From Lysinibacillus fusiformis (GTDB lineage Bacteria; Bacillota; Bacilli; Bacillales_A; Planococcaceae), in assembly GCF_002845985.1 (NCBI RefSeq), contig NZ_PDFK01000002.1, forward strand, positions 1-64,000: a stretch of DNA of 64,000 bases, in the 5' to 3' direction. The position numbers and the translations under genes are program-made. The notes under the pieces were generated by a model. The model was not told where the DNA came from. It saw only the letters and a program-made list of their open reading frames with translations, and searched no databases. Shown here piece after piece: positions 1-64,000 of this stretch; position 1 is the first letter of the stretch; each line of letters opens with the position of its first letter.

Positions 1-340
1 CATGCAGAATCGTATTGCCATCCCATACAAAATGGGTAGCCTTTCCTTCCGAACACTTCTCTATCCGTCTACCTAGTGCGTCATACTTGAACGTAATCTC
101 TGTCTTATCTGGCTTCATGACCTTCGCCATCATGCCATTGCCATAGAACTCGTACTTCCATGTATCTCCGTTATGTTCGACTTTCTCTACGAGATTTCCT
201 TCTTCATCATAAGAGAATTGGGCATCTTTCGTTTCTAGTAATCTACTACCAGCGCCATAGACACGATCTTTTTTGTCTTTTGTTTCATATAAATTGCCGA
301 CATCATCGACGCTACGGTATAAGAAATCAAATTGACGACT
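1..340. repeat. Direct repeat of RHS core, copy 1
   Basis: Bases 1-340 match 2598-2937 almost base for base; I saw only scattered single mismatches. The equivalent stretch of the full-length RHS gene, about 5031-5375, is clearly more diverged. The two orphan copies are therefore closer to each other than to the parent. Such repeats are substrates for homologous exchange of toxin tips. Confidence 0.85.
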
Positions 341-589
341 ATCTTGATTGGCCCACACGAGGTTACTAAATTCGTCGTAACCATAAGTCACTTTTACACC
401 CGTTAGCTCGTTGACCATACTTCGTAATTGATGATTGACGTCCCAATTGTAGGCGCGTCTTCGCGCATCGCGGTTTTGACTACTTACGCGATGGTGTGTT
501 GGTCTACCTGTGATATCATATTGCCATTTACTAATGACATCCCCTGGCAGGATACGCTCAATCTCTTGCCCAAGTTCATTGTACTGCAT
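1..589 (-). CDS. Orphan RHS-repeat core fragment, runs off the left edge
   Basis: Reading on the minus strand from ATG at 589 to base 1 gives an uninterrupted YD/RHS-repeat polypeptide, with the same run (FLYRSVDDVGNLYETK) as the full-length RHS gene at 4169-9691. Homology to that gene begins abruptly near base 619. The frame meets a TGA at 629-631, so all upstream spike and RHS sequence is absent. This is the anatomy of a displaced RHS C-terminal cassette: a short piece of core kept as a recombination handle, followed by an alternative toxin that would lie left of the window. No ribosome-binding site is obvious before 589, so expression is doubtful. Confidence 0.7.
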   Translation of the reverse strand, partial: MQYNELGQEIERILPGDVISKWQYDITGRPTHHRVSSQNRDARRRAYNWDVNHQLRSMVNELTGVKVTYGYDEFSNLVWANQDSRQFDFLYRSVDDVGNLYETKDKKDRVYGAGSRLLETKDAQFSYDEEGNLVEKVEHNGDTWKYEFYGNGMMAKVMKPDKTEITFKYDALGRRIEKCSEGKATHFVWDGNTILH

Positions 590-745
590 CGAGGCTGTCC
601 ATTGAGCTTGCTCGGAGCTTTGTCTATGTCATTACGCGCAAAAATTTGAGAATGAATTCTGTACTTGCGATATTACTTCTTCATATTAAAAAAATTATCA
701 AAATAGAAAATAAATGCACTTTAATAATTCCATATACAATAAATA

Positions 746-790
746 AACATATGTAAAGAAAAAGCTTAAGACAATTTCTTTACATATGTT
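746..790. other. Perfect 16-bp inverted repeat (hairpin)
   Basis: Bases 746-761 (AACATATGTAAAGAAA) are the exact reverse complement of 775-790, around a 13-base loop. The hairpin sits in the AT-rich gap 632-880 between an immunity remnant and an orphan RHS fragment. The stem is AT-rich and only weakly T-tailed, so it could be a poor terminator, a protein-binding palindrome, or a relic of the rearrangement. Apart from this hairpin I see nothing in the gap. Confidence 0.6.
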
Positions 791-880
791 GCGACAACTT
801 AATTAAGGCAGTAATAAGAAAAGACTGTATTACAACTGTTTTGGTTTATGATAATAGCACTAAATATTATTAGTAATACC

Positions 881-1228
881 CTACATTTCAACGAACTCAG
901 GTCTTTGTGTACTCCCCTCTTTAACAAATATTACTCCTTTTATCTTTTCTTCTTTACATGCTTTTATAAATAAACCATCAACAATGATTTTTCCTGTATG
1001 CCCTTTCATCCTTACAATATGATACCCTTCTAAAGAATTGGGAATATATTTTACTGTCAGTAGTTTGATTGGTCCATCTGGTAAGGATTTTAATAATAGT
1101 CTATATTCCGATTTCTTCATATCTAAACAAGGTACTAGATTTACTACATTCATGACGAAAAACAATTCATTGATTTCACCAGTGTTTGTAGACGTTATTA
1201 TTTCAGGAATGAACTGACAATCTGATCC
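881..1228 (-). pseudogene. 5'-truncated immunity gene, Imm11 (DUF1629)-like
   Basis: The first usable start is TTG at 1165, giving 94 aa. The frame stays open back to a TGA at 1229-1231, and the added residues (CQFIPEIITSTNTGEINELF) read as natural protein leading into FFVMNVVNLVPCLD. That run and the C-terminal IKGVIFVKEG recall Imm11-type immunity proteins, whose members are roughly twice as long. I infer that the N-terminal half was lost when cassettes recombined, leaving a remnant. The family call is from memory of pattern. The gene lies after the 1258-1701 immunity candidate and before the left orphan RHS fragment. Confidence 0.5.
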
Positions 1229-1257
1229 TCAGTGCTCAACTAGCTTCTTAGAGAAGA

Positions 1258-1701
1258 TTAAAGTAGCTCTTCTAAAGAGTATGAAGATGCCATTAGTTCA
1301 ATATAACTGTCATATCCTTTAACAATATAATGTTTCAAATTCAACCTATTTCTGGGGTCGTACTTCTTTATATTTTTCTGTAAATACTCTGAATCTACCA
1401 CTTCATAAAATCCCGAATCTGGATGATGAAACCTTTCTTCATCATTCTCCAAATGATTTCCAATGGACACTTCCTCTGAAATACAAAAACCATTATAGTT
1501 GGATTCATCGAAATTTAACGTTACACATTTAACTTCCGCTACAATTGAAAAAATAATTGCTATGCTAACACATTTATTGTCTATGCTCTTTAATGGGATA
1601 GCACCAACTTCAATTCTTACGCCACCTGATTCTGTATACACTAACTCTAAATCAGTAGTAGATATTTTGAAATTAAAATTTACTGGCTTTAAAATGAACA
1701 T
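1258..1701 (-). CDS. Putative immunity protein for the 1720-2952 RHS toxin tip
   Basis: A 147-aa soluble protein of unknown family, with no signal peptide or membrane segment. The chosen ATG at 1701 (MFILKPVNF) has GGGAGGA about seven bases upstream; the earlier start at 1716 would overlap that site. It begins 19 bases after the stop of an orphan RHS C-terminal cassette, the standard position of a cognate immunity gene, and that position is the only basis for the role. A small acidic protein of this size fits a toxin-binding inhibitor. No catalytic motif is visible. Confidence 0.55.
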   Translation of the reverse strand: MFILKPVNFNFKISTTDLELVYTESGGVRIEVGAIPLKSIDNKCVSIAIIFSIVAEVKCVTLNFDESNYNGFCISEEVSIGNHLENDEERFHHPDSGFYEVVDSEYLQKNIKKYDPRNRLNLKHYIVKGYDSYIELMASSYSLEELL

Positions 1702-1719
1702 CTTAATTCCTCCCAATTT

Positions 1720-2952
1720 TTAGCTTAGACAATTTGTAACATTCTTAACAAGACCAGAACCATCTTTATTCTTTGTAATAGATATTGTTTTTGATGGTGG
1801 TCTATTTTTTATATCAGCAACTAGATGACTAGGAACTTTATCATATGGAACAAAAATTGCGTGTTCTGGAAATTTGCCTCCTTCAGCTAATGCAGCTAAT
1901 CCTCTATTATTTAATGTTACTACTTTACTTGTTGCAGGATCGATTGTGTATGAAATTAAAAAATCATTAGGATTGATGCTACCCAGACTAATATCTTTAG
2001 CAACCTCAAGTATTGGCCTACCAACAATCGAGTCATTAGCTTGGGATCCAATTGTACTAAAATTAGGTGCTATTCTATTTTGACCAAAATGTATGTCTCT
2101 TGGAAATGGGGTTATTTCACCAAATTCAAAAGGGTCAAAACTACTTAAACCTAGCGGATCAACCGTAATATTGGGATTTCCAACATACCCATACAATGTT
2201 GGATTATTTCCTGCCAGCCCAATCGGATCAACTTGCGTATAATTCCCTTGTTCTGGGTCATAGTATCGGAATCGGTTATAATACAATCCAATCGCTACAT
2301 CTTCATACTGCCCTTGATAACGGAATGGAATAAAGTCTTTCTCACCTGTAAATTCCTTCACTCGTCCATAAACATCAAGCTCAGCCGACCAAACCTTATT
2401 TCCTTGCTCATCATAGGCTTCAACAGGCGTTCCAAGATAATCACTTATAATACTGTAATGACCTTCACTCGTAATCTTTGCAGAAGGGACAAAACCATCA
2501 TTGAACACCCATGTCACTAGATTATCAGCTATAGCAGTATCAGCCTGTGAAGATTTCAGATTTTCTAAAGTATCCGCAACATTCTGGGTGGAATACTCAT
2601 GCAGAATCGTATTGCCATCCCATACAAAATGGGTAGCCTTTCCTTCCGAACACTTCTCTATCCGTCTACCTAGTGCGTCATACTTGAACGTAATCTCTGT
2701 CTTATCTGGCCTCATGACCTTCGCCATCATGCCATTGCCATAGAACTCGTACTTCCATGTATCTCCGTTATGTTCGACTTTCTCTACGAGATTTCCTTCT
2801 TCATCATAAGAGAATCTGGCATCTTTCGTTTCTAGTAATCTACTACCAGCGCCATAGACACGGTCTTTTTTCTCTTTTGTTTCATATAAATTGCCGACAT
2901 CATCGACACTACGATATAAGGAATCAAATTGGCGACTGACAATAGACATCAT
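1720..2952 (-). CDS. Orphan RHS C-terminal cassette with distinct toxin tip
   Basis: This roughly 410-aa ORF lacks the spike and most RHS repeats. RHS homology begins at RQFDSLYRSVDD, just after ATG 2952 (a TTG at 3012 is also possible), and runs through the conserved core end DPIGLAGNNPTLYGYVGN. The last 140 residues are unrelated to the tip of the parental gene and include TLNNRGLAALAEGGKFP. That stretch faintly recalls ParB-like folds, but I do not assign an activity. A terminator precedes it and no good ribosome-binding site is visible, so it is probably a silent module that can replace the expressed tip by recombination. Confidence 0.7.
   Translation of the reverse strand: MMSIVSRQFDSLYRSVDDVGNLYETKEKKDRVYGAGSRLLETKDARFSYDEEGNLVEKVEHNGDTWKYEFYGNGMMAKVMRPDKTEITFKYDALGRRIEKCSEGKATHFVWDGNTILHEYSTQNVADTLENLKSSQADTAIADNLVTWVFNDGFVPSAKITSEGHYSIISDYLGTPVEAYDEQGNKVWSAELDVYGRVKEFTGEKDFIPFRYQGQYEDVAIGLYYNRFRYYDPEQGNYTQVDPIGLAGNNPTLYGYVGNPNITVDPLGLSSFDPFEFGEITPFPRDIHFGQNRIAPNFSTIGSQANDSIVGRPILEVAKDISLGSINPNDFLISYTIDPATSKVVTLNNRGLAALAEGGKFPEHAIFVPYDKVPSHLVADIKNRPPSKTISITKNKDGSGLVKNVTNCLS
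2598..2937. repeat. Direct repeat of RHS core, copy 2
   Basis: Second copy of the near-identical 340-bp stretch found at 1-340. It ends exactly where RHS homology of the orphan cassette at 1720-2952 stops. Confidence 0.85.
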
Positions 2953-3018
2953 GTTTTTTCTCTGATAACTTAAATGACCTTTAATATTATGAGAATTTGT
3001 AAAATTAACCAAACAGAA

Positions 3019-3062
3019 AGAGTAGCAAAAAATCCCTCAAATAGGGATTCTTGCCACTCTTT
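3019..3062 (-). terminator. Hairpin terminator after the expressed toxin-immunity pair
   Basis: AAGAGT-GCAA and AATCCCT on one arm pair with AGGGATT and TTGC-ACTCTT on the other around a CAAAT loop. It lies between the immunity gene ending at 3108 and the orphan RHS cassette, so it should end the long minus-strand operon before the displaced cassettes. Confidence 0.65.
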
Positions 3063-3107
3063 ATTTTTCCTGATACATAATCACTCTTCAAATTTGAAAC
3101 CTCGATT

Positions 3108-4163
3108 TTAAATGAAACTATAGTTAATAATAGGATTTACATTCTCTATCCTTTCTTCACTTCTTTCAAGAATATACATTGGAATTAATTCATTTCCGAG
3201 TTCACCTGACCAAGTACATAAAGAAAGATCAATTTTTTCACCAGTACCCTCCAAACGAATGATTGGCCATTTTTTTTCAAGACATGCAGGCCATGTAAGT
3301 AATTCGTCACCAGGAATTACAGATAACTCCTTTATCTCATTTTTTATTTTGTAGGTTCCTCTAACTATGCATTCATCAAGTAGAATTGAATTATTCATTG
3401 CTTGAATATAATAATGCCAAGGCTTAATCCCCCAAGTAATAATTAATATTCCCTCTTCAAAACATTTATCAACTAAATTGGTTGTAGTAAATAACTCAAC
3501 AAGATTTAATGGCTCATCGCCAACTTCAGTTCTTATTAATTCACTAAAAAGTTTTAAATCCACCATAAAAAACCCCAGACTTCCCAAACTTCCATAAACT
3601 GAAGAATCAAAAACTTTATTGTTCTTTTTAATATCAGTTGTGTTTTTGAATATTAGCACATAGACAGTGACTGTTTCAATTTTTTGTTCATAATCCGTTA
3701 GAAACGGTGGAGATTCCGAGGATAAAAATTCAGGCTTATGAACTCCATGTCTAAAAACTTGAATTTTAATATTGTATTCCCCATATAATTCTATACAATC
3801 CTTTCGATAAGAAATTTTTTTAAGTAATACATTATCTCTAAGAGCTTGTTGAATAGTCTCATTTTTATTTTTTTTTATTAATTCCAAATTATTTTCATGT
3901 GTATAACAAATAAAATCTTGTTCAAAGAAAGATACATCTTTATATATTTTTTCTGTTATTTTTTTACCTAATATAGCAGAATCCAACAATAGCTGATCTT
4001 CATTTTTCACTTCTTCAACAATTAGTTTAAATCTACAAATATCGTATTCGCTTATAGTTTCATTAATAGGGATTTCTAGTGCTAAATTTTTAGTTTTCAA
4101 ATGTGCATCTTTTATATGGCTAGTACAATAACCTTCTTCAAACCATAAAGCTGTATTTTTCAT
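3108..4163 (-). CDS. Putative immunity protein of the VgrG-RHS toxin
   Basis: A 351-aa soluble protein of a family I do not recognise. The ATG at 4163 (MKNTALWFEEGY) is preceded by AGGGGTG and lies only five bases after the RHS stop codon. The upstream start at 4229 would overlap the toxin gene and is rejected. Tight coupling to the toxin 3' end is the hallmark of a cognate immunity gene and is the basis of the call. It is long for an immunity protein and has no membrane segment, so it would act in the cytoplasm, consistent with a nuclease-type toxin. A second enzymatic role cannot be excluded. Confidence 0.55.
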   Translation of the reverse strand: MKNTALWFEEGYCTSHIKDAHLKTKNLALEIPINETISEYDICRFKLIVEEVKNEDQLLLDSAILGKKITEKIYKDVSFFEQDFICYTHENNLELIKKNKNETIQQALRDNVLLKKISYRKDCIELYGEYNIKIQVFRHGVHKPEFLSSESPPFLTDYEQKIETVTVYVLIFKNTTDIKKNNKVFDSSVYGSLGSLGFFMVDLKLFSELIRTEVGDEPLNLVELFTTTNLVDKCFEEGILIITWGIKPWHYYIQAMNNSILLDECIVRGTYKIKNEIKELSVIPGDELLTWPACLEKKWPIIRLEGTGEKIDLSLCTWSGELGNELIPMYILERSEERIENVNPIINYSFI

Positions 4164-4168
4164 TAATT

Positions 4169-7100
4169 TCACCCCTGACAATTTATTGGATATCCTTTTT
4201 GAGACGCCCATTCCTTTGTTTCTTCCCAAGCTAGTGCAGGTGTGACATCCGCCTTTAATAACTTCCCTTTTGTGCCATCTGAATTAATAACATGCAAATC
4301 TCCTTTAAATTTCTGAATTTCTGAATTATTATAGTGATTTTGCAGACTATCTATCCATTCTTGATTTGTTAAACCTGACTTTTTAAATTGATTTTCTGTA
4401 AGTACAGGTTTTGTTCCTGCACCAAGCTCATTATAGCCATGCATCGCAGAATGATTAAGTCCTTCACCTTCTAACCATTGCTCTGATGAGAAATATAAAG
4501 CAGGCACACCTGTTTGAGAATTAAATGGTTGGATGCCTAATTTAGTGGCAAGTGTATGTGGAACCATGTGATGTCCTTGATTTACAGGGTTCGATAAAGG
4601 CATTAACCCAAAAACATCTATCTGTCTATTCGTGTCACTAACATACCCATACAATGTTGGATTATTTCCTGCCAGTCCAATCGGATCAGATTGGGTATAT
4701 ATCCCCTCACTTGCCGAGTAATAACGGAATCGATTATAGTAGAGTCCTGTTTCTTCATCTTCATACTGTCCTTGATAACGGAATGGAATAAAATCTTTTT
4801 CCCCAATGAACTTCTTAACTCGTCCATAAATATCAAGCTCACAAGTCCAAATTTTCTTTCCTTGTGTATCATATGCTTCAACAGGGGTACCAAGGTAATC
4901 TCTGATAATACTAAAAACACCTTCTCTTGTGATTTTAGCTATTGGATTAAATGATTTATTATCGTATACCCATGTTATCAAGGATTCATGTATATTTGAT
5001 AAGTCTTCTGAACAATTGTTCCACTCATGCAGAGTCGTATTCCCATCCCATACAAAATGAGTAACCTTATCTTCAGAACGCTTCTCTATCCGCCTACCTA
5101 GCGAATCATACTTGAACGTAACTTCTACCTTATCTGGCTTCATGACCTTCGCCATCATTCCATTGCCATAGTACTCATACTTCCACGTATCCCCATTCTT
5201 TTCGACTTTCTCTACGAGATTTCCTTCTTCGTCATAGGAGAATTTGGCATCTTTTGTTTCTAATAATCTACTGCCTGCGCCATAGATACGATCTTTTTTG
5301 TCTTTTGTTTCATACAAATTCCCGACATCGTCCACGCTACGGTATAAGAAATCAAATTGACCGCCTTGATTAGACCATACGAGGTTACTAAATTCGTCGT
5401 AACCATACGTCACTTTTATACCCGTTAGCTCATTGACCATGCTGCGTAATTGGTGATTCACATCCCAATTATACACGCGTCTTCGCGTATCGCGGTTTTG
5501 ACTACTTACGCGATGGTGTGTCGGTCTACCAGTTATATCATATTGCCATTTACTAATAACATCCCCTGGTAGGATTCTTTCAATCTCTTGACCAAGTTCA
5601 TTGTACTGCATCGAGGCTGTCCACTGGGCTTGCTCGGAGCGAGAGGCAGTCATTTGTAAGATATTGCCCAGCTCATTACGCGTGACATCGATTTTGGCAC
5701 CGAGGCTACTTGTTATTTGGGAGCGATTGCCTAATTCGTCATAGCTACTGGCAATCCAATGGTCATTTTGCCACTCTTTGATGACTTGCCCAGATGGGTC
5801 TCGCTCTAGCTTGACGGTTACATGCTCGTTTTCCGTTTCTAGTAGCGAACCGTTTTTGTCATAGGCAAACGTTTCCCAGGTGCCATCGTAGTAATCTGAT
5901 CGAATGACATTCCCTAGATTGTCGTGCTGATACGCTGTCCAGCGATTTCCTGGACGTTGAATGCGCTGAACCAATCCTGCCAGACTACGCTCATACATTT
6001 TTTCCATGTCATCAAAGCCAATTTCCTTGATGATATGGCCTTTTGTATCACGTTCAAACGTATACGCTTCGCCTTTTTCATTGATCACAGCGGTTAATTG
6101 CTCCTCTGTATCATAGGTGAATTGGACTTTCTTGCCACCTTGTTTTCGAGACGTTAGGCTACCTAGAATCGTGTAATCGAAGGCAACTTGCGTATGGTTA
6201 TCCTTCGCAAAAATAATATCGTCATAGGCATTATACTTTAATTGAACGTCGTTACCATCGGAAAGGTTGGCTCGTACAAGGCGATTTAAGTGGTCATAAC
6301 GGAACTTCTCTGTGGCCCCTAGAGGATTGGTCGTGCTAATGCAGTTACCTCGACGATCATATGTCCAGGTTGAACTTGTCCCGTCTGGCAATGTCACTTG
6401 GCTCAAGTTCAGATCAGCATCATAAGCTAAGCTTACCATATGACCTTGCGCATTTGTCACTGTTTCAATCAAACGATGCTCATTATAGGAAAATTCCGTC
6501 TTTGTACCATCCTCTAAAATAGTTGTCTGTAATGTACTGTCCTCATTATAGATCCATTGACGACTTCCACCCTCTGCATTCACTGCCTGAATCAATCGAT
6601 CCTTGTCATCATGCTGCGAGGATAATGTACTGCCATCTGCAAAAGTCACCTTTATCGGGTTTGCCCATTCATCATAGCTGAATGTTGTTGTGCGGCCATC
6701 TTCATCCACTTCTTGCAGTAATTCAAAGTCCTCATTATAGTCATAGCTGATCTCACTGCCATCTGGATGAACAATTTTTGTACAGAGATTATCTTCATTA
6801 AAATAATAATAACTTTTATGGCCTAAGCTATTTGTAATTTCGTTATAGCCCTCGTGGTATGTAAGCTCACCTGCAAGAACATTGCCATCTCCCCATGTTT
6901 TGACTACTCGTGCCCCTGTCGTTGGACCATCATAGCGCCAGAAGAAGCTATTTTTATTGCGATCTATTTTTTGCACCATAAGATGATTCACATATTGTAT
7001 ATGCGTACTTTGCCCTAATGCATCTTGGACTTCGATTAAATCTTGGCCATCGTTGTAAACATAGCGAACTAAAACTTCACGACTCATCTGGTTACGTAGG

Positions 7101-9691
7101 GCGACTTCTGTCATTCTGCCCGCTTCATTGGTCATAACGTCTAATACTCGCCCTACACTATCCGTTACTTGAGATAAGAAGCCTTTCAGGTTATATGCAA
7201 ATTGAATATGATGCTCTTGCTCATTTCTTACTTCTTTTAATCGGTATGTTGTCTCTGTTGTTTGTTCAAATACATAAGTCAGCCGTGTGTCATGCTCAAA
7301 TAAATGATATTCCTCACCTGTATTTTTCAGGGTCATTTTATCTTTTTTATTAAAATATGACAAATTTATTGGTAAAATTGGAAATCCTACTGCGCGACCA
7401 TCTGTCACAACAATCCCAATCAGGTCTTCTTCCTCAAATATCTCTAAGGCTAAATCATATATAAAGTGCATACCATGACCTGACAAGCCAACACGACTAC
7501 TATCACTGTACCAAGCACGTTCCCATGATAGTGGGATAGGTCCAGGTAGTTCAAAATCGACACCTTCATAAATCATACGCCCTGTGATTAAATCAACAGG
7601 TTCAAAGCCCTTTTTACAGAATTTATCACTTAATCCTTTTGTACAATTAAACTTCTTTAATACCCCATGATTAAATTTCGTCAGCTCTGTTTTGGCCATA
7701 GCCTTCATACCGTCTACTGCCTTCGAAACAGCAAGTACTTCATCCATCGAGGCGATAACTTTATCCGCGGCTGTCTTCACACCTTTAGAGCCTTTGTTGG
7801 CTAATGCCGAAACTGTATCTAGCGTTTGTGATACTTTTGTATAGGCCGCTTTCATCCCTTTTACTGCTTTTGAGGCATCCACTGCCTTATCCGCAGCCTT
7901 GGCGGTTTTACTTGCTGCCTCTGCCACTTTTGCGGCTTTATTGACCTTGTAAGCAGTTTTCGCTGCATCGCCCACTATTGGAACTGCGCCCACTAAGTTC
8001 ATGGCTGCTCCCATATAGTCTCCTCTTGCCAAGCTAATACCTGCATTCGCAATATCTGCAATGGTCCCGATACCCGGAATAAATCCAGCGACATCTAACG
8101 CTAAACTAACATTATCAAGCAGCTTACTAAAGAAGCCTTTTTTCTCTTTCTTCTGCTCTGCTTTTTGTGGGAAAATGACGTCCACTTTTGTTGTAGCTTC
8201 GATTGCTTCTTCATTTAGCTTCGGTGGTTGGCTTTGCTTCTCCGTACCCTCTTGATCAATAAGTGTACTAATTAACTGCGTGTCAGCTGCAAGGATTACA
8301 TGACTTTGCTCCTTCGCTGAAATAGCAATCCATTCCTCCGCCTCTACAGATAGCTCTTTCATTCCACTTATTTCAAGTGTTTCATCTGCCGCTAGCATGA
8401 TGGTACTGTTACTTTGAAATGTTACACCTTCTCCATCATCCATCTTAAGGTCCAAAACGCCATCTACTGCACTAAAGGTAATATCTCCAACACCTAATGT
8501 CATATCTTTTCCCGCGTTGGTCGCTAATGATTTCACGGTCGTGTCTGCCATTTTCTTCGTTTGTTTTTGTCCACCCTCAGGTGTGGCTGGATTAACGCGT
8601 ACCGAGCTAATCACAATGGCATCTTCTTCCACAGCACTTGGAAAATGTAATTGGGCACGTGCACCTTTTTGCGGCATTAAATACATCACACCGTTAGCAT
8701 CTGCTGAATAAGCAAACCAGTGCGCTTTTTCTTTATCCTGTTTTTTATCGATATCTAAATGAATTTTAACGGTGTTTTGCGTGACATCAATAATCTTTCC
8801 TGTAAAAGCTGCCCCAATCAAATCTAAATTGCGTACCAATCGTTGGCGAATACTTTTCTCTGGTTGTGCAGTATATTGAAACTTTAATACACCATCATCA
8901 AGATGGACTTCTCGAACCGTTATAATATAGGGCCTTCCCTTTAATTGCACCGAAGTGCCTAGCTCAAAGGCCTCTGTGCTTTCAAACTCACAAAATGTAT
9001 AATCAGCTTCGCTTACATCCGAACCATCATTTTCTGTAATCAACCGATACGTATCGACATCCATACGTAATATGGAAGGAAGATGATCAATCGTTATGCT
9101 TTTCCTGCTTTGAGGTGTACCAAACCAGAATCGTGGACCCTTCCCTTTTAGATCAGGAAAAACAACCGCATGTAGATTGGAGGCCATTCTTTTAATAAAT
9201 GCCCAATCCGTTTCCAAATATTGAATCGCAATATGACCAATGGTTTGACTATTAGAGGCATGGTCAATGTAATCTCCATGAGGATAGACTCCCACAATGT
9301 TATCCATTAACTCCACATATGTCATATTTGCATCTTGAAAAGAACGTGAGCGCTTCTCAATATCCAGATTTGCTGTAAATGACACTGCCTCTACTGTGAC
9401 CGTGTGCACACCTTGAGATGCCTGTAACTCTGCATTTTCAATTCTTCCTGAGAACAATATGCTCTTATCTCGTCCAAATTTCACAACAATCTCATCTGTA
9501 TGACTAACTCGCTGAATATACTTTTGCGCTTGCTCTTCAGCAATCATTCCGGTAAAGGACAACCTCGCATGATCATTACCTTTATGTTTTATTGTTAGTT
9601 TGTCTAAATGAATAAGTGGATACGGCCATTCGACTACAAGATCCTCATACGTACTAATCATGTGGACTTCTTTTTCTCCTAGCGCTTTCAT
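4169..9691 (-). CDS. VgrG-like spike fused to RHS toxin
   Basis: This 1840-aa protein appears to be both spike and effector. Residues 1-350 are a phage late-control-D/VgrG domain (ETDWAFIKRMASNLHAV), followed by an OB-like and beta-prism-type tail to about 480. Residues 520-610 are glycine/alanine-rich and hydrophobic (FIPGIGTIADIANAG). A DUF6531-type entry (DLITGRMIYEG) lies near 697, then dozens of YD repeats to the core end DPIGLAGNNPTLYGYV near 1667. The last 145 residues are the toxin, with GHHMVPH near 1706 resembling HNH/GHH nucleases; the activity is inferred. AGGAGGT precedes ATG 9691. It closes the injection operon and is followed by its immunity gene. Confidence 0.88.
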   Translation of the reverse strand: MKALGEKEVHMISTYEDLVVEWPYPLIHLDKLTIKHKGNDHARLSFTGMIAEEQAQKYIQRVSHTDEIVVKFGRDKSILFSGRIENAELQASQGVHTVTVEAVSFTANLDIEKRSRSFQDANMTYVELMDNIVGVYPHGDYIDHASNSQTIGHIAIQYLETDWAFIKRMASNLHAVVFPDLKGKGPRFWFGTPQSRKSITIDHLPSILRMDVDTYRLITENDGSDVSEADYTFCEFESTEAFELGTSVQLKGRPYIITVREVHLDDGVLKFQYTAQPEKSIRQRLVRNLDLIGAAFTGKIIDVTQNTVKIHLDIDKKQDKEKAHWFAYSADANGVMYLMPQKGARAQLHFPSAVEEDAIVISSVRVNPATPEGGQKQTKKMADTTVKSLATNAGKDMTLGVGDITFSAVDGVLDLKMDDGEGVTFQSNSTIMLAADETLEISGMKELSVEAEEWIAISAKEQSHVILAADTQLISTLIDQEGTEKQSQPPKLNEEAIEATTKVDVIFPQKAEQKKEKKGFFSKLLDNVSLALDVAGFIPGIGTIADIANAGISLARGDYMGAAMNLVGAVPIVGDAAKTAYKVNKAAKVAEAASKTAKAADKAVDASKAVKGMKAAYTKVSQTLDTVSALANKGSKGVKTAADKVIASMDEVLAVSKAVDGMKAMAKTELTKFNHGVLKKFNCTKGLSDKFCKKGFEPVDLITGRMIYEGVDFELPGPIPLSWERAWYSDSSRVGLSGHGMHFIYDLALEIFEEEDLIGIVVTDGRAVGFPILPINLSYFNKKDKMTLKNTGEEYHLFEHDTRLTYVFEQTTETTYRLKEVRNEQEHHIQFAYNLKGFLSQVTDSVGRVLDVMTNEAGRMTEVALRNQMSREVLVRYVYNDGQDLIEVQDALGQSTHIQYVNHLMVQKIDRNKNSFFWRYDGPTTGARVVKTWGDGNVLAGELTYHEGYNEITNSLGHKSYYYFNEDNLCTKIVHPDGSEISYDYNEDFELLQEVDEDGRTTTFSYDEWANPIKVTFADGSTLSSQHDDKDRLIQAVNAEGGSRQWIYNEDSTLQTTILEDGTKTEFSYNEHRLIETVTNAQGHMVSLAYDADLNLSQVTLPDGTSSTWTYDRRGNCISTTNPLGATEKFRYDHLNRLVRANLSDGNDVQLKYNAYDDIIFAKDNHTQVAFDYTILGSLTSRKQGGKKVQFTYDTEEQLTAVINEKGEAYTFERDTKGHIIKEIGFDDMEKMYERSLAGLVQRIQRPGNRWTAYQHDNLGNVIRSDYYDGTWETFAYDKNGSLLETENEHVTVKLERDPSGQVIKEWQNDHWIASSYDELGNRSQITSSLGAKIDVTRNELGNILQMTASRSEQAQWTASMQYNELGQEIERILPGDVISKWQYDITGRPTHHRVSSQNRDTRRRVYNWDVNHQLRSMVNELTGIKVTYGYDEFSNLVWSNQGGQFDFLYRSVDDVGNLYETKDKKDRIYGAGSRLLETKDAKFSYDEEGNLVEKVEKNGDTWKYEYYGNGMMAKVMKPDKVEVTFKYDSLGRRIEKRSEDKVTHFVWDGNTTLHEWNNCSEDLSNIHESLITWVYDNKSFNPIAKITREGVFSIIRDYLGTPVEAYDTQGKKIWTCELDIYGRVKKFIGEKDFIPFRYQGQYEDEETGLYYNRFRYYSASEGIYTQSDPIGLAGNNPTLYGYVSDTNRQIDVFGLMPLSNPVNQGHHMVPHTLATKLGIQPFNSQTGVPALYFSSEQWLEGEGLNHSAMHGYNELGAGTKPVLTENQFKKSGLTNQEWIDSLQNHYNNSEIQKFKGDLHVINSDGTKGKLLKADVTPALAWEETKEWASQKGYPINCQG

Positions 9692-9720
9692 TGCTTACCT
9701 CCTTTCAATCAATCTATTCT

Positions 9721-10119
9721 TTAAAAACCTTGTTTCGGTATTTCTAAGTCCTCTTGCCCATCATGAACAATATCGATTTTGCCTCCGCCTGCAGAGCATT
9801 GCGTATGACAACGATTAAGTAACGCTTGCTTCCCCTCGATATTGACATTTTCCATCCCTTCCATCCAGTCGATGGAGCATACAGGTGTACATGGTTTTTT
9901 CAACTTTAAGCAAACACCAAAGGTTGGGATGTTATCAGGGTTTCGATCCCCAACATTCATTACAGCTTTCTCTTTAATATAAACACCATGATCTTGCGGC
10001 AAATTTAAATAATTGAGGTGGCTACCATGCTCACAGGCAATGATTGCGCCATGTACTACATAACTAAATTGCTCTTGTTCCGAACCTTCTGTCTCCAAAT
10101 TTTCTACAACTTGAGCCAT
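9721..10119 (-). CDS. DUF4280 PAAR-like spike-tip protein
   Basis: A 132-aa protein with the DUF4280 pattern: an early IIACEHGSHLNYL segment and a later cysteine-rich part (VCLKLKKPCTPVC, then NRCHTQCSAGGGKI). Proteins of this family cap VgrG-type spikes like PAAR proteins, probably with a metal bound by cysteines and histidines. I chose ATG 10119 (MAQVVENL) because GGAAGGAT lies just upstream; ATG 10143 would place that site inside the gene. It lies 29 bases before the VgrG-RHS gene, supporting a role in arming that spike. The structural role comes from family knowledge. Confidence 0.85.
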   Translation of the reverse strand: MAQVVENLETEGSEQEQFSYVVHGAIIACEHGSHLNYLNLPQDHGVYIKEKAVMNVGDRNPDNIPTFGVCLKLKKPCTPVCSIDWMEGMENVNIEGKQALLNRCHTQCSAGGGKIDIVHDGQEDLEIPKQGF

Positions 10120-10195
10120 TAAATATCCTTCCCTTCCTATCATTTGTAATAAATTTCCGCTTTAACAGTACATAGCAACAAATGATTTATTAAAA

Positions 10196-10693
10196 TTACT
10201 TACTTTCCAATCTTACTCGCTGCAACTGAATCCCAAGAAAGGGGCGTCGCAATATACTTTCTGCTACATCTAAATTGATGACGGTGAAAGCTTCCTTTTG
10301 GCCTGCGACTTCAAAAATACAATCCAGTTCCACTTTCTTGGGGTCTATCACTAGCTCTTTTATTCCTCCGTCAGGATAATAAGCGGTTTCATGAGAAATA
10401 CAGTCCTTTTTCACTATATCCATAAGCCAATACACGCGCTGTGTCCCTTTCTTGACATCCGTAAAGACAATAGCTGTAAAACCTAAGTTATCCTCGTATT
10501 TCATTAACAGCGCTTTTAAATCATCAGACACGATTCTTCGAGGCTTGTCTAAATAATCTAGATATACCGCATTCTCTTTTTCTACCACTTCCCCGAATAC
10601 AGAAGAACAGACAAAGTTTTCATCGAGGTCCGTTTTCAAAGGGATGATTGGATTGAGAATGCTTAGATCTTGCCGAAGAATAAAATATTCCAT
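10196..10693 (-). CDS. Small accessory protein, possible Imm11-like fold
   Basis: A 165-aa soluble protein starting at ATG 10693 behind AGGAGGAAAAG. The second half (ELDCIFEVAGQKEAF, then VAESILRRPFLGIQLQRV) recalls Imm11/DUF1629 proteins, but the match is weak and from memory. It sits between the pentapeptide-repeat gene and the PAAR-like tip gene, so it may be an adaptor or chaperone for spike loading rather than an immunity protein. It is upstream, not downstream, of the toxin, which argues against plain immunity. Function unknown. Confidence 0.5.
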   Translation of the reverse strand: MEYFILRQDLSILNPIIPLKTDLDENFVCSSVFGEVVEKENAVYLDYLDKPRRIVSDDLKALLMKYEDNLGFTAIVFTDVKKGTQRVYWLMDIVKKDCISHETAYYPDGGIKELVIDPKKVELDCIFEVAGQKEAFTVINLDVAESILRRPFLGIQLQRVRLESK

Positions 10694-10717
10694 CTTTTCC
10701 TCCTGTATCTATCAGTG

Positions 10718-11815
10718 CTAATAAATCCAATGAACATCTTTCATCTGTTCTGCGCTAAATTGATACTTCTCTTGATCACGTTTAAAGAAGGTAGCCCCCT
10801 TTAAATTAGCACCTGTAAAATTGGCACCTTCAATCTGCGCAAAGTCAAATCTCGCATTTTCCAAATTGGCATTACTGAAATCAGTACCGAGGTAGCATGC
10901 CACTTCCCCTCCGGAAAGCCTTAGCGTTTTTCCTTGAGCATAACTAAAATTAGCGCCTACCAAATTGGCATTTCGAAAATCAGTATCTTGAATAGCTGCA
11001 TAGGAAAAGTCAACATTCTCTAAACCACAATCTACAAAGCTAGTACCAACACAAATACTTTGCTTCAATGAAGACCCTGCTAAATCACAACTGTTAAAAA
11101 TTGCGTAGGAAAAATCCATCTGGTTAAAATTTTTCTGTTGTAATGGTAGGTTTGAGAAGTTTTCGAATGTATACGATTTGTCCATCTCTTTTTGCTCTAA
11201 CCATGAGAGAAGGTTTTTATCCACCCGTTCTCGTTCGTCAATGATAGCAACATCCTCACTAACCCCTTTGTACTCACCAACACGAAATCGCAAGCACTCT
11301 GCTCGTTGAAAATGGAGTTCAGGTACGCTTTCCTTTTGATAACGAAAAAGATAGCGAACCAATTGAATGATATACTGATGAAATAGAACTACTATCTTTT
11401 GAATAATCCCTCTAACATCAGCTGCTTGAATCATGAGATACGGTTTTCTTTCTTTCTCAAGTATCTTTTGTAAATCAACCATTGCCTCACTAAGCCATGT
11501 TGCTTCATAATGTGCTGTACATTCGACCCAATCGAAGTACCATGCTTCACCATATGCCTCTAGCAAATACGTACACTTGTTTTCTAGTAATGAGGTTCGC
11601 AGCAAAGAGAGATGAATAAAGGCAATTGGTGCTAACTTTCCCTGTCTTTGCTGATCTCTAATATTCGCAAACAGCTGTTCAAGTGAGTAAATGATTGGCT
11701 GTAGCAAAATTTCCTTGTTTTGGCGAAACTGTCGATCAACTTTCTCTTGCAATCGGCTGACATGAACTGAAACGCATTCATCCATAAAATGCTGTAATGC
11801 TTCTTCTCGTTTCAT
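10718..11815 (-). CDS. Pentapeptide-repeat protein of the injection cluster
   Basis: A 365-aa protein with two parts. Residues 1-215 are helical and charged, of no known family. From about 225 to 355 runs a series of A(D/N)LXX-type pentapeptides (FRNANLVGANFSYA, FSNANLENARFDFA, FTGANLKGATF), which fold as a right-handed quadrilateral beta-helix. Pentapeptide proteins occur in T6SS effector loci as spike adaptors or effectors. Here the gene lies between the VgrG and the PAAR-like tip, so an adaptor or extra tip component is my inference. A weak GAGGA site precedes ATG 11815. Confidence 0.75.
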   Translation of the reverse strand: MKREEALQHFMDECVSVHVSRLQEKVDRQFRQNKEILLQPIIYSLEQLFANIRDQQRQGKLAPIAFIHLSLLRTSLLENKCTYLLEAYGEAWYFDWVECTAHYEATWLSEAMVDLQKILEKERKPYLMIQAADVRGIIQKIVVLFHQYIIQLVRYLFRYQKESVPELHFQRAECLRFRVGEYKGVSEDVAIIDERERVDKNLLSWLEQKEMDKSYTFENFSNLPLQQKNFNQMDFSYAIFNSCDLAGSSLKQSICVGTSFVDCGLENVDFSYAAIQDTDFRNANLVGANFSYAQGKTLRLSGGEVACYLGTDFSNANLENARFDFAQIEGANFTGANLKGATFFKRDQEKYQFSAEQMKDVHWIY

Positions 11816-11830
11816 ACATTCACATCCTCA

Positions 11831-13342
11831 CTAATTTGCTCGCACTTCTGTTCCTTTAATTTCCATTTTATCTTCCATCTTGATTGAATTTTCTTTACAG
11901 GTCATCTCAATTTTCTCGTTCGCATTAATCATTATTTGTTTGGCATTAATGACCACTTTATCTGTAGCTTTTAAGTTAATATTCTTATCACTTATTATCG
12001 AAATACCATTATCATCCATCAGTGAAATCATCAATCCTCCACCCGATATGACGATCCGATCAGGTGCAAGTAGAATTTGTTTTCCATGCTTTGTTCTGAG
12101 TGTTTTTACATCTGGATCAGCCATACGTCCTGGATCTTGGCGACTATCCTCTGGTGGTGTGGCACTTGACCCGCCACCCCCATCTTGACTAGTTGGATTA
12201 GTTGCTGCTAACATCGTATTTGATTGTGGAGGCGCTTTTGAAACAGAGCTAATCGCAATCCCTTCATCCTCATGATTGCTTGGAAAATAGATTCTTACAT
12301 TATCAGATAGCTCCGGCATAAAATACCATCCTGTGTTATCTTCTGATGCATAAATTGTTGAATATGGAAACCAATAGGCCGTATCCTTTTCTTGCCCCTC
12401 ATCGAAATCGACATGAATACGAATTTTGTCCCCGGCAACATCAATTACCTTTCCTTGAATGGAAGCACCAATAATAGCTTGATTATAGGTAGTGTGGACA
12501 CTGAAACCGTTCCGAGGTGTTAACGTATAAATATGCTTGAACAGGCCATCTTTTAAAGTTGAAAAAATTTTATAAACATACAATTTTTTAGATTGGAAAG
12601 TAACTTCATTGCCTATTTTGAAGGATTGCAGCGATTCTACTTCATAATACATGTAGTCACTATCAGTAATACTTTCGAGATGATTTTTACTTGAGATAAG
12701 AAAATTGCCAATAGCCTTTTTAACCCGATAATTAATGGCCTCCATTTTCTTTGTGCTTCCAGCTTGAAATGGAATACCAAAATAAAATTTTGCAGATGAA
12801 TGAACTGTATCTGGCACTAGACCTGTATGAAAACGCGAGGCCATTCGTTTAAGAAACTCCCAATCTGTCTCTATATATTGCATTGTAAAACGACCAATAC
12901 TAGCTCCCTTTGTGACATGATCTATGAAATCTGCACCTTTTTGATCGGCAATACACACATCGATTAATTCACTGTATGGCATACTAGCATTTTGATAGGT
13001 TTGATTTTTTTTCTTAACATCTAGTAAATACGTATGTGAAACTGCTTTAACTTCCAAATAGTAAGTGCCCATCACCGATTTCACTTGTACATCTAACGCT
13101 AACCCATTAAAAATAGGCTTCGATTGGCCATTACTATCTATTTGCAATACCTCTATAGATGTTTCTGCATCTGTCATATATACATAGGAATCTTCGAGTT
13201 CATCTGGAATTACACCCGTTAAATGCAATGTAGCATGATCGTTCATTTGTTGCGTAATTTCGATTTGATGGACGCGAATGTTATAGGGCATCACGATCAT
13301 ATCTTTATATGTTAAGGCTGTTTCTTTTTTTATCCGATCCAT
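11831..13342 (-). CDS. VgrG-like spike (phage late control D family)
   Basis: A 503-aa protein with the same N-terminal spike architecture as the VgrG-RHS protein (ETDWEFLKRMASRFHTG) but no toxin. After an OB-like domain (about 290-370) and a GGGGSS linker, the C-terminus is a repetitive beta-strand region (INLKATDKVVINAKQIM) typical of the VgrG needle. It is probably the structural spike under the tip complex. ATG 13342 shares one base with the TGA of the upstream gene, so translation is coupled; GAGGG lies nine bases before it. Having one plain and one toxin-fused spike in an operon suggests mixed trimers or exchangeable spikes. Confidence 0.85.
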   Translation of the reverse strand: MDRIKKETALTYKDMIVMPYNIRVHQIEITQQMNDHATLHLTGVIPDELEDSYVYMTDAETSIEVLQIDSNGQSKPIFNGLALDVQVKSVMGTYYLEVKAVSHTYLLDVKKKNQTYQNASMPYSELIDVCIADQKGADFIDHVTKGASIGRFTMQYIETDWEFLKRMASRFHTGLVPDTVHSSAKFYFGIPFQAGSTKKMEAINYRVKKAIGNFLISSKNHLESITDSDYMYYEVESLQSFKIGNEVTFQSKKLYVYKIFSTLKDGLFKHIYTLTPRNGFSVHTTYNQAIIGASIQGKVIDVAGDKIRIHVDFDEGQEKDTAYWFPYSTIYASEDNTGWYFMPELSDNVRIYFPSNHEDEGIAISSVSKAPPQSNTMLAATNPTSQDGGGGSSATPPEDSRQDPGRMADPDVKTLRTKHGKQILLAPDRIVISGGGLMISLMDDNGISIISDKNINLKATDKVVINAKQIMINANEKIEMTCKENSIKMEDKMEIKGTEVRAN

Positions 13343-13980
13343 CAAACAACACCCTCTCCATCTAATTTATTTTGGATTGAGATAGTTTCCATCATCCCAT
13401 AAGCAATAGGTTTCCAAATATTCATCTCTTTCTTCAAACAATTTATAGAGCCCATCGTCACATTTTCGCCTACTATAAACAAAAACATTAAATTATAAAT
13501 CTTGTTATCTAGTGCAGGTGTTATGAAATCAAAGTAACCAATTTGGACATCGTTCACTTCATTAAAGCCGATATCCAACATTTTTGTTGTTGGCTGCATT
13601 TTTTGAAGTATCTCCATCATAGTCTGTGTGAAATCTTCTAATTCCTCTGCTTTTATTTGTTGTTCCATGATTTTCAGCGTGACATTAATAGATGTACTTT
13701 CACTTGTATAGATGTAATCGGGTCTTCGGCTGGACGGATATTTAATATCCATTAAATCAGATTCCATTACTTCAAAAGCGGCTGGAATACGCATTTGGAT
13801 TTGACCATCATAAAAGTCCATTTTCGTAAATTCGATTGTTTCATCTTCGATTATTAGCTGACCATCTTTAATCGCTTGAACAAGGTCCGTATGTAACAAT
13901 TGTTTTTCTATGTTTTCCAATCGTTTCTTCTGCCTTGCTTGTTTCGTCATCTCAATGACTTCTTCATCCATGAAATTCAT
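13342..13980 (-). CDS. Possible DUF1795/Eag-like chaperone
   Basis: A 212-aa soluble protein with a charged helical first 40 residues. A middle segment (FYDGQIQMRIPAAFEVM) recalls the opening strand of DcrB/DUF1795 proteins. The Eag chaperones of T6SS belong to DUF1795 and hold RHS or other effectors on VgrG before firing. This gene is translationally coupled to a VgrG gene and lies in the operon of a VgrG-RHS toxin, which fits. The sequence likeness is slight, so treat the function as hypothesis. AAGGAGTGG precedes ATG 13980. Confidence 0.45.
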   Translation of the reverse strand: MNFMDEEVIEMTKQARQKKRLENIEKQLLHTDLVQAIKDGQLIIEDETIEFTKMDFYDGQIQMRIPAAFEVMESDLMDIKYPSSRRPDYIYTSESTSINVTLKIMEQQIKAEELEDFTQTMMEILQKMQPTTKMLDIGFNEVNDVQIGYFDFITPALDNKIYNLMFLFIVGENVTMGSINCLKKEMNIWKPIAYGMMETISIQNKLDGEGVV

Positions 13981-14043
13981 CTTTTACCACTCCTTTTCGT
14001 TCAACTCCTGTTTATGCCTAAACGTTGTTCAACTGGATTTTAG

Positions 14044-14817
14044 TTAATCGACTATCATACGCTTTGGTCGGTCTGGACTATGTCCTCCTCGACGACCACC
14101 ACTCTTTGATTCAGATAATATACGGTATAAATATTTATGAATTTGACTATTGGAAAACGCTTGAAATTCTAACTCTAATCGATTGCAAATATACATTTCA
14201 ATGACATCTCGCTGTACCCGCTCCTGATTCAAACACTCAAAAGCAAAGGTAATATCATATACATTGGTTGGGCGATTTTTTAATAATTCCTTTGCGTAAA
14301 ACTGTAAAACTTTAGGGTGGTATGTGCTCTCTTGTATACCTGCATACTGACAGTGCAGATAATTCACTGTATTGTATTCCGTGGCAAAATCTAAAAAATT
14401 ATTTGGCTCGGATCGCAGCCTTGCTCCAGCCTTTAATTTAAAGCGGGCTATTTCTAATTCGTTTAGGGCAAGATTCAGAGACTCATCGAGAAAAATAGTG
14501 GCTGTAAAATCCGTGAAGTCTAATTTATTCACCGCTTCAGCAAATTTTATTTTTATAATGGTTTCTTGCCCTGTTGCCTCATATGGAAGTTCATAGCTAT
14601 TATGCAGTAGATAAAGCCTATTATTATGTTTAACGATCCCTTTTGTAATATGGATAATAGTATCTGCAATCGTAATATTGGCACCTGCTATAATGCCATT
14701 TGAATAATCCTGGAAATATAAATCTAAAAATTCCCTTGGATAATCGCGCAAGTTTTCCAGCATTTCTCTTTTTAAAATTCTGCCTTTTTGAAAATGTGGA
14801 TATTGATTGGTAAACAT
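14044..14817 (-). CDS. Unknown protein, possible baseplate component
   Basis: A 257-aa protein beginning MFTNQYPHFQKGRILKRE. Residues 1-110 look beta-rich, with alternating hydrophobic strands (ITIADTIIHITKGIVKHN). This faintly recalls the N-terminal shell domain of TssK and phage baseplate or fibre-attachment proteins. Residues 110-240 appear helical, and the C-terminus is basic and glycine-rich (SGGRRGGHSPDRPKR). GAGGTGAG precedes ATG 14817. It sits between the Hsp70-like gene and the spike genes, a sensible place for a baseplate part. The assignment rests mainly on context. Confidence 0.4.
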   Translation of the reverse strand: MFTNQYPHFQKGRILKREMLENLRDYPREFLDLYFQDYSNGIIAGANITIADTIIHITKGIVKHNNRLYLLHNSYELPYEATGQETIIKIKFAEAVNKLDFTDFTATIFLDESLNLALNELEIARFKLKAGARLRSEPNNFLDFATEYNTVNYLHCQYAGIQESTYHPKVLQFYAKELLKNRPTNVYDITFAFECLNQERVQRDVIEMYICNRLELEFQAFSNSQIHKYLYRILSESKSGGRRGGHSPDRPKRMIVD

Positions 14818-14855
14818 CTGTCACTCACCTCTTTTATTTTTTGGCAGATGCCTAC

Positions 14856-17504
14856 TTACTTTAATCCATCAAAGAAATCTAGCTCTGATAAATCTGTTTC
14901 AAAGGCAAAGAATTCCTTGCTCCCGATCATTAGCTGCTCCTCTTTCCTAGCCACTGGCACGACATGGAAGCCCCAATGATCCTCTCCTGCAAAGACAAAG
15001 AATTTAACCTCCCCATTGACGATTGAATCTGTTTCATCCTGTGGAATTTTATCAAAATAATTCGATGCAATACGCTCATATAGCACAGGGACAAAATCCT
15101 CTTGACGATTAATATAAGTATACTTATGTGCTGCTTGAGGATCGCTTCCAGTTAGGAAAAATTCAACCTCTGTGACGCCCCATGGACGGGAGATAGTTCC
15201 ATGAATTTGATTCAGTCTCTCCAGACTACTAATCAGAAGCTTTTCCTGACGATTATGAGTAAATGCACTAACCGTATACGGTACAATAGGTGCAGCATTT
15301 GTTACTTCCGTTTCGATCATGCCAATCTTTTTCGCATTTAAGTAGCGTAATGCGCCTCTTAAACAAGCGAGCTTTAATTCTGGCACTTTTCCAACGTTTT
15401 CAGCCTTTTGTCTAAATTCAATGCTACGACCTGGTACAAATTCCTTTAAAGCCTCTCGAAAAGCGTCAATTCTACAGGATTGTCCTGTCAGCTTAATAAT
15501 GGAATATTCCCCAAGCATGCCACTTTCATAAAAACCTTCTAAAAACTCTCGTACAATATCATAAATATCCGCCTTGATTAGGTGGTTAATTTCTTTAATA
15601 TTGAAATAAACGTTTGGATAGTCATAAACATCTTTAAATTGGTGGTTTTCTAATAGAGATAAACACCAGCGATCTACCGTTGTGATATTCAAATCACTAT
15701 CTTGCTGTATATCGCTTTCTGAGTAAAAGCGACTCCTAAGAATGCCGGTTTTTCGGAAAAATTCTTTCTTCATTTCCTCGGCCATTTCCCATAAGAAATA
15801 ATGATTATTACGAACCCTTAAATACTCATCACGTGTATGATTTTCATATTCTTTAAAACGTGTTGGGATAATAGACTCAGCATCCTCAAATGCCTTTTCA
15901 AATTGCTTGTACACCGCCTCGACCCCATAATCATCCACATACTGATAAATATCCTTCCCTGGAATATCAATTAACGCATCGATGTCATAGGCATTTTTCC
16001 CACGACTATAATAATTCGCAAAGACAATTTTCATAAATTGAAAAATTCGATACGTAATATTATTACCACCAAAATTGGTATCCCCATTTTCATAGGTTGT
16101 ATGAATATCAATTTTGTAGGAAATATGTCCGTCCTCTATTCGAAACTTACAGGATGAGAGGTCTGTTGTTCCCCCTCCACAATCGATTACTAGAGCCTTG
16201 TATTCCTTGCCATCCATAAAGCTCTGATTCTCTATTTGATTGGCTATCGTATTATAGAGCACTGCCATTCCTTCATCGAGAGCATGCTCAATTTCAATTT
16301 GATATTCAGGTAAAATAGCGTGAAACATATCTAAAAATTGAGTTTTCAGCTTAACAGGGCTTGAAATATGCAAATGTTGAAAGCGACATTTAAATTGATG
16401 CTCAGCCATTTGAATGATATAGAGTAAAAATTCTCTTAGGATTTGACTGCGTGGGATAACCGCTGTATTCCCATTCGCATCCATTATTTCCTCCAATTTT
16501 GCATAATTACTAACCCAACGTTTGATGCCCTGAAATTTAGTGGCTAATGATGTATAGCTATTTTTTTTCATAACCTTCAAGGCTTCATAGCCGAAATGAT
16601 AGTTTATGTGATCAGCGTTTGAGCAATCTGCAACCGCAACCACTGTAGGCACAACTTCAATCCATTCATTTTGGTGTAGTGGGTCTGGGAATTGTACAAA
16701 ATTGATGCTATTGAGTGTAATTCTCTTATTTAAAAGATCATGGCTACAAGGTGATGAGACATAATCGCTATCCAAAAATACACCAGCTGTTGTATTGGTT
16801 GTGCCAAAATCAATGGCAAGAATGGCATTGGTTGTCTCTAACTGTTTCATCTCTAAATCTGGTATTGGCACTTTGTAGTAATGTAGATTTGTTGGTGGGA
16901 GTGGCGTCTCCTGATAATATGTTTTATAGATATACTCTGAGTCTTGCTTTCGCAAAAAAATAAAGCTATAGTTCTTATTCTTTGTCTCGCGTATTCCTAG
17001 CGCTTGATCTGCCACTAAGTAATAGCAATTCGCTTTTTCATCGTCTTTTACGATATTTAGAATGCCACATAACTCAAAATGCTCATTTACTAGTAGCACA
17101 TTGGATTCTACAAGAAAGCCACCTGTTTCAATGAGGTATTGATCTGGCTTATCTATTTTCATGCCTTTATAGAGATTCATTTTGGCAGGTATTTTAATAT
17201 CACCATTATCTGAAAGTGGTGTTTTTAAATACTTCTGCAGTGCCTCCTCGACTCTTTCAAAGCCCCCATCTTGATTTTCTTTAATCAATAGATGTTCTTC
17301 CGCTCCACGGTATCTTAAAATCTTCTCGATTAGTTCGTCCCTAGTTAGCGTATTAATTAACCCTGTTATGAGCTTTTCTTTATAACAAATATTTCTAAGC
17401 TGAAAAGTGGTCATCTCCATCAACTCTACACGTGTATAGGTCATATATTTCTTTTCTGTATAACGCTTATTCGCATAAAGCTTATATGAATATTTAGTCG
17501 TCAA
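14856..17504 (-). CDS. Hsp70-like ATPase with SAP-like N-terminus
   Basis: An 882-aa member of the actin/Hsp70 ATPase superfamily. Phosphate-1 motif LAIDFGTTNTTAG is near residue 226, phosphate-2 motif VIDCGGGTTDLSS near 436 and the adenosine motif IIKLTGQSCRIDAF near 670. The first 225 residues are not Hsp70-like; residues about 25-70 (TTFQLRNICYKEK, then LTRDELIEKILRYRG) resemble a SAP/Rho_N helix-extended-helix. No ordinary substrate-binding domain follows the ATPase. The start is TTG 17504 behind GGAGGGG. With the J-domain gene in the same operon it could form a dedicated chaperone pair for assembling or recycling sheath and tube, perhaps in place of ClpV. Confidence 0.85.
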   Translation of the reverse strand: MTTKYSYKLYANKRYTEKKYMTYTRVELMEMTTFQLRNICYKEKLITGLINTLTRDELIEKILRYRGAEEHLLIKENQDGGFERVEEALQKYLKTPLSDNGDIKIPAKMNLYKGMKIDKPDQYLIETGGFLVESNVLLVNEHFELCGILNIVKDDEKANCYYLVADQALGIRETKNKNYSFIFLRKQDSEYIYKTYYQETPLPPTNLHYYKVPIPDLEMKQLETTNAILAIDFGTTNTTAGVFLDSDYVSSPCSHDLLNKRITLNSINFVQFPDPLHQNEWIEVVPTVVAVADCSNADHINYHFGYEALKVMKKNSYTSLATKFQGIKRWVSNYAKLEEIMDANGNTAVIPRSQILREFLLYIIQMAEHQFKCRFQHLHISSPVKLKTQFLDMFHAILPEYQIEIEHALDEGMAVLYNTIANQIENQSFMDGKEYKALVIDCGGGTTDLSSCKFRIEDGHISYKIDIHTTYENGDTNFGGNNITYRIFQFMKIVFANYYSRGKNAYDIDALIDIPGKDIYQYVDDYGVEAVYKQFEKAFEDAESIIPTRFKEYENHTRDEYLRVRNNHYFLWEMAEEMKKEFFRKTGILRSRFYSESDIQQDSDLNITTVDRWCLSLLENHQFKDVYDYPNVYFNIKEINHLIKADIYDIVREFLEGFYESGMLGEYSIIKLTGQSCRIDAFREALKEFVPGRSIEFRQKAENVGKVPELKLACLRGALRYLNAKKIGMIETEVTNAAPIVPYTVSAFTHNRQEKLLISSLERLNQIHGTISRPWGVTEVEFFLTGSDPQAAHKYTYINRQEDFVPVLYERIASNYFDKIPQDETDSIVNGEVKFFVFAGEDHWGFHVVPVARKEEQLMIGSKEFFAFETDLSELDFFDGLK

Positions 17505-17524
17505 TTTATACCCCTCCCCACTTT

Positions 17525-18214
17525 TTAATAAAGAGCTATCCGATCTAGCTTCATCGTCTCTTCTACGTCAATAATGCCAAAATGGTATTGCCAGTAAACC
17601 TCCATCTGAAAGCCAATAGGTAAAAAGATTTCTTGGATTAGCTGAACTTTATTGATATTTTCTATTGTCTTTTTTTGATGAATGTAAAGCAGTAATTCAT
17701 CATTTTCCTCTGATTTCACATAAATAAAACAATTTCTAAATATATTTTTCAGCGTGTCCTTTATCAGATATAATGCTTCTCCTGTTTGATAGAGTCTGAG
17801 CATATTAAGCGCAATAATTTCTTGCTCTTTCTTTGAAAAAGATTTGATTTTATCGCGAACCAGTTTTCCAAATACATTTGCTTCAATGTCTCTCAGCATA
17901 AAGCGAATATAATATTCCTTTTTATTCAAGCCTTGCATTCGATCAATTTCAGCTAAAAAATGCAATGTAATATCTAATAAAGCGTCTCTAAATGCTTCAT
18001 CAGTCGTATGATCAGGATGAAAGAGATCTTTAAAAATATCGAAGTACCGATAATAGGGGTTTACTTCCACATGTTGCTCTATTGCCTGTGAATTTAATAG
18101 TTGTGGACTAAGCTCCATATAAGGTGAATAGATTTTGGCAAGATGAAAGTAAATATCCTTTGTTAAAAAGCCCTCTTCTTCAGCTTGTATAAGTAAATCC
18201 CAAATATAGTTCAT
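17525..18214 (-). CDS. Conserved-looking unknown, possible baseplate wedge
   Basis: A roughly 229-aa protein with no recognised domain. It is acidic and helical (LTKDIYFHLAKIYSPYM, VNPYYRYFDIFKDLF) and ends in a beta-like segment (LPIGFQMEVYWQYHFG) reminiscent of phage tail protein I or TssG-type ends, but this is only an impression. ATG 18214 is favoured because AGGTAA lies nine bases upstream; ATG 18220 overlaps the previous gene further. It overlaps the 423-aa gene by a few bases, so the two are probably translated together and may form one subcomplex. Confidence 0.4.
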   Translation of the reverse strand: MNYIWDLLIQAEEEGFLTKDIYFHLAKIYSPYMELSPQLLNSQAIEQHVEVNPYYRYFDIFKDLFHPDHTTDEAFRDALLDITLHFLAEIDRMQGLNKKEYYIRFMLRDIEANVFGKLVRDKIKSFSKKEQEIIALNMLRLYQTGEALYLIKDTLKNIFRNCFIYVKSEENDELLLYIHQKKTIENINKVQLIQEIFLPIGFQMEVYWQYHFGIIDVEETMKLDRIALY

Positions 18215-19482
18215 AACCATTTACCTACACATTTATATTCAGTGAAATGCCTTTGGACTTCAGCAAGGAGAAAGCTTAAGACATCATTCGTCATAAAATC
18301 TCGCTCTTGTTTTGATAGGAATTGTAATAGCATCGTCTTTTTATGACTGGCATCTTCTGTTGCGTCTTTTAAAAATGGATGCACGAAGTGACGATTATCT
18401 AAAAGCCCTTCCAAAATATCTATTCTCAAAAGTTCAAGATTGTCTGCTGCCTGAAAGGAGTTTATCAGTCTAATTATTTCTCCTTTTGTTGAAACATTGA
18501 CATTATATTTACTAGAAAGCTTGTGCATAAAGTGTTCATTTCGCCGATTAGAGACTAGTTCATAAGTCAATTTACCTACTTGTTCTTTTTCTACTTTAGC
18601 AACTTTAAGTAGCTGCCATACTCCTGATTGATCCTGAGGTGAAACAATGGTTAATTCGCTATCTGAACGTTTTATATATCTAATATTGTCTTCTTCCGCA
18701 TCAATGAGATAACCATGTTGAGTACCTGTTTTTCGTAACGATAAGACATGCTCATAATTTATTCGATCGATGGCCGGAAATGGAAAACCGCTATTCTTAA
18801 CCTCGTGACGCTGAACATTCCAAAGCGGAACCATATTCAATCGTTTTTGCTGCTCATATTCCTCTAAATCAATCGTAACCTCGAAAATTTCTACATCCTC
18901 ATTTAATGGTGGACAGCCTATCAGTATGACATCAATGAACTTACTCACAAAAGGATGATTGATTGTTTTCCAAGGTAGGCCATTTCTTTGGAAGATTGAA
19001 TAAAGGTCTTTAATTTTTTGCAAATAGCGATTATTTTTGGTAAGACTCAGCTTTATTTCGACCAATCCCTGCGATGTAGCAAGATGACCATTGAAAATTC
19101 GTTGCTGTGCAAGTAAATGCTGTATTTCGATAGAATCACACTCTAAAAATAATGTCATGAGTATTGCAGGTTCATTATTTTTAATGGATTCAAGAAGCTT
19201 CTCCATGTCTATTTTTGTCTCTTCCAAATCTGTTGGACATATCGGAAACAAACAATCATGAATGGGGTCGACATCTTCTCGGGCACTAAGCGTTGTGTAA
19301 ATGTCATATCTATTCTCGTAATCATCGATTTCATTAAAAATACGTTCTTCAAGCTTTTTGTTCATATCTTCTTGATAATCAATTAGATTTACAAAAACGC
19401 CACTTACAATATCCTTTAGTAATTGACGTTGCTCTAGATTTTCTATTTTTCGTAAACGTTCAAACATGAGCTCTTTTAACAA
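18211..19482 (-). CDS. Unknown 423-aa protein of the injection cluster
   Basis: A 423-aa soluble protein without a family I can name. An acidic helical N-terminus is followed by a beta-rich centre (residues 120-300) and a helical C-terminus. The start is TTG 19482, behind AAGGA at good spacing. It lies between the TPR pseudophosphatase and the Hsp70-like genes and overlaps the next gene. By size and position it could be the counterpart of a TssF-like baseplate protein, but no diagnostic motif supports that. Structure prediction would be the best route to identity. Confidence 0.4.
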   Translation of the reverse strand: MLKELMFERLRKIENLEQRQLLKDIVSGVFVNLIDYQEDMNKKLEERIFNEIDDYENRYDIYTTLSAREDVDPIHDCLFPICPTDLEETKIDMEKLLESIKNNEPAILMTLFLECDSIEIQHLLAQQRIFNGHLATSQGLVEIKLSLTKNNRYLQKIKDLYSIFQRNGLPWKTINHPFVSKFIDVILIGCPPLNEDVEIFEVTIDLEEYEQQKRLNMVPLWNVQRHEVKNSGFPFPAIDRINYEHVLSLRKTGTQHGYLIDAEEDNIRYIKRSDSELTIVSPQDQSGVWQLLKVAKVEKEQVGKLTYELVSNRRNEHFMHKLSSKYNVNVSTKGEIIRLINSFQAADNLELLRIDILEGLLDNRHFVHPFLKDATEDASHKKTMLLQFLSKQERDFMTNDVLSFLLAEVQRHFTEYKCVGKWL

Positions 19483-19518
19483 TTTACTTTCCTTCTTTCA
19501 TGACTCAGGATTTGAATG

Positions 19519-21129
19519 CTAACTGGCATCAGTTACTTCATCTACTGGAGGTTCTGCTTCATTAGGAAGTGCATTATCTGCTGGTTGAACCTGTGGAACA
19601 GGGTTTAATTTATCATTTGCATTCATAATCTTTCTCTCTAGTCCAAGAACTTTTGCCAGTAATTCTGTTTCTTGATAAATCTCCTGCGCAAGCGTATAGG
19701 ACTCTATCGCTTGAACGTATTCCTGACGGGCATAGCTCTGATCCCCACTTTTTTCTAACCCTTCTGCCTTTAATTCTTTTTGAACCTTCTTCAATTCATT
19801 TATTTTTTCTTGTGTATCTTCAATTTTTGTTTTAATTTGTGTCTCTCCAGTAAATGAAATGGCGAGTGCTTTTTTTCTAGCTTTCTCATAAATGGCTAAA
19901 GCCCCATTGTAGTCCTCTGCCTCAAAACGAAAATCTGCATCTTTTATAGCATCAACAATCTCCACAACGGAATCCATGTTGGCAATTCTTTGCTCTACTT
20001 CTTCCTTACCAAATCCATTAATGAGTTTGCCCTCTTTTTTAGCTTTTTCATAATGTTCTAATGCCTCTGTAAATTTTCCAGTTTCCGCTGATTTATCACC
20101 ATTGATAATTAGTTGTGTCACTCTTAATTTTCTAGCTAGTAAATTTCTATGTATAGGATCTTTTAATTTTTTTGCTGCATTTCTTCCCTCACTATATGCA
20201 AGTAACGCTTCATCATAATTTCCGTCTTGAAAGTAAACATTTCCACTCTTTTCATGGTCCTTCATCTCGACTGTTAACTCTGCTAATTTTTTTGCTTGTT
20301 TTACTTGATAAAAAATCGTGCCGCCACCTACAACCAAGGCTAAAACTAATGCAGCAGCAATCATTTTTATATACTTCATCTTGTTTTTGTTTGTTTCTTG
20401 ATACACTTTGTTCACAAATATGGCAGCAACCGTATAATTTTCTACAACTTTTCTTTGCCTACTCAACAATATTTCTTCCAACAAATCTGTATATTGTTCA
20501 GAATCTTTGACACCTTCCAAAGCGTCAGCCATCTCAATCTCACTGACATCTCCCCAAAAGCCAGCTGTACAAAGTAATAGGACATCACCATCAGTAAGCT
20601 TCATTTTTTTAGACACAAAGGGTTGAAATTTGTTTGGTTTACCTAGATAATTCAACAAATTCCCTCTTTCTTCATGCTGGCTAATATCTAATGAACGGTT
20701 CTGACTGTTTACTATTTCCTGTGCTAAACTTTGGTCTGTACTTTTGTAGGTTAATGTACCGTTTCGGAAGTGATACAGTCGCGAATTCCCCGCTACTCCA
20801 ACAATCATTTTTGAGTAGTCGGAAACAACTATGACAATACTAGCCTTTAATCTTACTCGTAAGCTTTGCGCTTGTAGTATATTTTGTGCATGTCTAAGGT
20901 ATTTATTGATAGCTCTCCTTGACATAGCTGGCTTTTCCATAAACTTCTCCAAAATAGCCTTTACGGCAAGCTCTGCACTACTAATTTCCTGATCTGCATC
21001 CAAGCCCTTGACAGCTACCCAACAAGCTACATCGTCGAGTTCTGTATAGGCAAAATAGTCTTTATTTTGCAGAAAGGACCCTGCTTCAGATAAAAAGCCC
21101 GTTTTAAAGTCGCAATTTTCCTTTCTCAT
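19519..21129 (-). CDS. Degenerate PP2C domain + TM segment + TPR-like repeats
   Basis: This 536-aa protein joins a PP2C-shaped domain (residues 1-245), one membrane segment (about 256-275, MIAAALVLALVVGGGTIFYQ) and a helical repeat region with an FxxGxYxxAL pattern (FQDGNYDEALLAY, FEAEDYNGALAIYEKA). The PP2C metal-binding aspartates are missing: ADG is replaced by VAVKGLDAD, SDG by CTAGFWGD, and the final DN-T by VENYT. I therefore read it as a pseudophosphatase that could sense or dock phosphoproteins and recruit partners through the TPRs. GGAGGAG precedes ATG 21129. It follows an intact PP2C gene. Confidence 0.75.
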   Translation of the reverse strand: MRKENCDFKTGFLSEAGSFLQNKDYFAYTELDDVACWVAVKGLDADQEISSAELAVKAILEKFMEKPAMSRRAINKYLRHAQNILQAQSLRVRLKASIVIVVSDYSKMIVGVAGNSRLYHFRNGTLTYKSTDQSLAQEIVNSQNRSLDISQHEERGNLLNYLGKPNKFQPFVSKKMKLTDGDVLLLCTAGFWGDVSEIEMADALEGVKDSEQYTDLLEEILLSRQRKVVENYTVAAIFVNKVYQETNKNKMKYIKMIAAALVLALVVGGGTIFYQVKQAKKLAELTVEMKDHEKSGNVYFQDGNYDEALLAYSEGRNAAKKLKDPIHRNLLARKLRVTQLIINGDKSAETGKFTEALEHYEKAKKEGKLINGFGKEEVEQRIANMDSVVEIVDAIKDADFRFEAEDYNGALAIYEKARKKALAISFTGETQIKTKIEDTQEKINELKKVQKELKAEGLEKSGDQSYARQEYVQAIESYTLAQEIYQETELLAKVLGLERKIMNANDKLNPVPQVQPADNALPNEAEPPVDEVTDAS

Positions 21130-21161
21130 ACGTCTCCTCCTTCTCTATTCCCTATTCATCG

Positions 21162-22001
21162 TCACCAAGTTTTTTCTAAAATCACGATGGTAGCATTATC
21201 TTGATTTTTTAAGCGTTTTTGTTCAACGGCTTTTATCATGCTTTGTGCTAAATCATAGGGTGGAGCTTGTTGAGAGAGAATTTTTTCCATTTCAACCTCC
21301 GTTAAAGCATCATAGATTCCATCACTAAAAAGACATACCTTGTCCCCTCTATTTAGCTGAATCGGATTATTTCCTGTATCCAAATTTTTAAAGCCTGCAT
21401 ATCCTAAATAATTGATTAATCTCTTTTTTAGAGGATTTTCCTGAACCTCAAGTTGCGAAATTTCACCTGAAATATATCTTTCGGTTAAAACTGACTCAAA
21501 AATATGTTTTTGGTTAATCTTTAGAAATTCACCATTTCTAAAGATCGTGAGAACACTATCCCCTACTGCCCCCCAATGAAGATAGCCTTCACTATCAATA
21601 ACGGCTGTGACTAATGTTGTTCCTCCATTGGAGCCATTTAAGTTTTCCACAATCATATGATTGCTTGCTATAGCAGCTTCCTTAAAAAAGTTTTGTAGAT
21701 TATTTAAGCTACTAAGCTTTTTAAATTCTTCTATGAAGGTTGTCACTGCAATCGTGCTAGCCATCCGCCCATTGGCTAAGCCGCTAATTCCATCTGCAAG
21801 CACCGCGATTGTGCCATATGTCGTTTCGGCAGTTGAGAAATAATCATCCTGCTCATCACGTCTTCCGATTGTTTGACCATTTCCAATATAAATTTTCCCT
21901 TTATCCATTTTTTGAGCAAGTATACTTCTTATTAGCAGTAACAAGATAAGGACAATGATAAAGATTAAGGTAATTATGTACGGCAATAACTTTTGGTCCA
22001 T
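21162..22001 (-). CDS. Membrane-anchored PP2C-type protein phosphatase
   Basis: A 279-aa PPM-family phosphatase. An N-terminal membrane segment (residues 8-28) anchors it, with the catalytic domain from about 35. Metal-binding motifs are intact: GRRDEQDD near 46, ADGISG near 70, GTTLV, GDS, SDGIYD near 225 and QDNATIVIL near 270. It should remove phosphate from Ser/Thr in the cytoplasm. With the kinase at 27081-27989 and two FHA proteins in the cluster it forms the parts of a reversible phosphorylation switch, like PpkA-PppA-Fha of some T6SSs. It starts just after the FHA gene stop, behind GAGGA. Confidence 0.88.
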   Translation of the reverse strand: MDQKLLPYIITLIFIIVLILLLLIRSILAQKMDKGKIYIGNGQTIGRRDEQDDYFSTAETTYGTIAVLADGISGLANGRMASTIAVTTFIEEFKKLSSLNNLQNFFKEAAIASNHMIVENLNGSNGGTTLVTAVIDSEGYLHWGAVGDSVLTIFRNGEFLKINQKHIFESVLTERYISGEISQLEVQENPLKKRLINYLGYAGFKNLDTGNNPIQLNRGDKVCLFSDGIYDALTEVEMEKILSQQAPPYDLAQSMIKAVEQKRLKNQDNATIVILEKTW

Positions 22002-22007
22002 ATGTCA

Positions 22008-22535
22008 TCATTCCTCACTTTGATTGTTTTCCCATTCAAAGTGAACACCACAAAGTGGAATAAATAAAAATATACTTCTCCCTAGCTGTATCACATCATA
22101 GGCTGCTAATTCCGTTGGTGTATAAACGGCCTCATTATTTAGATAGGCTAATCCTGATGCATCTCCTGGCAGTAAGTAAAAATTACGTTTTTTAGGATCA
22201 TACACAATGACTGCATGATTTCGCTTAGAGATGGAATTGTCCCCTGCAATGCGGATATGCATATCTTCTGCTCTACCTATAAAATTCTTTTCAGATAAGA
22301 TACGATAATCTCTACCCATTTGCGGCCCTTCAATACAAACTAACCATCCTGTTACAGGATCTATCCCATCCATTTCTCCTAAGTAAGGCAATGTTTTATC
22401 ATCTGCTTCAATGACAGGTGAGGAAGGACTATTTTGTCTTTGCTCCTGTTCCACCATCACGTTACAGTAAGGACAAATATTGCGATGTCTCCTTGAACTA
22501 AACATATGACCATTTGTACATCTAATCAAACTCAT
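22008..22535 (-). CDS. Zinc-ribbon FHA-domain protein
   Basis: A 175-aa protein with C6, H10, C21 and C24 arranged as a small zinc ribbon, a disordered linker, and an FHA domain at about 65-165 (IGRAEDMHIRI, SISKRNHAVI, AYLNNEAV). GR, S-x-x-N-H and N are the usual phosphothreonine-binding positions. The domain should bind a phosphothreonine peptide, for example on the cluster kinase or its substrate. ATG 22535 (MSLIRCTNGH) lies seven bases after GGGGGAT; ATG 22550 is rejected. It plays the part that Fha proteins play in T6SS activation. Confidence 0.85.
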   Translation of the reverse strand: MSLIRCTNGHMFSSRRHRNICPYCNVMVEQEQRQNSPSSPVIEADDKTLPYLGEMDGIDPVTGWLVCIEGPQMGRDYRILSEKNFIGRAEDMHIRIAGDNSISKRNHAVIVYDPKKRNFYLLPGDASGLAYLNNEAVYTPTELAAYDVIQLGRSIFLFIPLCGVHFEWENNQSEE

Positions 22536-22571
22536 TTCGATATCCCCCATCTTTGTTACGAATTTTTTTCT

Positions 22572-23147
22572 CTATTTAACCAAAATTCGCGTATTCGCTA
22601 TGTATATTGTGTCTCCATTACCTAATGGGTAAGGAATCTCATGTTTTAATCTATTTTTTACGCGCTTATTAGCTTTTTTTAAGCCAACACCATTAACCGA
22701 ATCTATATCCTCTAAATACCAAATTCCAGCTACACAATTTAGTACAGCATGCTCATAATTCACAAGAGATTCATACTCTGTTCCACTTAAATCAATATCC
22801 GCCTTGTGTTCAGCTGAACTTTTTCCAATAAGCAATGAAATTTGATCGCCAAGTTCCCATTCATCTATTTCTACTCCACGTTCATTAAGAAGAACAAGCT
22901 TTGAAATGTCCTTCTTAGCCATCACTTGAGTGATTGCCTTTGCTTCGTATTTAAGCGATACATATATAATGGCGAGTATGACTATTACCGTCCCAATAAC
23001 GAATTTCAAAAGGACATCCTGATTCATCACAAAAACATATAAAATGAAAAAGAAGGCGATTGTGACAATAATGATATCGATAATTTTTATAAACATTTTT
23101 TTTCGTGTATTTCCACTGTAAGCATCAGCTGAAAATGGCTCATACAT
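22572..23147 (-). CDS. Membrane FHA-domain protein
   Basis: A 191-aa protein with two membrane segments near residues 20-40 and 44-62, then a cytoplasmic FHA-like domain (LLIGKSSAEHKADI, NYEHAVLNC, DSVNGVGLKK). The FHA arginine is replaced by lysine in IGKS, and the SxxH motif is altered, so phosphothreonine binding may be weak. ATG 23147 (MYEPFSADAY) is favoured because GAGAGGAG lies nine bases before it; ATG 23174 has no site. It could fix the regulatory complex, or the base of the apparatus, to the membrane in place of a TssJLM-type complex. Confidence 0.75.
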   Translation of the reverse strand: MYEPFSADAYSGNTRKKMFIKIIDIIIVTIAFFFILYVFVMNQDVLLKFVIGTVIVILAIIYVSLKYEAKAITQVMAKKDISKLVLLNERGVEIDEWELGDQISLLIGKSSAEHKADIDLSGTEYESLVNYEHAVLNCVAGIWYLEDIDSVNGVGLKKANKRVKNRLKHEIPYPLGNGDTIYIANTRILVK

Positions 23148-23177
23148 ATAATCACACTCCTCTCTTTTTGCCATAGC

Positions 23178-23612
23178 TTATTTATTAAAAAAACGTTCAA
23201 ATAAATCCGTTGTATCCAATGGATTTTTCTTCGTTTTTTTATGAAGCGTTGAGGACATCTCCTTTGTTTTAGGATTGAAGCCAAAGAAATGTTCAAAGTT
23301 TTTTTCAATATTATTCATATTAAAATCTGGCTTTTTCTCTGTAGACTGATGTCCGTTTGAATGCTTTTCATTTTGTTGTTCATTTTGCCAGCTGGTACCT
23401 TTGCCATCGAGACGGGCATCGTAAGTCTCTTTCAGCGCTGGATCTTTAAGCACCTTATATGCCTCTTGAACCTCTAAAAAAATTTTCTCTGACTCTTGAT
23501 TTCCACCACTCACATCAGGGTGATGCTTTTTGGAAAGCTTTCGATAAGCTAATTTTATTTGCTCTTGTGTTGCATTTCGGTCTATACCCAATGTTTCATA
23601 ATGCGTTTTCAT
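23178..23612 (-). CDS. J-domain (DnaJ-like) co-chaperone
   Basis: A 144-aa protein whose first 68 residues are a complete J domain with HPD at 31-33 (KLSKKHHPDVSGG) and the KDP-LKETYD end. A charged low-complexity linker and a short basic C-terminus follow. It lacks the zinc-finger and C-terminal domains of housekeeping DnaJ. The J domain stimulates Hsp70 ATP hydrolysis, so the natural partner is the Hsp70-like protein of this operon. It lies directly after the tube gene, suggesting tube or sheath proteins as clients. GGGGTTG precedes ATG 23612. Confidence 0.9.
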   Translation of the reverse strand: MKTHYETLGIDRNATQEQIKLAYRKLSKKHHPDVSGGNQESEKIFLEVQEAYKVLKDPALKETYDARLDGKGTSWQNEQQNEKHSNGHQSTEKKPDFNMNNIEKNFEHFFGFNPKTKEMSSTLHKKTKKNPLDTTDLFERFFNK

Positions 23613-23701
23613 GTTTTCAACCCCAATTTAGGATTATTAAAAATAATCTAAGGAACTATAAAAGTTCCTTAGATATAGTAGTGTTTTATCGTGCTGCAAT
23701 C

Positions 23702-24127
23702 TTAGACAGCGTAGCCGCCTTCGATTTTTGCCAATTCTGTTTTGTCTTTCTTTTGCTTAATAAATAAGAAGAACTCACCAATACCTTCAGTGTCACCATA
23801 TCTTTCTGTATAGTCCACAACGAAAGCATTTGGGAAATGAATTTTTCTTACTACTTGATCAGCTGAGATCACTTCAAGTGTCACTTTGCGGTAGCAATCA
23901 GCTTTTTCAGCTGGTACTAATGACCATAATCCTAATTTCATCGTATCATCAGAATTATCACCATCAGTGGCAGTTAAAATTTTACCTTTTACTTTTAAAG
24001 TTGCCCCAACATCTGTAGAGCGCGCGTTAGAATCATTCGGTGTATCTGTCTCGTATTCGACAGTCATGATGCTTTCTAACCCTAATTCAATTGCTTCTGA
24101 TCCTTCTACTTTTAATACAAAACCCAT
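23702..24127 (-). CDS. Hcp-like candidate tube protein
   Basis: A 141-aa, largely beta-stranded protein without cysteine clusters or membrane segments except one Cys (KADCYRKVTLEVI). Features in order recall Hcp and phage tube proteins: an N-terminal strand pair, a long loop around 30-65 (DTPNDSNARSTDVG), then a run like the Hcp core (VRKIHFPNAFVVDYTERYG). A very strong AGGAGGT precedes ATG 24127, as expected for a protein needed in many copies. It follows the candidate sheath gene, as in tail loci. Sequence identity to known Hcp is low, so the call is fold-level inference plus context. Confidence 0.6.
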   Translation of the reverse strand: MGFVLKVEGSEAIELGLESIMTVEYETDTPNDSNARSTDVGATLKVKGKILTATDGDNSDDTMKLGLWSLVPAEKADCYRKVTLEVISADQVVRKIHFPNAFVVDYTERYGDTEGIGEFFLFIKQKKDKTELAKIEGGYAV

Positions 24128-24358
24128 TTTTAGTACCTCCTAAATTTTGTTGAATCGTAACTTCTGACTGTTCTAATGAAATAAATTTAAGTACAGCTAT
24201 TCATTTCACAGTGCCATGTTTCATACCGACACGATGAAATATGTAATATTTTTCATTTTAGCAATTAGTCGTTCGATTCATATTTATGTTAAAAGATTTA
24301 TGAATGATAAATCTTAAACACCCTACTTAAATAATTGAAAATGGTGATAAATAAATTG
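24128..24358 (-). other. Sheath-tube intergenic region with weak hairpins
   Basis: This 231-base gap is by far the largest inside the operon. It holds a hairpin at 24293-24315 (AAGATTTA, 7-base loop, TAAATCTT) and a TTTCAT...ATGAAA pair further on. Neither has a T-run on the minus strand. The region may carry a second promoter or an RNA-processing site that lets the tube gene be made in excess. I cannot pick a convincing promoter. Confidence 0.4.
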
Positions 24359-26527
24359 TTAGGCTTTAACAGCACTTGTCCCTTTAGTAATCGTGACCTC
24401 AAGATTTTTAACATTACCGTTAAATACAAGATCGATCTGACATAAGCTTGTTTTCTCATCAATGATATAGCCAATATCATCTCCGTCATGAATGATAGAG
24501 TTTACATGACCTTTATCATTCAGCCACTTACTTTTTTGACTACTTGGATTATTACTAAAGAAGCGAACGATATTCTCGTGCTTAAAGTCACCAGATTGGA
24601 ATCGAAGTATTCTTTCAATATACGTACTAACTTGCGTTTTATAGATTGAATCGAATCCATCTTCTTCCATTGCTAGACTTCTTGCTTTATAAACAGTAAT
24701 ACGTCTAATATCTTTATCCTGTAGTTGGGCATTTTCGGAAGAGAATACAAAACCGAAGCTTCTGCTGTTAATAGCGTCTTTAATATTATTCGTAAAACCT
24801 GAAATTTCCTTCGCCATCGTAGTTACAGCTCTAAGTGAGTTGTCTCCGGCTTCAATATCAAATCGAACTCCAGGGTAATTACGTTTTACATTTTTAAATG
24901 ATTCCTTTAAATACTCTGGGCATTGGTAGGCGGAAACGATACCTGCTGCTACATAGCTAGCACCTACATAAACGCCTTCTATCCAAAGCTTTAAAATATC
25001 TTCCTTTTCTTTCGATAGACGAGCTCCATTTTCGGTAGTATGCATTCTCGTATCAATAACTACGCCTGATTTATCTTTTGGAATAATCGTAAAGTTTGGT
25101 AGGCATGGTATCGCGAACTCACTAAATTCTTTTCTGACAAGAACTGAGCATTTATCGATCAGGCGATCAATCCCAGCAGTTGCGATGCCGTTGAAGGTAG
25201 TTTCTTCTTCAGCCATAAAGTTAAAGAAAATTTGAACCTTGTAATCTTTTACCGTATCTAAGAGGATTGATAAAGATTCCATTGTGTTACCCTCTTGCTT
25301 TGTAACCTTTTCATTCCCTTTGAATCTTGATCGGCTAACTTTCATTTTTCCAGAAGATTCTAATTCTAGAGCAGGTACAATGCCATACCATACAGTATCT
25401 GTAAAATCATTTTTAGCGTTAACCGTATTTAAATACGTGCGTAATCTTGGTAGATTATTACTTTTCACAAGCATATCGAGCTTCGTGTTTGTCACTAATA
25501 ATGACGGCTGCATACCTTTATTTTTCGTAGCATATTGATCGAAGTACATTTTGACACCTAATAGCTTTTCGACTAAAGGCTTGACCGTTTTTACAAATTC
25601 ATCCTTTGCATCCTTATAGAACTCCAGGTATGTATTGTAATTTTGAACTTCTGTTTCAACATCAAATTCGGCTTTTACAGCTGGTAGAGGTGAGAACGTT
25701 CTCACAACTAAATCTTTTACATAGGAAGACGGCGATTCTGTAATAGCCTCATAGTCTTCTTCGAAAACTGTACTCAAGCCGTAATTACTATTTTCTTCAA
25801 TGACCATCAGTTCTGAACTATTCGTTTGAGGTGCCTCAATAATTTTCAATTCACCATTATCACCAATAGTAAGCGTACCTATTTGTAATTTTTCGGACTC
25901 ATCCTCATCTTGACTAGCACCTAATAATAATCTTGTTTTAATATCTTCAATTGCTAAAGGCAGCATCGCCATTACATTGTTGTAGTTTCTACTAGCTACT
26001 TCAAACATAAGATTTAGCTTGTCACCAGTATCTAATTTTTTCGGATCTCCCTCATCCAGCTTGTCATACTCACTGTATAGGTAATGAATTTCCTTACGAA
26101 CTTGGCGAATATCATCCATGACTTTTTTAGGAGAAATCATGTCTAGTAAATTTTCAAATTTAAAATCTACATTCGTGATGCCCTGACTTCTTTTTGTATC
26201 AATGAGCGTAAATAGCATCTTTAAAAAATCGTTATTTTGGTCGATTGCTATTTCAGATATACAATCATCTTGAATTCCTTCAGGCTTTTTCAAGGTATAC
26301 ATAACCTTTTGATTTGCCGCGTTATAAAATGAATACACAGTAGGTGAAAACTTATCTAAAAATTCGTCGAAGCTTTTTACAAGAAGATGTTGACTAATTT
26401 CTTTGATCTTTTCATCACTTAGACTGTCGATTCCTTTTACATCGCCAACAAGCGTAATTAAATCCAATTTCTCTGGGTTTATTTCTTCAAAGAGCATTGT
26501 TCTGTTCGTTTGACTAATAATCTCCAT
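24359..26527 (-). CDS. Candidate contractile sheath protein (TssC-like)
   Basis: A 722-aa soluble protein of mixed alpha/beta character. It is the first large gene of the operon and is directly followed by the Hcp-like tube gene, the order sheath-tube seen in phage tails and T6SS. Segments such as WIEGVYVGASYVAAGIVSAY and the acidic linker near 195-260 would suit a large sheath subunit, possibly with TssB- and TssC-like parts fused. I see no diagnostic sheath motif, so the assignment is from context and size. A strong Shine-Dalgarno lies upstream but is separated from ATG 26527 by a hairpin. No AAA+ unfoldase gene accompanies it. Confidence 0.5.
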   Translation of the reverse strand: MEIISQTNRTMLFEEINPEKLDLITLVGDVKGIDSLSDEKIKEISQHLLVKSFDEFLDKFSPTVYSFYNAANQKVMYTLKKPEGIQDDCISEIAIDQNNDFLKMLFTLIDTKRSQGITNVDFKFENLLDMISPKKVMDDIRQVRKEIHYLYSEYDKLDEGDPKKLDTGDKLNLMFEVASRNYNNVMAMLPLAIEDIKTRLLLGASQDEDESEKLQIGTLTIGDNGELKIIEAPQTNSSELMVIEENSNYGLSTVFEEDYEAITESPSSYVKDLVVRTFSPLPAVKAEFDVETEVQNYNTYLEFYKDAKDEFVKTVKPLVEKLLGVKMYFDQYATKNKGMQPSLLVTNTKLDMLVKSNNLPRLRTYLNTVNAKNDFTDTVWYGIVPALELESSGKMKVSRSRFKGNEKVTKQEGNTMESLSILLDTVKDYKVQIFFNFMAEEETTFNGIATAGIDRLIDKCSVLVRKEFSEFAIPCLPNFTIIPKDKSGVVIDTRMHTTENGARLSKEKEDILKLWIEGVYVGASYVAAGIVSAYQCPEYLKESFKNVKRNYPGVRFDIEAGDNSLRAVTTMAKEISGFTNNIKDAINSRSFGFVFSSENAQLQDKDIRRITVYKARSLAMEEDGFDSIYKTQVSTYIERILRFQSGDFKHENIVRFFSNNPSSQKSKWLNDKGHVNSIIHDGDDIGYIIDEKTSLCQIDLVFNGNVKNLEVTITKGTSAVKA

Positions 26528-26533
26528 TCATTT

Positions 26534-26563
26534 GGCTGTATATTACTACAGCCATCCCTCCTT
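26534..26563 (-). promoter_or_regulatory. Hairpin between Shine-Dalgarno and start codon of the sheath gene
   Basis: On the minus strand AAAGGAGGG is followed by a perfect 7-bp hairpin (GGCTGTA, loop GTAATA, TACAGCC; 26553-26534) and then by the ATG at 26527. Unfolded, the site is too far from the start. With the hairpin formed, the site and ATG come to about normal spacing. An ATG inside the left arm is too close to the site to be a likely start. Confidence 0.6.
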
Positions 26564-26950
26564 TAGATAACGAATTTCGAGTAAGCATAAACATTAGTGC
26601 GTAAAAAATACAGAATTAGAATTGTATAACTACTTGAATCGAGCATCTTAAAAGAACATTTAGACACTTAAATTAAGTCGATATATACATTTAAGATAAA
26701 ATTTTACAATAAAAACAATAATGTACTGAACTATGTACGAGAAGCTCTAATTCAACTTTATGCATTTTTTATACAAAACTCACTAATGGTTTTATGTATC
26801 ACAAAAGTAACTATACAATACCTAAAATCAATGTCAATATTTTCTATAGAATATATTGTAAGCAAAAACATTTTAAGGACAGTTTATTAAAAATATTACA
26901 TGGTAATAATTATGATATTTTTTAGGGAAATAGTGGATAAATCCTATTTT
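26564..26950. other. AT-rich intergenic region upstream of the sheath operon
   Basis: About 390 very AT-rich bases with no ORF of note, between the kinase terminator and the sheath operon. It must contain the operon promoter on the minus strand, but so many TATA-like stretches are present that I cannot choose one. No operator palindrome stands out. Confidence 0.5.
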
Positions 26951-27003
26951 TTTATAAAAAAAACAACTAAAGGTCCGATTGCTATTAGGCCCTAAGTTGT
27001 TCT
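26951..27003 (-). terminator. Rho-independent terminator of the kinase gene
   Basis: AACAACT and GG-CC arms (26962-27001) form a stem around a central ATAGCAATC loop, followed on the minus strand by a run of eight T. It separates transcription of the kinase from that of the sheath operon. Confidence 0.75.
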
Positions 27004-27080
27004 TTTGAATATCATACTTTTAAGACTAAAATGAGTAAAAAGTATTAAAAATATAGTAATTTTGGTCTTTTAGAATTAAT

Positions 27081-27989
27081 TTATTTAAAATAGTTCTTTA
27101 TACATTTGAATTTTCTTTCCAAAATAATCATGTATTTAATAAAAGAAAGGGAAGAACATCTTTTTTTATGCTGCACTTGCAAGCCCCATAAAATAGTCAA
27201 TGCCATAGGAATGCTCACTTTTCTATTATATTTTCTCACATTTGCAAGTTTATCCTCGATTACTCTTTGTGAAACATCTAGTGGGACTTCGTTTGTTAAT
27301 GCGAAGTATAAAGTTGCCATCAAACTATAAATATCTGTATAAATGCCTTGCTCTCCTTTAACGGAATACTGCTCAATAGGTGAGTATCCCGGTGTAGTAA
27401 ATATTGGATATTTTTCCACCGTTTTATAATAAATTGCTGAACCGAAATCTAATAAGCAAGGTTTCCCTTGCGTATCAATTATAATATTATTCGGCTTTAT
27501 ATCCCGATGAATAATGCCTTTACTATGTAAATACGAGATGGCATCAATTAAGGGAAGGAATACTTCTTCATATAGATGATGCCTTTCATGAATAGCATAT
27601 TTATGTATATATTGGTCCAGTAATATCCCTTCATAATAATCTGTAATCATATATATAGAACCGTTTTCAGTAAAATGATGTCTATACTTAACAATATTTT
27701 GATGGTTCAATTGTTGGATCATCAATGCTTCACTTAGAAATCTTTCCTTTAATTCCTGAAATTTTTCCTTTGTTGAGGGTACACGATTGATTACTGATTT
27801 GTTATCCAAATCTCGTAACGCTATTTCCATTGGGAAAAATTCCTTAATGATTAGTTGCTCTCCAGTATTTATATGTTCAGACATATACACAAAGGATAAT
27901 TTACTAGTGGCAAGAACTTGCGTTATTTTATATGTATTATGTAATAGACTGTTTATTGGTAAGCTCAATTCAAATATTGCTGCCTGCAT
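27081..27989 (-). CDS. Ser/Thr protein kinase of the injection cluster
   Basis: A 302-aa Hanks-type kinase domain without membrane segment or sensor domain. The catalytic loop HRDIKPNNIII is near residue 158, LLDFGSA near 181 and the APE-like TPGYSPIEQ near 200; the ATP-lysine is in LIIKEFFP near 47. It should phosphorylate Ser/Thr in the cytoplasm. Being next to two FHA proteins and a PP2C phosphatase suggests it triggers assembly or firing by phosphorylating a cluster protein, as PpkA does in Pseudomonas H1-T6SS. It has its own terminator, so it can be set independently of the structural operon. AAGGGAG precedes ATG 27989. Confidence 0.9.
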   Translation of the reverse strand: MQAAIFELSLPINSLLHNTYKITQVLATSKLSFVYMSEHINTGEQLIIKEFFPMEIALRDLDNKSVINRVPSTKEKFQELKERFLSEALMIQQLNHQNIVKYRHHFTENGSIYMITDYYEGILLDQYIHKYAIHERHHLYEEVFLPLIDAISYLHSKGIIHRDIKPNNIIIDTQGKPCLLDFGSAIYYKTVEKYPIFTTPGYSPIEQYSVKGEQGIYTDIYSLMATLYFALTNEVPLDVSQRVIEDKLANVRKYNRKVSIPMALTILWGLQVQHKKRCSSLSFIKYMIILERKFKCIKNYFK

Positions 27990-28085
27990 TTTAATCTCCC
28001 TTCAAAAATCAAATATACAAATTAATGTAATTATATCAATTACTATATTTTTATGTATAGTTTGTACTAGCCTAAAGTGCGTAAA

Positions 28086-28120
28086 CAAAAAACCGTTCAA
28101 TATGAAGTGAACGGTTTTTT
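28086..28120. terminator. Terminator after gcvPB
   Basis: AACCGTTCA, an 8-base loop and TGAACGGTT form a strong stem flanked by A- and T-runs on both sides, so it can act in either direction. It separates the glycine cleavage operon from the injection cluster. Confidence 0.85.
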
Positions 28121-28125
28121 GTGGA

Positions 28126-29589
28126 TTATGCTTTTTGATAGCGCAGCACTGGTGTACGAGCAGCGCGTGTTTCATCAAGACGAGATACGACAGTTGTATG
28201 TGGTGCTTCTTGCACGATAGATGGATTTTCTTCTGCTTCTTTCGCAATTTGAATCATCACATCACAGAATGCATCTAATGTTTCTTTTGATTCTGTTTCT
28301 GTTGGCTCGATCATTAATGCCTCTTCCACGTTTAATGGGAAGTAGGTTGTTGGTGGATGGTAGCCAAAGTCTAACAGACGTTTTGCAATATCTAATGTGC
28401 GAACGCCCAATTTCTTTTGACGACGACCTGATAAGACAAATTCATGTTTGCAGTGACGGTTATATGGTAAATCAAAGAACGGCTCTAAACGACGCATCAT
28501 ATAGTTTGCGTTTAATACAGCGTATTCTGTAACAGCTTTTAAGCCATCTGGACCCATTGTACGAATGTACGTATAAGCACGAACATTGATACCAAAGTTA
28601 CCAAAGTAAGGTTTTACACGTCCAATTGATTGTGGACGATCGTAGTCGAAGTGGTATGTGCCTTCTTCTGTTCTCACTAGTACTGGTTTTGGTAGGAATG
28701 GAATTAAATCTGCTTTTACGCCTACTGGACCAGAACCTGGACCACCGCCACCATGTGGGCCTGTAAATGTTTTATGCAAGTTTAAATGCACGCAGTCAAA
28801 GCCCATATCGCCAGGACGTGCTTTACTCATAACGGCATTTAAGTTCGCGCCATCATAGTAAACTTTCCCGCCTACAGAGTGAATAAGCTCCGCCATTTCA
28901 ATAATGTTTTCTTCAAATAGACCGAGTGTATTCGGGTTTGTTAGCATTAATGCAGCTGTATCAGCACCAACGACTTTACGAAGGTCTTCGATATCAACTA
29001 AGCCATTTTCATCGGATTTCACAGTGATTGTTTCAAAGCCTGCTACTGTTGCTGAGGCTGGATTTGTACCGTGAGCTGAGTCAGGAACAATAACTTTGTT
29101 ACGGTGACCTTCACCATTTGCCTCATGGAATGCGCGAATCATCATTAATGCTGTCCATTCACCATGGGCACCTGCTGCTGGTTGTAATGTTACTTCATCC
29201 ATTCCTGTAATTTCTACTAAAGAAGTTTGTAAATCATAGAGAAGCTCCATCGCACCTTGTACTGTCGATTCATCCTGTAATGGGTGAACATTCGCGAAGC
29301 CTGAAAGACGTGCAACTGCTTCATTAATTTTTGGATTATATTTCATCGTACAAGAGCCGAGTGGATAGAAGCCAGAGTCTACCCCATGGTTTCTACGAGA
29401 AAGTGCTGTGTAATGACGCATAATATCAAGCTCAGACACTTCAGGTAACTCTGCAGCTTCCGTACGAACTAAGCTTGCAGGCAGTAAATCTGCTAGGTCT
29501 ACTTCAGGTACATCAAGTGCTTCTAAGCTATAGCCAACGCGACCTTCTTTTGAAATTTCAAAAATGAGTGATTGATTTTCGTTATGCAT
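28126..29589 (-). CDS. gcvPB: Glycine dehydrogenase (decarboxylating) subunit 2
   Basis: A 487-aa PLP-binding half of the P-protein of the glycine cleavage system. With subunit 1 it decarboxylates glycine and passes the aminomethyl group to lipoyl-GcvH. The PLP lysine is in [20 protein letters not shown] 29589 overlaps the gcvPA stop by eight bases (ATGCATAA), and GGGGGC lies upstream; the start at 29622 is rejected. It is the last gene of the riboswitch-controlled gcvT-PA-PB operon. Confidence 0.97.
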
Positions 29590-30928
29590 TAAGAGCCCCC
29601 ATTTCTGCAACAAGTGCATCAATTTCTTCTTTTGTGCGTAATTCAGTTACTGCAATAAGCACATGATTTTTCAGAGAGTCATAATTTTGCCCTAGAGGAT
29701 ATCCACCGATTATACCCTTTTCGATTAAGCCTTTATTGATTTCCTTCACACATTTATTCGTTTTCACAACGATCTCGTTAAAGTGCGCACCTTGGAATGC
29801 TACTGTAAAGCCAGCTGCTTCAAAGGCATTTTTTGCATAACGTGTTTTGGCAATATTTTGCGTAGCCATTTCACGAATACCTTGTTTACCTAAAGCTGTC
29901 ATCGCTACAGATGCAGCAAGTGCTAAAAGTGCTTGGTTCGAACAAATATTAGATGTTGCTTTATCACGACGGATATGTTGTTCACGTGCTTGTAATGTTA
30001 ATACATAACCACGGCGCCCTTCACCATCCACTGTTTCACCAACAAGACGACCTGGCACTTTACGCATTAATTTCGTTGTCACTGCAAAGAAACCACAGTG
30101 TGGCCCACCAAATGCTTCAGAGATACCGAATACTTGCGCATCCCCTACACAAATATCAGCACCTAGCTTACCAGGAGGCGTTAAAATGCCTAATGAAAGT
30201 GGGTTAGAAGAAACAACAAATAAGCTTTTCGCTTCATGTGCAATATCACTAATAACTTGAATATCCTCCACTTGACCGAAGAAGTTTGGATATTGAGCAA
30301 TAACAGCTGCTGTGTTGTCATCGATTAACTCTTTTAATGCTTCGACATCTGTCACACCATCTTTTTGTGGGATTGTCACGATTTCAATGGATTGACCATA
30401 GGCATATGTAGCAACAACATCGCGATATTCTGGGTGCACTGCTTCAGACACTAATATTTTCTTACGACGCGTATGACCTGCTGCTAGCATACCTGCTTCT
30501 GCTAATGCTGTACCACCGTCATACATAGAAGAGTTTGCAAGATCCATGCCAGTTAGCTCGGCAATCATCGTTTGGAATTCAAAGATTGCTTGTAGCTCAC
30601 CTTGTGAAATCTCTGGTTGATAAGGTGTGTACGCTGTATAGAACTCTGAACGAGAAATGACATGGTCCACGATTACTGGTTTATAGTGATTGTAAACACC
30701 TGCACCTAAAAACGATACATTAGCATTTGTGTCCTTATTTTTTGCAGAGAGTGCTGTTAATTCTTTTAATAAAGCAGATTCTGATTTTGCTTCCTTAATA
30801 TCATAAAGGCCTTTAAAACGGACTTTCTCAGGAATATCCCCGAATAATTCATCAACTGAGGATACACCGATTACGTCTAACATTTCTTTTTGATCTTGCT
30901 CCGTCATTGGTAAATAACGATGTTTCAT
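29582..30928 (-). CDS. gcvPA: Glycine dehydrogenase (decarboxylating) subunit 1
   Basis: A 448-aa partner of GcvPB. It starts [17 protein letters not shown] and carries the characteristic stretch [20 protein letters not shown]. In Firmicutes the P-protein is split in two genes as here, rather than one roughly 950-aa chain. It lies between gcvT and gcvPB in one operon and overlaps gcvPB slightly, which should help make the two subunits in equal amounts. Confidence 0.97.
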
Positions 30929-30953
30929 AAATGTAGGTCCCTCTTTTCAACTA

Positions 30954-32057
30954 TTATTTTGAACGCTTGTAAAACGGTGTTTCTACTGTTACTACCTTTA
31001 AGTGTTTCCCACGAATTTCGATTTCTAGCTCAGTTCCGATTGTTGTGAATTGACTGTCAATTAAAGCGTGACCAACATTACGTTTAGATGAAGGAAGCTG
31101 TGTACCCGTTGTCACTTCACCGATTTCCTTACCGTCCTTGAACACTTTGTAGCCATGACGTGGAATGCCTTTATCAATCATTTCAATGCCTACCAATTTG
31201 CGTGTAAGACCATTTTCCTTCTGCGCTACTAATGCTTCATGACCAATGAAGTCTTCTTTATTTAATTTCACAGCAAAGCCAATCCCAGCCTCAAGTGGAG
31301 AAATTGTTGCCGATAGCTCTTGACCGTATAATGGTAGCCCTGCTTCAAAACGTAGTGTATCGCGGCATCCTAAACCTGCCGGTACTACGCCTTTATCATG
31401 ACCAGCATCTAAAATTTTACCCCATAGTGCTTTAATATCTTCTGGAGCACCGTAAAGTTCAAAGCCATCTTCTCCTGTATAGCCACTACGAGAAACTAAT
31501 ACTTGATGACCCGCAACTTCAACGCCCTCTTGGAAGCGGAAAAATTTAATGGCACGAACATCAGTCGAAGTAAGGGATTGAAGAACTTCCTCTGCTAATG
31601 GTCCTTGAAGAGCAATTTGTGCATAAGCATCGGACTGGTTATCAATCGTCACATCATATTGATGTTGATTTTCCATCATCCAATCATAGTCTTTTTCAAT
31701 ATTGGCTGCATTGACACATAATAAATAGTGATTATCAGCTAATTTATACGTTAATAAATCGTCAACAACGCCTCCATCTTCATAACACATGGCTGTGTAT
31801 TGCGCTTGGCCATTAACAATTTTAGATACATCATTTGATAAAAGATTTTGTAAAAAACCTAATGCATCGGGACCTGTTACTAAAATTTCTCCCATATGTG
31901 ATACATCAAATAAGCCTGCACGATGACGCACTGCATCATGTTCTTCTTTAATGGAAGTAAATTGAACAGGTAGTTCCCAGCCACCGAAGTCTACTGTTTT
32001 TGCACCGTATTTCGCGTATTCTTCAAATAGAGGTGTACGTTTTAATTCATTCGTCAT
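30954..32057 (-). CDS. gcvT: Aminomethyltransferase (T-protein)
   Basis: A 367-aa glycine-cleavage T-protein. It moves the methylene group from aminomethyl-lipoyl-GcvH to tetrahydrofolate and releases ammonia. Visible signatures are the N-terminal [25 protein letters not shown], and the C-terminal VGHALID segment. AAGGGGGC precedes ATG 32057. It is the first gene of the operon and is preceded by a tandem glycine riboswitch. Confidence 0.97.
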
Positions 32058-32165
32058 TCTTTTTTGCCCCCTTATTGTTCGTTACATTTTTACTGGTAGT
32101 AGTTCGTCTGCTTTTGTATTAATACAGTCAGTGCGTATCGTTTCCAATCTTTAAAGCACCTGTGG

Positions 32166-32213
32166 ACATAAAAAAAGACAGACGAACCCCTTTTCGGGAT
32201 TCTCTGTCCTTGC
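32166..32213 (-). terminator. Riboswitch expression-platform terminator
   Basis: GGACAGAGAATCCC and GGGGTTCGTCTGTC form a stem followed by seven T on the minus strand, right after the second glycine aptamer and before gcvT. Glycine binding should prevent this stem from forming. Confidence 0.8.
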
Positions 32214-32410
32214 ACCTGAAAGTTACACCAGACTGGCTCGCAAGCTTTCACACTGCCAATCAGCCGGCTTTCCCCTTTGGTGGCTGTTATTGTTATACTA
32301 CAGCTCTCTCCAGAGTTGCGTCTTGTACGAGTCCTTTTACCTGAGAGATTCATAGCCATTTACTACTTGCTCCTTCGGTGGCGTCTACACGCGCTCTCCC
32401 CGCACAATCA
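32214..32410 (-). promoter_or_regulatory. Tandem glycine riboswitch of the gcv operon
   Basis: Two aptamers can be read on the minus strand. The first carries GGGGAGAG, CACCGAAGGAGCAAG, ATCTCTCAGGTAAAAGGAC and CTCTGGAGAG. The second carries GCCACCAAAGGGG, GCTTGCGAGCC and CTTTCAGGTGCAAGGACAGAG. These are standard glycine-riboswitch elements. They should turn the operon on at high glycine through the terminator at 32166-32213. The ORF that could be drawn here is not a gene. The stretch 32411-32555 holds the promoter region only. Confidence 0.93.
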
Positions 32411-32555
32411 TCCGCCCAAGATAGTTCTTGGTACTATTTAGTAGTCAATGAACATTTAGTTACTTATTTGTCTATATCCTAACATTAAATGCATTGAAAA
32501 GGCAATCATTTTTTAAAAGATAATAAAACACGAACATAATTTATCAATAACACAA

Positions 32556-33071
32556 TCATCGTTCGTTTTTTAATCTTTTCACTTGAAATACTAAATACTC
32601 TAGAATATGACGGATAGTTCTACCTTCTGTCAATACTTGGATATGTCCTACCTCACGGTAAAACTTCCTTCTGTAATGATACAGGCTTTCTAGCTCTTCC
32701 TTTGTAGAGCTCTGTACAATGGGTCTGTTTGGATCATGCTGTATTCGTTTATAAATATCTTCAAAAGACGCATCTAAAAAAAACACTAATCCACTACGTC
32801 TCATAATTTTTCGATTCTCAGCATTAATGGCAACGCCACCACCTGTAGAAATAATACAAGCCTCATCTCTGAAATTTTTCAAAAATTCTGTTTCTATTTC
32901 TCGAAAATGGGCCTCTCCGTATTTTTCAAAAATCTGTGGAATTGTCATTCCCTGCTGGCGCACAATCTCACGATCCATATCATAATATGGCATCTTTAAT
33001 AAATAACTTAAACGTCTTCCTAACGCACTTTTCCCACTGCCCATAAAGCCAACTAAATATATTTTTCGCAA
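32556..33071 (-). CDS. aroK: Shikimate kinase
   Basis: A 171-aa P-loop kinase that phosphorylates shikimate with ATP in the aromatic amino-acid pathway. The Walker A GFMGSGKSALG is at 8-18, the DMDREIV substrate aspartates are near 32, the EKYGEAHFRE segment near 50 and ISTGGGVA near 78. The start is TTG 33071 (MRKIYLVG) behind AAGGTGA. It follows comGG after a short gap and may share its transcript. Confidence 0.95.
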   Translation of the reverse strand: MRKIYLVGFMGSGKSALGRRLSYLLKMPYYDMDREIVRQQGMTIPQIFEKYGEAHFREIETEFLKNFRDEACIISTGGGVAINAENRKIMRRSGLVFFLDASFEDIYKRIQHDPNRPIVQSSTKEELESLYHYRRKFYREVGHIQVLTEGRTIRHILEYLVFQVKRLKNER

Positions 33072-33091
33072 TTCGGATCACCTTCTTATAA

Positions 33092-33292
33092 CTACGATTC
33101 TACACTGTCTGACAAAATTTGTCCTAATAAATTTATCGTAGTTTGAACATTTAATTTTTCTAGCCCATCATATGTTCGAAACTGCATTTCATAAGACATA
33201 CAATACGCAAGAACAAAAGTAGTTACAAAAAATAATAATGCAATTGCGATCAAAAAAATAGCCCCTCTGTCATTTTTCAATAATTGGCACAT
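33092..33292 (-). CDS. comGG: ComGG-like competence pseudopilus protein (short)
   Basis: A 66-aa protein with an N-terminal membrane helix (AIFLIAIALLFFVTTFVLAY) after a short positive start, in the last position of the comG operon. B. subtilis ComGG is about 124 aa, so this one is short and lacks much of the C-terminal part; it could be a natural variant or decayed. It overlaps comGF. The name rests on operon position. Confidence 0.65.
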   Translation of the reverse strand: MCQLLKNDRGAIFLIAIALLFFVTTFVLAYCMSYEMQFRTYDGLEKLNVQTTINLLGQILSDSVES

Positions 33293-33695
33293 AGAAGCTT
33301 CGCTCCTTTTGAATACCGCTAGTCATTTCAACAGCTACCGTCAGCATGTTTTCTGTATAATTAAATTGGCATTTATTAATTCCGATTAGCATGGGAACAT
33401 GTCCACCATTTATTTGCTCACGAATAATATTAGGATAGCAATCAATATGATGGATTGTATTTGCAGTTTGAAAGCTCACTCTTTTTCGATCTTCCCGAAT
33501 AGCAAACGCAGAGACATTCTGTAGAGAATGATTTACATCATAAACAAATAGCTCCCACTTTGTTTGTTCATCTGTTAGCATGGTTGATTTCATTTCAGCA
33601 AACCACAGCATAATAAGAACAACAAGTTGAGATACAAGCACAAAAACAACCAATTGAAATATGGCTTCTATTAATGTATAGCCTTTGTCATTCAC
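33270..33695 (-). CDS. comGF: ComGF competence protein
   Basis: A 141-aa protein with a prepilin-like N-terminus (DKGYTLIEAIFQLVVFVLV). GTG 33695 is chosen because AGGTG lies six bases before it and the overlap with the comGE stop is then eight bases. The longer frame back to 33776 lies wholly within comGE. It probably serves as a pseudopilin-like or assembly factor in the DNA-uptake pseudopilus. Confidence 0.85.
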   Translation of the reverse strand: MNDKGYTLIEAIFQLVVFVLVSQLVVLIMLWFAEMKSTMLTDEQTKWELFVYDVNHSLQNVSAFAIREDRKRVSFQTANTIHHIDCYPNIIREQINGGHVPMLIGINKCQFNYTENMLTVAVEMTSGIQKERSFYVPIIEK

Positions 33696-34005
33696 GGACT
33701 TCACCTGTATCTTGTATACATTTTTGGCGCAGTTCACGCATGTTTTGAAAACGGACACAAATTTGTTGTCCATCAAATTCCCAATGATACTCTACTTGTT
33801 CAATGGTCCTAGAGCCTTCTGTTTGCTGTACTGCCTGATATTGCTTTAAACCTTCATAGGCAGTTTCAGCTGCGATGAGTTCTAGTTTTTTATTTGTAAG
33901 ATTCGTCTTCATCGTATAGGTAAGCGGTATTAACGACATACACAATATTGTTAAAATCCCCATAGCTAAAATGGTTTCTACAAAAGAATAGCCTGACTCA
34001 TTCAA
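33688..34005 (-). CDS. comGE: ComGE-like minor pseudopilin
   Basis: A 105-aa protein beginning MNESGYSFVETILAMGILTI, a type-IV prepilin-like leader (processing before the hydrophobic stretch, Glu near +5). It lies between comGD and comGF and overlaps both, so translation is coupled. It is a minor subunit of the competence pseudopilus that brings DNA through the wall. Confidence 0.85.
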   Translation of the reverse strand: MNESGYSFVETILAMGILTILCMSLIPLTYTMKTNLTNKKLELIAAETAYEGLKQYQAVQQTEGSRTIEQVEYHWEFDGQQICVRFQNMRELRQKCIQDTGEVRE

Positions 34006-34465
34006 CTCTAGCTCTCCCTCGTCCTAATGTAATAACGACCTTTTTCTTTCCTTGAGGGGTTTTAAAGGCAATGGTTCCAGCTGACATAACATTTCCTTTA
34101 GTATTATAACTAAGTGTATGAATAGAACTTTCTGCGTTCAAAAACTCCACTCCTTTTGGAAAAGGACGTTCATATAAAATGGTATAAAAATCTTTTTGAA
34201 TAACATAACGATTACTGGGACTTATTATTTTCATTGCTATATATTGCCGTTCATTCATGCTATAGGTTTGAATATACTGAATATCTAGTTGCATTTGCGT
34301 AAAAAATCGTTCCAATTCCTTTGCTTCTGCTATTTTGAATGAAAATTTACTAACAATCGCTGTTAAACTCATAACAAGAAACAAAACAATCAGTATTTCA
34401 AGAATTGTAAAACCACCATTTTTATTATGTTCATCAGCTATTTGACCCTGTTTCCAAATCTGCAT
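33998..34465 (-). CDS. comGD: ComGD-like minor pseudopilin
   Basis: A 155-aa protein with the prepilin signature GGFTILEILIVLFLVMS after an unusually long leader of about 17 residues. The start at 34465 lies inside comGC (32-base overlap) and may be too early; no better start is visible before the GGFT cleavage site. It belongs to the pseudopilus operon. Confidence 0.88.
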   Translation of the reverse strand: MQIWKQGQIADEHNKNGGFTILEILIVLFLVMSLTAIVSKFSFKIAEAKELERFFTQMQLDIQYIQTYSMNERQYIAMKIISPSNRYVIQKDFYTILYERPFPKGVEFLNAESSIHTLSYNTKGNVMSAGTIAFKTPQGKKKVVITLGRGRARVE

Positions 34466-34772
34466 TGGCTAGTCGTACCTCTCCCTCATTCGTGATGACT
34501 ATTTCGGCTTTATTTGGGCAAGTCGTTTCATGTTCTTTTAAATAGCCTTTCATCACTAGATCATCTAATGTTGGATAGGTCATAAAATCTACTCGATAGG
34601 CCTCGACCTGCCCTTGTACCATAGATATATAAGCCTTACAGCCCTTCTCATCAATGGTAGCAAAATGCTTCGTAACATTTGGAATCGTAATTAAAATAAG
34701 GATTGAAATGATTAATAAAACAATTAGCATCTCGATTAAAGTGAACCCTGCTTGTTCGTTGATACGTTTCAT
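34434..34772 (-). CDS. comGC: ComGC major competence pseudopilin
   Basis: A 112-aa prepilin with leader MKRINEQAGFTLIEMLIVLL, cleaved by the ComC peptidase before FTLIE. Two cysteines (CKAYIS, TCPNKA) could form the intramolecular disulphide known for ComGC. AGGAGGG precedes ATG 34772. It polymerises into the competence pseudopilus. Confidence 0.95.
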   Translation of the reverse strand: MKRINEQAGFTLIEMLIVLLIISILILITIPNVTKHFATIDEKGCKAYISMVQGQVEAYRVDFMTYPTLDDLVMKGYLKEHETTCPNKAEIVITNEGEVRLANADLETGSNS

Positions 34773-34782
34773 CTTTTCCCTC

Positions 34783-35853
34783 CTAAACTAATTCAATCAT
34801 GTGATAGATGGGTAATAATAAACTGACATAGGCAGCTACTATACAGACTGCTATGAGGATAAAGAAGGTTGGTTGTACAAATGCTAATACTTTTTGCAGA
34901 AGTTGTTCCTGTTTTTCCAGTAATAATTCGCTATACAACACTAATTCTTTTCCTAAATAGCCGCTTTGCTCACCGTGCTCTACAAAAACAGGAAAATCCT
35001 TTTGAAAAACAGCTAGTCTCATTACGGCAAGTGTTAGTGACTCTCCAAAAATAACCCTTTCTTTTATGCGCTGCGAAAGAATTTGCAGAAAAGGTTGAAG
35101 TTGTTGCTCTTCTAAAAGTTGGAGGCTGGCTTGTAATGAAAATCCACTTTGCAGTAAGCTTCCTAAATAAGCAGCAAACTGTCTTGTTAATATCAGTCGC
35201 ATATAGCGTTGAATAAAAGGAATCTTGAATAGGATGGTGAGTTGATGTGCAGTAGGCTGTCGATTGAGATAGAGACGAACAATAAATAAACTGCCTGTTG
35301 CGATGAAAATGGTGAGGATGACTACATCAGGAACATGTAATAACGTAGTGGACAACGTAATACTTGTTTCTGTTTCTGCGGTTCGGCCGGCTACCAGTCT
35401 TTCGATGTTTGGTAAAAAGATGGTACGAAACACCAAAAATAATAACAGCAAAAATACGATCAGCGTGACAGGATAGATCAGCAGCTTTATGAGCTTTTTC
35501 TTGGTCATTTCACTTACCTTTATTTGCTTAGCTACACCTTGTAAAGCTTCTATCATATGACCATTATTTTCTGCTACCTTGATGGCCATTAAATAATGCT
35601 TGCTCAGCTGTAAAGTTTCAAGTATCCCTGCAACCCCTTCCCCTTGCTTCAGTTTTTCATCAATTTGCTGCTGCATATCTTCATGCGCCTTTATATGATG
35701 AGGCAATAGCATTGAAATGGCCTGAGGAAATAAATATCCTTCTTGCATTAACACACATAATCGATTAAAAAATTGTGCCTGCTCCCTTACTCGCCATTTT
35801 GTCGCCCTACTATAATAAAGCAAAACATTATGGATATATGTTTGTAGGTGCAT
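34783..35853 (-). CDS. comGB: ComGB pseudopilus membrane platform
   Basis: A 356-aa type II secretion F family membrane protein. Hydrophobic segments lie near 125-150, 175-195 and 325-350, with two cytoplasmic GspF repeats (KQGEGVAGILETL, FGESLTLAVMRL). It forms the inner-membrane platform for the ComGA ATPase. It overlaps comGA by 26 bases. Confidence 0.94.
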   Translation of the reverse strand: MHLQTYIHNVLLYYSRATKWRVREQAQFFNRLCVLMQEGYLFPQAISMLLPHHIKAHEDMQQQIDEKLKQGEGVAGILETLQLSKHYLMAIKVAENNGHMIEALQGVAKQIKVSEMTKKKLIKLLIYPVTLIVFLLLLFLVFRTIFLPNIERLVAGRTAETETSITLSTTLLHVPDVVILTIFIATGSLFIVRLYLNRQPTAHQLTILFKIPFIQRYMRLILTRQFAAYLGSLLQSGFSLQASLQLLEEQQLQPFLQILSQRIKERVIFGESLTLAVMRLAVFQKDFPVFVEHGEQSGYLGKELVLYSELLLEKQEQLLQKVLAFVQPTFFILIAVCIVAAYVSLLLPIYHMIELV

Positions 35854-36847
35854 AAAAGCTCTCCACTAATTCTTTTTGTCCCATTAATGTTAATTCATAA
35901 GGGAGTTCATAGTTGACCTTTTCTTTAATCGCAGAAATGGCTCTTGTTAAATGAACATCCTGTAAAATTTCATATACCGCACGGCGTTCATCTTGTACTG
36001 CTGAAGTCTGAACAAGTATTTGTGCCACAATACCGATAATCGTTTGATGAAGCTCCTCTATCGACACATCTAAGTCCATTAAACGATACAGGCAACGAAT
36101 GGTATCTTTTGCATGAATGGTTGAGACAACTAAGTGTCCTGTTAAGGCAGCTTGGATAGCAATTTTTGCTGTCTCTTTATCTCGAATTTCACCAATCATG
36201 ATAACATCAGGAGAGTGACGTAAAATGGCTTTTAGTCCCATAGCATATGTAACGCCCGCTCGCTCGTTCACTTGAATTTGAAGTAAATTTGCTTGGCTAT
36301 TTTCTACAGGATCTTCTAAAGAAATCACATGCCGATTTAATTCTGTGGAACAATAGTGGATTAAGGAATAGAGTGATGTAGATTTGCCAGAGCCTGTTGC
36401 GCCTGTAAAAAACAGAAGACCTTGACGATGTTGCACAAGCTCCATTAAATTGTGTGCTGCACTTTTGGAATAGCTTAATGACGTTAGTGGGAATGTATGA
36501 TTTTGGAGAAGTAAACGGATAATCAGGCTTTCTTTTAAAAAGACGGAAGGCAGTGTGGATACTCGAAAGGCGTATGGATTATGTTCCATTGCTTTTTGAA
36601 AGGAGCCGCTTTGAGGTTTTCGTCGTTCACTGATATCTAATGCCGCAAGAAATTTATAGTAGGAAATCATTCTTTCTGCAAGTTCATTTGGGAGCTCACC
36701 AGCTTGGAGTAGCTTATCATATTTTCGAAAATAAACCTGATATCTTTTATTACCTGGAACGAGTAATAAATCGGATGCACCAAAATGATAGGCCTTTAGT
36801 AAAAGTTGCTCACATTTTTGTTCGACAACTGTTTCAAAATTCTGCAT
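35828..36847 (-). CDS. comGA: ComGA pseudopilus assembly ATPase
   Basis: A 339-aa secretion ATPase of the PilB/GspE class. Walker A FTGATGSGKSTSLYS is near 143, the Asp box LEDPVE near 178 and Walker B SPDVIMIGEIRD near 208. It powers assembly of the competence pseudopilus. It is first in the comG operon, with GAGGTG before ATG 36847. Confidence 0.95.
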   Translation of the reverse strand: MQNFETVVEQKCEQLLLKAYHFGASDLLLVPGNKRYQVYFRKYDKLLQAGELPNELAERMISYYKFLAALDISERRKPQSGSFQKAMEHNPYAFRVSTLPSVFLKESLIIRLLLQNHTFPLTSLSYSKSAAHNLMELVQHRQGLLFFTGATGSGKSTSLYSLIHYCSTELNRHVISLEDPVENSQANLLQIQVNERAGVTYAMGLKAILRHSPDVIMIGEIRDKETAKIAIQAALTGHLVVSTIHAKDTIRCLYRLMDLDVSIEELHQTIIGIVAQILVQTSAVQDERRAVYEILQDVHLTRAISAIKEKVNYELPYELTLMGQKELVESFYAPTNIYP

Positions 36848-37175
36848 ATATGCACCTCACTTCTAGTTCATTCGAATATGACCGCTCTATTCGTTATTTC
36901 CTAGTATAAAGATGAAAATGCCACGAGAAAAGCCCTTTTCTGAAAATAAAAATTTGTTGTACATTTTCCTGTCAATCATGTTTTTTGCTATAAAAATGTG
37001 GATAAAGTGCAGTTTCCCACTAAAAAAGAAGATAAATGCATGAAAAAATTAATATTTATGCCGAAATGAACTGTACCTTTTTCAATAATACAATATAATA
37101 GAATGAACATGATTATTTTCCTAACACTTGGTAGGCGAACATAATTTTTTAAAAAAATTTAAAGAGGTGAAGCGC
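36848..37175. promoter_or_regulatory. Divergent promoter region between comGA and the SufR-like gene
   Basis: About 330 AT-rich bases between two divergent genes. A ComK-type AT-box arrangement would be expected before comGA; AAAAGCCCTTTT at 36928-36939 is a poor single candidate (four-base spacer rather than five) and several A- and T-runs flank it. No terminator or RNA motif is seen. Confidence 0.4.
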
Positions 37176-37886
37176 ATGATCCATCCATTGAAAATTACTA
37201 GTACATTAGCCGATGAAACAAGGTACTCTATTTATGAGTACATATTGCAAGAGAAAAAAACAGTCACAGTACAACATATTGCTGATCAATTCGGCATCCA
37301 TCCAAACGTTGCTCGGCTTCATTTAACAAAGCTTTCAGAAATCAATATTATTTCTGCGGACTATGTCAAAACAGGCAAAGGTGGTAGACCTGGACGTGTT
37401 TATAAAGCTTCAGAGAAAGGCGTATCTCTAACATTTCCAAGACGCGATGAAGATCGTTTATTAAAATGGACGATCCAATTAATTGAAGACATTGGACCAT
37501 CTGCCTTAACGAAGTGCCAAGAAATTAGCTACCAAGACGGATACCAGCAAATGAAAAATTATATCAGCGCTGAATTAACATTAAATAATTCTCTATCCTT
37601 CGATGAAAAGCTTCAGCTGTTAACGGACAATGCCGCTTTAATTGGCTATATTCCACAAATTCAACAAACCGAACATGGCAAAAAAGTGACCTTCTCCATC
37701 TTCAATTGTCCTTTCCAGGAGCAACTTACTTCGCATTCTGATATTGTTTGTTCATTACATGAATCCTATTTAAAAGGTCAATTAGATGCATTGTTTACGA
37801 ACAATGAATTTGTGCAAATTGAAAGTATGATACATAATTGCGATTTATGTAAATATGAAATAAACGTGACAGAAATCGAAAGCTAG
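37176..37886 (+). CDS. SufR-like winged-helix regulator with cysteine cluster
   Basis: A 236-aa protein. Residues 1-85 are a winged helix (TLADETRYSIYEYILQ, IADQFGIHPNVARLHLTKL) with the GKGGRPGRVYK wing. The C-terminal half holds Cys178, Cys192, Cys222 and Cys225, the last pair as CDLC. This spacing resembles iron-sulphur-sensing SufR-type repressors, so it may read iron-sulphur status. ATG 37176 follows AGAGGTG. It is transcribed away from comGA. The Fe-S ligand idea is inference. Confidence 0.7.
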   Translation: MIHPLKITSTLADETRYSIYEYILQEKKTVTVQHIADQFGIHPNVARLHLTKLSEINIISADYVKTGKGGRPGRVYKASEKGVSLTFPRRDEDRLLKWTIQLIEDIGPSALTKCQEISYQDGYQQMKNYISAELTLNNSLSFDEKLQLLTDNAALIGYIPQIQQTEHGKKVTFSIFNCPFQEQLTSHSDIVCSLHESYLKGQLDALFTNNEFVQIESMIHNCDLCKYEINVTEIES

Positions 37887-38004
37887 ATTAAAAATCCATT
37901 TGTTTGTCACAAAGACGGAGAAGTTCCAGTTTACAGACACCTTTCATATCATTTATAATGAGTAAGAGATTATTGTGTCGTGGGCAAAAGGAGGGGAAAT
38001 CTTC

Positions 38005-38247
38005 ATGGATAATATGTATAAAGTTATGGCATTCTGGACAGGTATTTTTGCCGTTATGTTCTACCTTGGTGGTATGAACGAGGTATCGCTATTATTCTTA
38101 GGTAATACAGGTTTATTCTTATTATTAGGCTTCTTAAACCTTTCAGAACGTATGTACATGTACATTTTCGGAGCATATTTAACTGTATTCTTCGCTGGCT
38201 TCACGTACTATACAACATTCATTCACGTACCTGGTGGCGGTCATTAA
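38005..38247 (+). CDS. DUF2626 small membrane protein
   Basis: An 80-aa protein with three hydrophobic segments (YKVMAFWTGIFAVMFYLGG, LLFLGNTGLFLLLGFL, YIFGAYLTVFFAGF) and a GGGH end. ATG 38005 is set by the strong AGGAGGGG upstream. Small proteins of this kind lie near yqgX in Bacillales. Function unknown. A terminator follows. Confidence 0.8.
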   Translation: MDNMYKVMAFWTGIFAVMFYLGGMNEVSLLFLGNTGLFLLLGFLNLSERMYMYIFGAYLTVFFAGFTYYTTFIHVPGGGH

Positions 38248-38253
38248 TACAAA

Positions 38254-38295
38254 AAAAATCGCGTATCTCACAACTGCTGAGATACGCTTTTTTAT
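38254..38295. terminator. Bidirectional terminator
   Basis: GCGTATCTCA, a CAACTGC loop and TGAGATACGC are flanked by an A-run and a T-run. It ends the DUF2626 gene on the plus strand and the metallo-hydrolase gene on the minus strand. Confidence 0.88.
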
Positions 38296-38314
38296 GCGCT
38301 TTGGTTATTCCTTT

Positions 38315-38959
38315 TTAAAATCCATTTAAGAAAGGATTTGTCTCCATTTCTGCGCCTACTGTTGTATAATTTCCGTGTCCAGGATAAATAATAGTATCCT
38401 CGGGTAATGTCAACAATTTGTGATGAATGGATGCTAATAATACTTTTGTTGAGCCACCTACTAAATCTGTACGTCCCACACCTTGTTCAAATAACGTATC
38501 TCCAACAATGGCAAAACCGTCATTATCAAAAACATAAGAAATACTACCAGGTGAATGTCCAGGCGTAAAAACAGCTTGGAAAGCAAAATTACTGATCTCA
38601 AATAGCTGTTCTTCTTTAATAATTGTGTCTTGCGCTGGTGCTGCTACCCTATAATCTGGTAATGCAGCATATTTACTAGAGCCATTCTTCGTTGGATCTC
38701 CTAGCCAGCTAACTTCCTTTTCATGAATCCATACAGGAATATCAAACACTTCGCGTACAGCATCTACAGCCCCTATATGATCAAAATGGGCATGTGTTAA
38801 AAAGATAGCAAGTGGTTTTAAGCCATTGCTACGAATTGTTTTAATAAGACGCTCTGCTTCCTCACCTGGATCAAATATAATACATTCTTTTTCTTTATTC
38901 GATACGATATAGCAATTCGTTTGAACAGGTCCAAGAGAATAACTTCGTACGTTCATCAT
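38315..38959 (-). CDS. MBL-fold metallo-hydrolase (YqgX-like)
   Basis: A 214-aa metallo-beta-lactamase-fold hydrolase of the glyoxalase II branch. The metal ligands are in THAHFDHIG near 57, FTPGHSPGS near 134, GDTLF near 154 and YPGHG near 195. ATG 38959 follows GAGGTGA. Glyoxalase-II-like proteins cleave thioesters such as S-lactoyl-thiols. Gene order matches B. subtilis yqgX. Confidence 0.9.
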   Translation of the reverse strand: MMNVRSYSLGPVQTNCYIVSNKEKECIIFDPGEEAERLIKTIRSNGLKPLAIFLTHAHFDHIGAVDAVREVFDIPVWIHEKEVSWLGDPTKNGSSKYAALPDYRVAAPAQDTIIKEEQLFEISNFAFQAVFTPGHSPGSISYVFDNDGFAIVGDTLFEQGVGRTDLVGGSTKVLLASIHHKLLTLPEDTIIYPGHGNYTTVGAEMETNPFLNGF

Positions 38960-39128
38960 AGTGATCACCTCAACTTTCTATTATACAGGCTTTGCCACAA
39001 TTTGACGATAAATGTTCATAGTTTACGCTATTTTAGTTCTCGACAAAAACAAACAGAACGTTTACAATTAAGGAGGAATATTGTTTGCGACATTCATTTT
39101 CTGATGTCGAAAGGAGTGTCTATTTTTA

Positions 39129-39308
39129 ATGAACTTATTAATGGTTATTTTTGGTCTAGTAGCGATTTTAGCTGTAGTTGGTACATTCCAAGCAATTAAA
39201 GAAAAGAACCTATTAAGCGTTGTTTTCAACTTATTAAGTGCCGCTGTATTTGGATGGTTCGTCATCATGACGATTGTTCACAGTGGGTATCCACCACAAT
39301 TACACTAA
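39129..39308 (+). CDS. DUF2759 small membrane protein
   Basis: A 59-aa ORF (MNLLMVIFGLVAILAVVGTF) with two membrane segments separated by a short charged loop (KEKN). AAAGGAG lies upstream at a rather long 12-base spacing. It resembles the DUF2759 family found next to yqgX-like genes. Role unknown. Confidence 0.75.
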   Translation: MNLLMVIFGLVAILAVVGTFQAIKEKNLLSVVFNLLSAAVFGWFVIMTIVHSGYPPQLH

Positions 39309-39323
39309 AATTCAGACAAAAAG

Positions 39324-39356
39324 GAGCAGTCTCCCTAGAGATTGCTCTTTTTTTGT
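39324..39356. terminator. Terminator after the DUF2759 gene
   Basis: GAGCAGTCT and AGATTGCTC pair with one mismatch around CCCTAG, followed by seven T on the plus strand, just before the convergent tyrS end. Confidence 0.8.
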
Positions 39357-39361
39357 ATTTA

Positions 39362-40576
39362 TTATTTATTTAATTTAAGAAATCGTTTCTTACCAATTTG
39401 AATGACATCATCATTCATTAGTACAAGTGATAAATCATCCATCACTATTTTTTCTCCATTCAAGGATACTCCATTTTGCTTGATTAACCGCAGAAATTCA
39501 CTCTTACTATGAATATAATCCATTGCCACTAGTTGTGGGATAATATCCACTATTCTTTCCTTATCAATTTCTAGGAGCAGTATAGGAATATTTTTTGGTA
39601 TTTCCTTTCTTTGAAATGCAGCTTGGAAATAGGATTTAGCTTCCTCCATTGCTGTAGTCCCATGGTATAATGCCGTTATAATTTCTGCTAACTGTAATTT
39701 TACATCACGGGGATTCTCTCCCATTTGCAGTCTATCTTGAATGGTTTGCACTTGTAGTGGATGCTCATCTGTTGCTAGTTCAAAATATTTGATGAGTAAG
39801 GCATCTGGTACTTCCATTACCTTTTTAAACATGACCTCTGGCGCTTCACTGACACCAATATAATTGCCAAGGCTCTTACTCATTTTTTCAATGCCATCTA
39901 AACCTTCGAGTAATGGCATAAAAATGGCAATTTGTTTTTCTAACCGCCGTTGCTTTTGTAAGGTGCGGCCCATTAAAATATTGAATGTTTGATCTGTTCC
40001 CCCTAATTCAATATCGGCCTGTAGCTCTACCGAATCATATGCTTGCATAAGCGGGTAGAAAAATTCGTGGATGCCAATTGGTATTTGCTGACGGTACCGT
40101 TTTTGAAAGTCCTCACGTTCTAACAGTCGAGCAACGGATGTCGTGGCTGCCAGCTGAATGACTTCTTCAAATGACAGCTTTGCTAACCATTCACTATTGA
40201 AACGAATAGTTGTCTTGTTCATATCTATCACTTTAAAAATTTGCTCACAGTATGTTTTAGCGTTTTGCTTGACCATGTCATCACTTAACGCGACACGGCC
40301 TTTTGCTTTACCCGTTGGATCACCAATACGCCCTGTAAAATCACCGATAACAATGACCGCCTGATGCCCTAAATCCTGCATTTGCTTTATTTTCCGTAGA
40401 ACGACTGCATGCCCTAAATGAATATCCGGCGCGGACGGATCAAGCCCTAACTTAATGATTAAAGGCTTCTGCTCCTTATAGGATCGCTCTAATTTTTCGA
40501 GTAATTCCTGCTCATCAACGATTTGATGAGCCCCCTTCTTAATTATCGCTAATTGCTCTTTTGGTGTTAAAAACAT
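39362..40576 (-). CDS. tyrS: Tyrosyl-tRNA synthetase
   Basis: A 404-aa class I aminoacyl-tRNA synthetase. The HIGH-like DIHLGHAVVLRKI is near 50, the tyrosine pocket ELGGTDQTFN near 190 and KMSKSLGN near 230; a C-terminal S4 RNA-binding domain begins near 335 (FLRLIKQNGVSLNGEK). It looks like the TyrZ type. ATG 40576 follows AGGAG at nine bases; the ATG at 40585 overlaps that site. It is controlled by the T-box leader upstream. Confidence 0.95.
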   Translation of the reverse strand: MFLTPKEQLAIIKKGAHQIVDEQELLEKLERSYKEQKPLIIKLGLDPSAPDIHLGHAVVLRKIKQMQDLGHQAVIVIGDFTGRIGDPTGKAKGRVALSDDMVKQNAKTYCEQIFKVIDMNKTTIRFNSEWLAKLSFEEVIQLAATTSVARLLEREDFQKRYRQQIPIGIHEFFYPLMQAYDSVELQADIELGGTDQTFNILMGRTLQKQRRLEKQIAIFMPLLEGLDGIEKMSKSLGNYIGVSEAPEVMFKKVMEVPDALLIKYFELATDEHPLQVQTIQDRLQMGENPRDVKLQLAEIITALYHGTTAMEEAKSYFQAAFQRKEIPKNIPILLLEIDKERIVDIIPQLVAMDYIHSKSEFLRLIKQNGVSLNGEKIVMDDLSLVLMNDDVIQIGKKRFLKLNK

Positions 40577-40699
40577 ATGAAACATCTCCTTGTAATATTA
40601 AATATTAATATTGCAAGCTCTATAAGAGTTCACTAATCAACTACGCCTCAGCGTAAGAGGACGGCCAAATCAAGATAAACACTTGGGCTGTAAAGGCAT

Positions 40700-40985
40700 A
40701 AAAAAAGCCCTTAGGACTAATCCTAAGGACGTTCATGAACGTGTTACCACCTTTTTTCGAGAGCTATTCACACAGCCCTCCTCAATAAGTACAGCCATAG
40801 CGATACTTTTGCAATGATTACGGATGCAACCCCGTCGTAGCCTACTAAAATTTCGGTACGCAGCTCCAAGATGTATTCACTTTAATATCCCTTGCGCCTC
40901 TCAGCAACCGGCTACTCTCTGTCAGTTCGATTAAAGCTACTCGTTCTTTTCCATGCCTTTCACTCTTATACTCCGAAATGCAAAA
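40700..40985 (-). promoter_or_regulatory. Tyrosine T-box riboswitch of tyrS
   Basis: On the minus strand the leader contains the T-box AAGGTGGTAACACG (40753-40740) and then a terminator stem CCTTAGGATTAGTCCTAAGG with a seven-T run (to 40701). The proposed specifier is TAC, read in GTGAA-TAC-ATC at 40880-40870. It fits tyrosine and sits in the same frame of bases as the TGG specifier of the trp leader. Uncharged tRNA-Tyr should favour antitermination. Confidence 0.92.
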
Positions 40986-41053
40986 ACAAATCTTCGTTAT
41001 GCAGATATTTAAATTTATTATAATTGCTTATAGTAATTTGTCAATCAAAAAAG

Positions 41054-41085
41054 AAAAGAGAGACCTCAACTTGAGATCTCTCTTT
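41054..41085 (-). terminator. Terminator of the lipoteichoic acid synthase gene
   Basis: AAAAGAGAGA-CTCAA pairs with TTGAG-TCTCTCTTTT directly after the stop codon, followed on the minus strand by TTTTCTTTTTT. Confidence 0.85.
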
Positions 41086-41087
41086 TG

Positions 41088-42983
41088 TTATTTGACGGAA
41101 TCCTGTTTTAAATTACCTGTCTTTTCATCATAGAAACGTAGCAGGTCTCCATTTATGATAGCATCGGAATTTTCCAGCTCCATTGTCGCACGATCAGCAT
41201 ATGACTGGCATGGCTCACCATCTATTTCTTCACCAGTTGCTTTGTCATAGCAAGCTTCTCCAGCATAAACATATTTATCTGTTATAAAGCGTCCATCACG
41301 GAAGACAACAAAATCCTCATGCTCTGGAGAGAATAAATCTGCACCCATTTGCATGTCTTTTGACGTTTCAACGCCAAGAAGATGTAAGATTGTTGGACGT
41401 AAATCCATTTGCCCTGAAATCTCTTTCATTTCTTTACCATCGTCAGATCCTGGGATATGGATGAATAAAGGCACTTCTTGAAGCAATGCATTGTCCATTG
41501 GTGTAATTTGTTCTTTTCCTAAATATTGTGCCATCGCTTTATTATGGTTTTCAGAAATACCATAATGGTCTCCATACATTACGATAATAGAGTTATCATA
41601 AACACCTTGATCTTTTAACTCTTGGAAGAAGTCTTTTAAAGCTTCATCCATATAACGTACTGTTTGGAAGTAACGATTTAATGTACCTGAATTTGAATCA
41701 TATTCAGGAATCATAATATCTTCAGGATCCAAAGTGAATGGATAGTGGTTCGTTAACGTAATTAATCTTGAATAGAATGGCTGTGGCATGTCTTTCATTA
41801 AAGCAGCAGATTGCTCTAAGAATGGTGTATCTTTCATACCCCAGTTGACAGCTTGCCCTTCTTCAACCGTATATGAATCTATATCGTAGAATTTATTAAT
41901 TTTTAACGATTGATACATGATATCACGGTTCCAGAATGATTTATTATTCGGGTGCATGACATTTGTAAAGTAGCCATTTTCTCCAAGGCGTTCAGCCATT
42001 GAATTATACGTATTTCCACCATGCGTGAAGAATACAGCGCCACGACCTAATCCAAACAATGAGTTTTCAACAATAAACTCTGAGTCAGATGTTTTTCCTA
42101 AGCCTGTTTGGTGATAGAAGTTACTGAAATAATACGTATCTTTATCTTTTGTTAAAGAGTTTAAGAATGGCGTAATTTCATGACCATTCATATCATTATT
42201 GATGACAAAGTTTTGTAAAGACTCCATCGACACAACAATTAAGTTGCGACCTTTATATTTCCCAAACATCTCTGGGTTAACGGCAGCCTGATTAGAACGC
42301 ACATAGTTGTTTACTTCAACTAATTCACTGCCATCCGCTAATGCACGTTGAGCAGATGATTTAGTTTGAATATAAATATCATACAAATGGTAATTGTACG
42401 TACCAATATTTTTCACTAATAATTCGCGGTCAAAACTACGTGTTAATAATTGTGGACGCTCTGTTTCAGCTAATCCTAAGTTTAAAAATGAAATTGCGAC
42501 TGCTAATACAAAAAATGCACGTCGGAATTCAATATTCACTTTAAATGCTTCTTTCATTTTCGGTAAAAATTTATTCGCTAAGATTAAAATAGCGACATCA
42601 ACGAAATATAATACATCCCATGGCTCAACAATGGCTGCTACTGATGTTCCTAAGTCACTGAAATTACTTGTTTGGAATAATACTGGTAGCGTAATAAAGT
42701 CATTGTAGAATCGATAGAACGCTACATTTCCGTATAAAACAATGGATAAAATAACGCTGACCGTAATCAGATAACGATTTCTAGCTTTTGCTGATTTAAA
42801 GAATAGTGATAAACCATACGTAAATAGCAAGAAGCTTAATGGATTAATAAACAAAATAAATTGTTGCATTGCATTTTCAATTTTCATCTCAAAGCTTGTG
42901 TGGTAAACAATGACCGTTTTGATCCATGTTGCTATAATTGCTAGTATCATAAATGAATGTTTAGGCCACTTTATTGATTTCAT
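41088..42983 (-). CDS. ltaS: Lipoteichoic acid synthase-type sulfatase (LtaS/YqgS family)
   Basis: A 631-aa protein with five N-terminal membrane helices (to about 200) and an extracellular sulfatase-fold domain. The metal and nucleophile motifs are ESLQNF near 255, GKTSDSEF with the catalytic Thr near 297, and YGDHYG near 475. It transfers glycerol phosphate from phosphatidylglycerol to the growing lipoteichoic acid chain, or primes it. ATG 42983 is preferred, with GGGAGG nine bases upstream. By position it matches B. subtilis yqgS, so it could be one of several paralogues. Confidence 0.9.
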   Translation of the reverse strand: MKSIKWPKHSFMILAIIATWIKTVIVYHTSFEMKIENAMQQFILFINPLSFLLFTYGLSLFFKSAKARNRYLITVSVILSIVLYGNVAFYRFYNDFITLPVLFQTSNFSDLGTSVAAIVEPWDVLYFVDVAILILANKFLPKMKEAFKVNIEFRRAFFVLAVAISFLNLGLAETERPQLLTRSFDRELLVKNIGTYNYHLYDIYIQTKSSAQRALADGSELVEVNNYVRSNQAAVNPEMFGKYKGRNLIVVSMESLQNFVINNDMNGHEITPFLNSLTKDKDTYYFSNFYHQTGLGKTSDSEFIVENSLFGLGRGAVFFTHGGNTYNSMAERLGENGYFTNVMHPNNKSFWNRDIMYQSLKINKFYDIDSYTVEEGQAVNWGMKDTPFLEQSAALMKDMPQPFYSRLITLTNHYPFTLDPEDIMIPEYDSNSGTLNRYFQTVRYMDEALKDFFQELKDQGVYDNSIIVMYGDHYGISENHNKAMAQYLGKEQITPMDNALLQEVPLFIHIPGSDDGKEMKEISGQMDLRPTILHLLGVETSKDMQMGADLFSPEHEDFVVFRDGRFITDKYVYAGEACYDKATGEEIDGEPCQSYADRATMELENSDAIINGDLLRFYDEKTGNLKQDSVK

Positions 42984-43176
42984 TCCTAACATCCTCCCTA
43001 CTTCCTTACAAAAAAATAATAATTTTTTACATTTTGTTACGGAAACAAAATATATCTTAATCCTTTTTTAACAGATAATCAACACATATCTTTTGGAAAT
43101 TTTTTTCTCCGCGCTCTTTTTATGCACCAGACATCTATATATACGTTTTGGAATGTAAAAAGTTTCTTAAAAACAT

Positions 43177-43204
43177 AAAAACAGCGGAAATCCACTGTTT
43201 TTAA
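43177..43204 (-). terminator. Terminator of the yqgQ-like gene
   Basis: AAAACAG-GGA and TCC-CTGTTTT pair around a short loop; a T-rich tail follows on the minus strand. The rest of the gap 42984-43263 is AT-rich and holds the promoter of the upstream-lying ltaS gene; I see nothing else in it. Confidence 0.65.
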
Positions 43205-43263
43205 GAATATTACATACTTGTTACATTATTTTCACAATACTCCATTACATTATATTTTAAACA

Positions 43264-43473
43264 TTACTTTTTATTTTCTTCCATACGAAGTTTTGTTGTT
43301 TCTTGTCGAATGAGTAACAATGCCATTTGATAGTCTTTTATGTCTAGTACATTTGCTTTATAGAGCTCACGTATTTCATCCTCCATTAACATCAAATCGC
43401 CAATGGGATCACGTGTATAAATAAAAGTACCATATGTTTTCAAAAGTTCATAAATATCTAACATTTTATCCAT
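43264..43473 (-). CDS. yqgQ: YqgQ family protein
   Basis: A 69-aa helical protein (YELLKTYGTFIYTRDPIGD, MALLLIRQETTKL) matching the small YqgQ family of Bacillales, function unknown. AGGAG lies nine bases before ATG 43473. It overlaps the cyclo-ligase gene by eight bases, so the two are co-translated. Confidence 0.85.
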   Translation of the reverse strand: MDKMLDIYELLKTYGTFIYTRDPIGDLMLMEDEIRELYKANVLDIKDYQMALLLIRQETTKLRMEENKK

Positions 43474-44059
43474 TTTCGCTCGCTCCTCGTTGTGCTAGAC
43501 AATCAATACGATCTGTCGGTGTCATAATGATGTCTACTGGGCAATCATGCTCCTCGGCTGGGACACAATCAATGATTTGCTCATCAAAGAGCAGCGACAT
43601 CAGCTTCCCTTTTTTATAGTTTAATACATAGCGGTCATAATAACCACCGCCATAGCCGATTCGATAGCCATTACGGTCAAAAACAACGCCAGGCACAAGG
43701 ATGACATCCATGTCATTTGCGTCAACTAACTCACATCTTGCTGGAATAGGCTCACGCAAATGCATATATACAGTTTCAAGCTGGGCAAATGAATCAATAA
43801 TGTAAAATGACATTGCTCTTGTTTTTGGATGACATTTCGGAACAGCGACCTTTTTACCAAGTCGCCATAATTCTTCAATTAAAAGAATGGTGTCGACTTC
43901 TGGCTTATTTGAAATGGTCATGCCAATTATATTTGCTTCTATTATATATGATTCCTGTAGCACCTTTTTTACGATAGCTAATGATTGATATTGATAAGCT
44001 TCATCAGTCATTGTCGCAAGAGCTTGTCGCATCTTATTTCGTAATGTTGTTTTATCCAT
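43466..44059 (-). CDS. 5-formyltetrahydrofolate cyclo-ligase
   Basis: A 197-aa enzyme converting 5-formyl-THF and ATP to 5,10-methenyl-THF. The hallmark GYRIGYGGGYYDRY is near 132-145, with VPGVVFDRNG just before it. AGGAGGT precedes ATG 44059. It corresponds to B. subtilis yqgN and lies next to rpmG as there. Confidence 0.95.
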   Translation of the reverse strand: MDKTTLRNKMRQALATMTDEAYQYQSLAIVKKVLQESYIIEANIIGMTISNKPEVDTILLIEELWRLGKKVAVPKCHPKTRAMSFYIIDSFAQLETVYMHLREPIPARCELVDANDMDVILVPGVVFDRNGYRIGYGGGYYDRYVLNYKKGKLMSLLFDEQIIDCVPAEEHDCPVDIIMTPTDRIDCLAQRGASENG

Positions 44060-44125
44060 CCAGGCTACCTCCTATATCATCATACTTCGTATCCTTATAC
44101 CCGAAATGATTTCATAAAATGTAGA

Positions 44126-44153
44126 AAGCCAAAACCACTTGTGGTTTTGGCTT
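44126..44153 (-). terminator. Terminator of rpmG
   Basis: AAGCCAAAACCAC and GTGGTTTTGGCTT form a near-perfect stem with a tiny loop just after the L33 gene. The T-tail on the minus strand is weak. Confidence 0.65.
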
Positions 44154-44162
44154 AATGAGCGA

Positions 44163-44312
44163 TTACTTAGTTTCACGGTGAAGAGTGTATTTCTTCTCGC
44201 GAGAGCAATATTTTTTAAGTTCAAGACGCTCTGGATTGTTACGCTTGTTCTTTTTAGAAATGTAGTTACGTTCGCCGCAATCTGTGCAAGCTAAAGTAAT
44301 GTTTACGCGCAT
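44163..44312 (-). CDS. rpmG: 50S ribosomal protein L33
   Basis: A 49-aa ORF too short for most cut-offs: [20 protein letters not shown], then the basic [17 protein letters not shown] and end HRETK. Cys9, Cys12 and Cys36 are part of the usual zinc-binding set; where the fourth Cys would lie there is Arg or Glu (YCSREKKY), so this is probably a partly zinc-free form. GGGAGGG lies upstream. Confidence 0.95.
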
Positions 44313-44471
44313 CATTAACCCTCCCACTCTATATCAAGAATTAAAATTTGAGCATGATTTATACGACTAACCTATTATAACATAAACTGAAAAAAAATCT
44401 ACCTTCATTTCATATTAAGTTTGCATATGGTAAAATATCTTATAATTACATACTACATTGAGGTGAAACTA

Positions 44472-44915
44472 TTGGATTTATCCATCTTACTAATGAGTAT
44501 CGGCATAATTTTAATCATCCTATCGTTCTTTTTCAAAAATAGCTCGAAAAAAATCGAAAAAGATGTCGAAGAATTATCCATCTCGATCTTCCAAGAAACA
44601 AATAATTTAAAGCGTCGCCTAAAAATTGTCGAGGAAGAACTTTTATTAGAGCCTGAATTCCAAGTGAAATCAACATCAGCTCCGAGTCAAAAAGGACAAA
44701 ACCCTAAAGTTCAACAAGTCATGCAAGCTGTTCAACAGGCTGCACAAGCGTCAAAAATTGCACAAACGACAACCCAAGTCAAACCGATTCATCAAATTAT
44801 TGTTAGTCAGGTGCTCGAATTAAATAAACAAGGTCTTTCTGTAGCTGATATCAGTATTCGTTCTAATTTAACAGAAGAGCAAGTTCGTCAAGTCATTGCA
44901 AATGGAGGTCGATAA
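44472..44915 (+). CDS. Single-pass membrane protein with C-terminal helix-turn-helix-like end
   Basis: A 147-aa protein starting at TTG 44472 (GAGGTGAAACTA before it). One membrane helix (LLMSIGIILIILSFFF) is followed by a coiled coil (KIEKDVEELSISIF), a Gln-rich linker and a C-terminal LSVADISIRSNLTEEQVRQVI segment like a small helix-turn-helix. I do not recognise a characterised family. It is followed closely by the MltG-domain-like gene and probably cotranscribed. Confidence 0.7.
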   Translation: MDLSILLMSIGIILIILSFFFKNSSKKIEKDVEELSISIFQETNNLKRRLKIVEEELLLEPEFQVKSTSAPSQKGQNPKVQQVMQAVQQAAQASKIAQTTTQVKPIHQIIVSQVLELNKQGLSVADISIRSNLTEEQVRQVIANGGR

Positions 44916-44918
44916 GTG

Positions 44919-45401
44919 ATGAACAAGTCCGCCATCCGCGCATTTGGCATTGCCATTTTTCTTGTCGGAGCTTTGCTAGCACTCTCCAGTCGCTTTGATG
45001 TAAATATTGGTCTCCCTACTAAAGAAGCTGGCAATCTGCAACAGGTAGAACAACTGCAAGATAAGCTAAACAAGGCCAACCAAGAAATTGCCTCGTTAAA
45101 GGGACAATTAAAGCCAGTACATACAACAGAAGAAACGTCTACGACAGATTCTGATGAACAAGCCGTTGAAGAAACAAACGGTGATGTGACAAAGATGACA
45201 TTGCAATTATACAGTGGAATCACACCCTATATTGTGGCACAAAAGCTTGAAGACGGCGGCATTATTACCAATAGTGTTGAAATGGAGTTACTACTCGCTA
45301 ACGCAAAATATGCCCGCAGCTTACAAATCGGCTCCTATGAAGTCAATTCTTCCATGTCTTTAGAAGAAATTGCTAAGTTAATTACAGGCAAAAAGCAGTA
45401 A
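44919..45401 (+). CDS. Membrane protein with MltG/YceG LysM-like domain
   Basis: A 160-aa protein with an N-terminal membrane helix, a coiled-coil (QQVEQLQDKLNKANQEI), an acidic linker and a C-terminal domain like the LysM-type part of MltG (SGITPYIVAQKLEDGGII, LQIGSYEVNSSMSLEEI). The catalytic MltG domain is absent. It may bind peptidoglycan outside the membrane. GGAGG precedes ATG 44919. Confidence 0.7.
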   Translation: MNKSAIRAFGIAIFLVGALLALSSRFDVNIGLPTKEAGNLQQVEQLQDKLNKANQEIASLKGQLKPVHTTEETSTTDSDEQAVEETNGDVTKMTLQLYSGITPYIVAQKLEDGGIITNSVEMELLLANAKYARSLQIGSYEVNSSMSLEEIAKLITGKKQ

Positions 45402-45405
45402 CCTA

Positions 45406-45439
45406 AAAAGCTGTCGTCACATTAGACGACAGCTTTTTT
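45406..45439. terminator. Bidirectional terminator
   Basis: AAAAGCTGTCGT and ACGACAGCTTTTTT around CACATTAG. It lies between convergent genes and has A- and T-runs on both sides. Confidence 0.9.
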
Positions 45440-45446
45440 GCGGCCA

Positions 45447-46019
45447 TTACGCTATACTATCGAGGAAGGCTTGCATCATGATATTGCCTTCTTTTGTGCC
45501 GATTGATTCTGGGTGAAACTGCAGACCATAAAGAGGATAATTCTTATGTTGAATGGCCATAATCTCCCCATCATCACCGGCTGTTGCAATTATGTTAAAA
45601 TCCTTATGCAATGTCCTTGCTTCAATAATTAAAGAATGATAACGCATTACTTCAATATCACCCTTTATTCGCTTAAATAAACCTGTTTGCTCGTATTGTA
45701 ATGGTGACAGCTTTCCATGCATAATATTTTGGGCCTGCACAATATTGGAGCCAAAAGCCTGCCCAATCGATTGATGGCCAAGGCATATACCTAAAATGGG
45801 GAAATTTTGATACAGTTCCTTGATGACAGCTACCGTGATACCTGCTTCAGCAGGTGTTCCTGGTCCAGGAGATAAAATGATGGCTTCAGGCGACATTTCT
45901 TGAATTTCTTCTATTGTAATAGCATCATTTCGCACGACTTTAACGTTTTTTCCCAGCACGCTGATTTGTTGAAATAGGTTATAAGTAAAGGAATCATAAT
46001 TATCGATTAATAAAATCAT
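45447..46019 (-). CDS. trpG: Anthranilate/aminodeoxychorismate synthase glutamine amidotransferase
   Basis: A 190-aa class I glutamine amidotransferase giving ammonia to component I. Motifs are SPGPGTPAEAG near 50, catalytic Cys in GICLGHQSIGQ near 78, and the His-Glu in LQFHPESIGT near 172. It overlaps trpE at ATGA. Such subunits often serve both tryptophan and folate synthesis; the trp-type T-box upstream argues for tryptophan as at least one role. Confidence 0.92.
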   Translation of the reverse strand: MILLIDNYDSFTYNLFQQISVLGKNVKVVRNDAITIEEIQEMSPEAIILSPGPGTPAEAGITVAVIKELYQNFPILGICLGHQSIGQAFGSNIVQAQNIMHGKLSPLQYEQTGLFKRIKGDIEVMRYHSLIIEARTLHKDFNIIATAGDDGEIMAIQHKNYPLYGLQFHPESIGTKEGNIMMQAFLDSIA

Positions 46020-47401
46020 TTTTTGACCTCCAATAGCGCACGGGCTTTATTGAGCGTTTCCTCGTATTCCGACAATGGGATGGAGTCATAAACAATTCCC
46101 GCCCCTGCCTGTACATGGGCTTTTTGATCCTTAATGAGCATTGTCCGAATAGCGAGTGCTAAGTCCATATCACCTGTTGTTGAAATATAGCCCACCGCTC
46201 CCGCGTACACGCCCCGCTTCACTGGTTCCAATTCATTAATCAGTTGCATGGCTCGAATTTTAGGTGCTCCTGACACAGTCCCAGCTGGTAGACAAGCACG
46301 CAGTACATCCAGAACATGGAGGTCGTCTCGTAATTCTGCCATTACCTCTGACACCATATGCATCACATATTTATACCGTTCAATATTCATGTATTTCATT
46401 AGCTTTACAGAACCGACTTTGGCAATGCGTCCAAGATCATTGCGACCTAAATCTACTAACATACGATGCTCCGCTATTTCCTTTTCATCTGCTAATAGAG
46501 CATTTGCAATTGCTTCATCCTGTTCTGTTGTCGCGCCACGCGGCTTTGTACCAGCTATTGGATTGGTTGTCACCTGACGATTTTTTACCTTTACCAGACT
46601 TTCCGGAGATGTTCCTAAAATAACATAGGATCCAAAATCCATATAGAACATATAGGGTGACGGATTCGATGTGCGTAATTGACGATAAAGTGAGAATGGT
46701 GAACCTGTGAACGGTGCTGAAAAGCGTTGTGATAATACGATTTGAAAAATATCTCCTCTTAAAATATGCTGCTTAGCACGTTCCACCAAAGAAACAAATC
46801 GCTCCTTTGTCATCATTGGTGTAAAATGTAGTTCATCTACCTTCAATGCCTCAAAGGTCGTACCTGCACAAAGCTGTTGCTCTATTGTCGCAATAGCAGC
46901 CTCCATCTCCTCTATTGAACGCCCCTCCTGAAATAGATCAATCGAGGCTAGTGTGATTTCCTGTGTTACATGATCAAAAACAATAAAGGTATCATAGAAA
47001 AAAACATGCACATCAGGCATGGCTAAATCATCCTGTAAATAGTTTCCGATTTTTTCTGTATAAAAAGCTGTTTCATAGCCAAAGAAACCTATGATCCCAC
47101 CAAAAAAGGCGAATGGATAGTGCTCCTCATGAAATGGCATAACTTGCTTTAATTGATCGAGCACATTCCCACTAATTGTGTCCTTTTCCATTCCTCTTGA
47201 AAAGATGAATTCTTCCTTGTTCCCTTTCAATTCAGCCACTGGATTGATGGCGATAAAGGAATATCGCCCACTTTCCTCATGCTTGGCTGATGATTCGAAC
47301 AACATTTTATGCTGCCCGCTCAGTGATTGATACACAGAGATAGGGGTCATCATATCCCCCTGTAATACTTTCATGGCATACTTTCTAAGCTCAACTGTCA
47401 T
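46016..47401 (-). CDS. trpE: Anthranilate synthase component I
   Basis: A 461-aa chorismate-binding enzyme. Signatures are the N-terminal SVYQSLSGQHKMLFESS, then GDIFQIVLSQRF, NPSPYMFYM, ILGTSPESLVK, PIAGTKPRG, DLGRNDLGRI and the C-terminal GTVSGAPKIRAM. It makes anthranilate from chorismate and ammonia. PabB is the alternative, but the upstream T-box has a TGG (Trp) specifier. AAGGAGAG precedes ATG 47401. The other trp genes are not next to it. Confidence 0.88.
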   Translation of the reverse strand: MTVELRKYAMKVLQGDMMTPISVYQSLSGQHKMLFESSAKHEESGRYSFIAINPVAELKGNKEEFIFSRGMEKDTISGNVLDQLKQVMPFHEEHYPFAFFGGIIGFFGYETAFYTEKIGNYLQDDLAMPDVHVFFYDTFIVFDHVTQEITLASIDLFQEGRSIEEMEAAIATIEQQLCAGTTFEALKVDELHFTPMMTKERFVSLVERAKQHILRGDIFQIVLSQRFSAPFTGSPFSLYRQLRTSNPSPYMFYMDFGSYVILGTSPESLVKVKNRQVTTNPIAGTKPRGATTEQDEAIANALLADEKEIAEHRMLVDLGRNDLGRIAKVGSVKLMKYMNIERYKYVMHMVSEVMAELRDDLHVLDVLRACLPAGTVSGAPKIRAMQLINELEPVKRGVYAGAVGYISTTGDMDLALAIRTMLIKDQKAHVQAGAGIVYDSIPLSEYEETLNKARALLEVKK

Positions 47402-47667
47402 ACTCTTCTCTCCTTCTCTAAGCTCTTCTCTGCTCTTCTACACCTATCTATCGCCTCCTCCTCAGCGTATGTGTGTTCAGATTTTTTCAAGTTACTAACA
47501 TAGCATCTCTTCAAAATCTGTGACATCCGATGGAGGGGCTTTCTCTTGCTTCAGCGGGTGTTTGAATCTGCTAAAAAAGTAAAACAAGCATCTATCTCCC
47601 CTACACAAGAGGAAAATTTCTGCACCTCACGCTTCACTTTCAGACAAAAACATGACTGAATCAAGAT

Positions 47668-47925
47668 AAAAAAAGGCCTTTCCATCACAAAAGGACGGAA
47701 AAGCCGTGGTGCCACCTTCATTGGTCTCCAATTTAGAAGACCCTCTTGAAGCCTTATAACGTAGGCATACGCTAATCCCTACTGTCGTTCAGGATTAGAG
47801 CTCCGAAGTCCATTCACCATTCATTTGTACTAGTTTCCACCAACCACTAGCTCTCTATGACAAATTTAAATAGCTACTACTCTTCATCAACGCTGATTTG
47901 TAAGTTATATTGTAATGCAAACTAT
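47668..47925 (-). promoter_or_regulatory. Tryptophan T-box riboswitch of trpE-trpG
   Basis: On the minus strand the T-box AAGGTGGCACCACGGC (47719-47704) runs into a terminator (GGCTTTTCCGTC, GATGGAAAGGCC, eight T). The specifier is TGG in GTGAA-TGG-ACTT at about 47817-47805, fitting tRNA-Trp. The 266 bases from this terminator to trpE hold nothing I recognise. Confidence 0.92.
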
Positions 47926-47938
47926 CTCACAATTCAAT

Positions 47939-49009
47939 TTATTTTTTATTTCGTAGACTGTCATCCTCGTAAGGGGTAGCTAACGTAATGGATAACTCCT
48001 CCATTATTTGACGAATAGCAAATAAAATATCCTGACGCACTTCTAGCATAACAGCTGTATCATTTGTAGCAATAAAGAAACGAACAAGTACACGATATGA
48101 ATCATGATGAAATTCATCAATAAAAACATGGATCATCTCTTTCTCCGTTTTGGCATGCAAATAAATTTCCTTATGAATGGCTGTTAAAGCACTACGTAAA
48201 TGGTCCTCCTCATTTTCGGCTGCTACATAGATAAATTGCTCACATTTCCGTTTTTCTCGTTTTGATAAATTATAAATAGGGCGGTTGACTAAATAGGAAT
48301 TCGGCACATAGACAAGCCCCTTATCCCCTGTTTGAATTAAGGTACTTCGCAGATTGATATCTTCAATTGTGCCTTCAATTTTTTGATCTTCCGTTGCGAT
48401 CCAATCTCCTATTTGGAATGGATTATCCAACGCGACAGACATACCACCAAATACATGTGCTAAAGTATCACGAATCCCAAAGGCAATCGCCACACCAGTT
48501 AAACCGATCCCTGTTAAAAAGCCATTGAGGTTAAAATCCCAAAACGAAGCAATCGTGAACATAGCAAAAATCATAATGATTACTTTACCGATTCGTAGAA
48601 AAAACGGTAATAAGACATTCTGATCCTCTTCACTCGTTAATTCGAATGGTTGTTTCGTATAAAAATTTAATACATCATAAATCCCTTTAAACGCAAAAAA
48701 CACCAGAATTGACAATACAAAATTTTTCGTTGATTTATGTGTAAATAAAGGAACTTCTATTAAATAAGATAAACTCAGGACAATGACTGTCGTCATAAAT
48801 GCATAGCCAATTGCTTTACTGAATTGGGCAAGTACATTCGCCTGGAATTTCCGCTGGCGATTTCTTAAAAAAGTCACTACACAATGAATGATTTTTTTTA
48901 TGATGAAACGTTGAATAAGCCAACCAACTAAACAAATAATGGCGGCAATCAAGACATCCATCCAAGTTGGGACTGTAAATTTAGGTAATAACCAAAGTAA
49001 TGAATCCAT
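47939..49009 (-). CDS. MscS-family small-conductance mechanosensitive channel
   Basis: A 356-aa membrane protein with helices near 15-35, 65-85, 90-110 and 130-180, the pore helix stretch (LTGVAIAFGIRDTLAHVFGG) and the MscS beta domain (IGDWIATEDQKIEGTIEDI, TGDKGLVYVPNSYLV). It releases osmolytes on hypo-osmotic shock. AAAGGAG precedes ATG 49009. Confidence 0.92.
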   Translation of the reverse strand: MDSLLWLLPKFTVPTWMDVLIAAIICLVGWLIQRFIIKKIIHCVVTFLRNRQRKFQANVLAQFSKAIGYAFMTTVIVLSLSYLIEVPLFTHKSTKNFVLSILVFFAFKGIYDVLNFYTKQPFELTSEEDQNVLLPFFLRIGKVIIMIFAMFTIASFWDFNLNGFLTGIGLTGVAIAFGIRDTLAHVFGGMSVALDNPFQIGDWIATEDQKIEGTIEDINLRSTLIQTGDKGLVYVPNSYLVNRPIYNLSKREKRKCEQFIYVAAENEEDHLRSALTAIHKEIYLHAKTEKEMIHVFIDEFHHDSYRVLVRFFIATNDTAVMLEVRQDILFAIRQIMEELSITLATPYEDDSLRNKK

Positions 49010-49045
49010 GTATTTCTCCTTTAAAAAACCTATGTATCTCCACCA

Positions 49046-49080
49046 AAAAGGAGCAAACCTTCAGAAACGGTTAGCCCCTA
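49046..49080 (-). terminator. Probable terminator of the 290-aa gene
   Basis: AGGGGCTAACC and GGTTTGCTCCT pair imperfectly, with a five-T run after them on the minus strand. Confidence 0.55.
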
Positions 49081-49085
49081 TTTTT

Positions 49086-49958
49086 TTATTGTATAGCATC
49101 ATCCGCAAAAAAAGCCTTATTGGCAAACCAAAACTGCTGTTTATTAAAATTATGTTCGTGCATGGCGATCACTGAAAATTCAGCATGGTATTTCCGCTTC
49201 ATTTCCTCTAGCATCGTTCTTGCTTGTTTAGTTACGAGATGCTGTCCATCAATAGGCGCTCCTTCTGTAAAAATAATGACATCCGCTTCAGCATCGAGTT
49301 GATTTTCCTGTAGTAATGCTTTAACAAACTGTAAAACAGGCAATATTGCGGCTTCTCCTTGTGCCTTATATTCGATAAAACTCTTAAAATCAGCTAAATT
49401 TAAATGACCATTTTCAAAGCGATAGTGAACATGAATTTGACGATCATATGGAACAATATATAAATCGCGACCTTCACGATGAGCATTCATAAATAACGGT
49501 AAAATCATACTTTTACAAAGATCAGAGTAAGCAGCCATCCCCGTCGTTTGTTCTAAACAAATAATCATAGGCCCAGGTTCCTGTTGATATTCATGAAATG
49601 GCACATAAAAAATATTACCACTTTTTGTTGTCTGTTGCTTGAGCTTTTGACGTCTCAGCTCTGACCATTTTCGTTCATAATATAGGTATTGCTCATGGCC
49701 GTTTGCTAAGCGTTCAGCTTTTTCAATAGCAGGGATATTTTCTCGAATTTCATGCATAATATCTGCCAATTCTAGTGCAAATGCTGCCATATTTCGTAAT
49801 GGCTCGCTCTTGAAAAAATAGTCGATAAAATAATGTTGTTCTCCTTCACTTAACTCCTCTAAATGTAAGTTTTTATAGAGAAAACGTAAATAGTCTAGTT
49901 GTTCGTTTGACATCTGCTGGTCAAATTGCTCAATGAATGTTTCGATTGCATCTTTCAC
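49086..49958 (-). CDS. VWA-like hypothetical protein
   Basis: A 290-aa soluble protein with a helical N-terminal half and a C-terminal half like a von Willebrand A domain (GPMIICLEQTTGMAAYSDL, ADVIIFTEGAPIDGQHL). The metal site DxSxS is replaced by EQTTG, so it may not bind metal normally. The start is GTG 49958, behind AGGAGG. Proteins of this look often work with MoxR AAA+ ATPases, but none is nearby. Confidence 0.6.
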   Translation of the reverse strand: MKDAIETFIEQFDQQMSNEQLDYLRFLYKNLHLEELSEGEQHYFIDYFFKSEPLRNMAAFALELADIMHEIRENIPAIEKAERLANGHEQYLYYERKWSELRRQKLKQQTTKSGNIFYVPFHEYQQEPGPMIICLEQTTGMAAYSDLCKSMILPLFMNAHREGRDLYIVPYDRQIHVHYRFENGHLNLADFKSFIEYKAQGEAAILPVLQFVKALLQENQLDAEADVIIFTEGAPIDGQHLVTKQARTMLEEMKRKYHAEFSVIAMHEHNFNKQQFWFANKAFFADDAIQ

Positions 49959-50108
49959 GTAGCAGCACCTCCTAAGCATCACATTTTTCGGATAATGTCT
50001 ATAGTATAGCCAAAAAAAATTTTTGACAATACAATAGTGCTCGTTATAAAGACGCTAGGGAAAAAGACAATGTTGCTGCTACATAAAATTTTTTTATCCA
50101 AATGAAAA

Positions 50109-50132
50109 GAAGAGCTAAAAGTAGCTCTTCCT
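50109..50132 (-). terminator. Terminator of the pst-phoU operon
   Basis: GAAGAGCTA, AAAG loop, TAGCTCTTC just after phoU; the T-tail on the minus strand is short. Confidence 0.7.
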
Positions 50133-50134
50133 CA

Positions 50135-50794
50135 TTAATTATTTAATTCATAATGCTTGCCTTTGACTAAGTAAAATAGATGTTCTGCAATATTTGTCGC
50201 ATGATCGGCAGAGCGTTCTAGATATCGGCAAATAAATGTGAGATGGGTTATCTGCGAAATATGTGCAGGATTTTCTACACCCGCGCGAAGTAAAAGTGTA
50301 ATTGTTGCCCCGTATAAATCGTCTACATAATCATCTAATTCTGCGATTTCTTTGGCACGTACCGTATCTTCCTCTGTAAAGGCCTTCATGATACTCTCTA
50401 GCATTTCGACTGTTTTATTACACATCGTTTGTAGATTGGTTATCGGAAACACTATTGGTTCTTTGCCAATTCGAATCGCTTCCTTAGCAATATTAACCGC
50501 ATAGTCGCCCACTCTTTCCATATCTGCTGCTGCTTTTACAAGGACCATAAGGCGACGCAAATCTGTTGCCACTGGTTGTTGCTTAGCAATCATTAAAATC
50601 ACATGGTCATTAATTTCCTCTTCAAGACGATTAATGACTAAATCATCTTCTAAAATTTTCAAGGCTTTTTCTAAGTCCTGCTCTACTAATGCTTCAAAAG
50701 CCGTTTGTAGCGCTAGAATACTGCTGTTGGCAAGGGCAATAAATTGACCCTGTACCTCTTGTAACTCTTGTTCAAAACGCTCACGAACTACCAT
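50135..50794 (-). CDS. phoU: Phosphate signalling and transport regulator PhoU
   Basis: A 219-aa helical protein with two PhoU repeats (DDLVINRLEEEINDHVI, ADMERVGDYAVNIAKEAI and ERSADHATNIAEHLFYL). It restrains Pst transport and PhoR signalling at high phosphate. AGGAGG precedes ATG 50794. It is last in the operon pstS-C-A-B-phoU. Confidence 0.96.
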   Translation of the reverse strand: MVVRERFEQELQEVQGQFIALANSSILALQTAFEALVEQDLEKALKILEDDLVINRLEEEINDHVILMIAKQQPVATDLRRLMVLVKAAADMERVGDYAVNIAKEAIRIGKEPIVFPITNLQTMCNKTVEMLESIMKAFTEEDTVRAKEIAELDDYVDDLYGATITLLLRAGVENPAHISQITHLTFICRYLERSADHATNIAEHLFYLVKGKHYELNN

Positions 50795-50807
50795 CTATTG
50801 CTCCTCC

Positions 50808-51641
50808 TTAGCCGAAACGTCCTGAAATATAATCTTCTGTGCGTTGATCCGCTGGTGTTTGGAAAATAATATCTGTTTTATCGTATTCAACAACCTCTCC
50901 ACTTAGGAAGAATGCTGTGCGATCAGAAATACGAGCCGCTTGCTGCATATTATGTGTCACGATGATGATGGAATAATCTTTTTTCAGCTCTTGCACAAGC
51001 TCTTCCACCTTCAACGTAGAAATTGGGTCCAAAGCAGATGTTGGCTCATCCATTAAGATGACATCTGGTTCAATCGCTAAGCAACGTGCAATACAAATAC
51101 GCTGTTGCTGACCACCCGATAACCCATAGGCATTTTGATTTAAACGATCTTTTACCTCATCCCAAATCGCTGCCCCTCTTAGTGACTTCTCCACAATCTC
51201 ATCCAAAATCTTTTTATTTTTAATCCCATGGATTCTTGGTCCATAGGCAATATTATCATAAATAGATTTTGGGAATGGGTTCGGCTTTTGGAACACCATC
51301 CCTACACGTGTCCTTAATTCCTCTACTGTATAGCTTTTATCTAAAATATTTCGCTCACGATAGACGATTTCACCTGATGTTCGAACGCTTGGTACAAGTT
51401 CTACCATTCTATTTAATGTTTTTAGATACGTAGATTTACCACAGCCAGATGGCCCAATAATAGCCGTTACTTCATTTTCATAAATACTTAAATTAATATC
51501 TTTTAAACCATGGTGATCACCATACCATAAATTTAAGTTTCGTGTATCGTAGACAATATTCTTCGCTCTATCATCTGAAGACTTAGTTGCCATTTGATTC
51601 AACTTGACAATCGTTTTTTCCTCTTTTAAATCTAGCACCAT
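50808..51641 (-). CDS. pstB: Phosphate ABC transporter ATPase
   Basis: A 277-aa ABC ATPase. Walker [13 protein letters not shown] is near 66, the signature [17 protein letters not shown] near 168 and Walker [14 protein letters not shown] near 192. It energises high-affinity phosphate uptake through PstCA. B. subtilis has two pstB genes; here only one. GAGGTGA precedes ATG 51641. Confidence 0.97.
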
Positions 51642-51653
51642 AAGGTCACCTCA

Positions 51654-52532
51654 TTAATAACGTTTTTGGAATTTATTTCGTATAAAGATAGCAATAGAGT
51701 TCATTAATAGCAGAACCGTCATAAGCACTAAAATACCTGCGGCCGCCACATACTGAAAGGCTTCTTGTGGTCGCTTTGCCCAATCATAAATTTGCATCGG
51801 TAATGCAGTGAATTGACTTAATAAACTATTCGGTAAAAACTGTAGAATAACTGGAATCCCGATGACAACAAGTGGAGCTGTTTCTCCAATGGCACGAGAC
51901 ATGGCTAAAATACTTCCTGTTAAAATACCCGGAATGGCAGCTGGTAGCACCACGCGTAAAATGGTTTGCCATTTCGTTGCACCCATACCATATGATGCTT
52001 CTCGTTGTTCATTTGGTACGGCACGAATAGCCTCCTGTGCGGCTACAATGATAACAGGCAGTATTAATAAACTCATCGTAAACCCTGCGGCTAAAATACT
52101 TTTGCCTAGCCCCATCATACGGACAAAAATTGTTAACCCAAGTAATCCAAAAACGATGGAAGGTACACCTGCTAGATTCGATATGTTCATTCGAATAAAG
52201 TCGTTAATTCTATTTTTCTTAGCATACTCCTCTAAATAAATCGCAGTACCTACACCTAAAATAATAGATACTGGCGCAACAACTGCCATTAACCACAGTG
52301 ACCCAATTAAGGCAGCTTTAATCCCTGCCTTATCTGCAAATCGTGATGCAAAATTAGTTAAGAAATCGATATTTAAATAACCAATTCCCTGTGACACTAT
52401 GCGATATAACAAAATAGCTAAAGTCACAAGCGCAAACATAGTTGCTAAGAAAAATAAGGTTTTCCAAACTTTATTAAATGTAATACGCTTGGTCAATCGT
52501 TTCATGACGACCGTGTCATCCATATAGCGCAT
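51654..52532 (-). CDS. pstA: Phosphate ABC transporter permease PstA
   Basis: A 292-aa permease with about six membrane helices and the EAA-type loop (EASYGMGATKWQTILRVVLP). ATG 52532 (MRYMDDTVVMKR) is set by GGGAGG nine bases upstream; it overlaps the pstC stop region by a few bases. Confidence 0.96.
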   Translation of the reverse strand: MRYMDDTVVMKRLTKRITFNKVWKTLFFLATMFALVTLAILLYRIVSQGIGYLNIDFLTNFASRFADKAGIKAALIGSLWLMAVVAPVSIILGVGTAIYLEEYAKKNRINDFIRMNISNLAGVPSIVFGLLGLTIFVRMMGLGKSILAAGFTMSLLILPVIIVAAQEAIRAVPNEQREASYGMGATKWQTILRVVLPAAIPGILTGSILAMSRAIGETAPLVVIGIPVILQFLPNSLLSQFTALPMQIYDWAKRPQEAFQYVAAAGILVLMTVLLLMNSIAIFIRNKFQKRY

Positions 52533-52533
52533 G

Positions 52534-53481
52534 CTAGTAAACCTCCCTGAAGCGTTTCGAAATATAGTGAGCAAGTAAATTCATGATTAGTGTAAAGATA
52601 AATAATGTAAATCCTACTGAATAGATAGAGTAGTAGATTGTTGTACCATAACCTGCATCACCTGTTGAAACTTGTACAATGTACGCCGTCATTGTTTGAA
52701 TGGAATCCGTTACATTTAAATCAAATTTCGGTGTAGATCCTCCAGCAAGTGAAACAATCATTGTTTCTCCAATTGCCCGGGAAATAGCTAACACGATTGA
52801 AGCAATAATTCCCGATAGTGCAGCTGGTAATACTACTTTAATAGCTACCTCGAATTTCGTCGCACCTAGAGCTAAAGCTCCTTCACGCATACTATTTGGT
52901 ACGGATGACATCGCATCCTCTGATAGAGATGTAATCATAGGTAAAATCATGATACCTACAACAATCCCAGGACTTAATGCATTAAATAATTTGAGTCCAG
53001 GTACAATTTCTTGTAAAACAGGTGTGACAAACGTTAATGCAAAGAAACCATAGACGATTGTTGGTACACCGGCTAATACCTCTAAAATCGGTTTCACTGT
53101 ACGTCTTGTTTTCTCACTTGCATATTCACTTAAATAGATAGCTGAAGCAATTCCAAATGGTACGGCTACTACAACTGCAATAAGTGTCACTTTTAATGTA
53201 CCTGCGATTAATGGCAAAATTCCAAATAACGGTTCATTTCCTGAAAACGGTAACCACTTTGTCCCAAATAGGAAATCCGTAATCGACACACGTTTAAAGA
53301 ACTCAAACGTTTCAAAAATAAGGGTGAAAACAATGCCAAACGTTGTTAAAATCGAAATAATAGCGGCAGAAAATAATAGAGCTGGCATTGCTTTTTCCAC
53401 TATTTTCTTTGTTTTTTGATTGCGAGAATTTGCAATTAATTGCTGCACAGATGATGTCTTATTTTCCTTTTGAGAAACCAT
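52534..53481 (-). CDS. pstC: Phosphate ABC transporter permease PstC
   Basis: A 315-aa permease with six membrane helices and the EAA-type loop (EGALALGATKFEVAIKVVLP). It pairs with PstA to form the membrane channel. AAAGGAG precedes ATG 53481. Confidence 0.97.
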   Translation of the reverse strand: MVSQKENKTSSVQQLIANSRNQKTKKIVEKAMPALLFSAAIISILTTFGIVFTLIFETFEFFKRVSITDFLFGTKWLPFSGNEPLFGILPLIAGTLKVTLIAVVVAVPFGIASAIYLSEYASEKTRRTVKPILEVLAGVPTIVYGFFALTFVTPVLQEIVPGLKLFNALSPGIVVGIMILPMITSLSEDAMSSVPNSMREGALALGATKFEVAIKVVLPAALSGIIASIVLAISRAIGETMIVSLAGGSTPKFDLNVTDSIQTMTAYIVQVSTGDAGYGTTIYYSIYSVGFTLFIFTLIMNLLAHYISKRFREVY

Positions 53482-53503
53482 TGGGAGCTCCTTTCAAATA
53501 AGT

Positions 53504-53532
53504 GAGGGAAAGAGCATACATCTCTTTCCCTC
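53504..53532 (-). other. Hairpin between pstS and pstC
   Basis: GAGGGAAAGAG and CTCTTTCCCTC form a perfect 11-bp stem around CATACAT. No T-run follows on the minus strand. It is more likely a 3'-stabiliser or partial terminator raising pstS over the rest of the operon. Confidence 0.75.
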
Positions 53533-53545
53533 TATGCATGTCTAC

Positions 53546-54520
53546 TTATTTTAAGCCTTCTAAAGTTTTTAAGCCTTCAGTATATTTTTCTTCTGGTAAA
53601 CGAACATAGCCAACTGCCTCAGCCATATCGCCTGCATTTTCAAGTGTAAATTGAATGAAGTCATATGCTGCTTCATTATCTTTCATAGCACTATTTTTCA
53701 CGTAAGTGAATAGTGGGCGTGAAAGTGGTGTATATTCGCCACCCTCTATTGTTTCATTTGTTGGTTCAACACCATTTACTTTGACAATGTTTAATTTATC
53801 TTTATTTTCAAGATAGTAAGCATAGCCGAAGAAACCGATTGCGTTTTTGTCACCAGCTACACCTTGCACTAGCATATTATCATCCTCTGATAATGTTGCT
53901 GAGCTTACTAGATCCGCACCATCTAAAATGACTTCATCGAAGTAATCGTATGTGCCTGAATCAGTACCTGGTGAATAGTAAACGATTTTTTCATCTGGCC
54001 ATGATGGATCAATATCAGACCATTTTTTCTCTTTTCCATCTTCAACCCAAATTTTTTGTAATTGTTCTACTGTTAAATCCTTCGCCCAATCATTTTCTGG
54101 GTTCACCACTACAGATAAACCGTCATATGCTAAAGCTAGCTCTGTAAAATCAATACCCGCTTCTTCTAATTTCGATTTCTCTTCATCTTTTATATTACGA
54201 GATGCATTTGAAAAGTCTGTTTCACCTGCGATGAATTTTTCAAAACCACCACCAGTACCAGAAACCCCCACTGATACTTTGACATCTGGTTGTGCGCCTG
54301 CATACTCTTCAACAACTGCCTCAATGATTGGTGCTACTGTTGATGAGCCATCTCCAGCTACAGATCCTTGTAGCTTTTCATCAGCAGCTTCTTGTCCTGA
54401 ACTAGCTGGTGCGTTCGTTTCTGCATTGTTTCCATTTTGTGCAGAATCGCTACCACATGCACCTAGCATTAATGCAGAACCCATTACTGCTGTCATCGTT
54501 AAGTACTTCCACTTTTTCAT
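53546..54520 (-). CDS. pstS: Phosphate-binding lipoprotein PstS
   Basis: A 324-aa substrate-binding lipoprotein. ATG 54520 (MKKWKYLTM) gives a signal peptide ending in the lipobox LMLGACG. The mature part has an acidic linker, then the phosphate-loop motifs AGDGSSTVAP and SGTGGGFEKF and the C-terminal PLSRPLFTYV. It captures phosphate outside the membrane. A longer frame to 54712 exists but lacks a signal peptide. A Pho box lies upstream. Confidence 0.96.
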   Translation of the reverse strand: MKKWKYLTMTAVMGSALMLGACGSDSAQNGNNAETNAPASSGQEAADEKLQGSVAGDGSSTVAPIIEAVVEEYAGAQPDVKVSVGVSGTGGGFEKFIAGETDFSNASRNIKDEEKSKLEEAGIDFTELALAYDGLSVVVNPENDWAKDLTVEQLQKIWVEDGKEKKWSDIDPSWPDEKIVYYSPGTDSGTYDYFDEVILDGADLVSSATLSEDDNMLVQGVAGDKNAIGFFGYAYYLENKDKLNIVKVNGVEPTNETIEGGEYTPLSRPLFTYVKNSAMKDNEAAYDFIQFTLENAGDMAEAVGYVRLPEEKYTEGLKTLEGLK

Positions 54521-54609
54521 CTCATTTGCCTCCGTCGTGAACTGTTTTATAGTTATTTGTCTTACAATCTTTACTATAATGACTGATTGTTGAAGTCGTA
54601 TAAACGGTT

Positions 54610-54656
54610 CGTAAAAGAGATGTAAATGAATGTAATGCTTTGTAAACGATTGTAAA
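54610..54656 (-). promoter_or_regulatory. Pho box: five PhoP-type repeats before pstS
   Basis: On the plus strand CGTAAA, TGTAAA, TGTAAT, TGTAAA and TGTAAA start about every ten bases (54610, 54621, 54631, 54641, 54651). On the minus strand this reads TTTACA-type repeats, the binding pattern of PhoP in Bacillus. It should activate pstS under phosphate limitation. Confidence 0.88.
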
Positions 54657-54776
54657 GACGCATTTACAATCGTCACGGTAAAATGGCGTCCTGAGAGTAG
54701 ATGATTCGACACCTAACGAAAAGAGACCACCCCCTCATTCATTTCACTATCTTAAGGCGCGAGGGTCTTCTTCTAC

Positions 54777-54804
54777 TTGCTTCCTATAGGAAAGATGCTA
54801 TAAT
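54777..54804 (+). promoter_or_regulatory. Sigma-A type promoter
   Basis: TTGCTT at 54777-54782, a 16-base spacer and TATAAT at 54799-54804, so transcription should begin near 54811 and run through the structured RNA region. Confidence 0.75.
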
Positions 54805-54810
54805 AAGCAC

Positions 54811-54940
54811 TTGTGTCAGGAAATATTTTATGTTGATGCAGTGTTGAAGGCCCCCTCCTTAATCGCGGGAGATCAATACTTGTTTTGCTTTTTAGCAGGT
54901 GTTCAAACGTCCACTGCATCGAAATAAAGTTTCCGGCGAT
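54811..54940 (+). ncRNA. Structured RNA candidate (6S-like rod or leader)
   Basis: GATGCAGTG at 54835-54843 pairs exactly with CACTGCATC at 54912-54920. The stem continues outward (GGAAATATTTTAT with AAATAAAGTTTCC, to about 54819 and 54934) and inward (TTGAA with TTCAA). Inside are two small hairpins (CTCCT/GGGAG and TGCT/AGCA). It lies right after a good promoter. It resembles a rod RNA such as 6S but I could not match a family. It may instead be a leader of the small gene that follows. Confidence 0.55.
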
Positions 54941-55025
54941 TGTTACAAATGGCAGGCACGAAAAAATCTAGACGTATTGTTTTCTGAGCAAAAACGAAGA
55001 ATCAGCGACAATCACGTTGAGGCTA

Positions 55026-55244
55026 ATGGATGAGGAGAGTTTGACCTTTGTCATGAAACATGCAAAAGTACAAAATGCCGATTATTTTAAAACCTATCTA
55101 TTACTAGTAATGGAACATCGGGAATATTCACTTCAGGAGGCGATCGATTTTATGATAGCTTCTTATTTCTATCACAATATAGAGCTTTATGGGGTAAAGC
55201 CAAGAGAGCAGTTTGAATTGGCTATTCAGCAATTATCTGTGTAA
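55026..55244 (+). CDS. Small hypothetical protein
   Basis: A roughly 72-aa acidic helical protein (MDEESLTFVMKHAKVQNADY) with no membrane segment or known motif. Starts at TTG 55017 and ATG 55026 are possible; neither has an ideal ribosome-binding site. A hairpin terminator follows at once, which supports a real transcript. Confidence 0.5.
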   Translation: MDEESLTFVMKHAKVQNADYFKTYLLLVMEHREYSLQEAIDFMIASYFYHNIELYGVKPREQFELAIQQLSV

Positions 55245-55266
55245 AGCTTGCTTACTTTAATAGAAA

Positions 55267-55298
55267 AAACCGCTAGGCATTCTCATGCCTAGCGGTTT
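55267..55298 (+). terminator. Terminator, copy 1 of a duplicated hairpin
   Basis: AAACCGCTAGGCAT, loop TCTC, ATGCCTAGCGGTTT: a perfect 14-bp stem just after the small gene. The same 32 bases recur at 57215-57246. Confidence 0.85.
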
Positions 55299-55363
55299 CA
55301 TAGTGTTGAAAAACAAAACCATCCATAGAATTTATGTGAAAGGTGAAAAAGGATTTCCGTTGC

Positions 55364-55455
55364 AGGCTACTTGCTTTCCTGTGGGCGAGCGCCGAGCCGC
55401 TTCCTCCGTGCAGGGGCTCGCCTGTCTCGCTATTCCCACGGGAGTCAAGTAGCCT
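55364..55455. repeat. GC-rich palindromic intergenic repeat
   Basis: AGGCTACTTG and the following bases to 55385 pair imperfectly with 55435-55455 (CCCACGGGAGTCAAGTAGCCT). The centre is much richer in G+C than the rest of the window. This looks like a REP- or MITE-type dispersed repeat. The ORF that can be read across it on the minus strand is not a gene. Apart from this the gap 55299-55612 is empty. Confidence 0.7.
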
Positions 55456-55612
55456 TCCACTCCAATCCATAAAATAAAAATGTTCACTTTTTAGCAAAAA
55501 AGTGAAGGTATTCACTACTCTTTTATGGAGGGGTGTTGTCACACATCACTTTAAATAATGGGCTATTTTGTTCAGGAAAAGACACTTTTGCAGAATGGTT
55601 GATTGGAGTGGA

Positions 55613-55638
55613 GCCAGCGTCACTCCTAGGGGATTTAG
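55613..55638. repeat. Left part of a second palindromic repeat, split by the IS
   Basis: GCCAGCGTC at 55613-55621 is matched by GACGCTGGC at 57133-57141 on the other side of the insertion. The two flanks join into one element when the IS and one copy of TAG are removed. Confidence 0.7.
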
Positions 55639-55691
55639 TGAGCTGCACCCAAAATATTGGACTTAAAAATGTACTATAGGGGGTGCAGGTA

Positions 55692-56198
55692 GTGATTTCT
55701 GATGAACAAAAATTAGCCGCAGTTCTAGCTTACTTTGAAGAAAAAGAAAGTACGTATCAGATTGCCAATCGATTACAGAGGGATCGACAGTACATTCGAT
55801 TATGGATTGAATTATATCGCTATCATGGCATCGAAGGAATTATTCGTCCTCAAGGGTTCACGAATTACGAAGATTCTTTTAAAATAAAAGTAATTCAACA
55901 CCTGATAGAGACGGGCGATTCGCTCCTTCAGACTGCTGCGAAGTTTAATATTCCTTCCCGTGAAACCGTTCGGAGATGGAAAAAACAATGGATGTCAACG
56001 GCTGGTGAGGTGCTCTATCAAGTAGAAAAGGAGCGCCAATCAATGCCAAAAAAACAACCACCTTCGTCCGATTTAAATGGAAAAACAACGGATGAGTTAA
56101 AAGCCGAAATTGAGTATTTACGGATGGAAAATGCCTATTTAAAAAAGTTGAAAGCCTTAGTTCAAGAAAAGGATGCCTTCAAATCCAAGAAAAAGTAA
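55692..56198 (+). CDS. IS3-family transposase OrfA
   Basis: A 168-aa protein with two helix-turn-helix motifs (STYQIANRLQRDRQYIRLWI and LLQTAAKFNIPSRETVRRW) and a C-terminal coiled coil (LKAEIEYLRMENAYLKKL). It binds the IS ends. GTG 55692 follows GGGGG at eight bases; GTG 55683 is an alternative. It ends AAG-AAA-AAG-TAA, an A-rich slippery region that can shift ribosomes by -1 into orfB. Confidence 0.9.
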   Translation: MISDEQKLAAVLAYFEEKESTYQIANRLQRDRQYIRLWIELYRYHGIEGIIRPQGFTNYEDSFKIKVIQHLIETGDSLLQTAAKFNIPSRETVRRWKKQWMSTAGEVLYQVEKERQSMPKKQPPSSDLNGKTTDELKAEIEYLRMENAYLKKLKALVQEKDAFKSKKK

Positions 56199-56218
56199 GA
56201 GCTGTCTATGAGCTAAGG

Positions 56219-57037
56219 TTGGATTTTCCTCTTCAAGCTCTATTAAAAGTCGCGAAACTTAAGAAAAGTACGTATTATTATCATCTCCAAAAATGGGTAA
56301 AACCAGATAAATATCAGGCGATCAAAGAACGAATTCAGACGCTTTTTCATTACCATAAGGGGCGTTATGGCTATCGTCGTATTTGTTTAGCCCTCCGAAA
56401 TGAAGGGTTTTTCATCAACCATAAAACGGTCCAACGATTGATGCAAGAATTGGGCTTAAAAGGGACGGTACGCCCTAAAAAATACCGTTCGTATAAAGGG
56501 ACAGTCGGCTATGTCGCAGAGAATGTCATCCAACGTGATTTTGAAGCCACTGCACCCAATCAGAAATGGGTAACCGATGTAACGGAGTTTAAAATAAACG
56601 GTCAAAAAATCTATATATCCGCTGTATTAGATTTATTCAATCGAGAAATCGTTGGGTATGAGGTATCAAAATCACCTAATTTTGAGTTAGTTCAACAGTC
56701 TTTTAAGAAGGCGTTTACGTATACAAAGTTATCGAAAAAGAGTGGCTTAATCGTCCATTCTGATCAAGGATGGTTATATCAAATACCACGTTTTAAAGCG
56801 TTATTGGCAACACATGAAATCAAGCAAAGTATGTCACGGAAAGGAAATTGTTTAGATAATGCCGTGATAGAAAGCTTTTTTGGCATTATGAAATCAGAAT
56901 TTCTATACGCAACAACGTTTAAGAACTACGAAGCATTCAAAAAAGCGTTAGTAGACTATATCCACTACTACAATCATGAACGGATAAAAATAAAACTCAA
57001 CGGAAAAAGTCCAGTTGAGTTTCGAAGAGTTTCTTAA
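56219..57037 (+). CDS. IS3-family transposase OrfB (DDE catalytic part)
   Basis: A DDE integrase-fold protein. HTH_21-like GRYGYRRICLALRNEG is followed by the catalytic residues in WVTDVTEF, VHSDQGWLYQ and DNAVIESFFGIMKSEF. The frame is open upstream to about 56189 (EKVRAVYELR), so the natural product is probably an OrfAB fusion made by -1 frameshift. With OrfA it carries out copy-out/paste-in transposition. Confidence 0.93.
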   Translation: MDFPLQALLKVAKLKKSTYYYHLQKWVKPDKYQAIKERIQTLFHYHKGRYGYRRICLALRNEGFFINHKTVQRLMQELGLKGTVRPKKYRSYKGTVGYVAENVIQRDFEATAPNQKWVTDVTEFKINGQKIYISAVLDLFNREIVGYEVSKSPNFELVQQSFKKAFTYTKLSKKSGLIVHSDQGWLYQIPRFKALLATHEIKQSMSRKGNCLDNAVIESFFGIMKSEFLYATTFKNYEAFKKALVDYIHYYNHERIKIKLNGKSPVEFRRVS

Positions 57038-57063
57038 AAGTTCAAATTTTTGGGGTCAGTTCA

Positions 57064-57141
57064 TAGCGTCACAGAGGAGACCCTGGAGCGAACGCAGTGA
57101 GTGAAGCGGCTCATCAGACGCCCCCTGGAAAGGACGCTGGC
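57064..57141. repeat. Right part of the IS-split palindromic repeat
   Basis: This begins with the TAG target duplicate and ends with GACGCTGGC, the partner of 55613-55621. It is rich in G+C like the repeat at 55364-55455, but its sequence differs. Confidence 0.65.
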
Positions 57142-57214
57142 GGAACGGAAATCAACCCCTCGCCTTACAAAATTGCTTATTATGCCGTTGACATTACCTT
57201 TTTTCAACAACATG

Positions 57215-57246
57215 AAACCGCTAGGCATTCTCATGCCTAGCGGTTT
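57215..57246 (-). terminator. Terminator of pbpA, copy 2 of a duplicated hairpin
   Basis: It is identical to 55267-55298 including loop TCTC in the same orientation. It lies right after the pbpA stop codon on the minus strand. Confidence 0.85.
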
Positions 57247-57248
57247 TC

Positions 57249-59453
57249 TTATTGTTGCTCATCCTCACCAATTTTCTCTTGTGTAACGGCAGGTAAAATT
57301 GGTTGTTTTACATTGCTATCTGTCACTTTTTCAGCTTGATATTTTGCTTTTAATTCAAAATACTTGTCTAAAGCACGTCTAGCAATGACATTATTTTGAT
57401 AGTAGTGTGGAGCTAAGTTTGTATTAACCCATGGGATAACAACTGCATAGGCAATTTCAGGGTTTTCATATGGTGCAAAACCGACATGTGTTAAGTTAAT
57501 CGTGTTTGTACCATAGTACTCTCGTAATGGACCATAATAAACTACCTCTGCTGTCCCTGTTTTCCCAGCAGCTGTATATGGAATATCCGCAAATTGAGCT
57601 CGTGCTGTACCGTGTTTACCAGTGTATACACGACGCAATCCTTGCTTTACATAATCGATCTCTTCTTTGGAATTATCAATTTGATTCAAAATAGTTGGTC
57701 CTACTTCTGTTACTAACTGGCCTAATTGTTTACCATCTTGAGATGGATCACGAACCTCTTTCACGACATGTGGCTGAATACGATAGCCACCATTGGCAAC
57801 TGTTGAAATATATTGTGCTAATTGCAGAGGTGTATAAGTGTCATACTGACCAATGGCCAAGTCAAGCGTTTTCCCTCCCATCGTTGCACCTGATGGACCA
57901 CGCACCCCACTAAATTCATTTGGTAAATCAATGCCTGTTTTCACACCTAAACCAAATTGTGCATAATTATTACGCATTCTGGGGAACGTATCGTCCTTTA
58001 AGCGTAATGGCATACCATAGCTATAAGGTGTTCCATTAAGCAGCAACGCAATCTTAAACATATAGGAGTTGGAAGAACGTTCTAAAGCCATTAAATCATC
58101 CATTGGAATATATCCACTACGGTTAAAAATAGACGTTTTAGGGTCTGTACCAGCTAATACAATAGGCTCATCTCCCATAGAAGTACCCATCGATATAACA
58201 CCTTGATTGTATCCAGTAAGAACAGTTGCTGCCTTTACAGATGAACCTGCCTCATAAGCTGTTGTAAATGATCCATATGCATAGTCAATGACTTCATTTT
58301 TCCCTGTCTCAGGATTTTTTTCTATTTTCTTACCAGTCATGGATAGGACATCCCCTGTATTCGGGTCCATCATGATTAAGAAGGCGCGATCTAATAAATA
58401 CGAGCCTGGGAGTGCTTTTAGGTTAAGCAGCTCTTCTTCCAAAATTTTCTCTGTTTCCGCCTGTAGCTCACTATCCATTGACAGGATTAAGTCTTTACCT
58501 GGTTCACCTTCATAGGTTGTCACCGTATCGACGACCTGCCCTTTTTTATTGGTAATATTTTTGACAACTGTTTTTTGACCTTGTAGTAACTCTTCATATT
58601 GAGCTTCGATATAACTTTCCCCTACTCGATCATTTCGTGAATAATCACGGGCTAAATAATAATTCAGCTTCTCTTTTGGTATCCCTTTTGTTGGGACCGT
58701 TGTACGACCAAGAATCGATAGAGAAGATAATTTTACGCGTTTCCAATCTGTCGTTGTGTTAACTCCTGGCAGTTCCGTTAAACGCTCGGAGACACGTGCA
58801 AATTCTTCTGCCGAGACATTTTCACTTTTTATAATTTGAGGTGATAAATTATAACCAGATGTCATCTCTCTAAAGATTGCTAATACTTCTAAATCTTTCT
58901 CTGACAATTGCAAAAGTTCTTCATTCGTAATGCGTTCACGTACTAGTTTATCAATCTCTGCATTGATTTGACTTGTCGTAATATTTTCTTTCGCTCGAAT
59001 TTCAGCTTCTTCTGCCTTTGTCACTTTTTCATAAGCCGCATCATGATTTTTGATAATCCAAAAATCTTGTTTATCACGCAATGTGACGCGTTTTGTTGGT
59101 TGTTCAATTAATTGCGCCAGCTTTTCAGCTATATTTAGCATTTCATCTGTTGTAGTCGTTTGCATTTTCGTATAGGTAATGGCATTTTCAGGGTGATTAT
59201 CGACTAAAATACGCCCGTAACGATCATACATGCGGCCCCTTGGCACACTTGTATTAACAGGAACTTCCTCTTTACTCTCTAAAAGTCGTACATACTCTTC
59301 CCCTTTGACGATTTGCATATAACCCAGTCTAAAAATTAACATTGAAAATACGATAAATATTGCAAAGAAAAGGATATTCATACGAAATGTTAAATTAGAA
59401 TGATGTTTTGCTTTAACACTCGCCGCGCGATTTTTTCCGGGTGCTTTGCGCAT
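57249..59453 (-). CDS. pbpA: Class B penicillin-binding protein (PbpA/PBP2 type)
   Basis: A 734-aa transpeptidase of the cell-elongation machinery. It has an N-terminal membrane anchor (residues 28-48), a dimerisation domain (PRGRMYDRYGRILVDNHP) and the catalytic triad GSSVKAAT near 404, SSNSYM near 462 and KTGTAEV near 628. ATG 59453 follows GGAGGGG; the start at 59471 overlaps that site. The position between pst and sodA matches B. subtilis pbpA. Confidence 0.93.
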   Translation of the reverse strand: MRKAPGKNRAASVKAKHHSNLTFRMNILFFAIFIVFSMLIFRLGYMQIVKGEEYVRLLESKEEVPVNTSVPRGRMYDRYGRILVDNHPENAITYTKMQTTTTDEMLNIAEKLAQLIEQPTKRVTLRDKQDFWIIKNHDAAYEKVTKAEEAEIRAKENITTSQINAEIDKLVRERITNEELLQLSEKDLEVLAIFREMTSGYNLSPQIIKSENVSAEEFARVSERLTELPGVNTTTDWKRVKLSSLSILGRTTVPTKGIPKEKLNYYLARDYSRNDRVGESYIEAQYEELLQGQKTVVKNITNKKGQVVDTVTTYEGEPGKDLILSMDSELQAETEKILEEELLNLKALPGSYLLDRAFLIMMDPNTGDVLSMTGKKIEKNPETGKNEVIDYAYGSFTTAYEAGSSVKAATVLTGYNQGVISMGTSMGDEPIVLAGTDPKTSIFNRSGYIPMDDLMALERSSNSYMFKIALLLNGTPYSYGMPLRLKDDTFPRMRNNYAQFGLGVKTGIDLPNEFSGVRGPSGATMGGKTLDLAIGQYDTYTPLQLAQYISTVANGGYRIQPHVVKEVRDPSQDGKQLGQLVTEVGPTILNQIDNSKEEIDYVKQGLRRVYTGKHGTARAQFADIPYTAAGKTGTAEVVYYGPLREYYGTNTINLTHVGFAPYENPEIAYAVVIPWVNTNLAPHYYQNNVIARRALDKYFELKAKYQAEKVTDSNVKQPILPAVTQEKIGEDEQQ

Positions 59454-59635
59454 ATGTATTCCCCTCCTCATCTTCTGATCATTTCAATACACGATACTTA
59501 GTATACCATTCGAAGGTATGACAGAAAAGCACGCACTTACGAAATCTTATGTAAAACATCATTTATTTGACGGCACTTTCTGAGGAAAGGTTGCTTTTTT
59601 TTATACTTTCCCTCACGCTTACTTTTCTATCCAAT

Positions 59636-59678
59636 AAAAAAGGCTATGCCTTGGTGATTACTCACCTTTGGCATAGCC
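59636..59678 (-). terminator. Terminator of sodA
   Basis: GGCTATGCC and GGCATAGCC, with an inner GGTGA/TCACC pair, and six T following on the minus strand. Confidence 0.88.
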
Positions 59679-59690
59679 GAAGATTCATCA

Positions 59691-60296
59691 TTATTTTGCA
59701 GCTTGGAATTTAGCTTCTACTACGTCCCAGTTTACTACATTCCAGAAAGAACCGATGTAATCTGGACGACGGTTTTGGTAGTTTAAGTAATATGCATGTT
59801 CCCAAACATCTAAGCCTAGAATTGGAGTTTTACCTTCCATTACTGGAGAGTCTTGGTTAGGAGTAGACGTAACAGCCACTGAGTCACCATCAACGATTAA
59901 CCAAGCCCAACCAGAACCGAAGCGAGTTGTAGCAGCTTTAGCAAATTCTTCTTTGAAAGCATCGAAAGAACCGAATTTAGCATCGATTGCTTTTGCTACT
60001 TCGCCAACTGGTGTATTTGAACCGCCTGGAGCGATAACTTCCCAGAATAATGTATGGTTAGCATGTCCGCCACCGTTGTTGCGTACAGCAGTTTGTTTGT
60101 CAGCTGGAAGAGCGTCAAGGTTTGCGATTAAGTCGTTAATGTTCTTTTCTGCAAATTCAGTACCTTCTACTGCTGCGTTTAAGTTTGTTACATAAGTATT
60201 GTGGTGTTTAGAATGGTGAATTTCCATTGTTTTTGCATCGATATGTGGTTCTAATGCATCATAAGCGTAAGTTAATTGTGGTAATTCGTAAGCCAT
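59691..60296 (-). CDS. sodA: Superoxide dismutase (Mn/Fe type)
   Basis: A 201-aa enzyme dismuting superoxide. Metal ligands are in [12 protein letters not shown] near 27, [10 protein letters not shown] near 80 and [16 protein letters not shown] near 163-178. ATG 60296 (MAYELPQL) follows GGGAGGAA; the frame upstream to 60383 is not coding. The sequence suggests manganese. Confidence 0.97.
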
Positions 60297-60471
60297 TGTT
60301 AAGTTCCTCCCTAAAATAAGAAATAAATAGTACATCCTTAGATTATCAAAATTGGTCAAACCATTCAATGAAAAATACTTCAAATTGAAGATTTCAGCCT
60401 TTTGACTGAAATATCAATACGTTTACTATCTTACCCTTTCATCATAAACACTAAACCTTAAAAGTGAAGCA

Positions 60472-60951
60472 TTAAATCGCGATAAAAAATACAATAATCA
60501 TCACGATTTGAATGACAGCCTTTGCAATGGTAGATGTTAAAAAGCCTATTAGAGAGCCCACACCACTTTTCACAGCCTCATTAAAGGTACGTTTCTCAAC
60601 AATAAGTTCTGCAATCACCGCGCCTAAAAATGGACCAATTAATATCCCTGCAACGGGAATAACAAATGGACCAATTAATAAACCGATAGTACTTCCCCAC
60701 ATTCCTGCGTTAGAACCACCAAACTTTTTAATGCCGAACGCATTTGCCACTGTATCGGCACCAAATAATAGCACTACAAATAGGATTTCAATCACCCAGA
60801 ACCACCAGCTCAGCTCTGCGAATGAGAAAAATACACCATAAAGCAAAAATCCGCCAACTAAAAATAGTACACCCGGAATAATCGGATACACTAAACCAAT
60901 AAACGAAATAATAAAGCAGGCAATCACTAAGATCCAGCCAATAACTTCCAT
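60472..60951 (-). CDS. DUF456 membrane protein (YqgC-like)
   Basis: A 159-aa protein with four to five membrane helices and glycine-rich turns ([32 protein letters not shown]) typical of DUF456. AGGAGAG precedes ATG 60951. It lies next to sodA as yqgC does in B. subtilis. Function unknown. Confidence 0.88.
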
Positions 60952-61018
60952 AAAGTTTCTCTCCTTTTACCGTGCATTGCCTTTCATACGGAATAACAAA
61001 GTGAAAAGTTTCATCTCG

Positions 61019-62650
61019 CTAATGACGAATGCCTAAAATCGAGTCGGCAATGTTTACTGCATGGTCTCCTATACGTTCTAGATTGCTTACAATATCCATA
61101 TAAACAATTCCCGCTGCTCCACTGCATTCATTAGTGTTCAAGCGAGCGATATGTTTTTGACGGAGTTTATCTTCCATATCATCTATTAAGCTTTCTAGCT
61201 CCGTTACCTCCTGAGCTAAACTTAAGCTCGCCGTATCTAAAGCTTCAATGCTTTTCCGTACTGCTTCAATGGCTAAACTAAACATACCAATTAAATCTTG
61301 TCGTGCTGATTTACTTAAACTCACTTCATGATGATCTTTGTATTGTAGAAGCTCTAATATATTTTCAAAATGGTCTCCAATCCGTTCAAAATCTCGCACA
61401 TTTGTTAATAAGGTATGGTGTCTTACTGAGTCTGCTCGAGATAGCGGCTGCTTAGACACCATGACTAAATAATCCGTAATTTCATTGTCGAGATGATTGA
61501 GGCCGACCTCTAATTGCAAAACCGTTGGAATATGTTCTGCTTCCCCCGTTTTCATATATAAAAACGTTTCTTCCAGCCCTCGCAATGCATGTTCACCCAT
61601 TCGTAACACTTCCTCTTTCGCTTGACCAAGGGCAATGGCAGGAGAGGAATCAATAAAGGATGGGTCCAGATGCTTAGTTGTCACATTGATATGACCGTCA
61701 TTTCCTGGCAGCAACTTCGTAACTAATGTTGCAAGTCCAGCGATAAATGGAAGTTGAATCATCATATTAAATACGTTGAATGAACCATGTGCAAGAGCAA
61801 TTTGCATGCGAGGCTCTAAATGAAATAACTCACTTACCCACTGGACAAACTGTATAAATGGTGTAAAGAATAGCATGAAAATGATCGTGCCGATGACATT
61901 AAAAAGGACATGTGCGGCAGCTGCACGCTTTGCATAAATAGAAGCACCAAGGGAAGCTAATACCGCTGTAATGGTCGTGCCAATATTTTCACCAAACAAA
62001 ATAGGTAATGCACTATTTAAACCAATTAAATGTTCAGCATATAACCCTTGCAGCACACCAACCGTCGCAGTAGAACTTTGCACCAATAATGTGAATACGG
62101 TTCCTAAAAATATGCCTAAAATCGGTTGATTACTTAAATGAAGCGTTAATGATGCAAAGTCTGCCAATTGATGTAGTGCCTGCATACTTGCACTCATTAG
62201 CTCTAGCCCTAAAAATAAACCACCAAAGCCAAAAAGAATCTGGCCAATATGTTGATACGTTGCTTTTTTCAAGAAAAACAAACAACCTGCACCGATTGCC
62301 AACAAAGGGTAAAAATAGATACCAATATTAATGCCAATAATAAATGCTGTAATGGTTGTACCGATATTTGCCCCCATGATGACGCCAATGGCTTGACGCA
62401 ATGTTAAAAAACCAGCACTCACTAAACCTACAGTTATGACTGTTGTTGCAGAACTTGACTGAATACAAATCGTTACAAATATACCCACTAAGACACCCAT
62501 AATCGGGTTTGTAGTAAAGCGATTTAACCATTCACGTAATCGATCATCCGCTGATTTCTGAAGTCCATCACCCATAAATTTAATGGAAAATAAAAATACC
62601 CCTAACCCACCTAAAAATTGAAAGAGTATGCTTTGCCAATCTATTGTCAA
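61019..62650 (-). CDS. Na/Pi cotransporter with PhoU-like C-terminal domain
   Basis: A roughly 543-aa protein with two NaPi-II repeats carrying the QSSSATT and QSSTATVG motifs, eight or so membrane helices to about 310, and a cytoplasmic PhoU-like helical domain (RDFERIGDHFENILELL, NLERIGDHAVNIADSI). It may export or import phosphate with sodium. TTG 62650 follows GGAG at nine bases; TTG 62665 is also possible. Confidence 0.92.
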   Translation of the reverse strand: MTIDWQSILFQFLGGLGVFLFSIKFMGDGLQKSADDRLREWLNRFTTNPIMGVLVGIFVTICIQSSSATTVITVGLVSAGFLTLRQAIGVIMGANIGTTITAFIIGINIGIYFYPLLAIGAGCLFFLKKATYQHIGQILFGFGGLFLGLELMSASMQALHQLADFASLTLHLSNQPILGIFLGTVFTLLVQSSTATVGVLQGLYAEHLIGLNSALPILFGENIGTTITAVLASLGASIYAKRAAAAHVLFNVIGTIIFMLFFTPFIQFVQWVSELFHLEPRMQIALAHGSFNVFNMMIQLPFIAGLATLVTKLLPGNDGHINVTTKHLDPSFIDSSPAIALGQAKEEVLRMGEHALRGLEETFLYMKTGEAEHIPTVLQLEVGLNHLDNEITDYLVMVSKQPLSRADSVRHHTLLTNVRDFERIGDHFENILELLQYKDHHEVSLSKSARQDLIGMFSLAIEAVRKSIEALDTASLSLAQEVTELESLIDDMEDKLRQKHIARLNTNECSGAAGIVYMDIVSNLERIGDHAVNIADSILGIRH

Positions 62651-62844
62651 TTGTTTTCGCTCCAATTCCTACATCTCTACTACTCTATTTGTAATCATTA
62701 AATGATTACCAACAAAAAGTAAAGAAATCCTTTAACTTCTTTACATAATGTTAACATTTTATCATCTAGTTCCTCTTCATTTATACTTCTTTCATATCCT
62801 GTCCTCTTTGAACATGTTAAAATATCGATTGGAGGAGATATAGT

Positions 62845-63363
62845 ATGAAACACTCACAGCTTTTTATCGATAGTCTCATTCATCCTAAAAAACTAGCAGC
62901 CTATCGTTTATTACCTATTGGAAAGGTTATTCAATATACTTTTCTACTCATTACCATTGTGTCCGTATTTTCTTTAGGTCGCTTTGCAGCAGGTATGTCT
63001 GTTGATACATTTGATATGGATAGTTTAACTGGTTTAACGGAATATATAGAAGGCATTAAATGGCTCTTATATCCATTCACCTTCCTCATGCTTTTTGTTG
63101 TGACAACCATGCTCATATTTGCACAAATTGCTCTCTATGCTTTAGCTGGTTTATTTATCTTAAAGGCAATGAAGCGTCGAGGTGAATATCGTCACATCTG
63201 GCGAACAGCTACCTTTGCCATCACTTGGGCAACTTTGCTATCAATGCTAGCAGACTATTTACCAATTAACAGTACCATTATCACTGTATTCTCTTTATTG
63301 TTAACCATTACTCTATTAATTGTGGCCTTTACAAAATATCCAAAACAACCAATTACAAAATAA
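62845..63363 (+). CDS. DUF1189 membrane protein (YqgB-like)
   Basis: A 172-aa protein with four membrane segments (residues 30-48, 76-95, 98-116 and 140-160). The start is set by GGAGGAG before ATG 62845. The gene order with DUF456 and sodA matches yqgB in B. subtilis. Function unknown. Confidence 0.8.
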   Translation: MKHSQLFIDSLIHPKKLAAYRLLPIGKVIQYTFLLITIVSVFSLGRFAAGMSVDTFDMDSLTGLTEYIEGIKWLLYPFTFLMLFVVTTMLIFAQIALYALAGLFILKAMKRRGEYRHIWRTATFAITWATLLSMLADYLPINSTIITVFSLLLTITLLIVAFTKYPKQPITK

Positions 63364-63415
63364 TGTGCATGAATCCCCTCTCTTCTCAATATAGTGTAGA
63401 AAAGGAGGGGATTTT

Positions 63416-63760
63416 TTGCGCGCATTCATCTTAACAGCCATCATCATTGTGATCGCCTTTGTCGTCAAAGTAGATTTAACCGAAGGATCTATCCCACTGG
63501 CAGCTTTATCTACCAAAAATACAGAAAATAGTCTTTGTGAAAAACAGCGTGAGCCAAATTATATTACAGTACAAACGATTGAAGGTGACACTATCCATAG
63601 TTTATTTGCCCTACATCCTGCAAAAGTTCCTATGACCTTTCCAGAGCGCTTACAACTTTTTTACAACTTAAACCCACACTTACAATTACAAGCTCTCATT
63701 CCAGGTGAAAATATCAAGCTTCCACTGTCGTTTGAGCTTGAAAACAAATGTGGAAAATGA
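63416..63760 (+). CDS. YqfZ-like exported protein
   Basis: A 114-aa protein starting at TTG 63416 behind AAGGAGGGG. It has a signal or anchor helix (residues 2-17), then a C-terminal part like a LysM domain (ITVQTIEGDTIHSLFALH, NLNPHLQLQALIPGENIKL), suggesting wall binding. The position before ispG matches B. subtilis yqfZ. Confidence 0.7.
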   Translation: MRAFILTAIIIVIAFVVKVDLTEGSIPLAALSTKNTENSLCEKQREPNYITVQTIEGDTIHSLFALHPAKVPMTFPERLQLFYNLNPHLQLQALIPGENIKLPLSFELENKCGK

Positions 63761-63856
63761 AAAGTTAGCGTTTCTTCCTTGTCCTTATTTTCCTACACTG
63801 CTAAAATAAATGACAGTGACGGCTGAAAATAGTGGCCCGAAAAGGAGAGAAAGTTA

Positions 63857-64000
63857 ATGAGTGAAATTTGTCACCGTTCAAATACGCGTCCCGTACGTGT
63901 CGGTAACTTAACAATTGGTGGTAGTAATGAATTATTCATTCAAAGTATGTGTACAACCAAAACACATGATGTAGAAGCAACAGTTGCGGAAATTCTTCGT
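63857..64000 (+). CDS. ispG: 4-hydroxy-3-methylbut-2-enyl diphosphate synthase, 5' part
   Basis: The first 48 codons of an IspG/GcpE protein: [20 protein letters not shown] and [16 protein letters not shown]. The enzyme is an iron-sulphur protein in the MEP isoprenoid pathway. ATG 63857 follows AAAGGAGAG. The gene continues past the right edge. Confidence 0.93.

Follow-up and report, generated by a model that had tools for sequence, protein, structure and literature searches.

A conserved gene cluster of Lysinibacillus fusiformis that probably encodes a cell-bound contractile injection system

The T6SS is gated by the PpkA/PppA/Fha pathway, and that of Francisella (subtype ii) has an IglA/IglB sheath and membrane parts of the DotU/IcmF type. 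Lays et al. 2016 (PMC5349215) noted that DUF4280 tips, which the Francisella system with IglG carries, occur in Gram-positives, although the T6SS had at that time been described only from Gram-negatives. Extracellular contractile injection systems (eCIS: Afp, PVC, MAC) likewise use VgrG and PAAR-type tips according to excerpts of PMC8651086, and excerpts of PMC12923769 place eCIS in Bacillota. The haloarchaeal T6SS-like contractile injection system sits on a single cytoplasmic membrane and has eCIS-type parts (Cis2, Cis11 and others); in the excerpts of its description, no complex was observed outside the cytoplasmic membrane (PMC11566945).

We analysed a window of 64,000 nt of Lysinibacillus fusiformis (GCF_002845985.1, contig NZ_PDFK01000002.1, positions 1 to 64,000 of the forward strand), which holds a block of minus-strand genes at 3108-27989. 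An earlier note on this DNA had listed two VgrG spikes, a DUF4280 tip, an Hcp-like protein and kinase, FHA, PP2C and J genes. A check of the ORFs found them in place, and their Pfam-type matches agree with this inventory. The features are:

27081..27989, minus strand: Ser/Thr kinase (E 7.5e-32), no TM helix in the window copy
26810..26837, minus strand: best promoter-like match of the strand, upstream of the sheath gene (consensus match)
24359..26527, minus strand: 722-aa sheath candidate, residues ~18-165 TssB-like (profile and alignment)
23702..24127, minus strand: 141-aa tube protein, TssD/Hcp-like (Pfam)
23646..23674, minus strand: terminator-like hairpin with a 12-pair stem, just 3' of the tube gene (hairpin search)
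23178..23612, minus strand: J-domain protein (Pfam-type match, HPD motif)
22572..23174, minus strand: FHA protein with two transmembrane helices (domain match, TM prediction)
22008..22550, minus strand: soluble FHA protein (domain match)
21162..22001, minus strand: PP2C phosphatase, membrane-anchored by one N-terminal TM helix (domain match)
19519..21129, minus strand: degenerate PP2C domain with TM helix and TPR, pseudo-PP2C/TPR (Pfam, motif check)
18211..19482, minus strand: orf423 (423 aa), core protein, baseplate candidate (position, co-occurrence)
17525..18220, minus strand: orf231 (231 aa), core protein, baseplate candidate (position, co-occurrence)
14856..17504, minus strand: Hsp70-like ATPase (Pfam, motifs)
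14044..14817, minus strand: orf257 (257 aa), core protein, baseplate or adaptor candidate (position, co-occurrence)
13342..13980, minus strand: orf212, adaptor candidate by position, no Pfam match
11831..13345, minus strand: VgrG spike (Phage_base_V E 6e-7; vgr_GE E 8e-10, below that model's cut-off)
10718..11815, minus strand: pentapeptide-repeat protein of the effector module (Pfam)
10196..10693, minus strand: orf165, effector-module accessory, distantly Imm11-like (sequence comparison)
9721..10143, minus strand: DUF4280 PAAR-like tip (Pfam E 3e-22)
4169..9691, minus strand: VgrG-Rhs fusion, with an N-terminal Phage_GPD match (E 5e-5, below cut-off), then RHS repeats (E 4e-52) and DUF6531, and a polymorphic C-terminal toxin from residue ~1700
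3108..4229, minus strand: orf373, presumed immunity gene (position)
1720..3012, minus strand: orphan Rhs C-terminal cassette (Rhs comparison)

The block 3108-27989 is one conserved unit. The 722-aa sheath candidate has 275 relatives; in all 80 loci retrieved, gene order and strand are kept and the tube gene follows the sheath gene. Among 398 Bacillota genomes, the 722-aa protein is present in 13, spread over 9 families, and orf231 in the same 13, one of them (G339) with the sheath gene and orf231 ~190 kb apart; orf231 has one further marginal match. Both orf423 and orf257 are found in 13/13 sheath-bearing genomes and in 0/28 selected negatives, and DUF4280 occurs in 12/13 sheath-bearing genomes versus 7/385 others. 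One genome (G380) has the core and lacks DUF4280, which counts against the proposed system. Within the genus, 21 of 31 genomes carry the sheath gene, and VgrG(-Rhs) is present in exactly these 21. Because order and strand are kept in every retrieved relative and the parts co-occur across genomes, the cluster is not a product of chance. The earlier note had let its reading stand or fall with such conservation, which is clearly present.

The locus has the VgrG spike and PAAR-like tip by which a T6SS is recognised, and also an Hcp tube by way of TssD (PF17642), the window copy falling below Pfam's cut-off (E 0.017). Compared with a profile of five T6SS VgrGs, the spike reaches an hhalign probability of 98. 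It is the only clear match between the 13 cluster families and 48 T6SS and phage references (14 profiles and 34 single proteins), in which the pairing of the sheath candidate with TssB comes top but is weak. The tube candidate is linked by sequence to the TssD family only, which we take to be the Bacteroidota type of Hcp-family tube. TssD matches occur in 10 of 13 members of the tube family (best E 3.2e-5), and a profile built from 14 T6SS Hcp proteins fails to single out the candidate (probability 1.5), its best window ORF being the J protein. The single-sequence AlphaFold model of the tube protein is of low confidence (mean pLDDT 43.0), and Foldseek found no match to it at E <= 0.001. DUF4280 itself is not confined to this system: the idea that all Bacillota copies belong to it was rejected, 7 of 19 DUF4280-positive genomes being without the 722-aa sheath.

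For the large protein that the earlier note had put in the sheath position, the first ~165 residues align best with TssB among the 48 references. The local score is 24.4, against a shuffle maximum of 23.1 (reached by 0 of 300 shuffles), and the global score 18.0, against 12.6 (0 of 200); the hhalign probability is low (2-9%), the local margin over the best shuffle is small, and this pairing was selected from several subregions and references. On the TssB side, its two local matches cover partly the same residues, and they become co-linear only in the global alignment. Profile comparison, whose control also misses TssC-gp18, detected nothing of TssC beyond the N-terminal stretch. PF05943 has no match in the same genome nor in three relatives, and the 722-aa family does not match the PF04984-type sheath. 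The AlphaFold model, from a 40-row alignment (76-96% identity to the window copy), has a mean pLDDT of 36.4 and gave no Foldseek match at E <= 0.001. Since both AlphaFold models are of low confidence and the rest of the 722 aa matches nothing, the sheath fold is not demonstrated. The protein, with its TssB-like N-terminus, is a candidate sheath, perhaps of a fused, one-gene type. The terminator-like hairpin is found after the tube gene in 22/78 loci and after the sheath gene in 0/80; it would favour sheath and tube over the downstream genes, which fits two high-copy subunits. The operon shows no enrichment of promoter-like sites, with 49 against the 60 expected from shuffles.

T6SS subtypes i-iii share with the cluster VgrG, an Hcp-family tube, a PAAR-like tip, an Rhs toxin, kinase/phosphatase/FHA control and the TssB-like stretch. 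Unlike them, it has as its sheath candidate a single 722-aa protein in which TssC is not detectable, has an Hsp70-like ATPase with a J protein, and belongs to a Gram-positive host; nothing in the window is recognisable as TssE, F, G, K, J, L, M or ClpV. Small profiles of ClpV, TssE, TssJ, TssL and TssM gave no signal among the 120 window ORFs (best E 0.2 to 1.5), in line with the earlier view that this is not a standard T6SS. The Francisella system has the DUF4280 tip in common with the cluster, whereas its sheath and membrane parts are not seen here. With the haloarchaeal system, as its excerpts describe it, the cluster would share a machine on a single cytoplasmic membrane; unlike the eCIS-type parts of that system, the present families match no eCIS sheath.

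No baseplate family was matched by orf423, orf231 or orf257, either among the 48 references or in a further comparison, including orf212, with 19 references and 24 shuffles each. Profile comparison found no TssF, TssG, TssK or gp25, and TssE, F, G and K have no family matches and none in the window ORFs. The sensitivity control recovered TssE-gp25 (83%) and missed TssC-gp18 and TssF-gp6; because such known distant pairs are also missed, the core proteins may still be remote homologues of baseplate proteins. Four weak pairings were not taken as homology: orf212-TssC (probability 10.7), orf165-TssE (9.4), FHA-TagH (20.4) and tube-P2 gpI (11.3). Sequence searches of the core proteins in Pfam, PHROGs, NCBIfam, PADLOC and PDB returned only matches judged spurious, such as those to a designed repeat protein (E 5.5e-7, no single stretch passing alone) and to parvovirus NS1 (E 0.0045).

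Among the signalling and chaperone genes, the HPD motif of the J-domain protein is kept in 85/85 family members, and the DGxxG pattern is missing from 85 of 86 pseudo-PP2C proteins. TM helices are predicted, in the window copies, only in the PP2C, the pseudo-PP2C/TPR and one FHA protein. As for the Hsp70 gene of the earlier note, its ATP motifs are conserved and its Pfam match is marginal (E 0.014); a distant relative matches SrfB.

We consider it probable that the cluster encodes a cell-bound contractile injection system of Bacillota that follows a T6SS-like logic with parts of its own, most likely a phosphorylation-gated injector. The 722-aa sheath, with its TssB part, would polymerise around the TssD-type tube on a baseplate of VgrG, orf423, orf231 and orf257, to which position assigns these roles. 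The membrane FHA, PP2C and TPR proteins would seat the assembly on the cytoplasmic membrane, and the kinase, PP2C and FHA proteins would gate assembly or firing, as their counterparts PpkA, PppA and Fha do in the T6SS. On contraction, the tube would be driven into an adjacent cell together with VgrG, the DUF4280 tip and a cargo of Rhs or other toxins; the gene next to the toxin would protect kin. In the weakest step, the Hsp70-like ATPase and the J protein might aid assembly or recycle the sheath instead of ClpV. The scheme contains no step for crossing the thick Gram-positive wall, which counts against it. Of the whole injection machine with different parts proposed in the earlier note, the conserved unit, the injection-type spike, tube and tip and the different part set are borne out; the folds of the candidate sheath and of the 423-, 231- and 257-aa baseplate candidates are not demonstrated.

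Alternatively, Hcp, VgrG and DUF4280 might deliver toxins by a route that involves no contraction; the 722-aa protein would then serve as a scaffold or as a partner of the Hsp70/actin-like ATPase. The low-confidence model and the undetectable TssC part agree with this, but the TssB-like N-terminus, the invariable succession of sheath and tube genes and the placing of the hairpin argue against it, and we hold it to be unlikely. Slightly less credit still goes to a far-drifted eCIS freed by lysis. Such systems share VgrG and a PAAR-type tip with the cluster, and five of the seven DUF4280-positive genomes without the 722-aa protein carry PF04984 sheaths. However, the 20 cluster ORFs have no match at E <= 0.1 to the Pfam families of the phage sheath (PF04984), the Phage_T4_gp19 tube, Baseplate_J, the DUF4255 cap, fibres or lysis, and the fixed operon includes membrane-anchored signalling proteins; 8 of the 13 sheath-bearing genomes are without a phage/eCIS-type PF04984 sheath.

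That the cluster is a prophage tail or tailocin, either domesticated or defective, is very improbable. The VgrG and tube families are tail-derived, and the same genome has a separate PF04984 tail sheath, its only match, on another contig (C2:333445). Against this origin, the 20 cluster ORFs contain no capsid, terminase or integrase family (Pfam), searches of viral contigs yielded no sheath relative and those of phages no sheath or VgrG match, and kinase, FHA, PP2C and Hsp70-like genes stand in fixed order. The earlier note had likewise set a prophage aside.

If the cell-bound injector works, it accounts for Gram-positive spike and toxin genes that have no known delivery machine. To the question posed by DUF4280 tips in Gram-positives, the unit offers a specific candidate answer that can be put to the test, naming the sheath, tube and core genes that travel with DUF4280 and VgrG. 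Confirmation would mean that common Bacilli also fight by contact-dependent injection, and would show how a machine of this sort can be built when neither a TssJLM complex nor ClpV is recognisable. More doubtful is a separate contractile class for single-membrane, thick-walled cells, in which one gene encodes a fused sheath, the baseplate set is unrelated, phospho-signalling proteins provide the anchor and Hsp70/J sheath recycling stands in for ClpV.

The earlier note had also named an RHS toxin with its immunity gene. The toxin is present (RHS repeats, DUF6531); immunity is assigned to orf373 by position, and this protein has no significant family match. The toxin is polymorphic, with a conserved core, an exchanged C-terminal tip and orphan tips: 14 congeners match it at 84-90% identity up to residue 1697-1749, beyond which the frame continues, and in a fifteenth (G411) the match stops at residue 1616. 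The position of orf212 suggests an effector adaptor, presumably resembling Eag/DUF1795.

Comparative sequence analysis indicates that the cluster at 3108-27989 is a real, conserved injection system of Bacillota. It is most likely contractile and cell-bound, with candidate sheath, baseplate and anchor parts. Its genes are arranged as follows in transcription order.

27081-27989, minus strand: kinase, first gene in transcription order
24359-26527, minus strand: 722-aa protein, candidate sheath
23702-24127, minus strand: 141-aa TssD/Hcp-like tube protein
next, minus strand: J protein, membrane FHA protein, FHA protein
next, minus strand: PP2C, pseudo-PP2C/TPR protein, orf423, orf231, Hsp70-like ATPase, orf257 (the three orfs are baseplate candidates)
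next, minus strand: orf212, VgrG, pentapeptide protein, orf165
9721-10143, minus strand: DUF4280, PAAR-like tip
4169-9691, minus strand: VgrG-Rhs, spike-toxin fusion
3' end, minus strand: orf373, orphan Rhs tip

The cluster is conserved as a unit across genomes, which supports its treatment as one machine in the earlier note. A pattern-based scan of genome contigs yielded 275 relatives of the 722-aa protein, of which we used the best 80, from Lysinibacillus, Solibacillus, Sporosarcina, Brevibacillus, Aneurinibacillus, Paenibacillus, Cohnella, and one Bacillales MAG. Among these best 80 of 275, the order and strand of the detected genes are the same in all 80 loci, in a test that tolerated extra gene copies adjoining the first copy, and the full ten-gene set from the sheath to the Hsp70-like ATPase is present in 76; several of the other four are stopped by contig ends. 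The kinase is found in 72/80 loci, often without direct adjacency (median distance 2.5 kb), and orf257 was detected in only 37/80, probably because many fetched stretches stop at this gene. Sheath identity is 95-99% in named Lysinibacillus and 95-100% in the 20 genus-mates having a sheath, which suggests a genome of Lysinibacillus type.

The co-occurrence check proposed in the earlier note gave a consistent answer, with sheath, orf231, orf423, and orf257 all in the same 13 genomes. These 13 sheath-bearing genomes, our own included, were found among 398 Bacillota genomes and span 12 genera and 9 families. The only additional orf231 genome (G101) has a marginal, partial match (E 7e-4), and orf423 and orf257 are present in 13/13 sheath-bearing genomes and 0/28 negatives, which were hand-chosen and include seven DUF4280-positive, sheath-negative genomes. 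The core of G339 is complete though spread over ~190 kb, so linkage does not account for the co-occurrence in that genome. Within the genus (31 genomes), the 21 with a VgrG(-Rhs) match are the same 21 that have the sheath (Fisher p 2e-8, relatedness ignored); for four of these (G401, G409, G418, and G424), the best match covers only the VgrG part. Short fragments of a second-copy sheath gene lie close to an extra VgrG pair in two congeners (G411:C15:6714-6975 and G399:C1:2859863-2860056).

Two distant relatives, G380 and G248 (25-29% identity), contain sheath, tube, VgrG, orf423, and orf231 contiguously, with an Imm11/orf165-like gene immediately before the sheath. Directly after this block, G248 has the Hsp70-like ATPase and orf257, and in this genome the Imm11/orf165-like gene is preceded by an AHH-nuclease protein, apparently in frame with a DUF4280 domain. 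Of the signalling families, the stretches examined around G248 contained just a kinase-like match ~17 kb downstream, so the signalling and control genes look like a layer added to a minimal core. The G380 locus contains two further Hsp70-family proteins (L024:5837-7390 and 10327-11919). A distant Hsp70-like protein (L025:8012-10828) matches SrfB (PF07520, E 4e-7), and may connect SrfB proteins to tail-like machines.

Homology to known tails is clearest for the spike, since VgrG matches a T6SS VgrG profile with probability 98. In the tube family, 10/13 members match Pfam TssD (best E 3.2e-5), and the tube protein matches PDB Hcp1 (E 0.0097); it was not picked up by a profile built from 14 other Hcp proteins of T6SS. 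The 722-aa protein has no convincing match in Pfam, PHROGs, or PDB. Among 48 references its top match is TssB. Residues 26-64 and residues 84-145 each align locally with TssB; these two matches overlap on the TssB side and become co-linear in a global alignment of sheath residues 18-165, which puts FENLLDMISPKKVMDDIRQVRK of the sheath on the TssB stretch around DFSP. The local score of 24.4 (15 TssB sequences) was matched by 0/300 shuffles (maximum 23.1), and the global score of 18.0 compares with a maximum of 12.6 in 200 shuffles. Comparison of TssC with the sheath candidate found nothing. Because hhalign gives probabilities of no more than 2-9% and the match emerged from trials of several subregions and references, we regard the N-terminal likeness to TssB as suggestive to good rather than proven. 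AlphaFold models of sheath candidate and tube are both low-confidence. A Megamonas plasmid gene adjoining a VWA gene (L118:20001-20612) has a 34% match to a tube protein of this system, with no annotated tail gene in its surroundings.

The cluster had been described as not a prophage, and this stands: two pattern scans of IMG/VR found no sheath relatives, and the phages searched for sheath and VgrG had relatives of neither. A plasmid collection gave no sheath match. A Paenibacillus polymyxa plasmid has an orphan VgrG-DUF4280 effector module (L119:11220-20159; pentapeptide, two small genes, VgrG, DUF4280, VgrG fusion, and nuclease-like genes). The phage/eCIS-type sheath family PF04984 is absent from 8/13 sheath-bearing genomes. 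Of seven Bacillota genomes (L199-L206) that are DUF4280-positive but lack the 722-aa sheath, five have PF04984 sheaths, in G222 at ~1 kb from DUF4280; this is possibly a second, eCIS-type system.

Among the control and energy genes, the Hsp70-like protein retains phosphate-2 motifs in 83/83 members and phosphate-1 in 75/83, the J protein HPD in 85/85, and PP2C DGxxG in 85/87; the PP2C/TPR protein lacks DGxxG in 85/86, yet is a PP2C homologue (E 3e-6). A hydropathy scan placed transmembrane helices in PP2C (87/87), PP2C/TPR (82/86), and one FHA family (86/86), and otherwise in no more than one or two members of a family. T6SS assembly is gated by PpkA, PppA, and Fha (PMC10433429). The Hsp70-like and J proteins might act in sheath recycling, the weakest step of this reading.

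VgrG-Rhs copies in 14 congeners are 84-90% identical as far as residue 1697-1749, beyond which the frames are open without match; in a fifteenth (G411), the match stops at residue 1616. Partial Rhs copies are numerous in the same genomes; the window itself has two, one at 2-625 and one within 1720-3012. Read as sequences, the shared core, divergent tips, and partial copies form the pattern of interbacterial polymorphic toxins. We read a putative GHH-type nuclease motif in the window's Rhs tip; a Pfam search of this tip gave no GHH match. The two window copies are orphan C-terminal cassettes of Rhs type next to the main VgrG-Rhs gene, and more occur on contigs C3 and C7 of the same genome.

In the top-ranked open-access papers, subscription papers and preprints being outside this scope, we found no description of the system. 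The existence of such a system in Gram-positives was speculated on in PMC5349215 and PMC8651086. Two further papers describe a membrane-bound CIS in haloarchaea (PMC11566945) and treat eCIS in Bacillota (PMC12923769). Passages from PMC3482391 and PMC12474359, and a text search of PMC5014421 that had no hits, contributed nothing decisive.

The top promoter-like match of the minus strand lies upstream of the sheath gene, among matches without enrichment relative to shuffles (49 observed, 60 in shuffles). A 12-pair terminator-like hairpin (23646-23674) lies 3' of the tube gene, in a region with 9 such sites versus 7 expected. In related loci, a hairpin with at least 8 pairs stands behind the tube gene in 22/78 cases and behind the sheath gene in 0/80, against 0/78 random stretches, a pattern that would fit a high-copy sheath-tube pair with read-through into the remaining genes. 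At coordinates above the cluster, Rfam matches at 32319-32411, 40722-40962, and 47688-47899 correspond to a glycine riboswitch and two T-box leaders.
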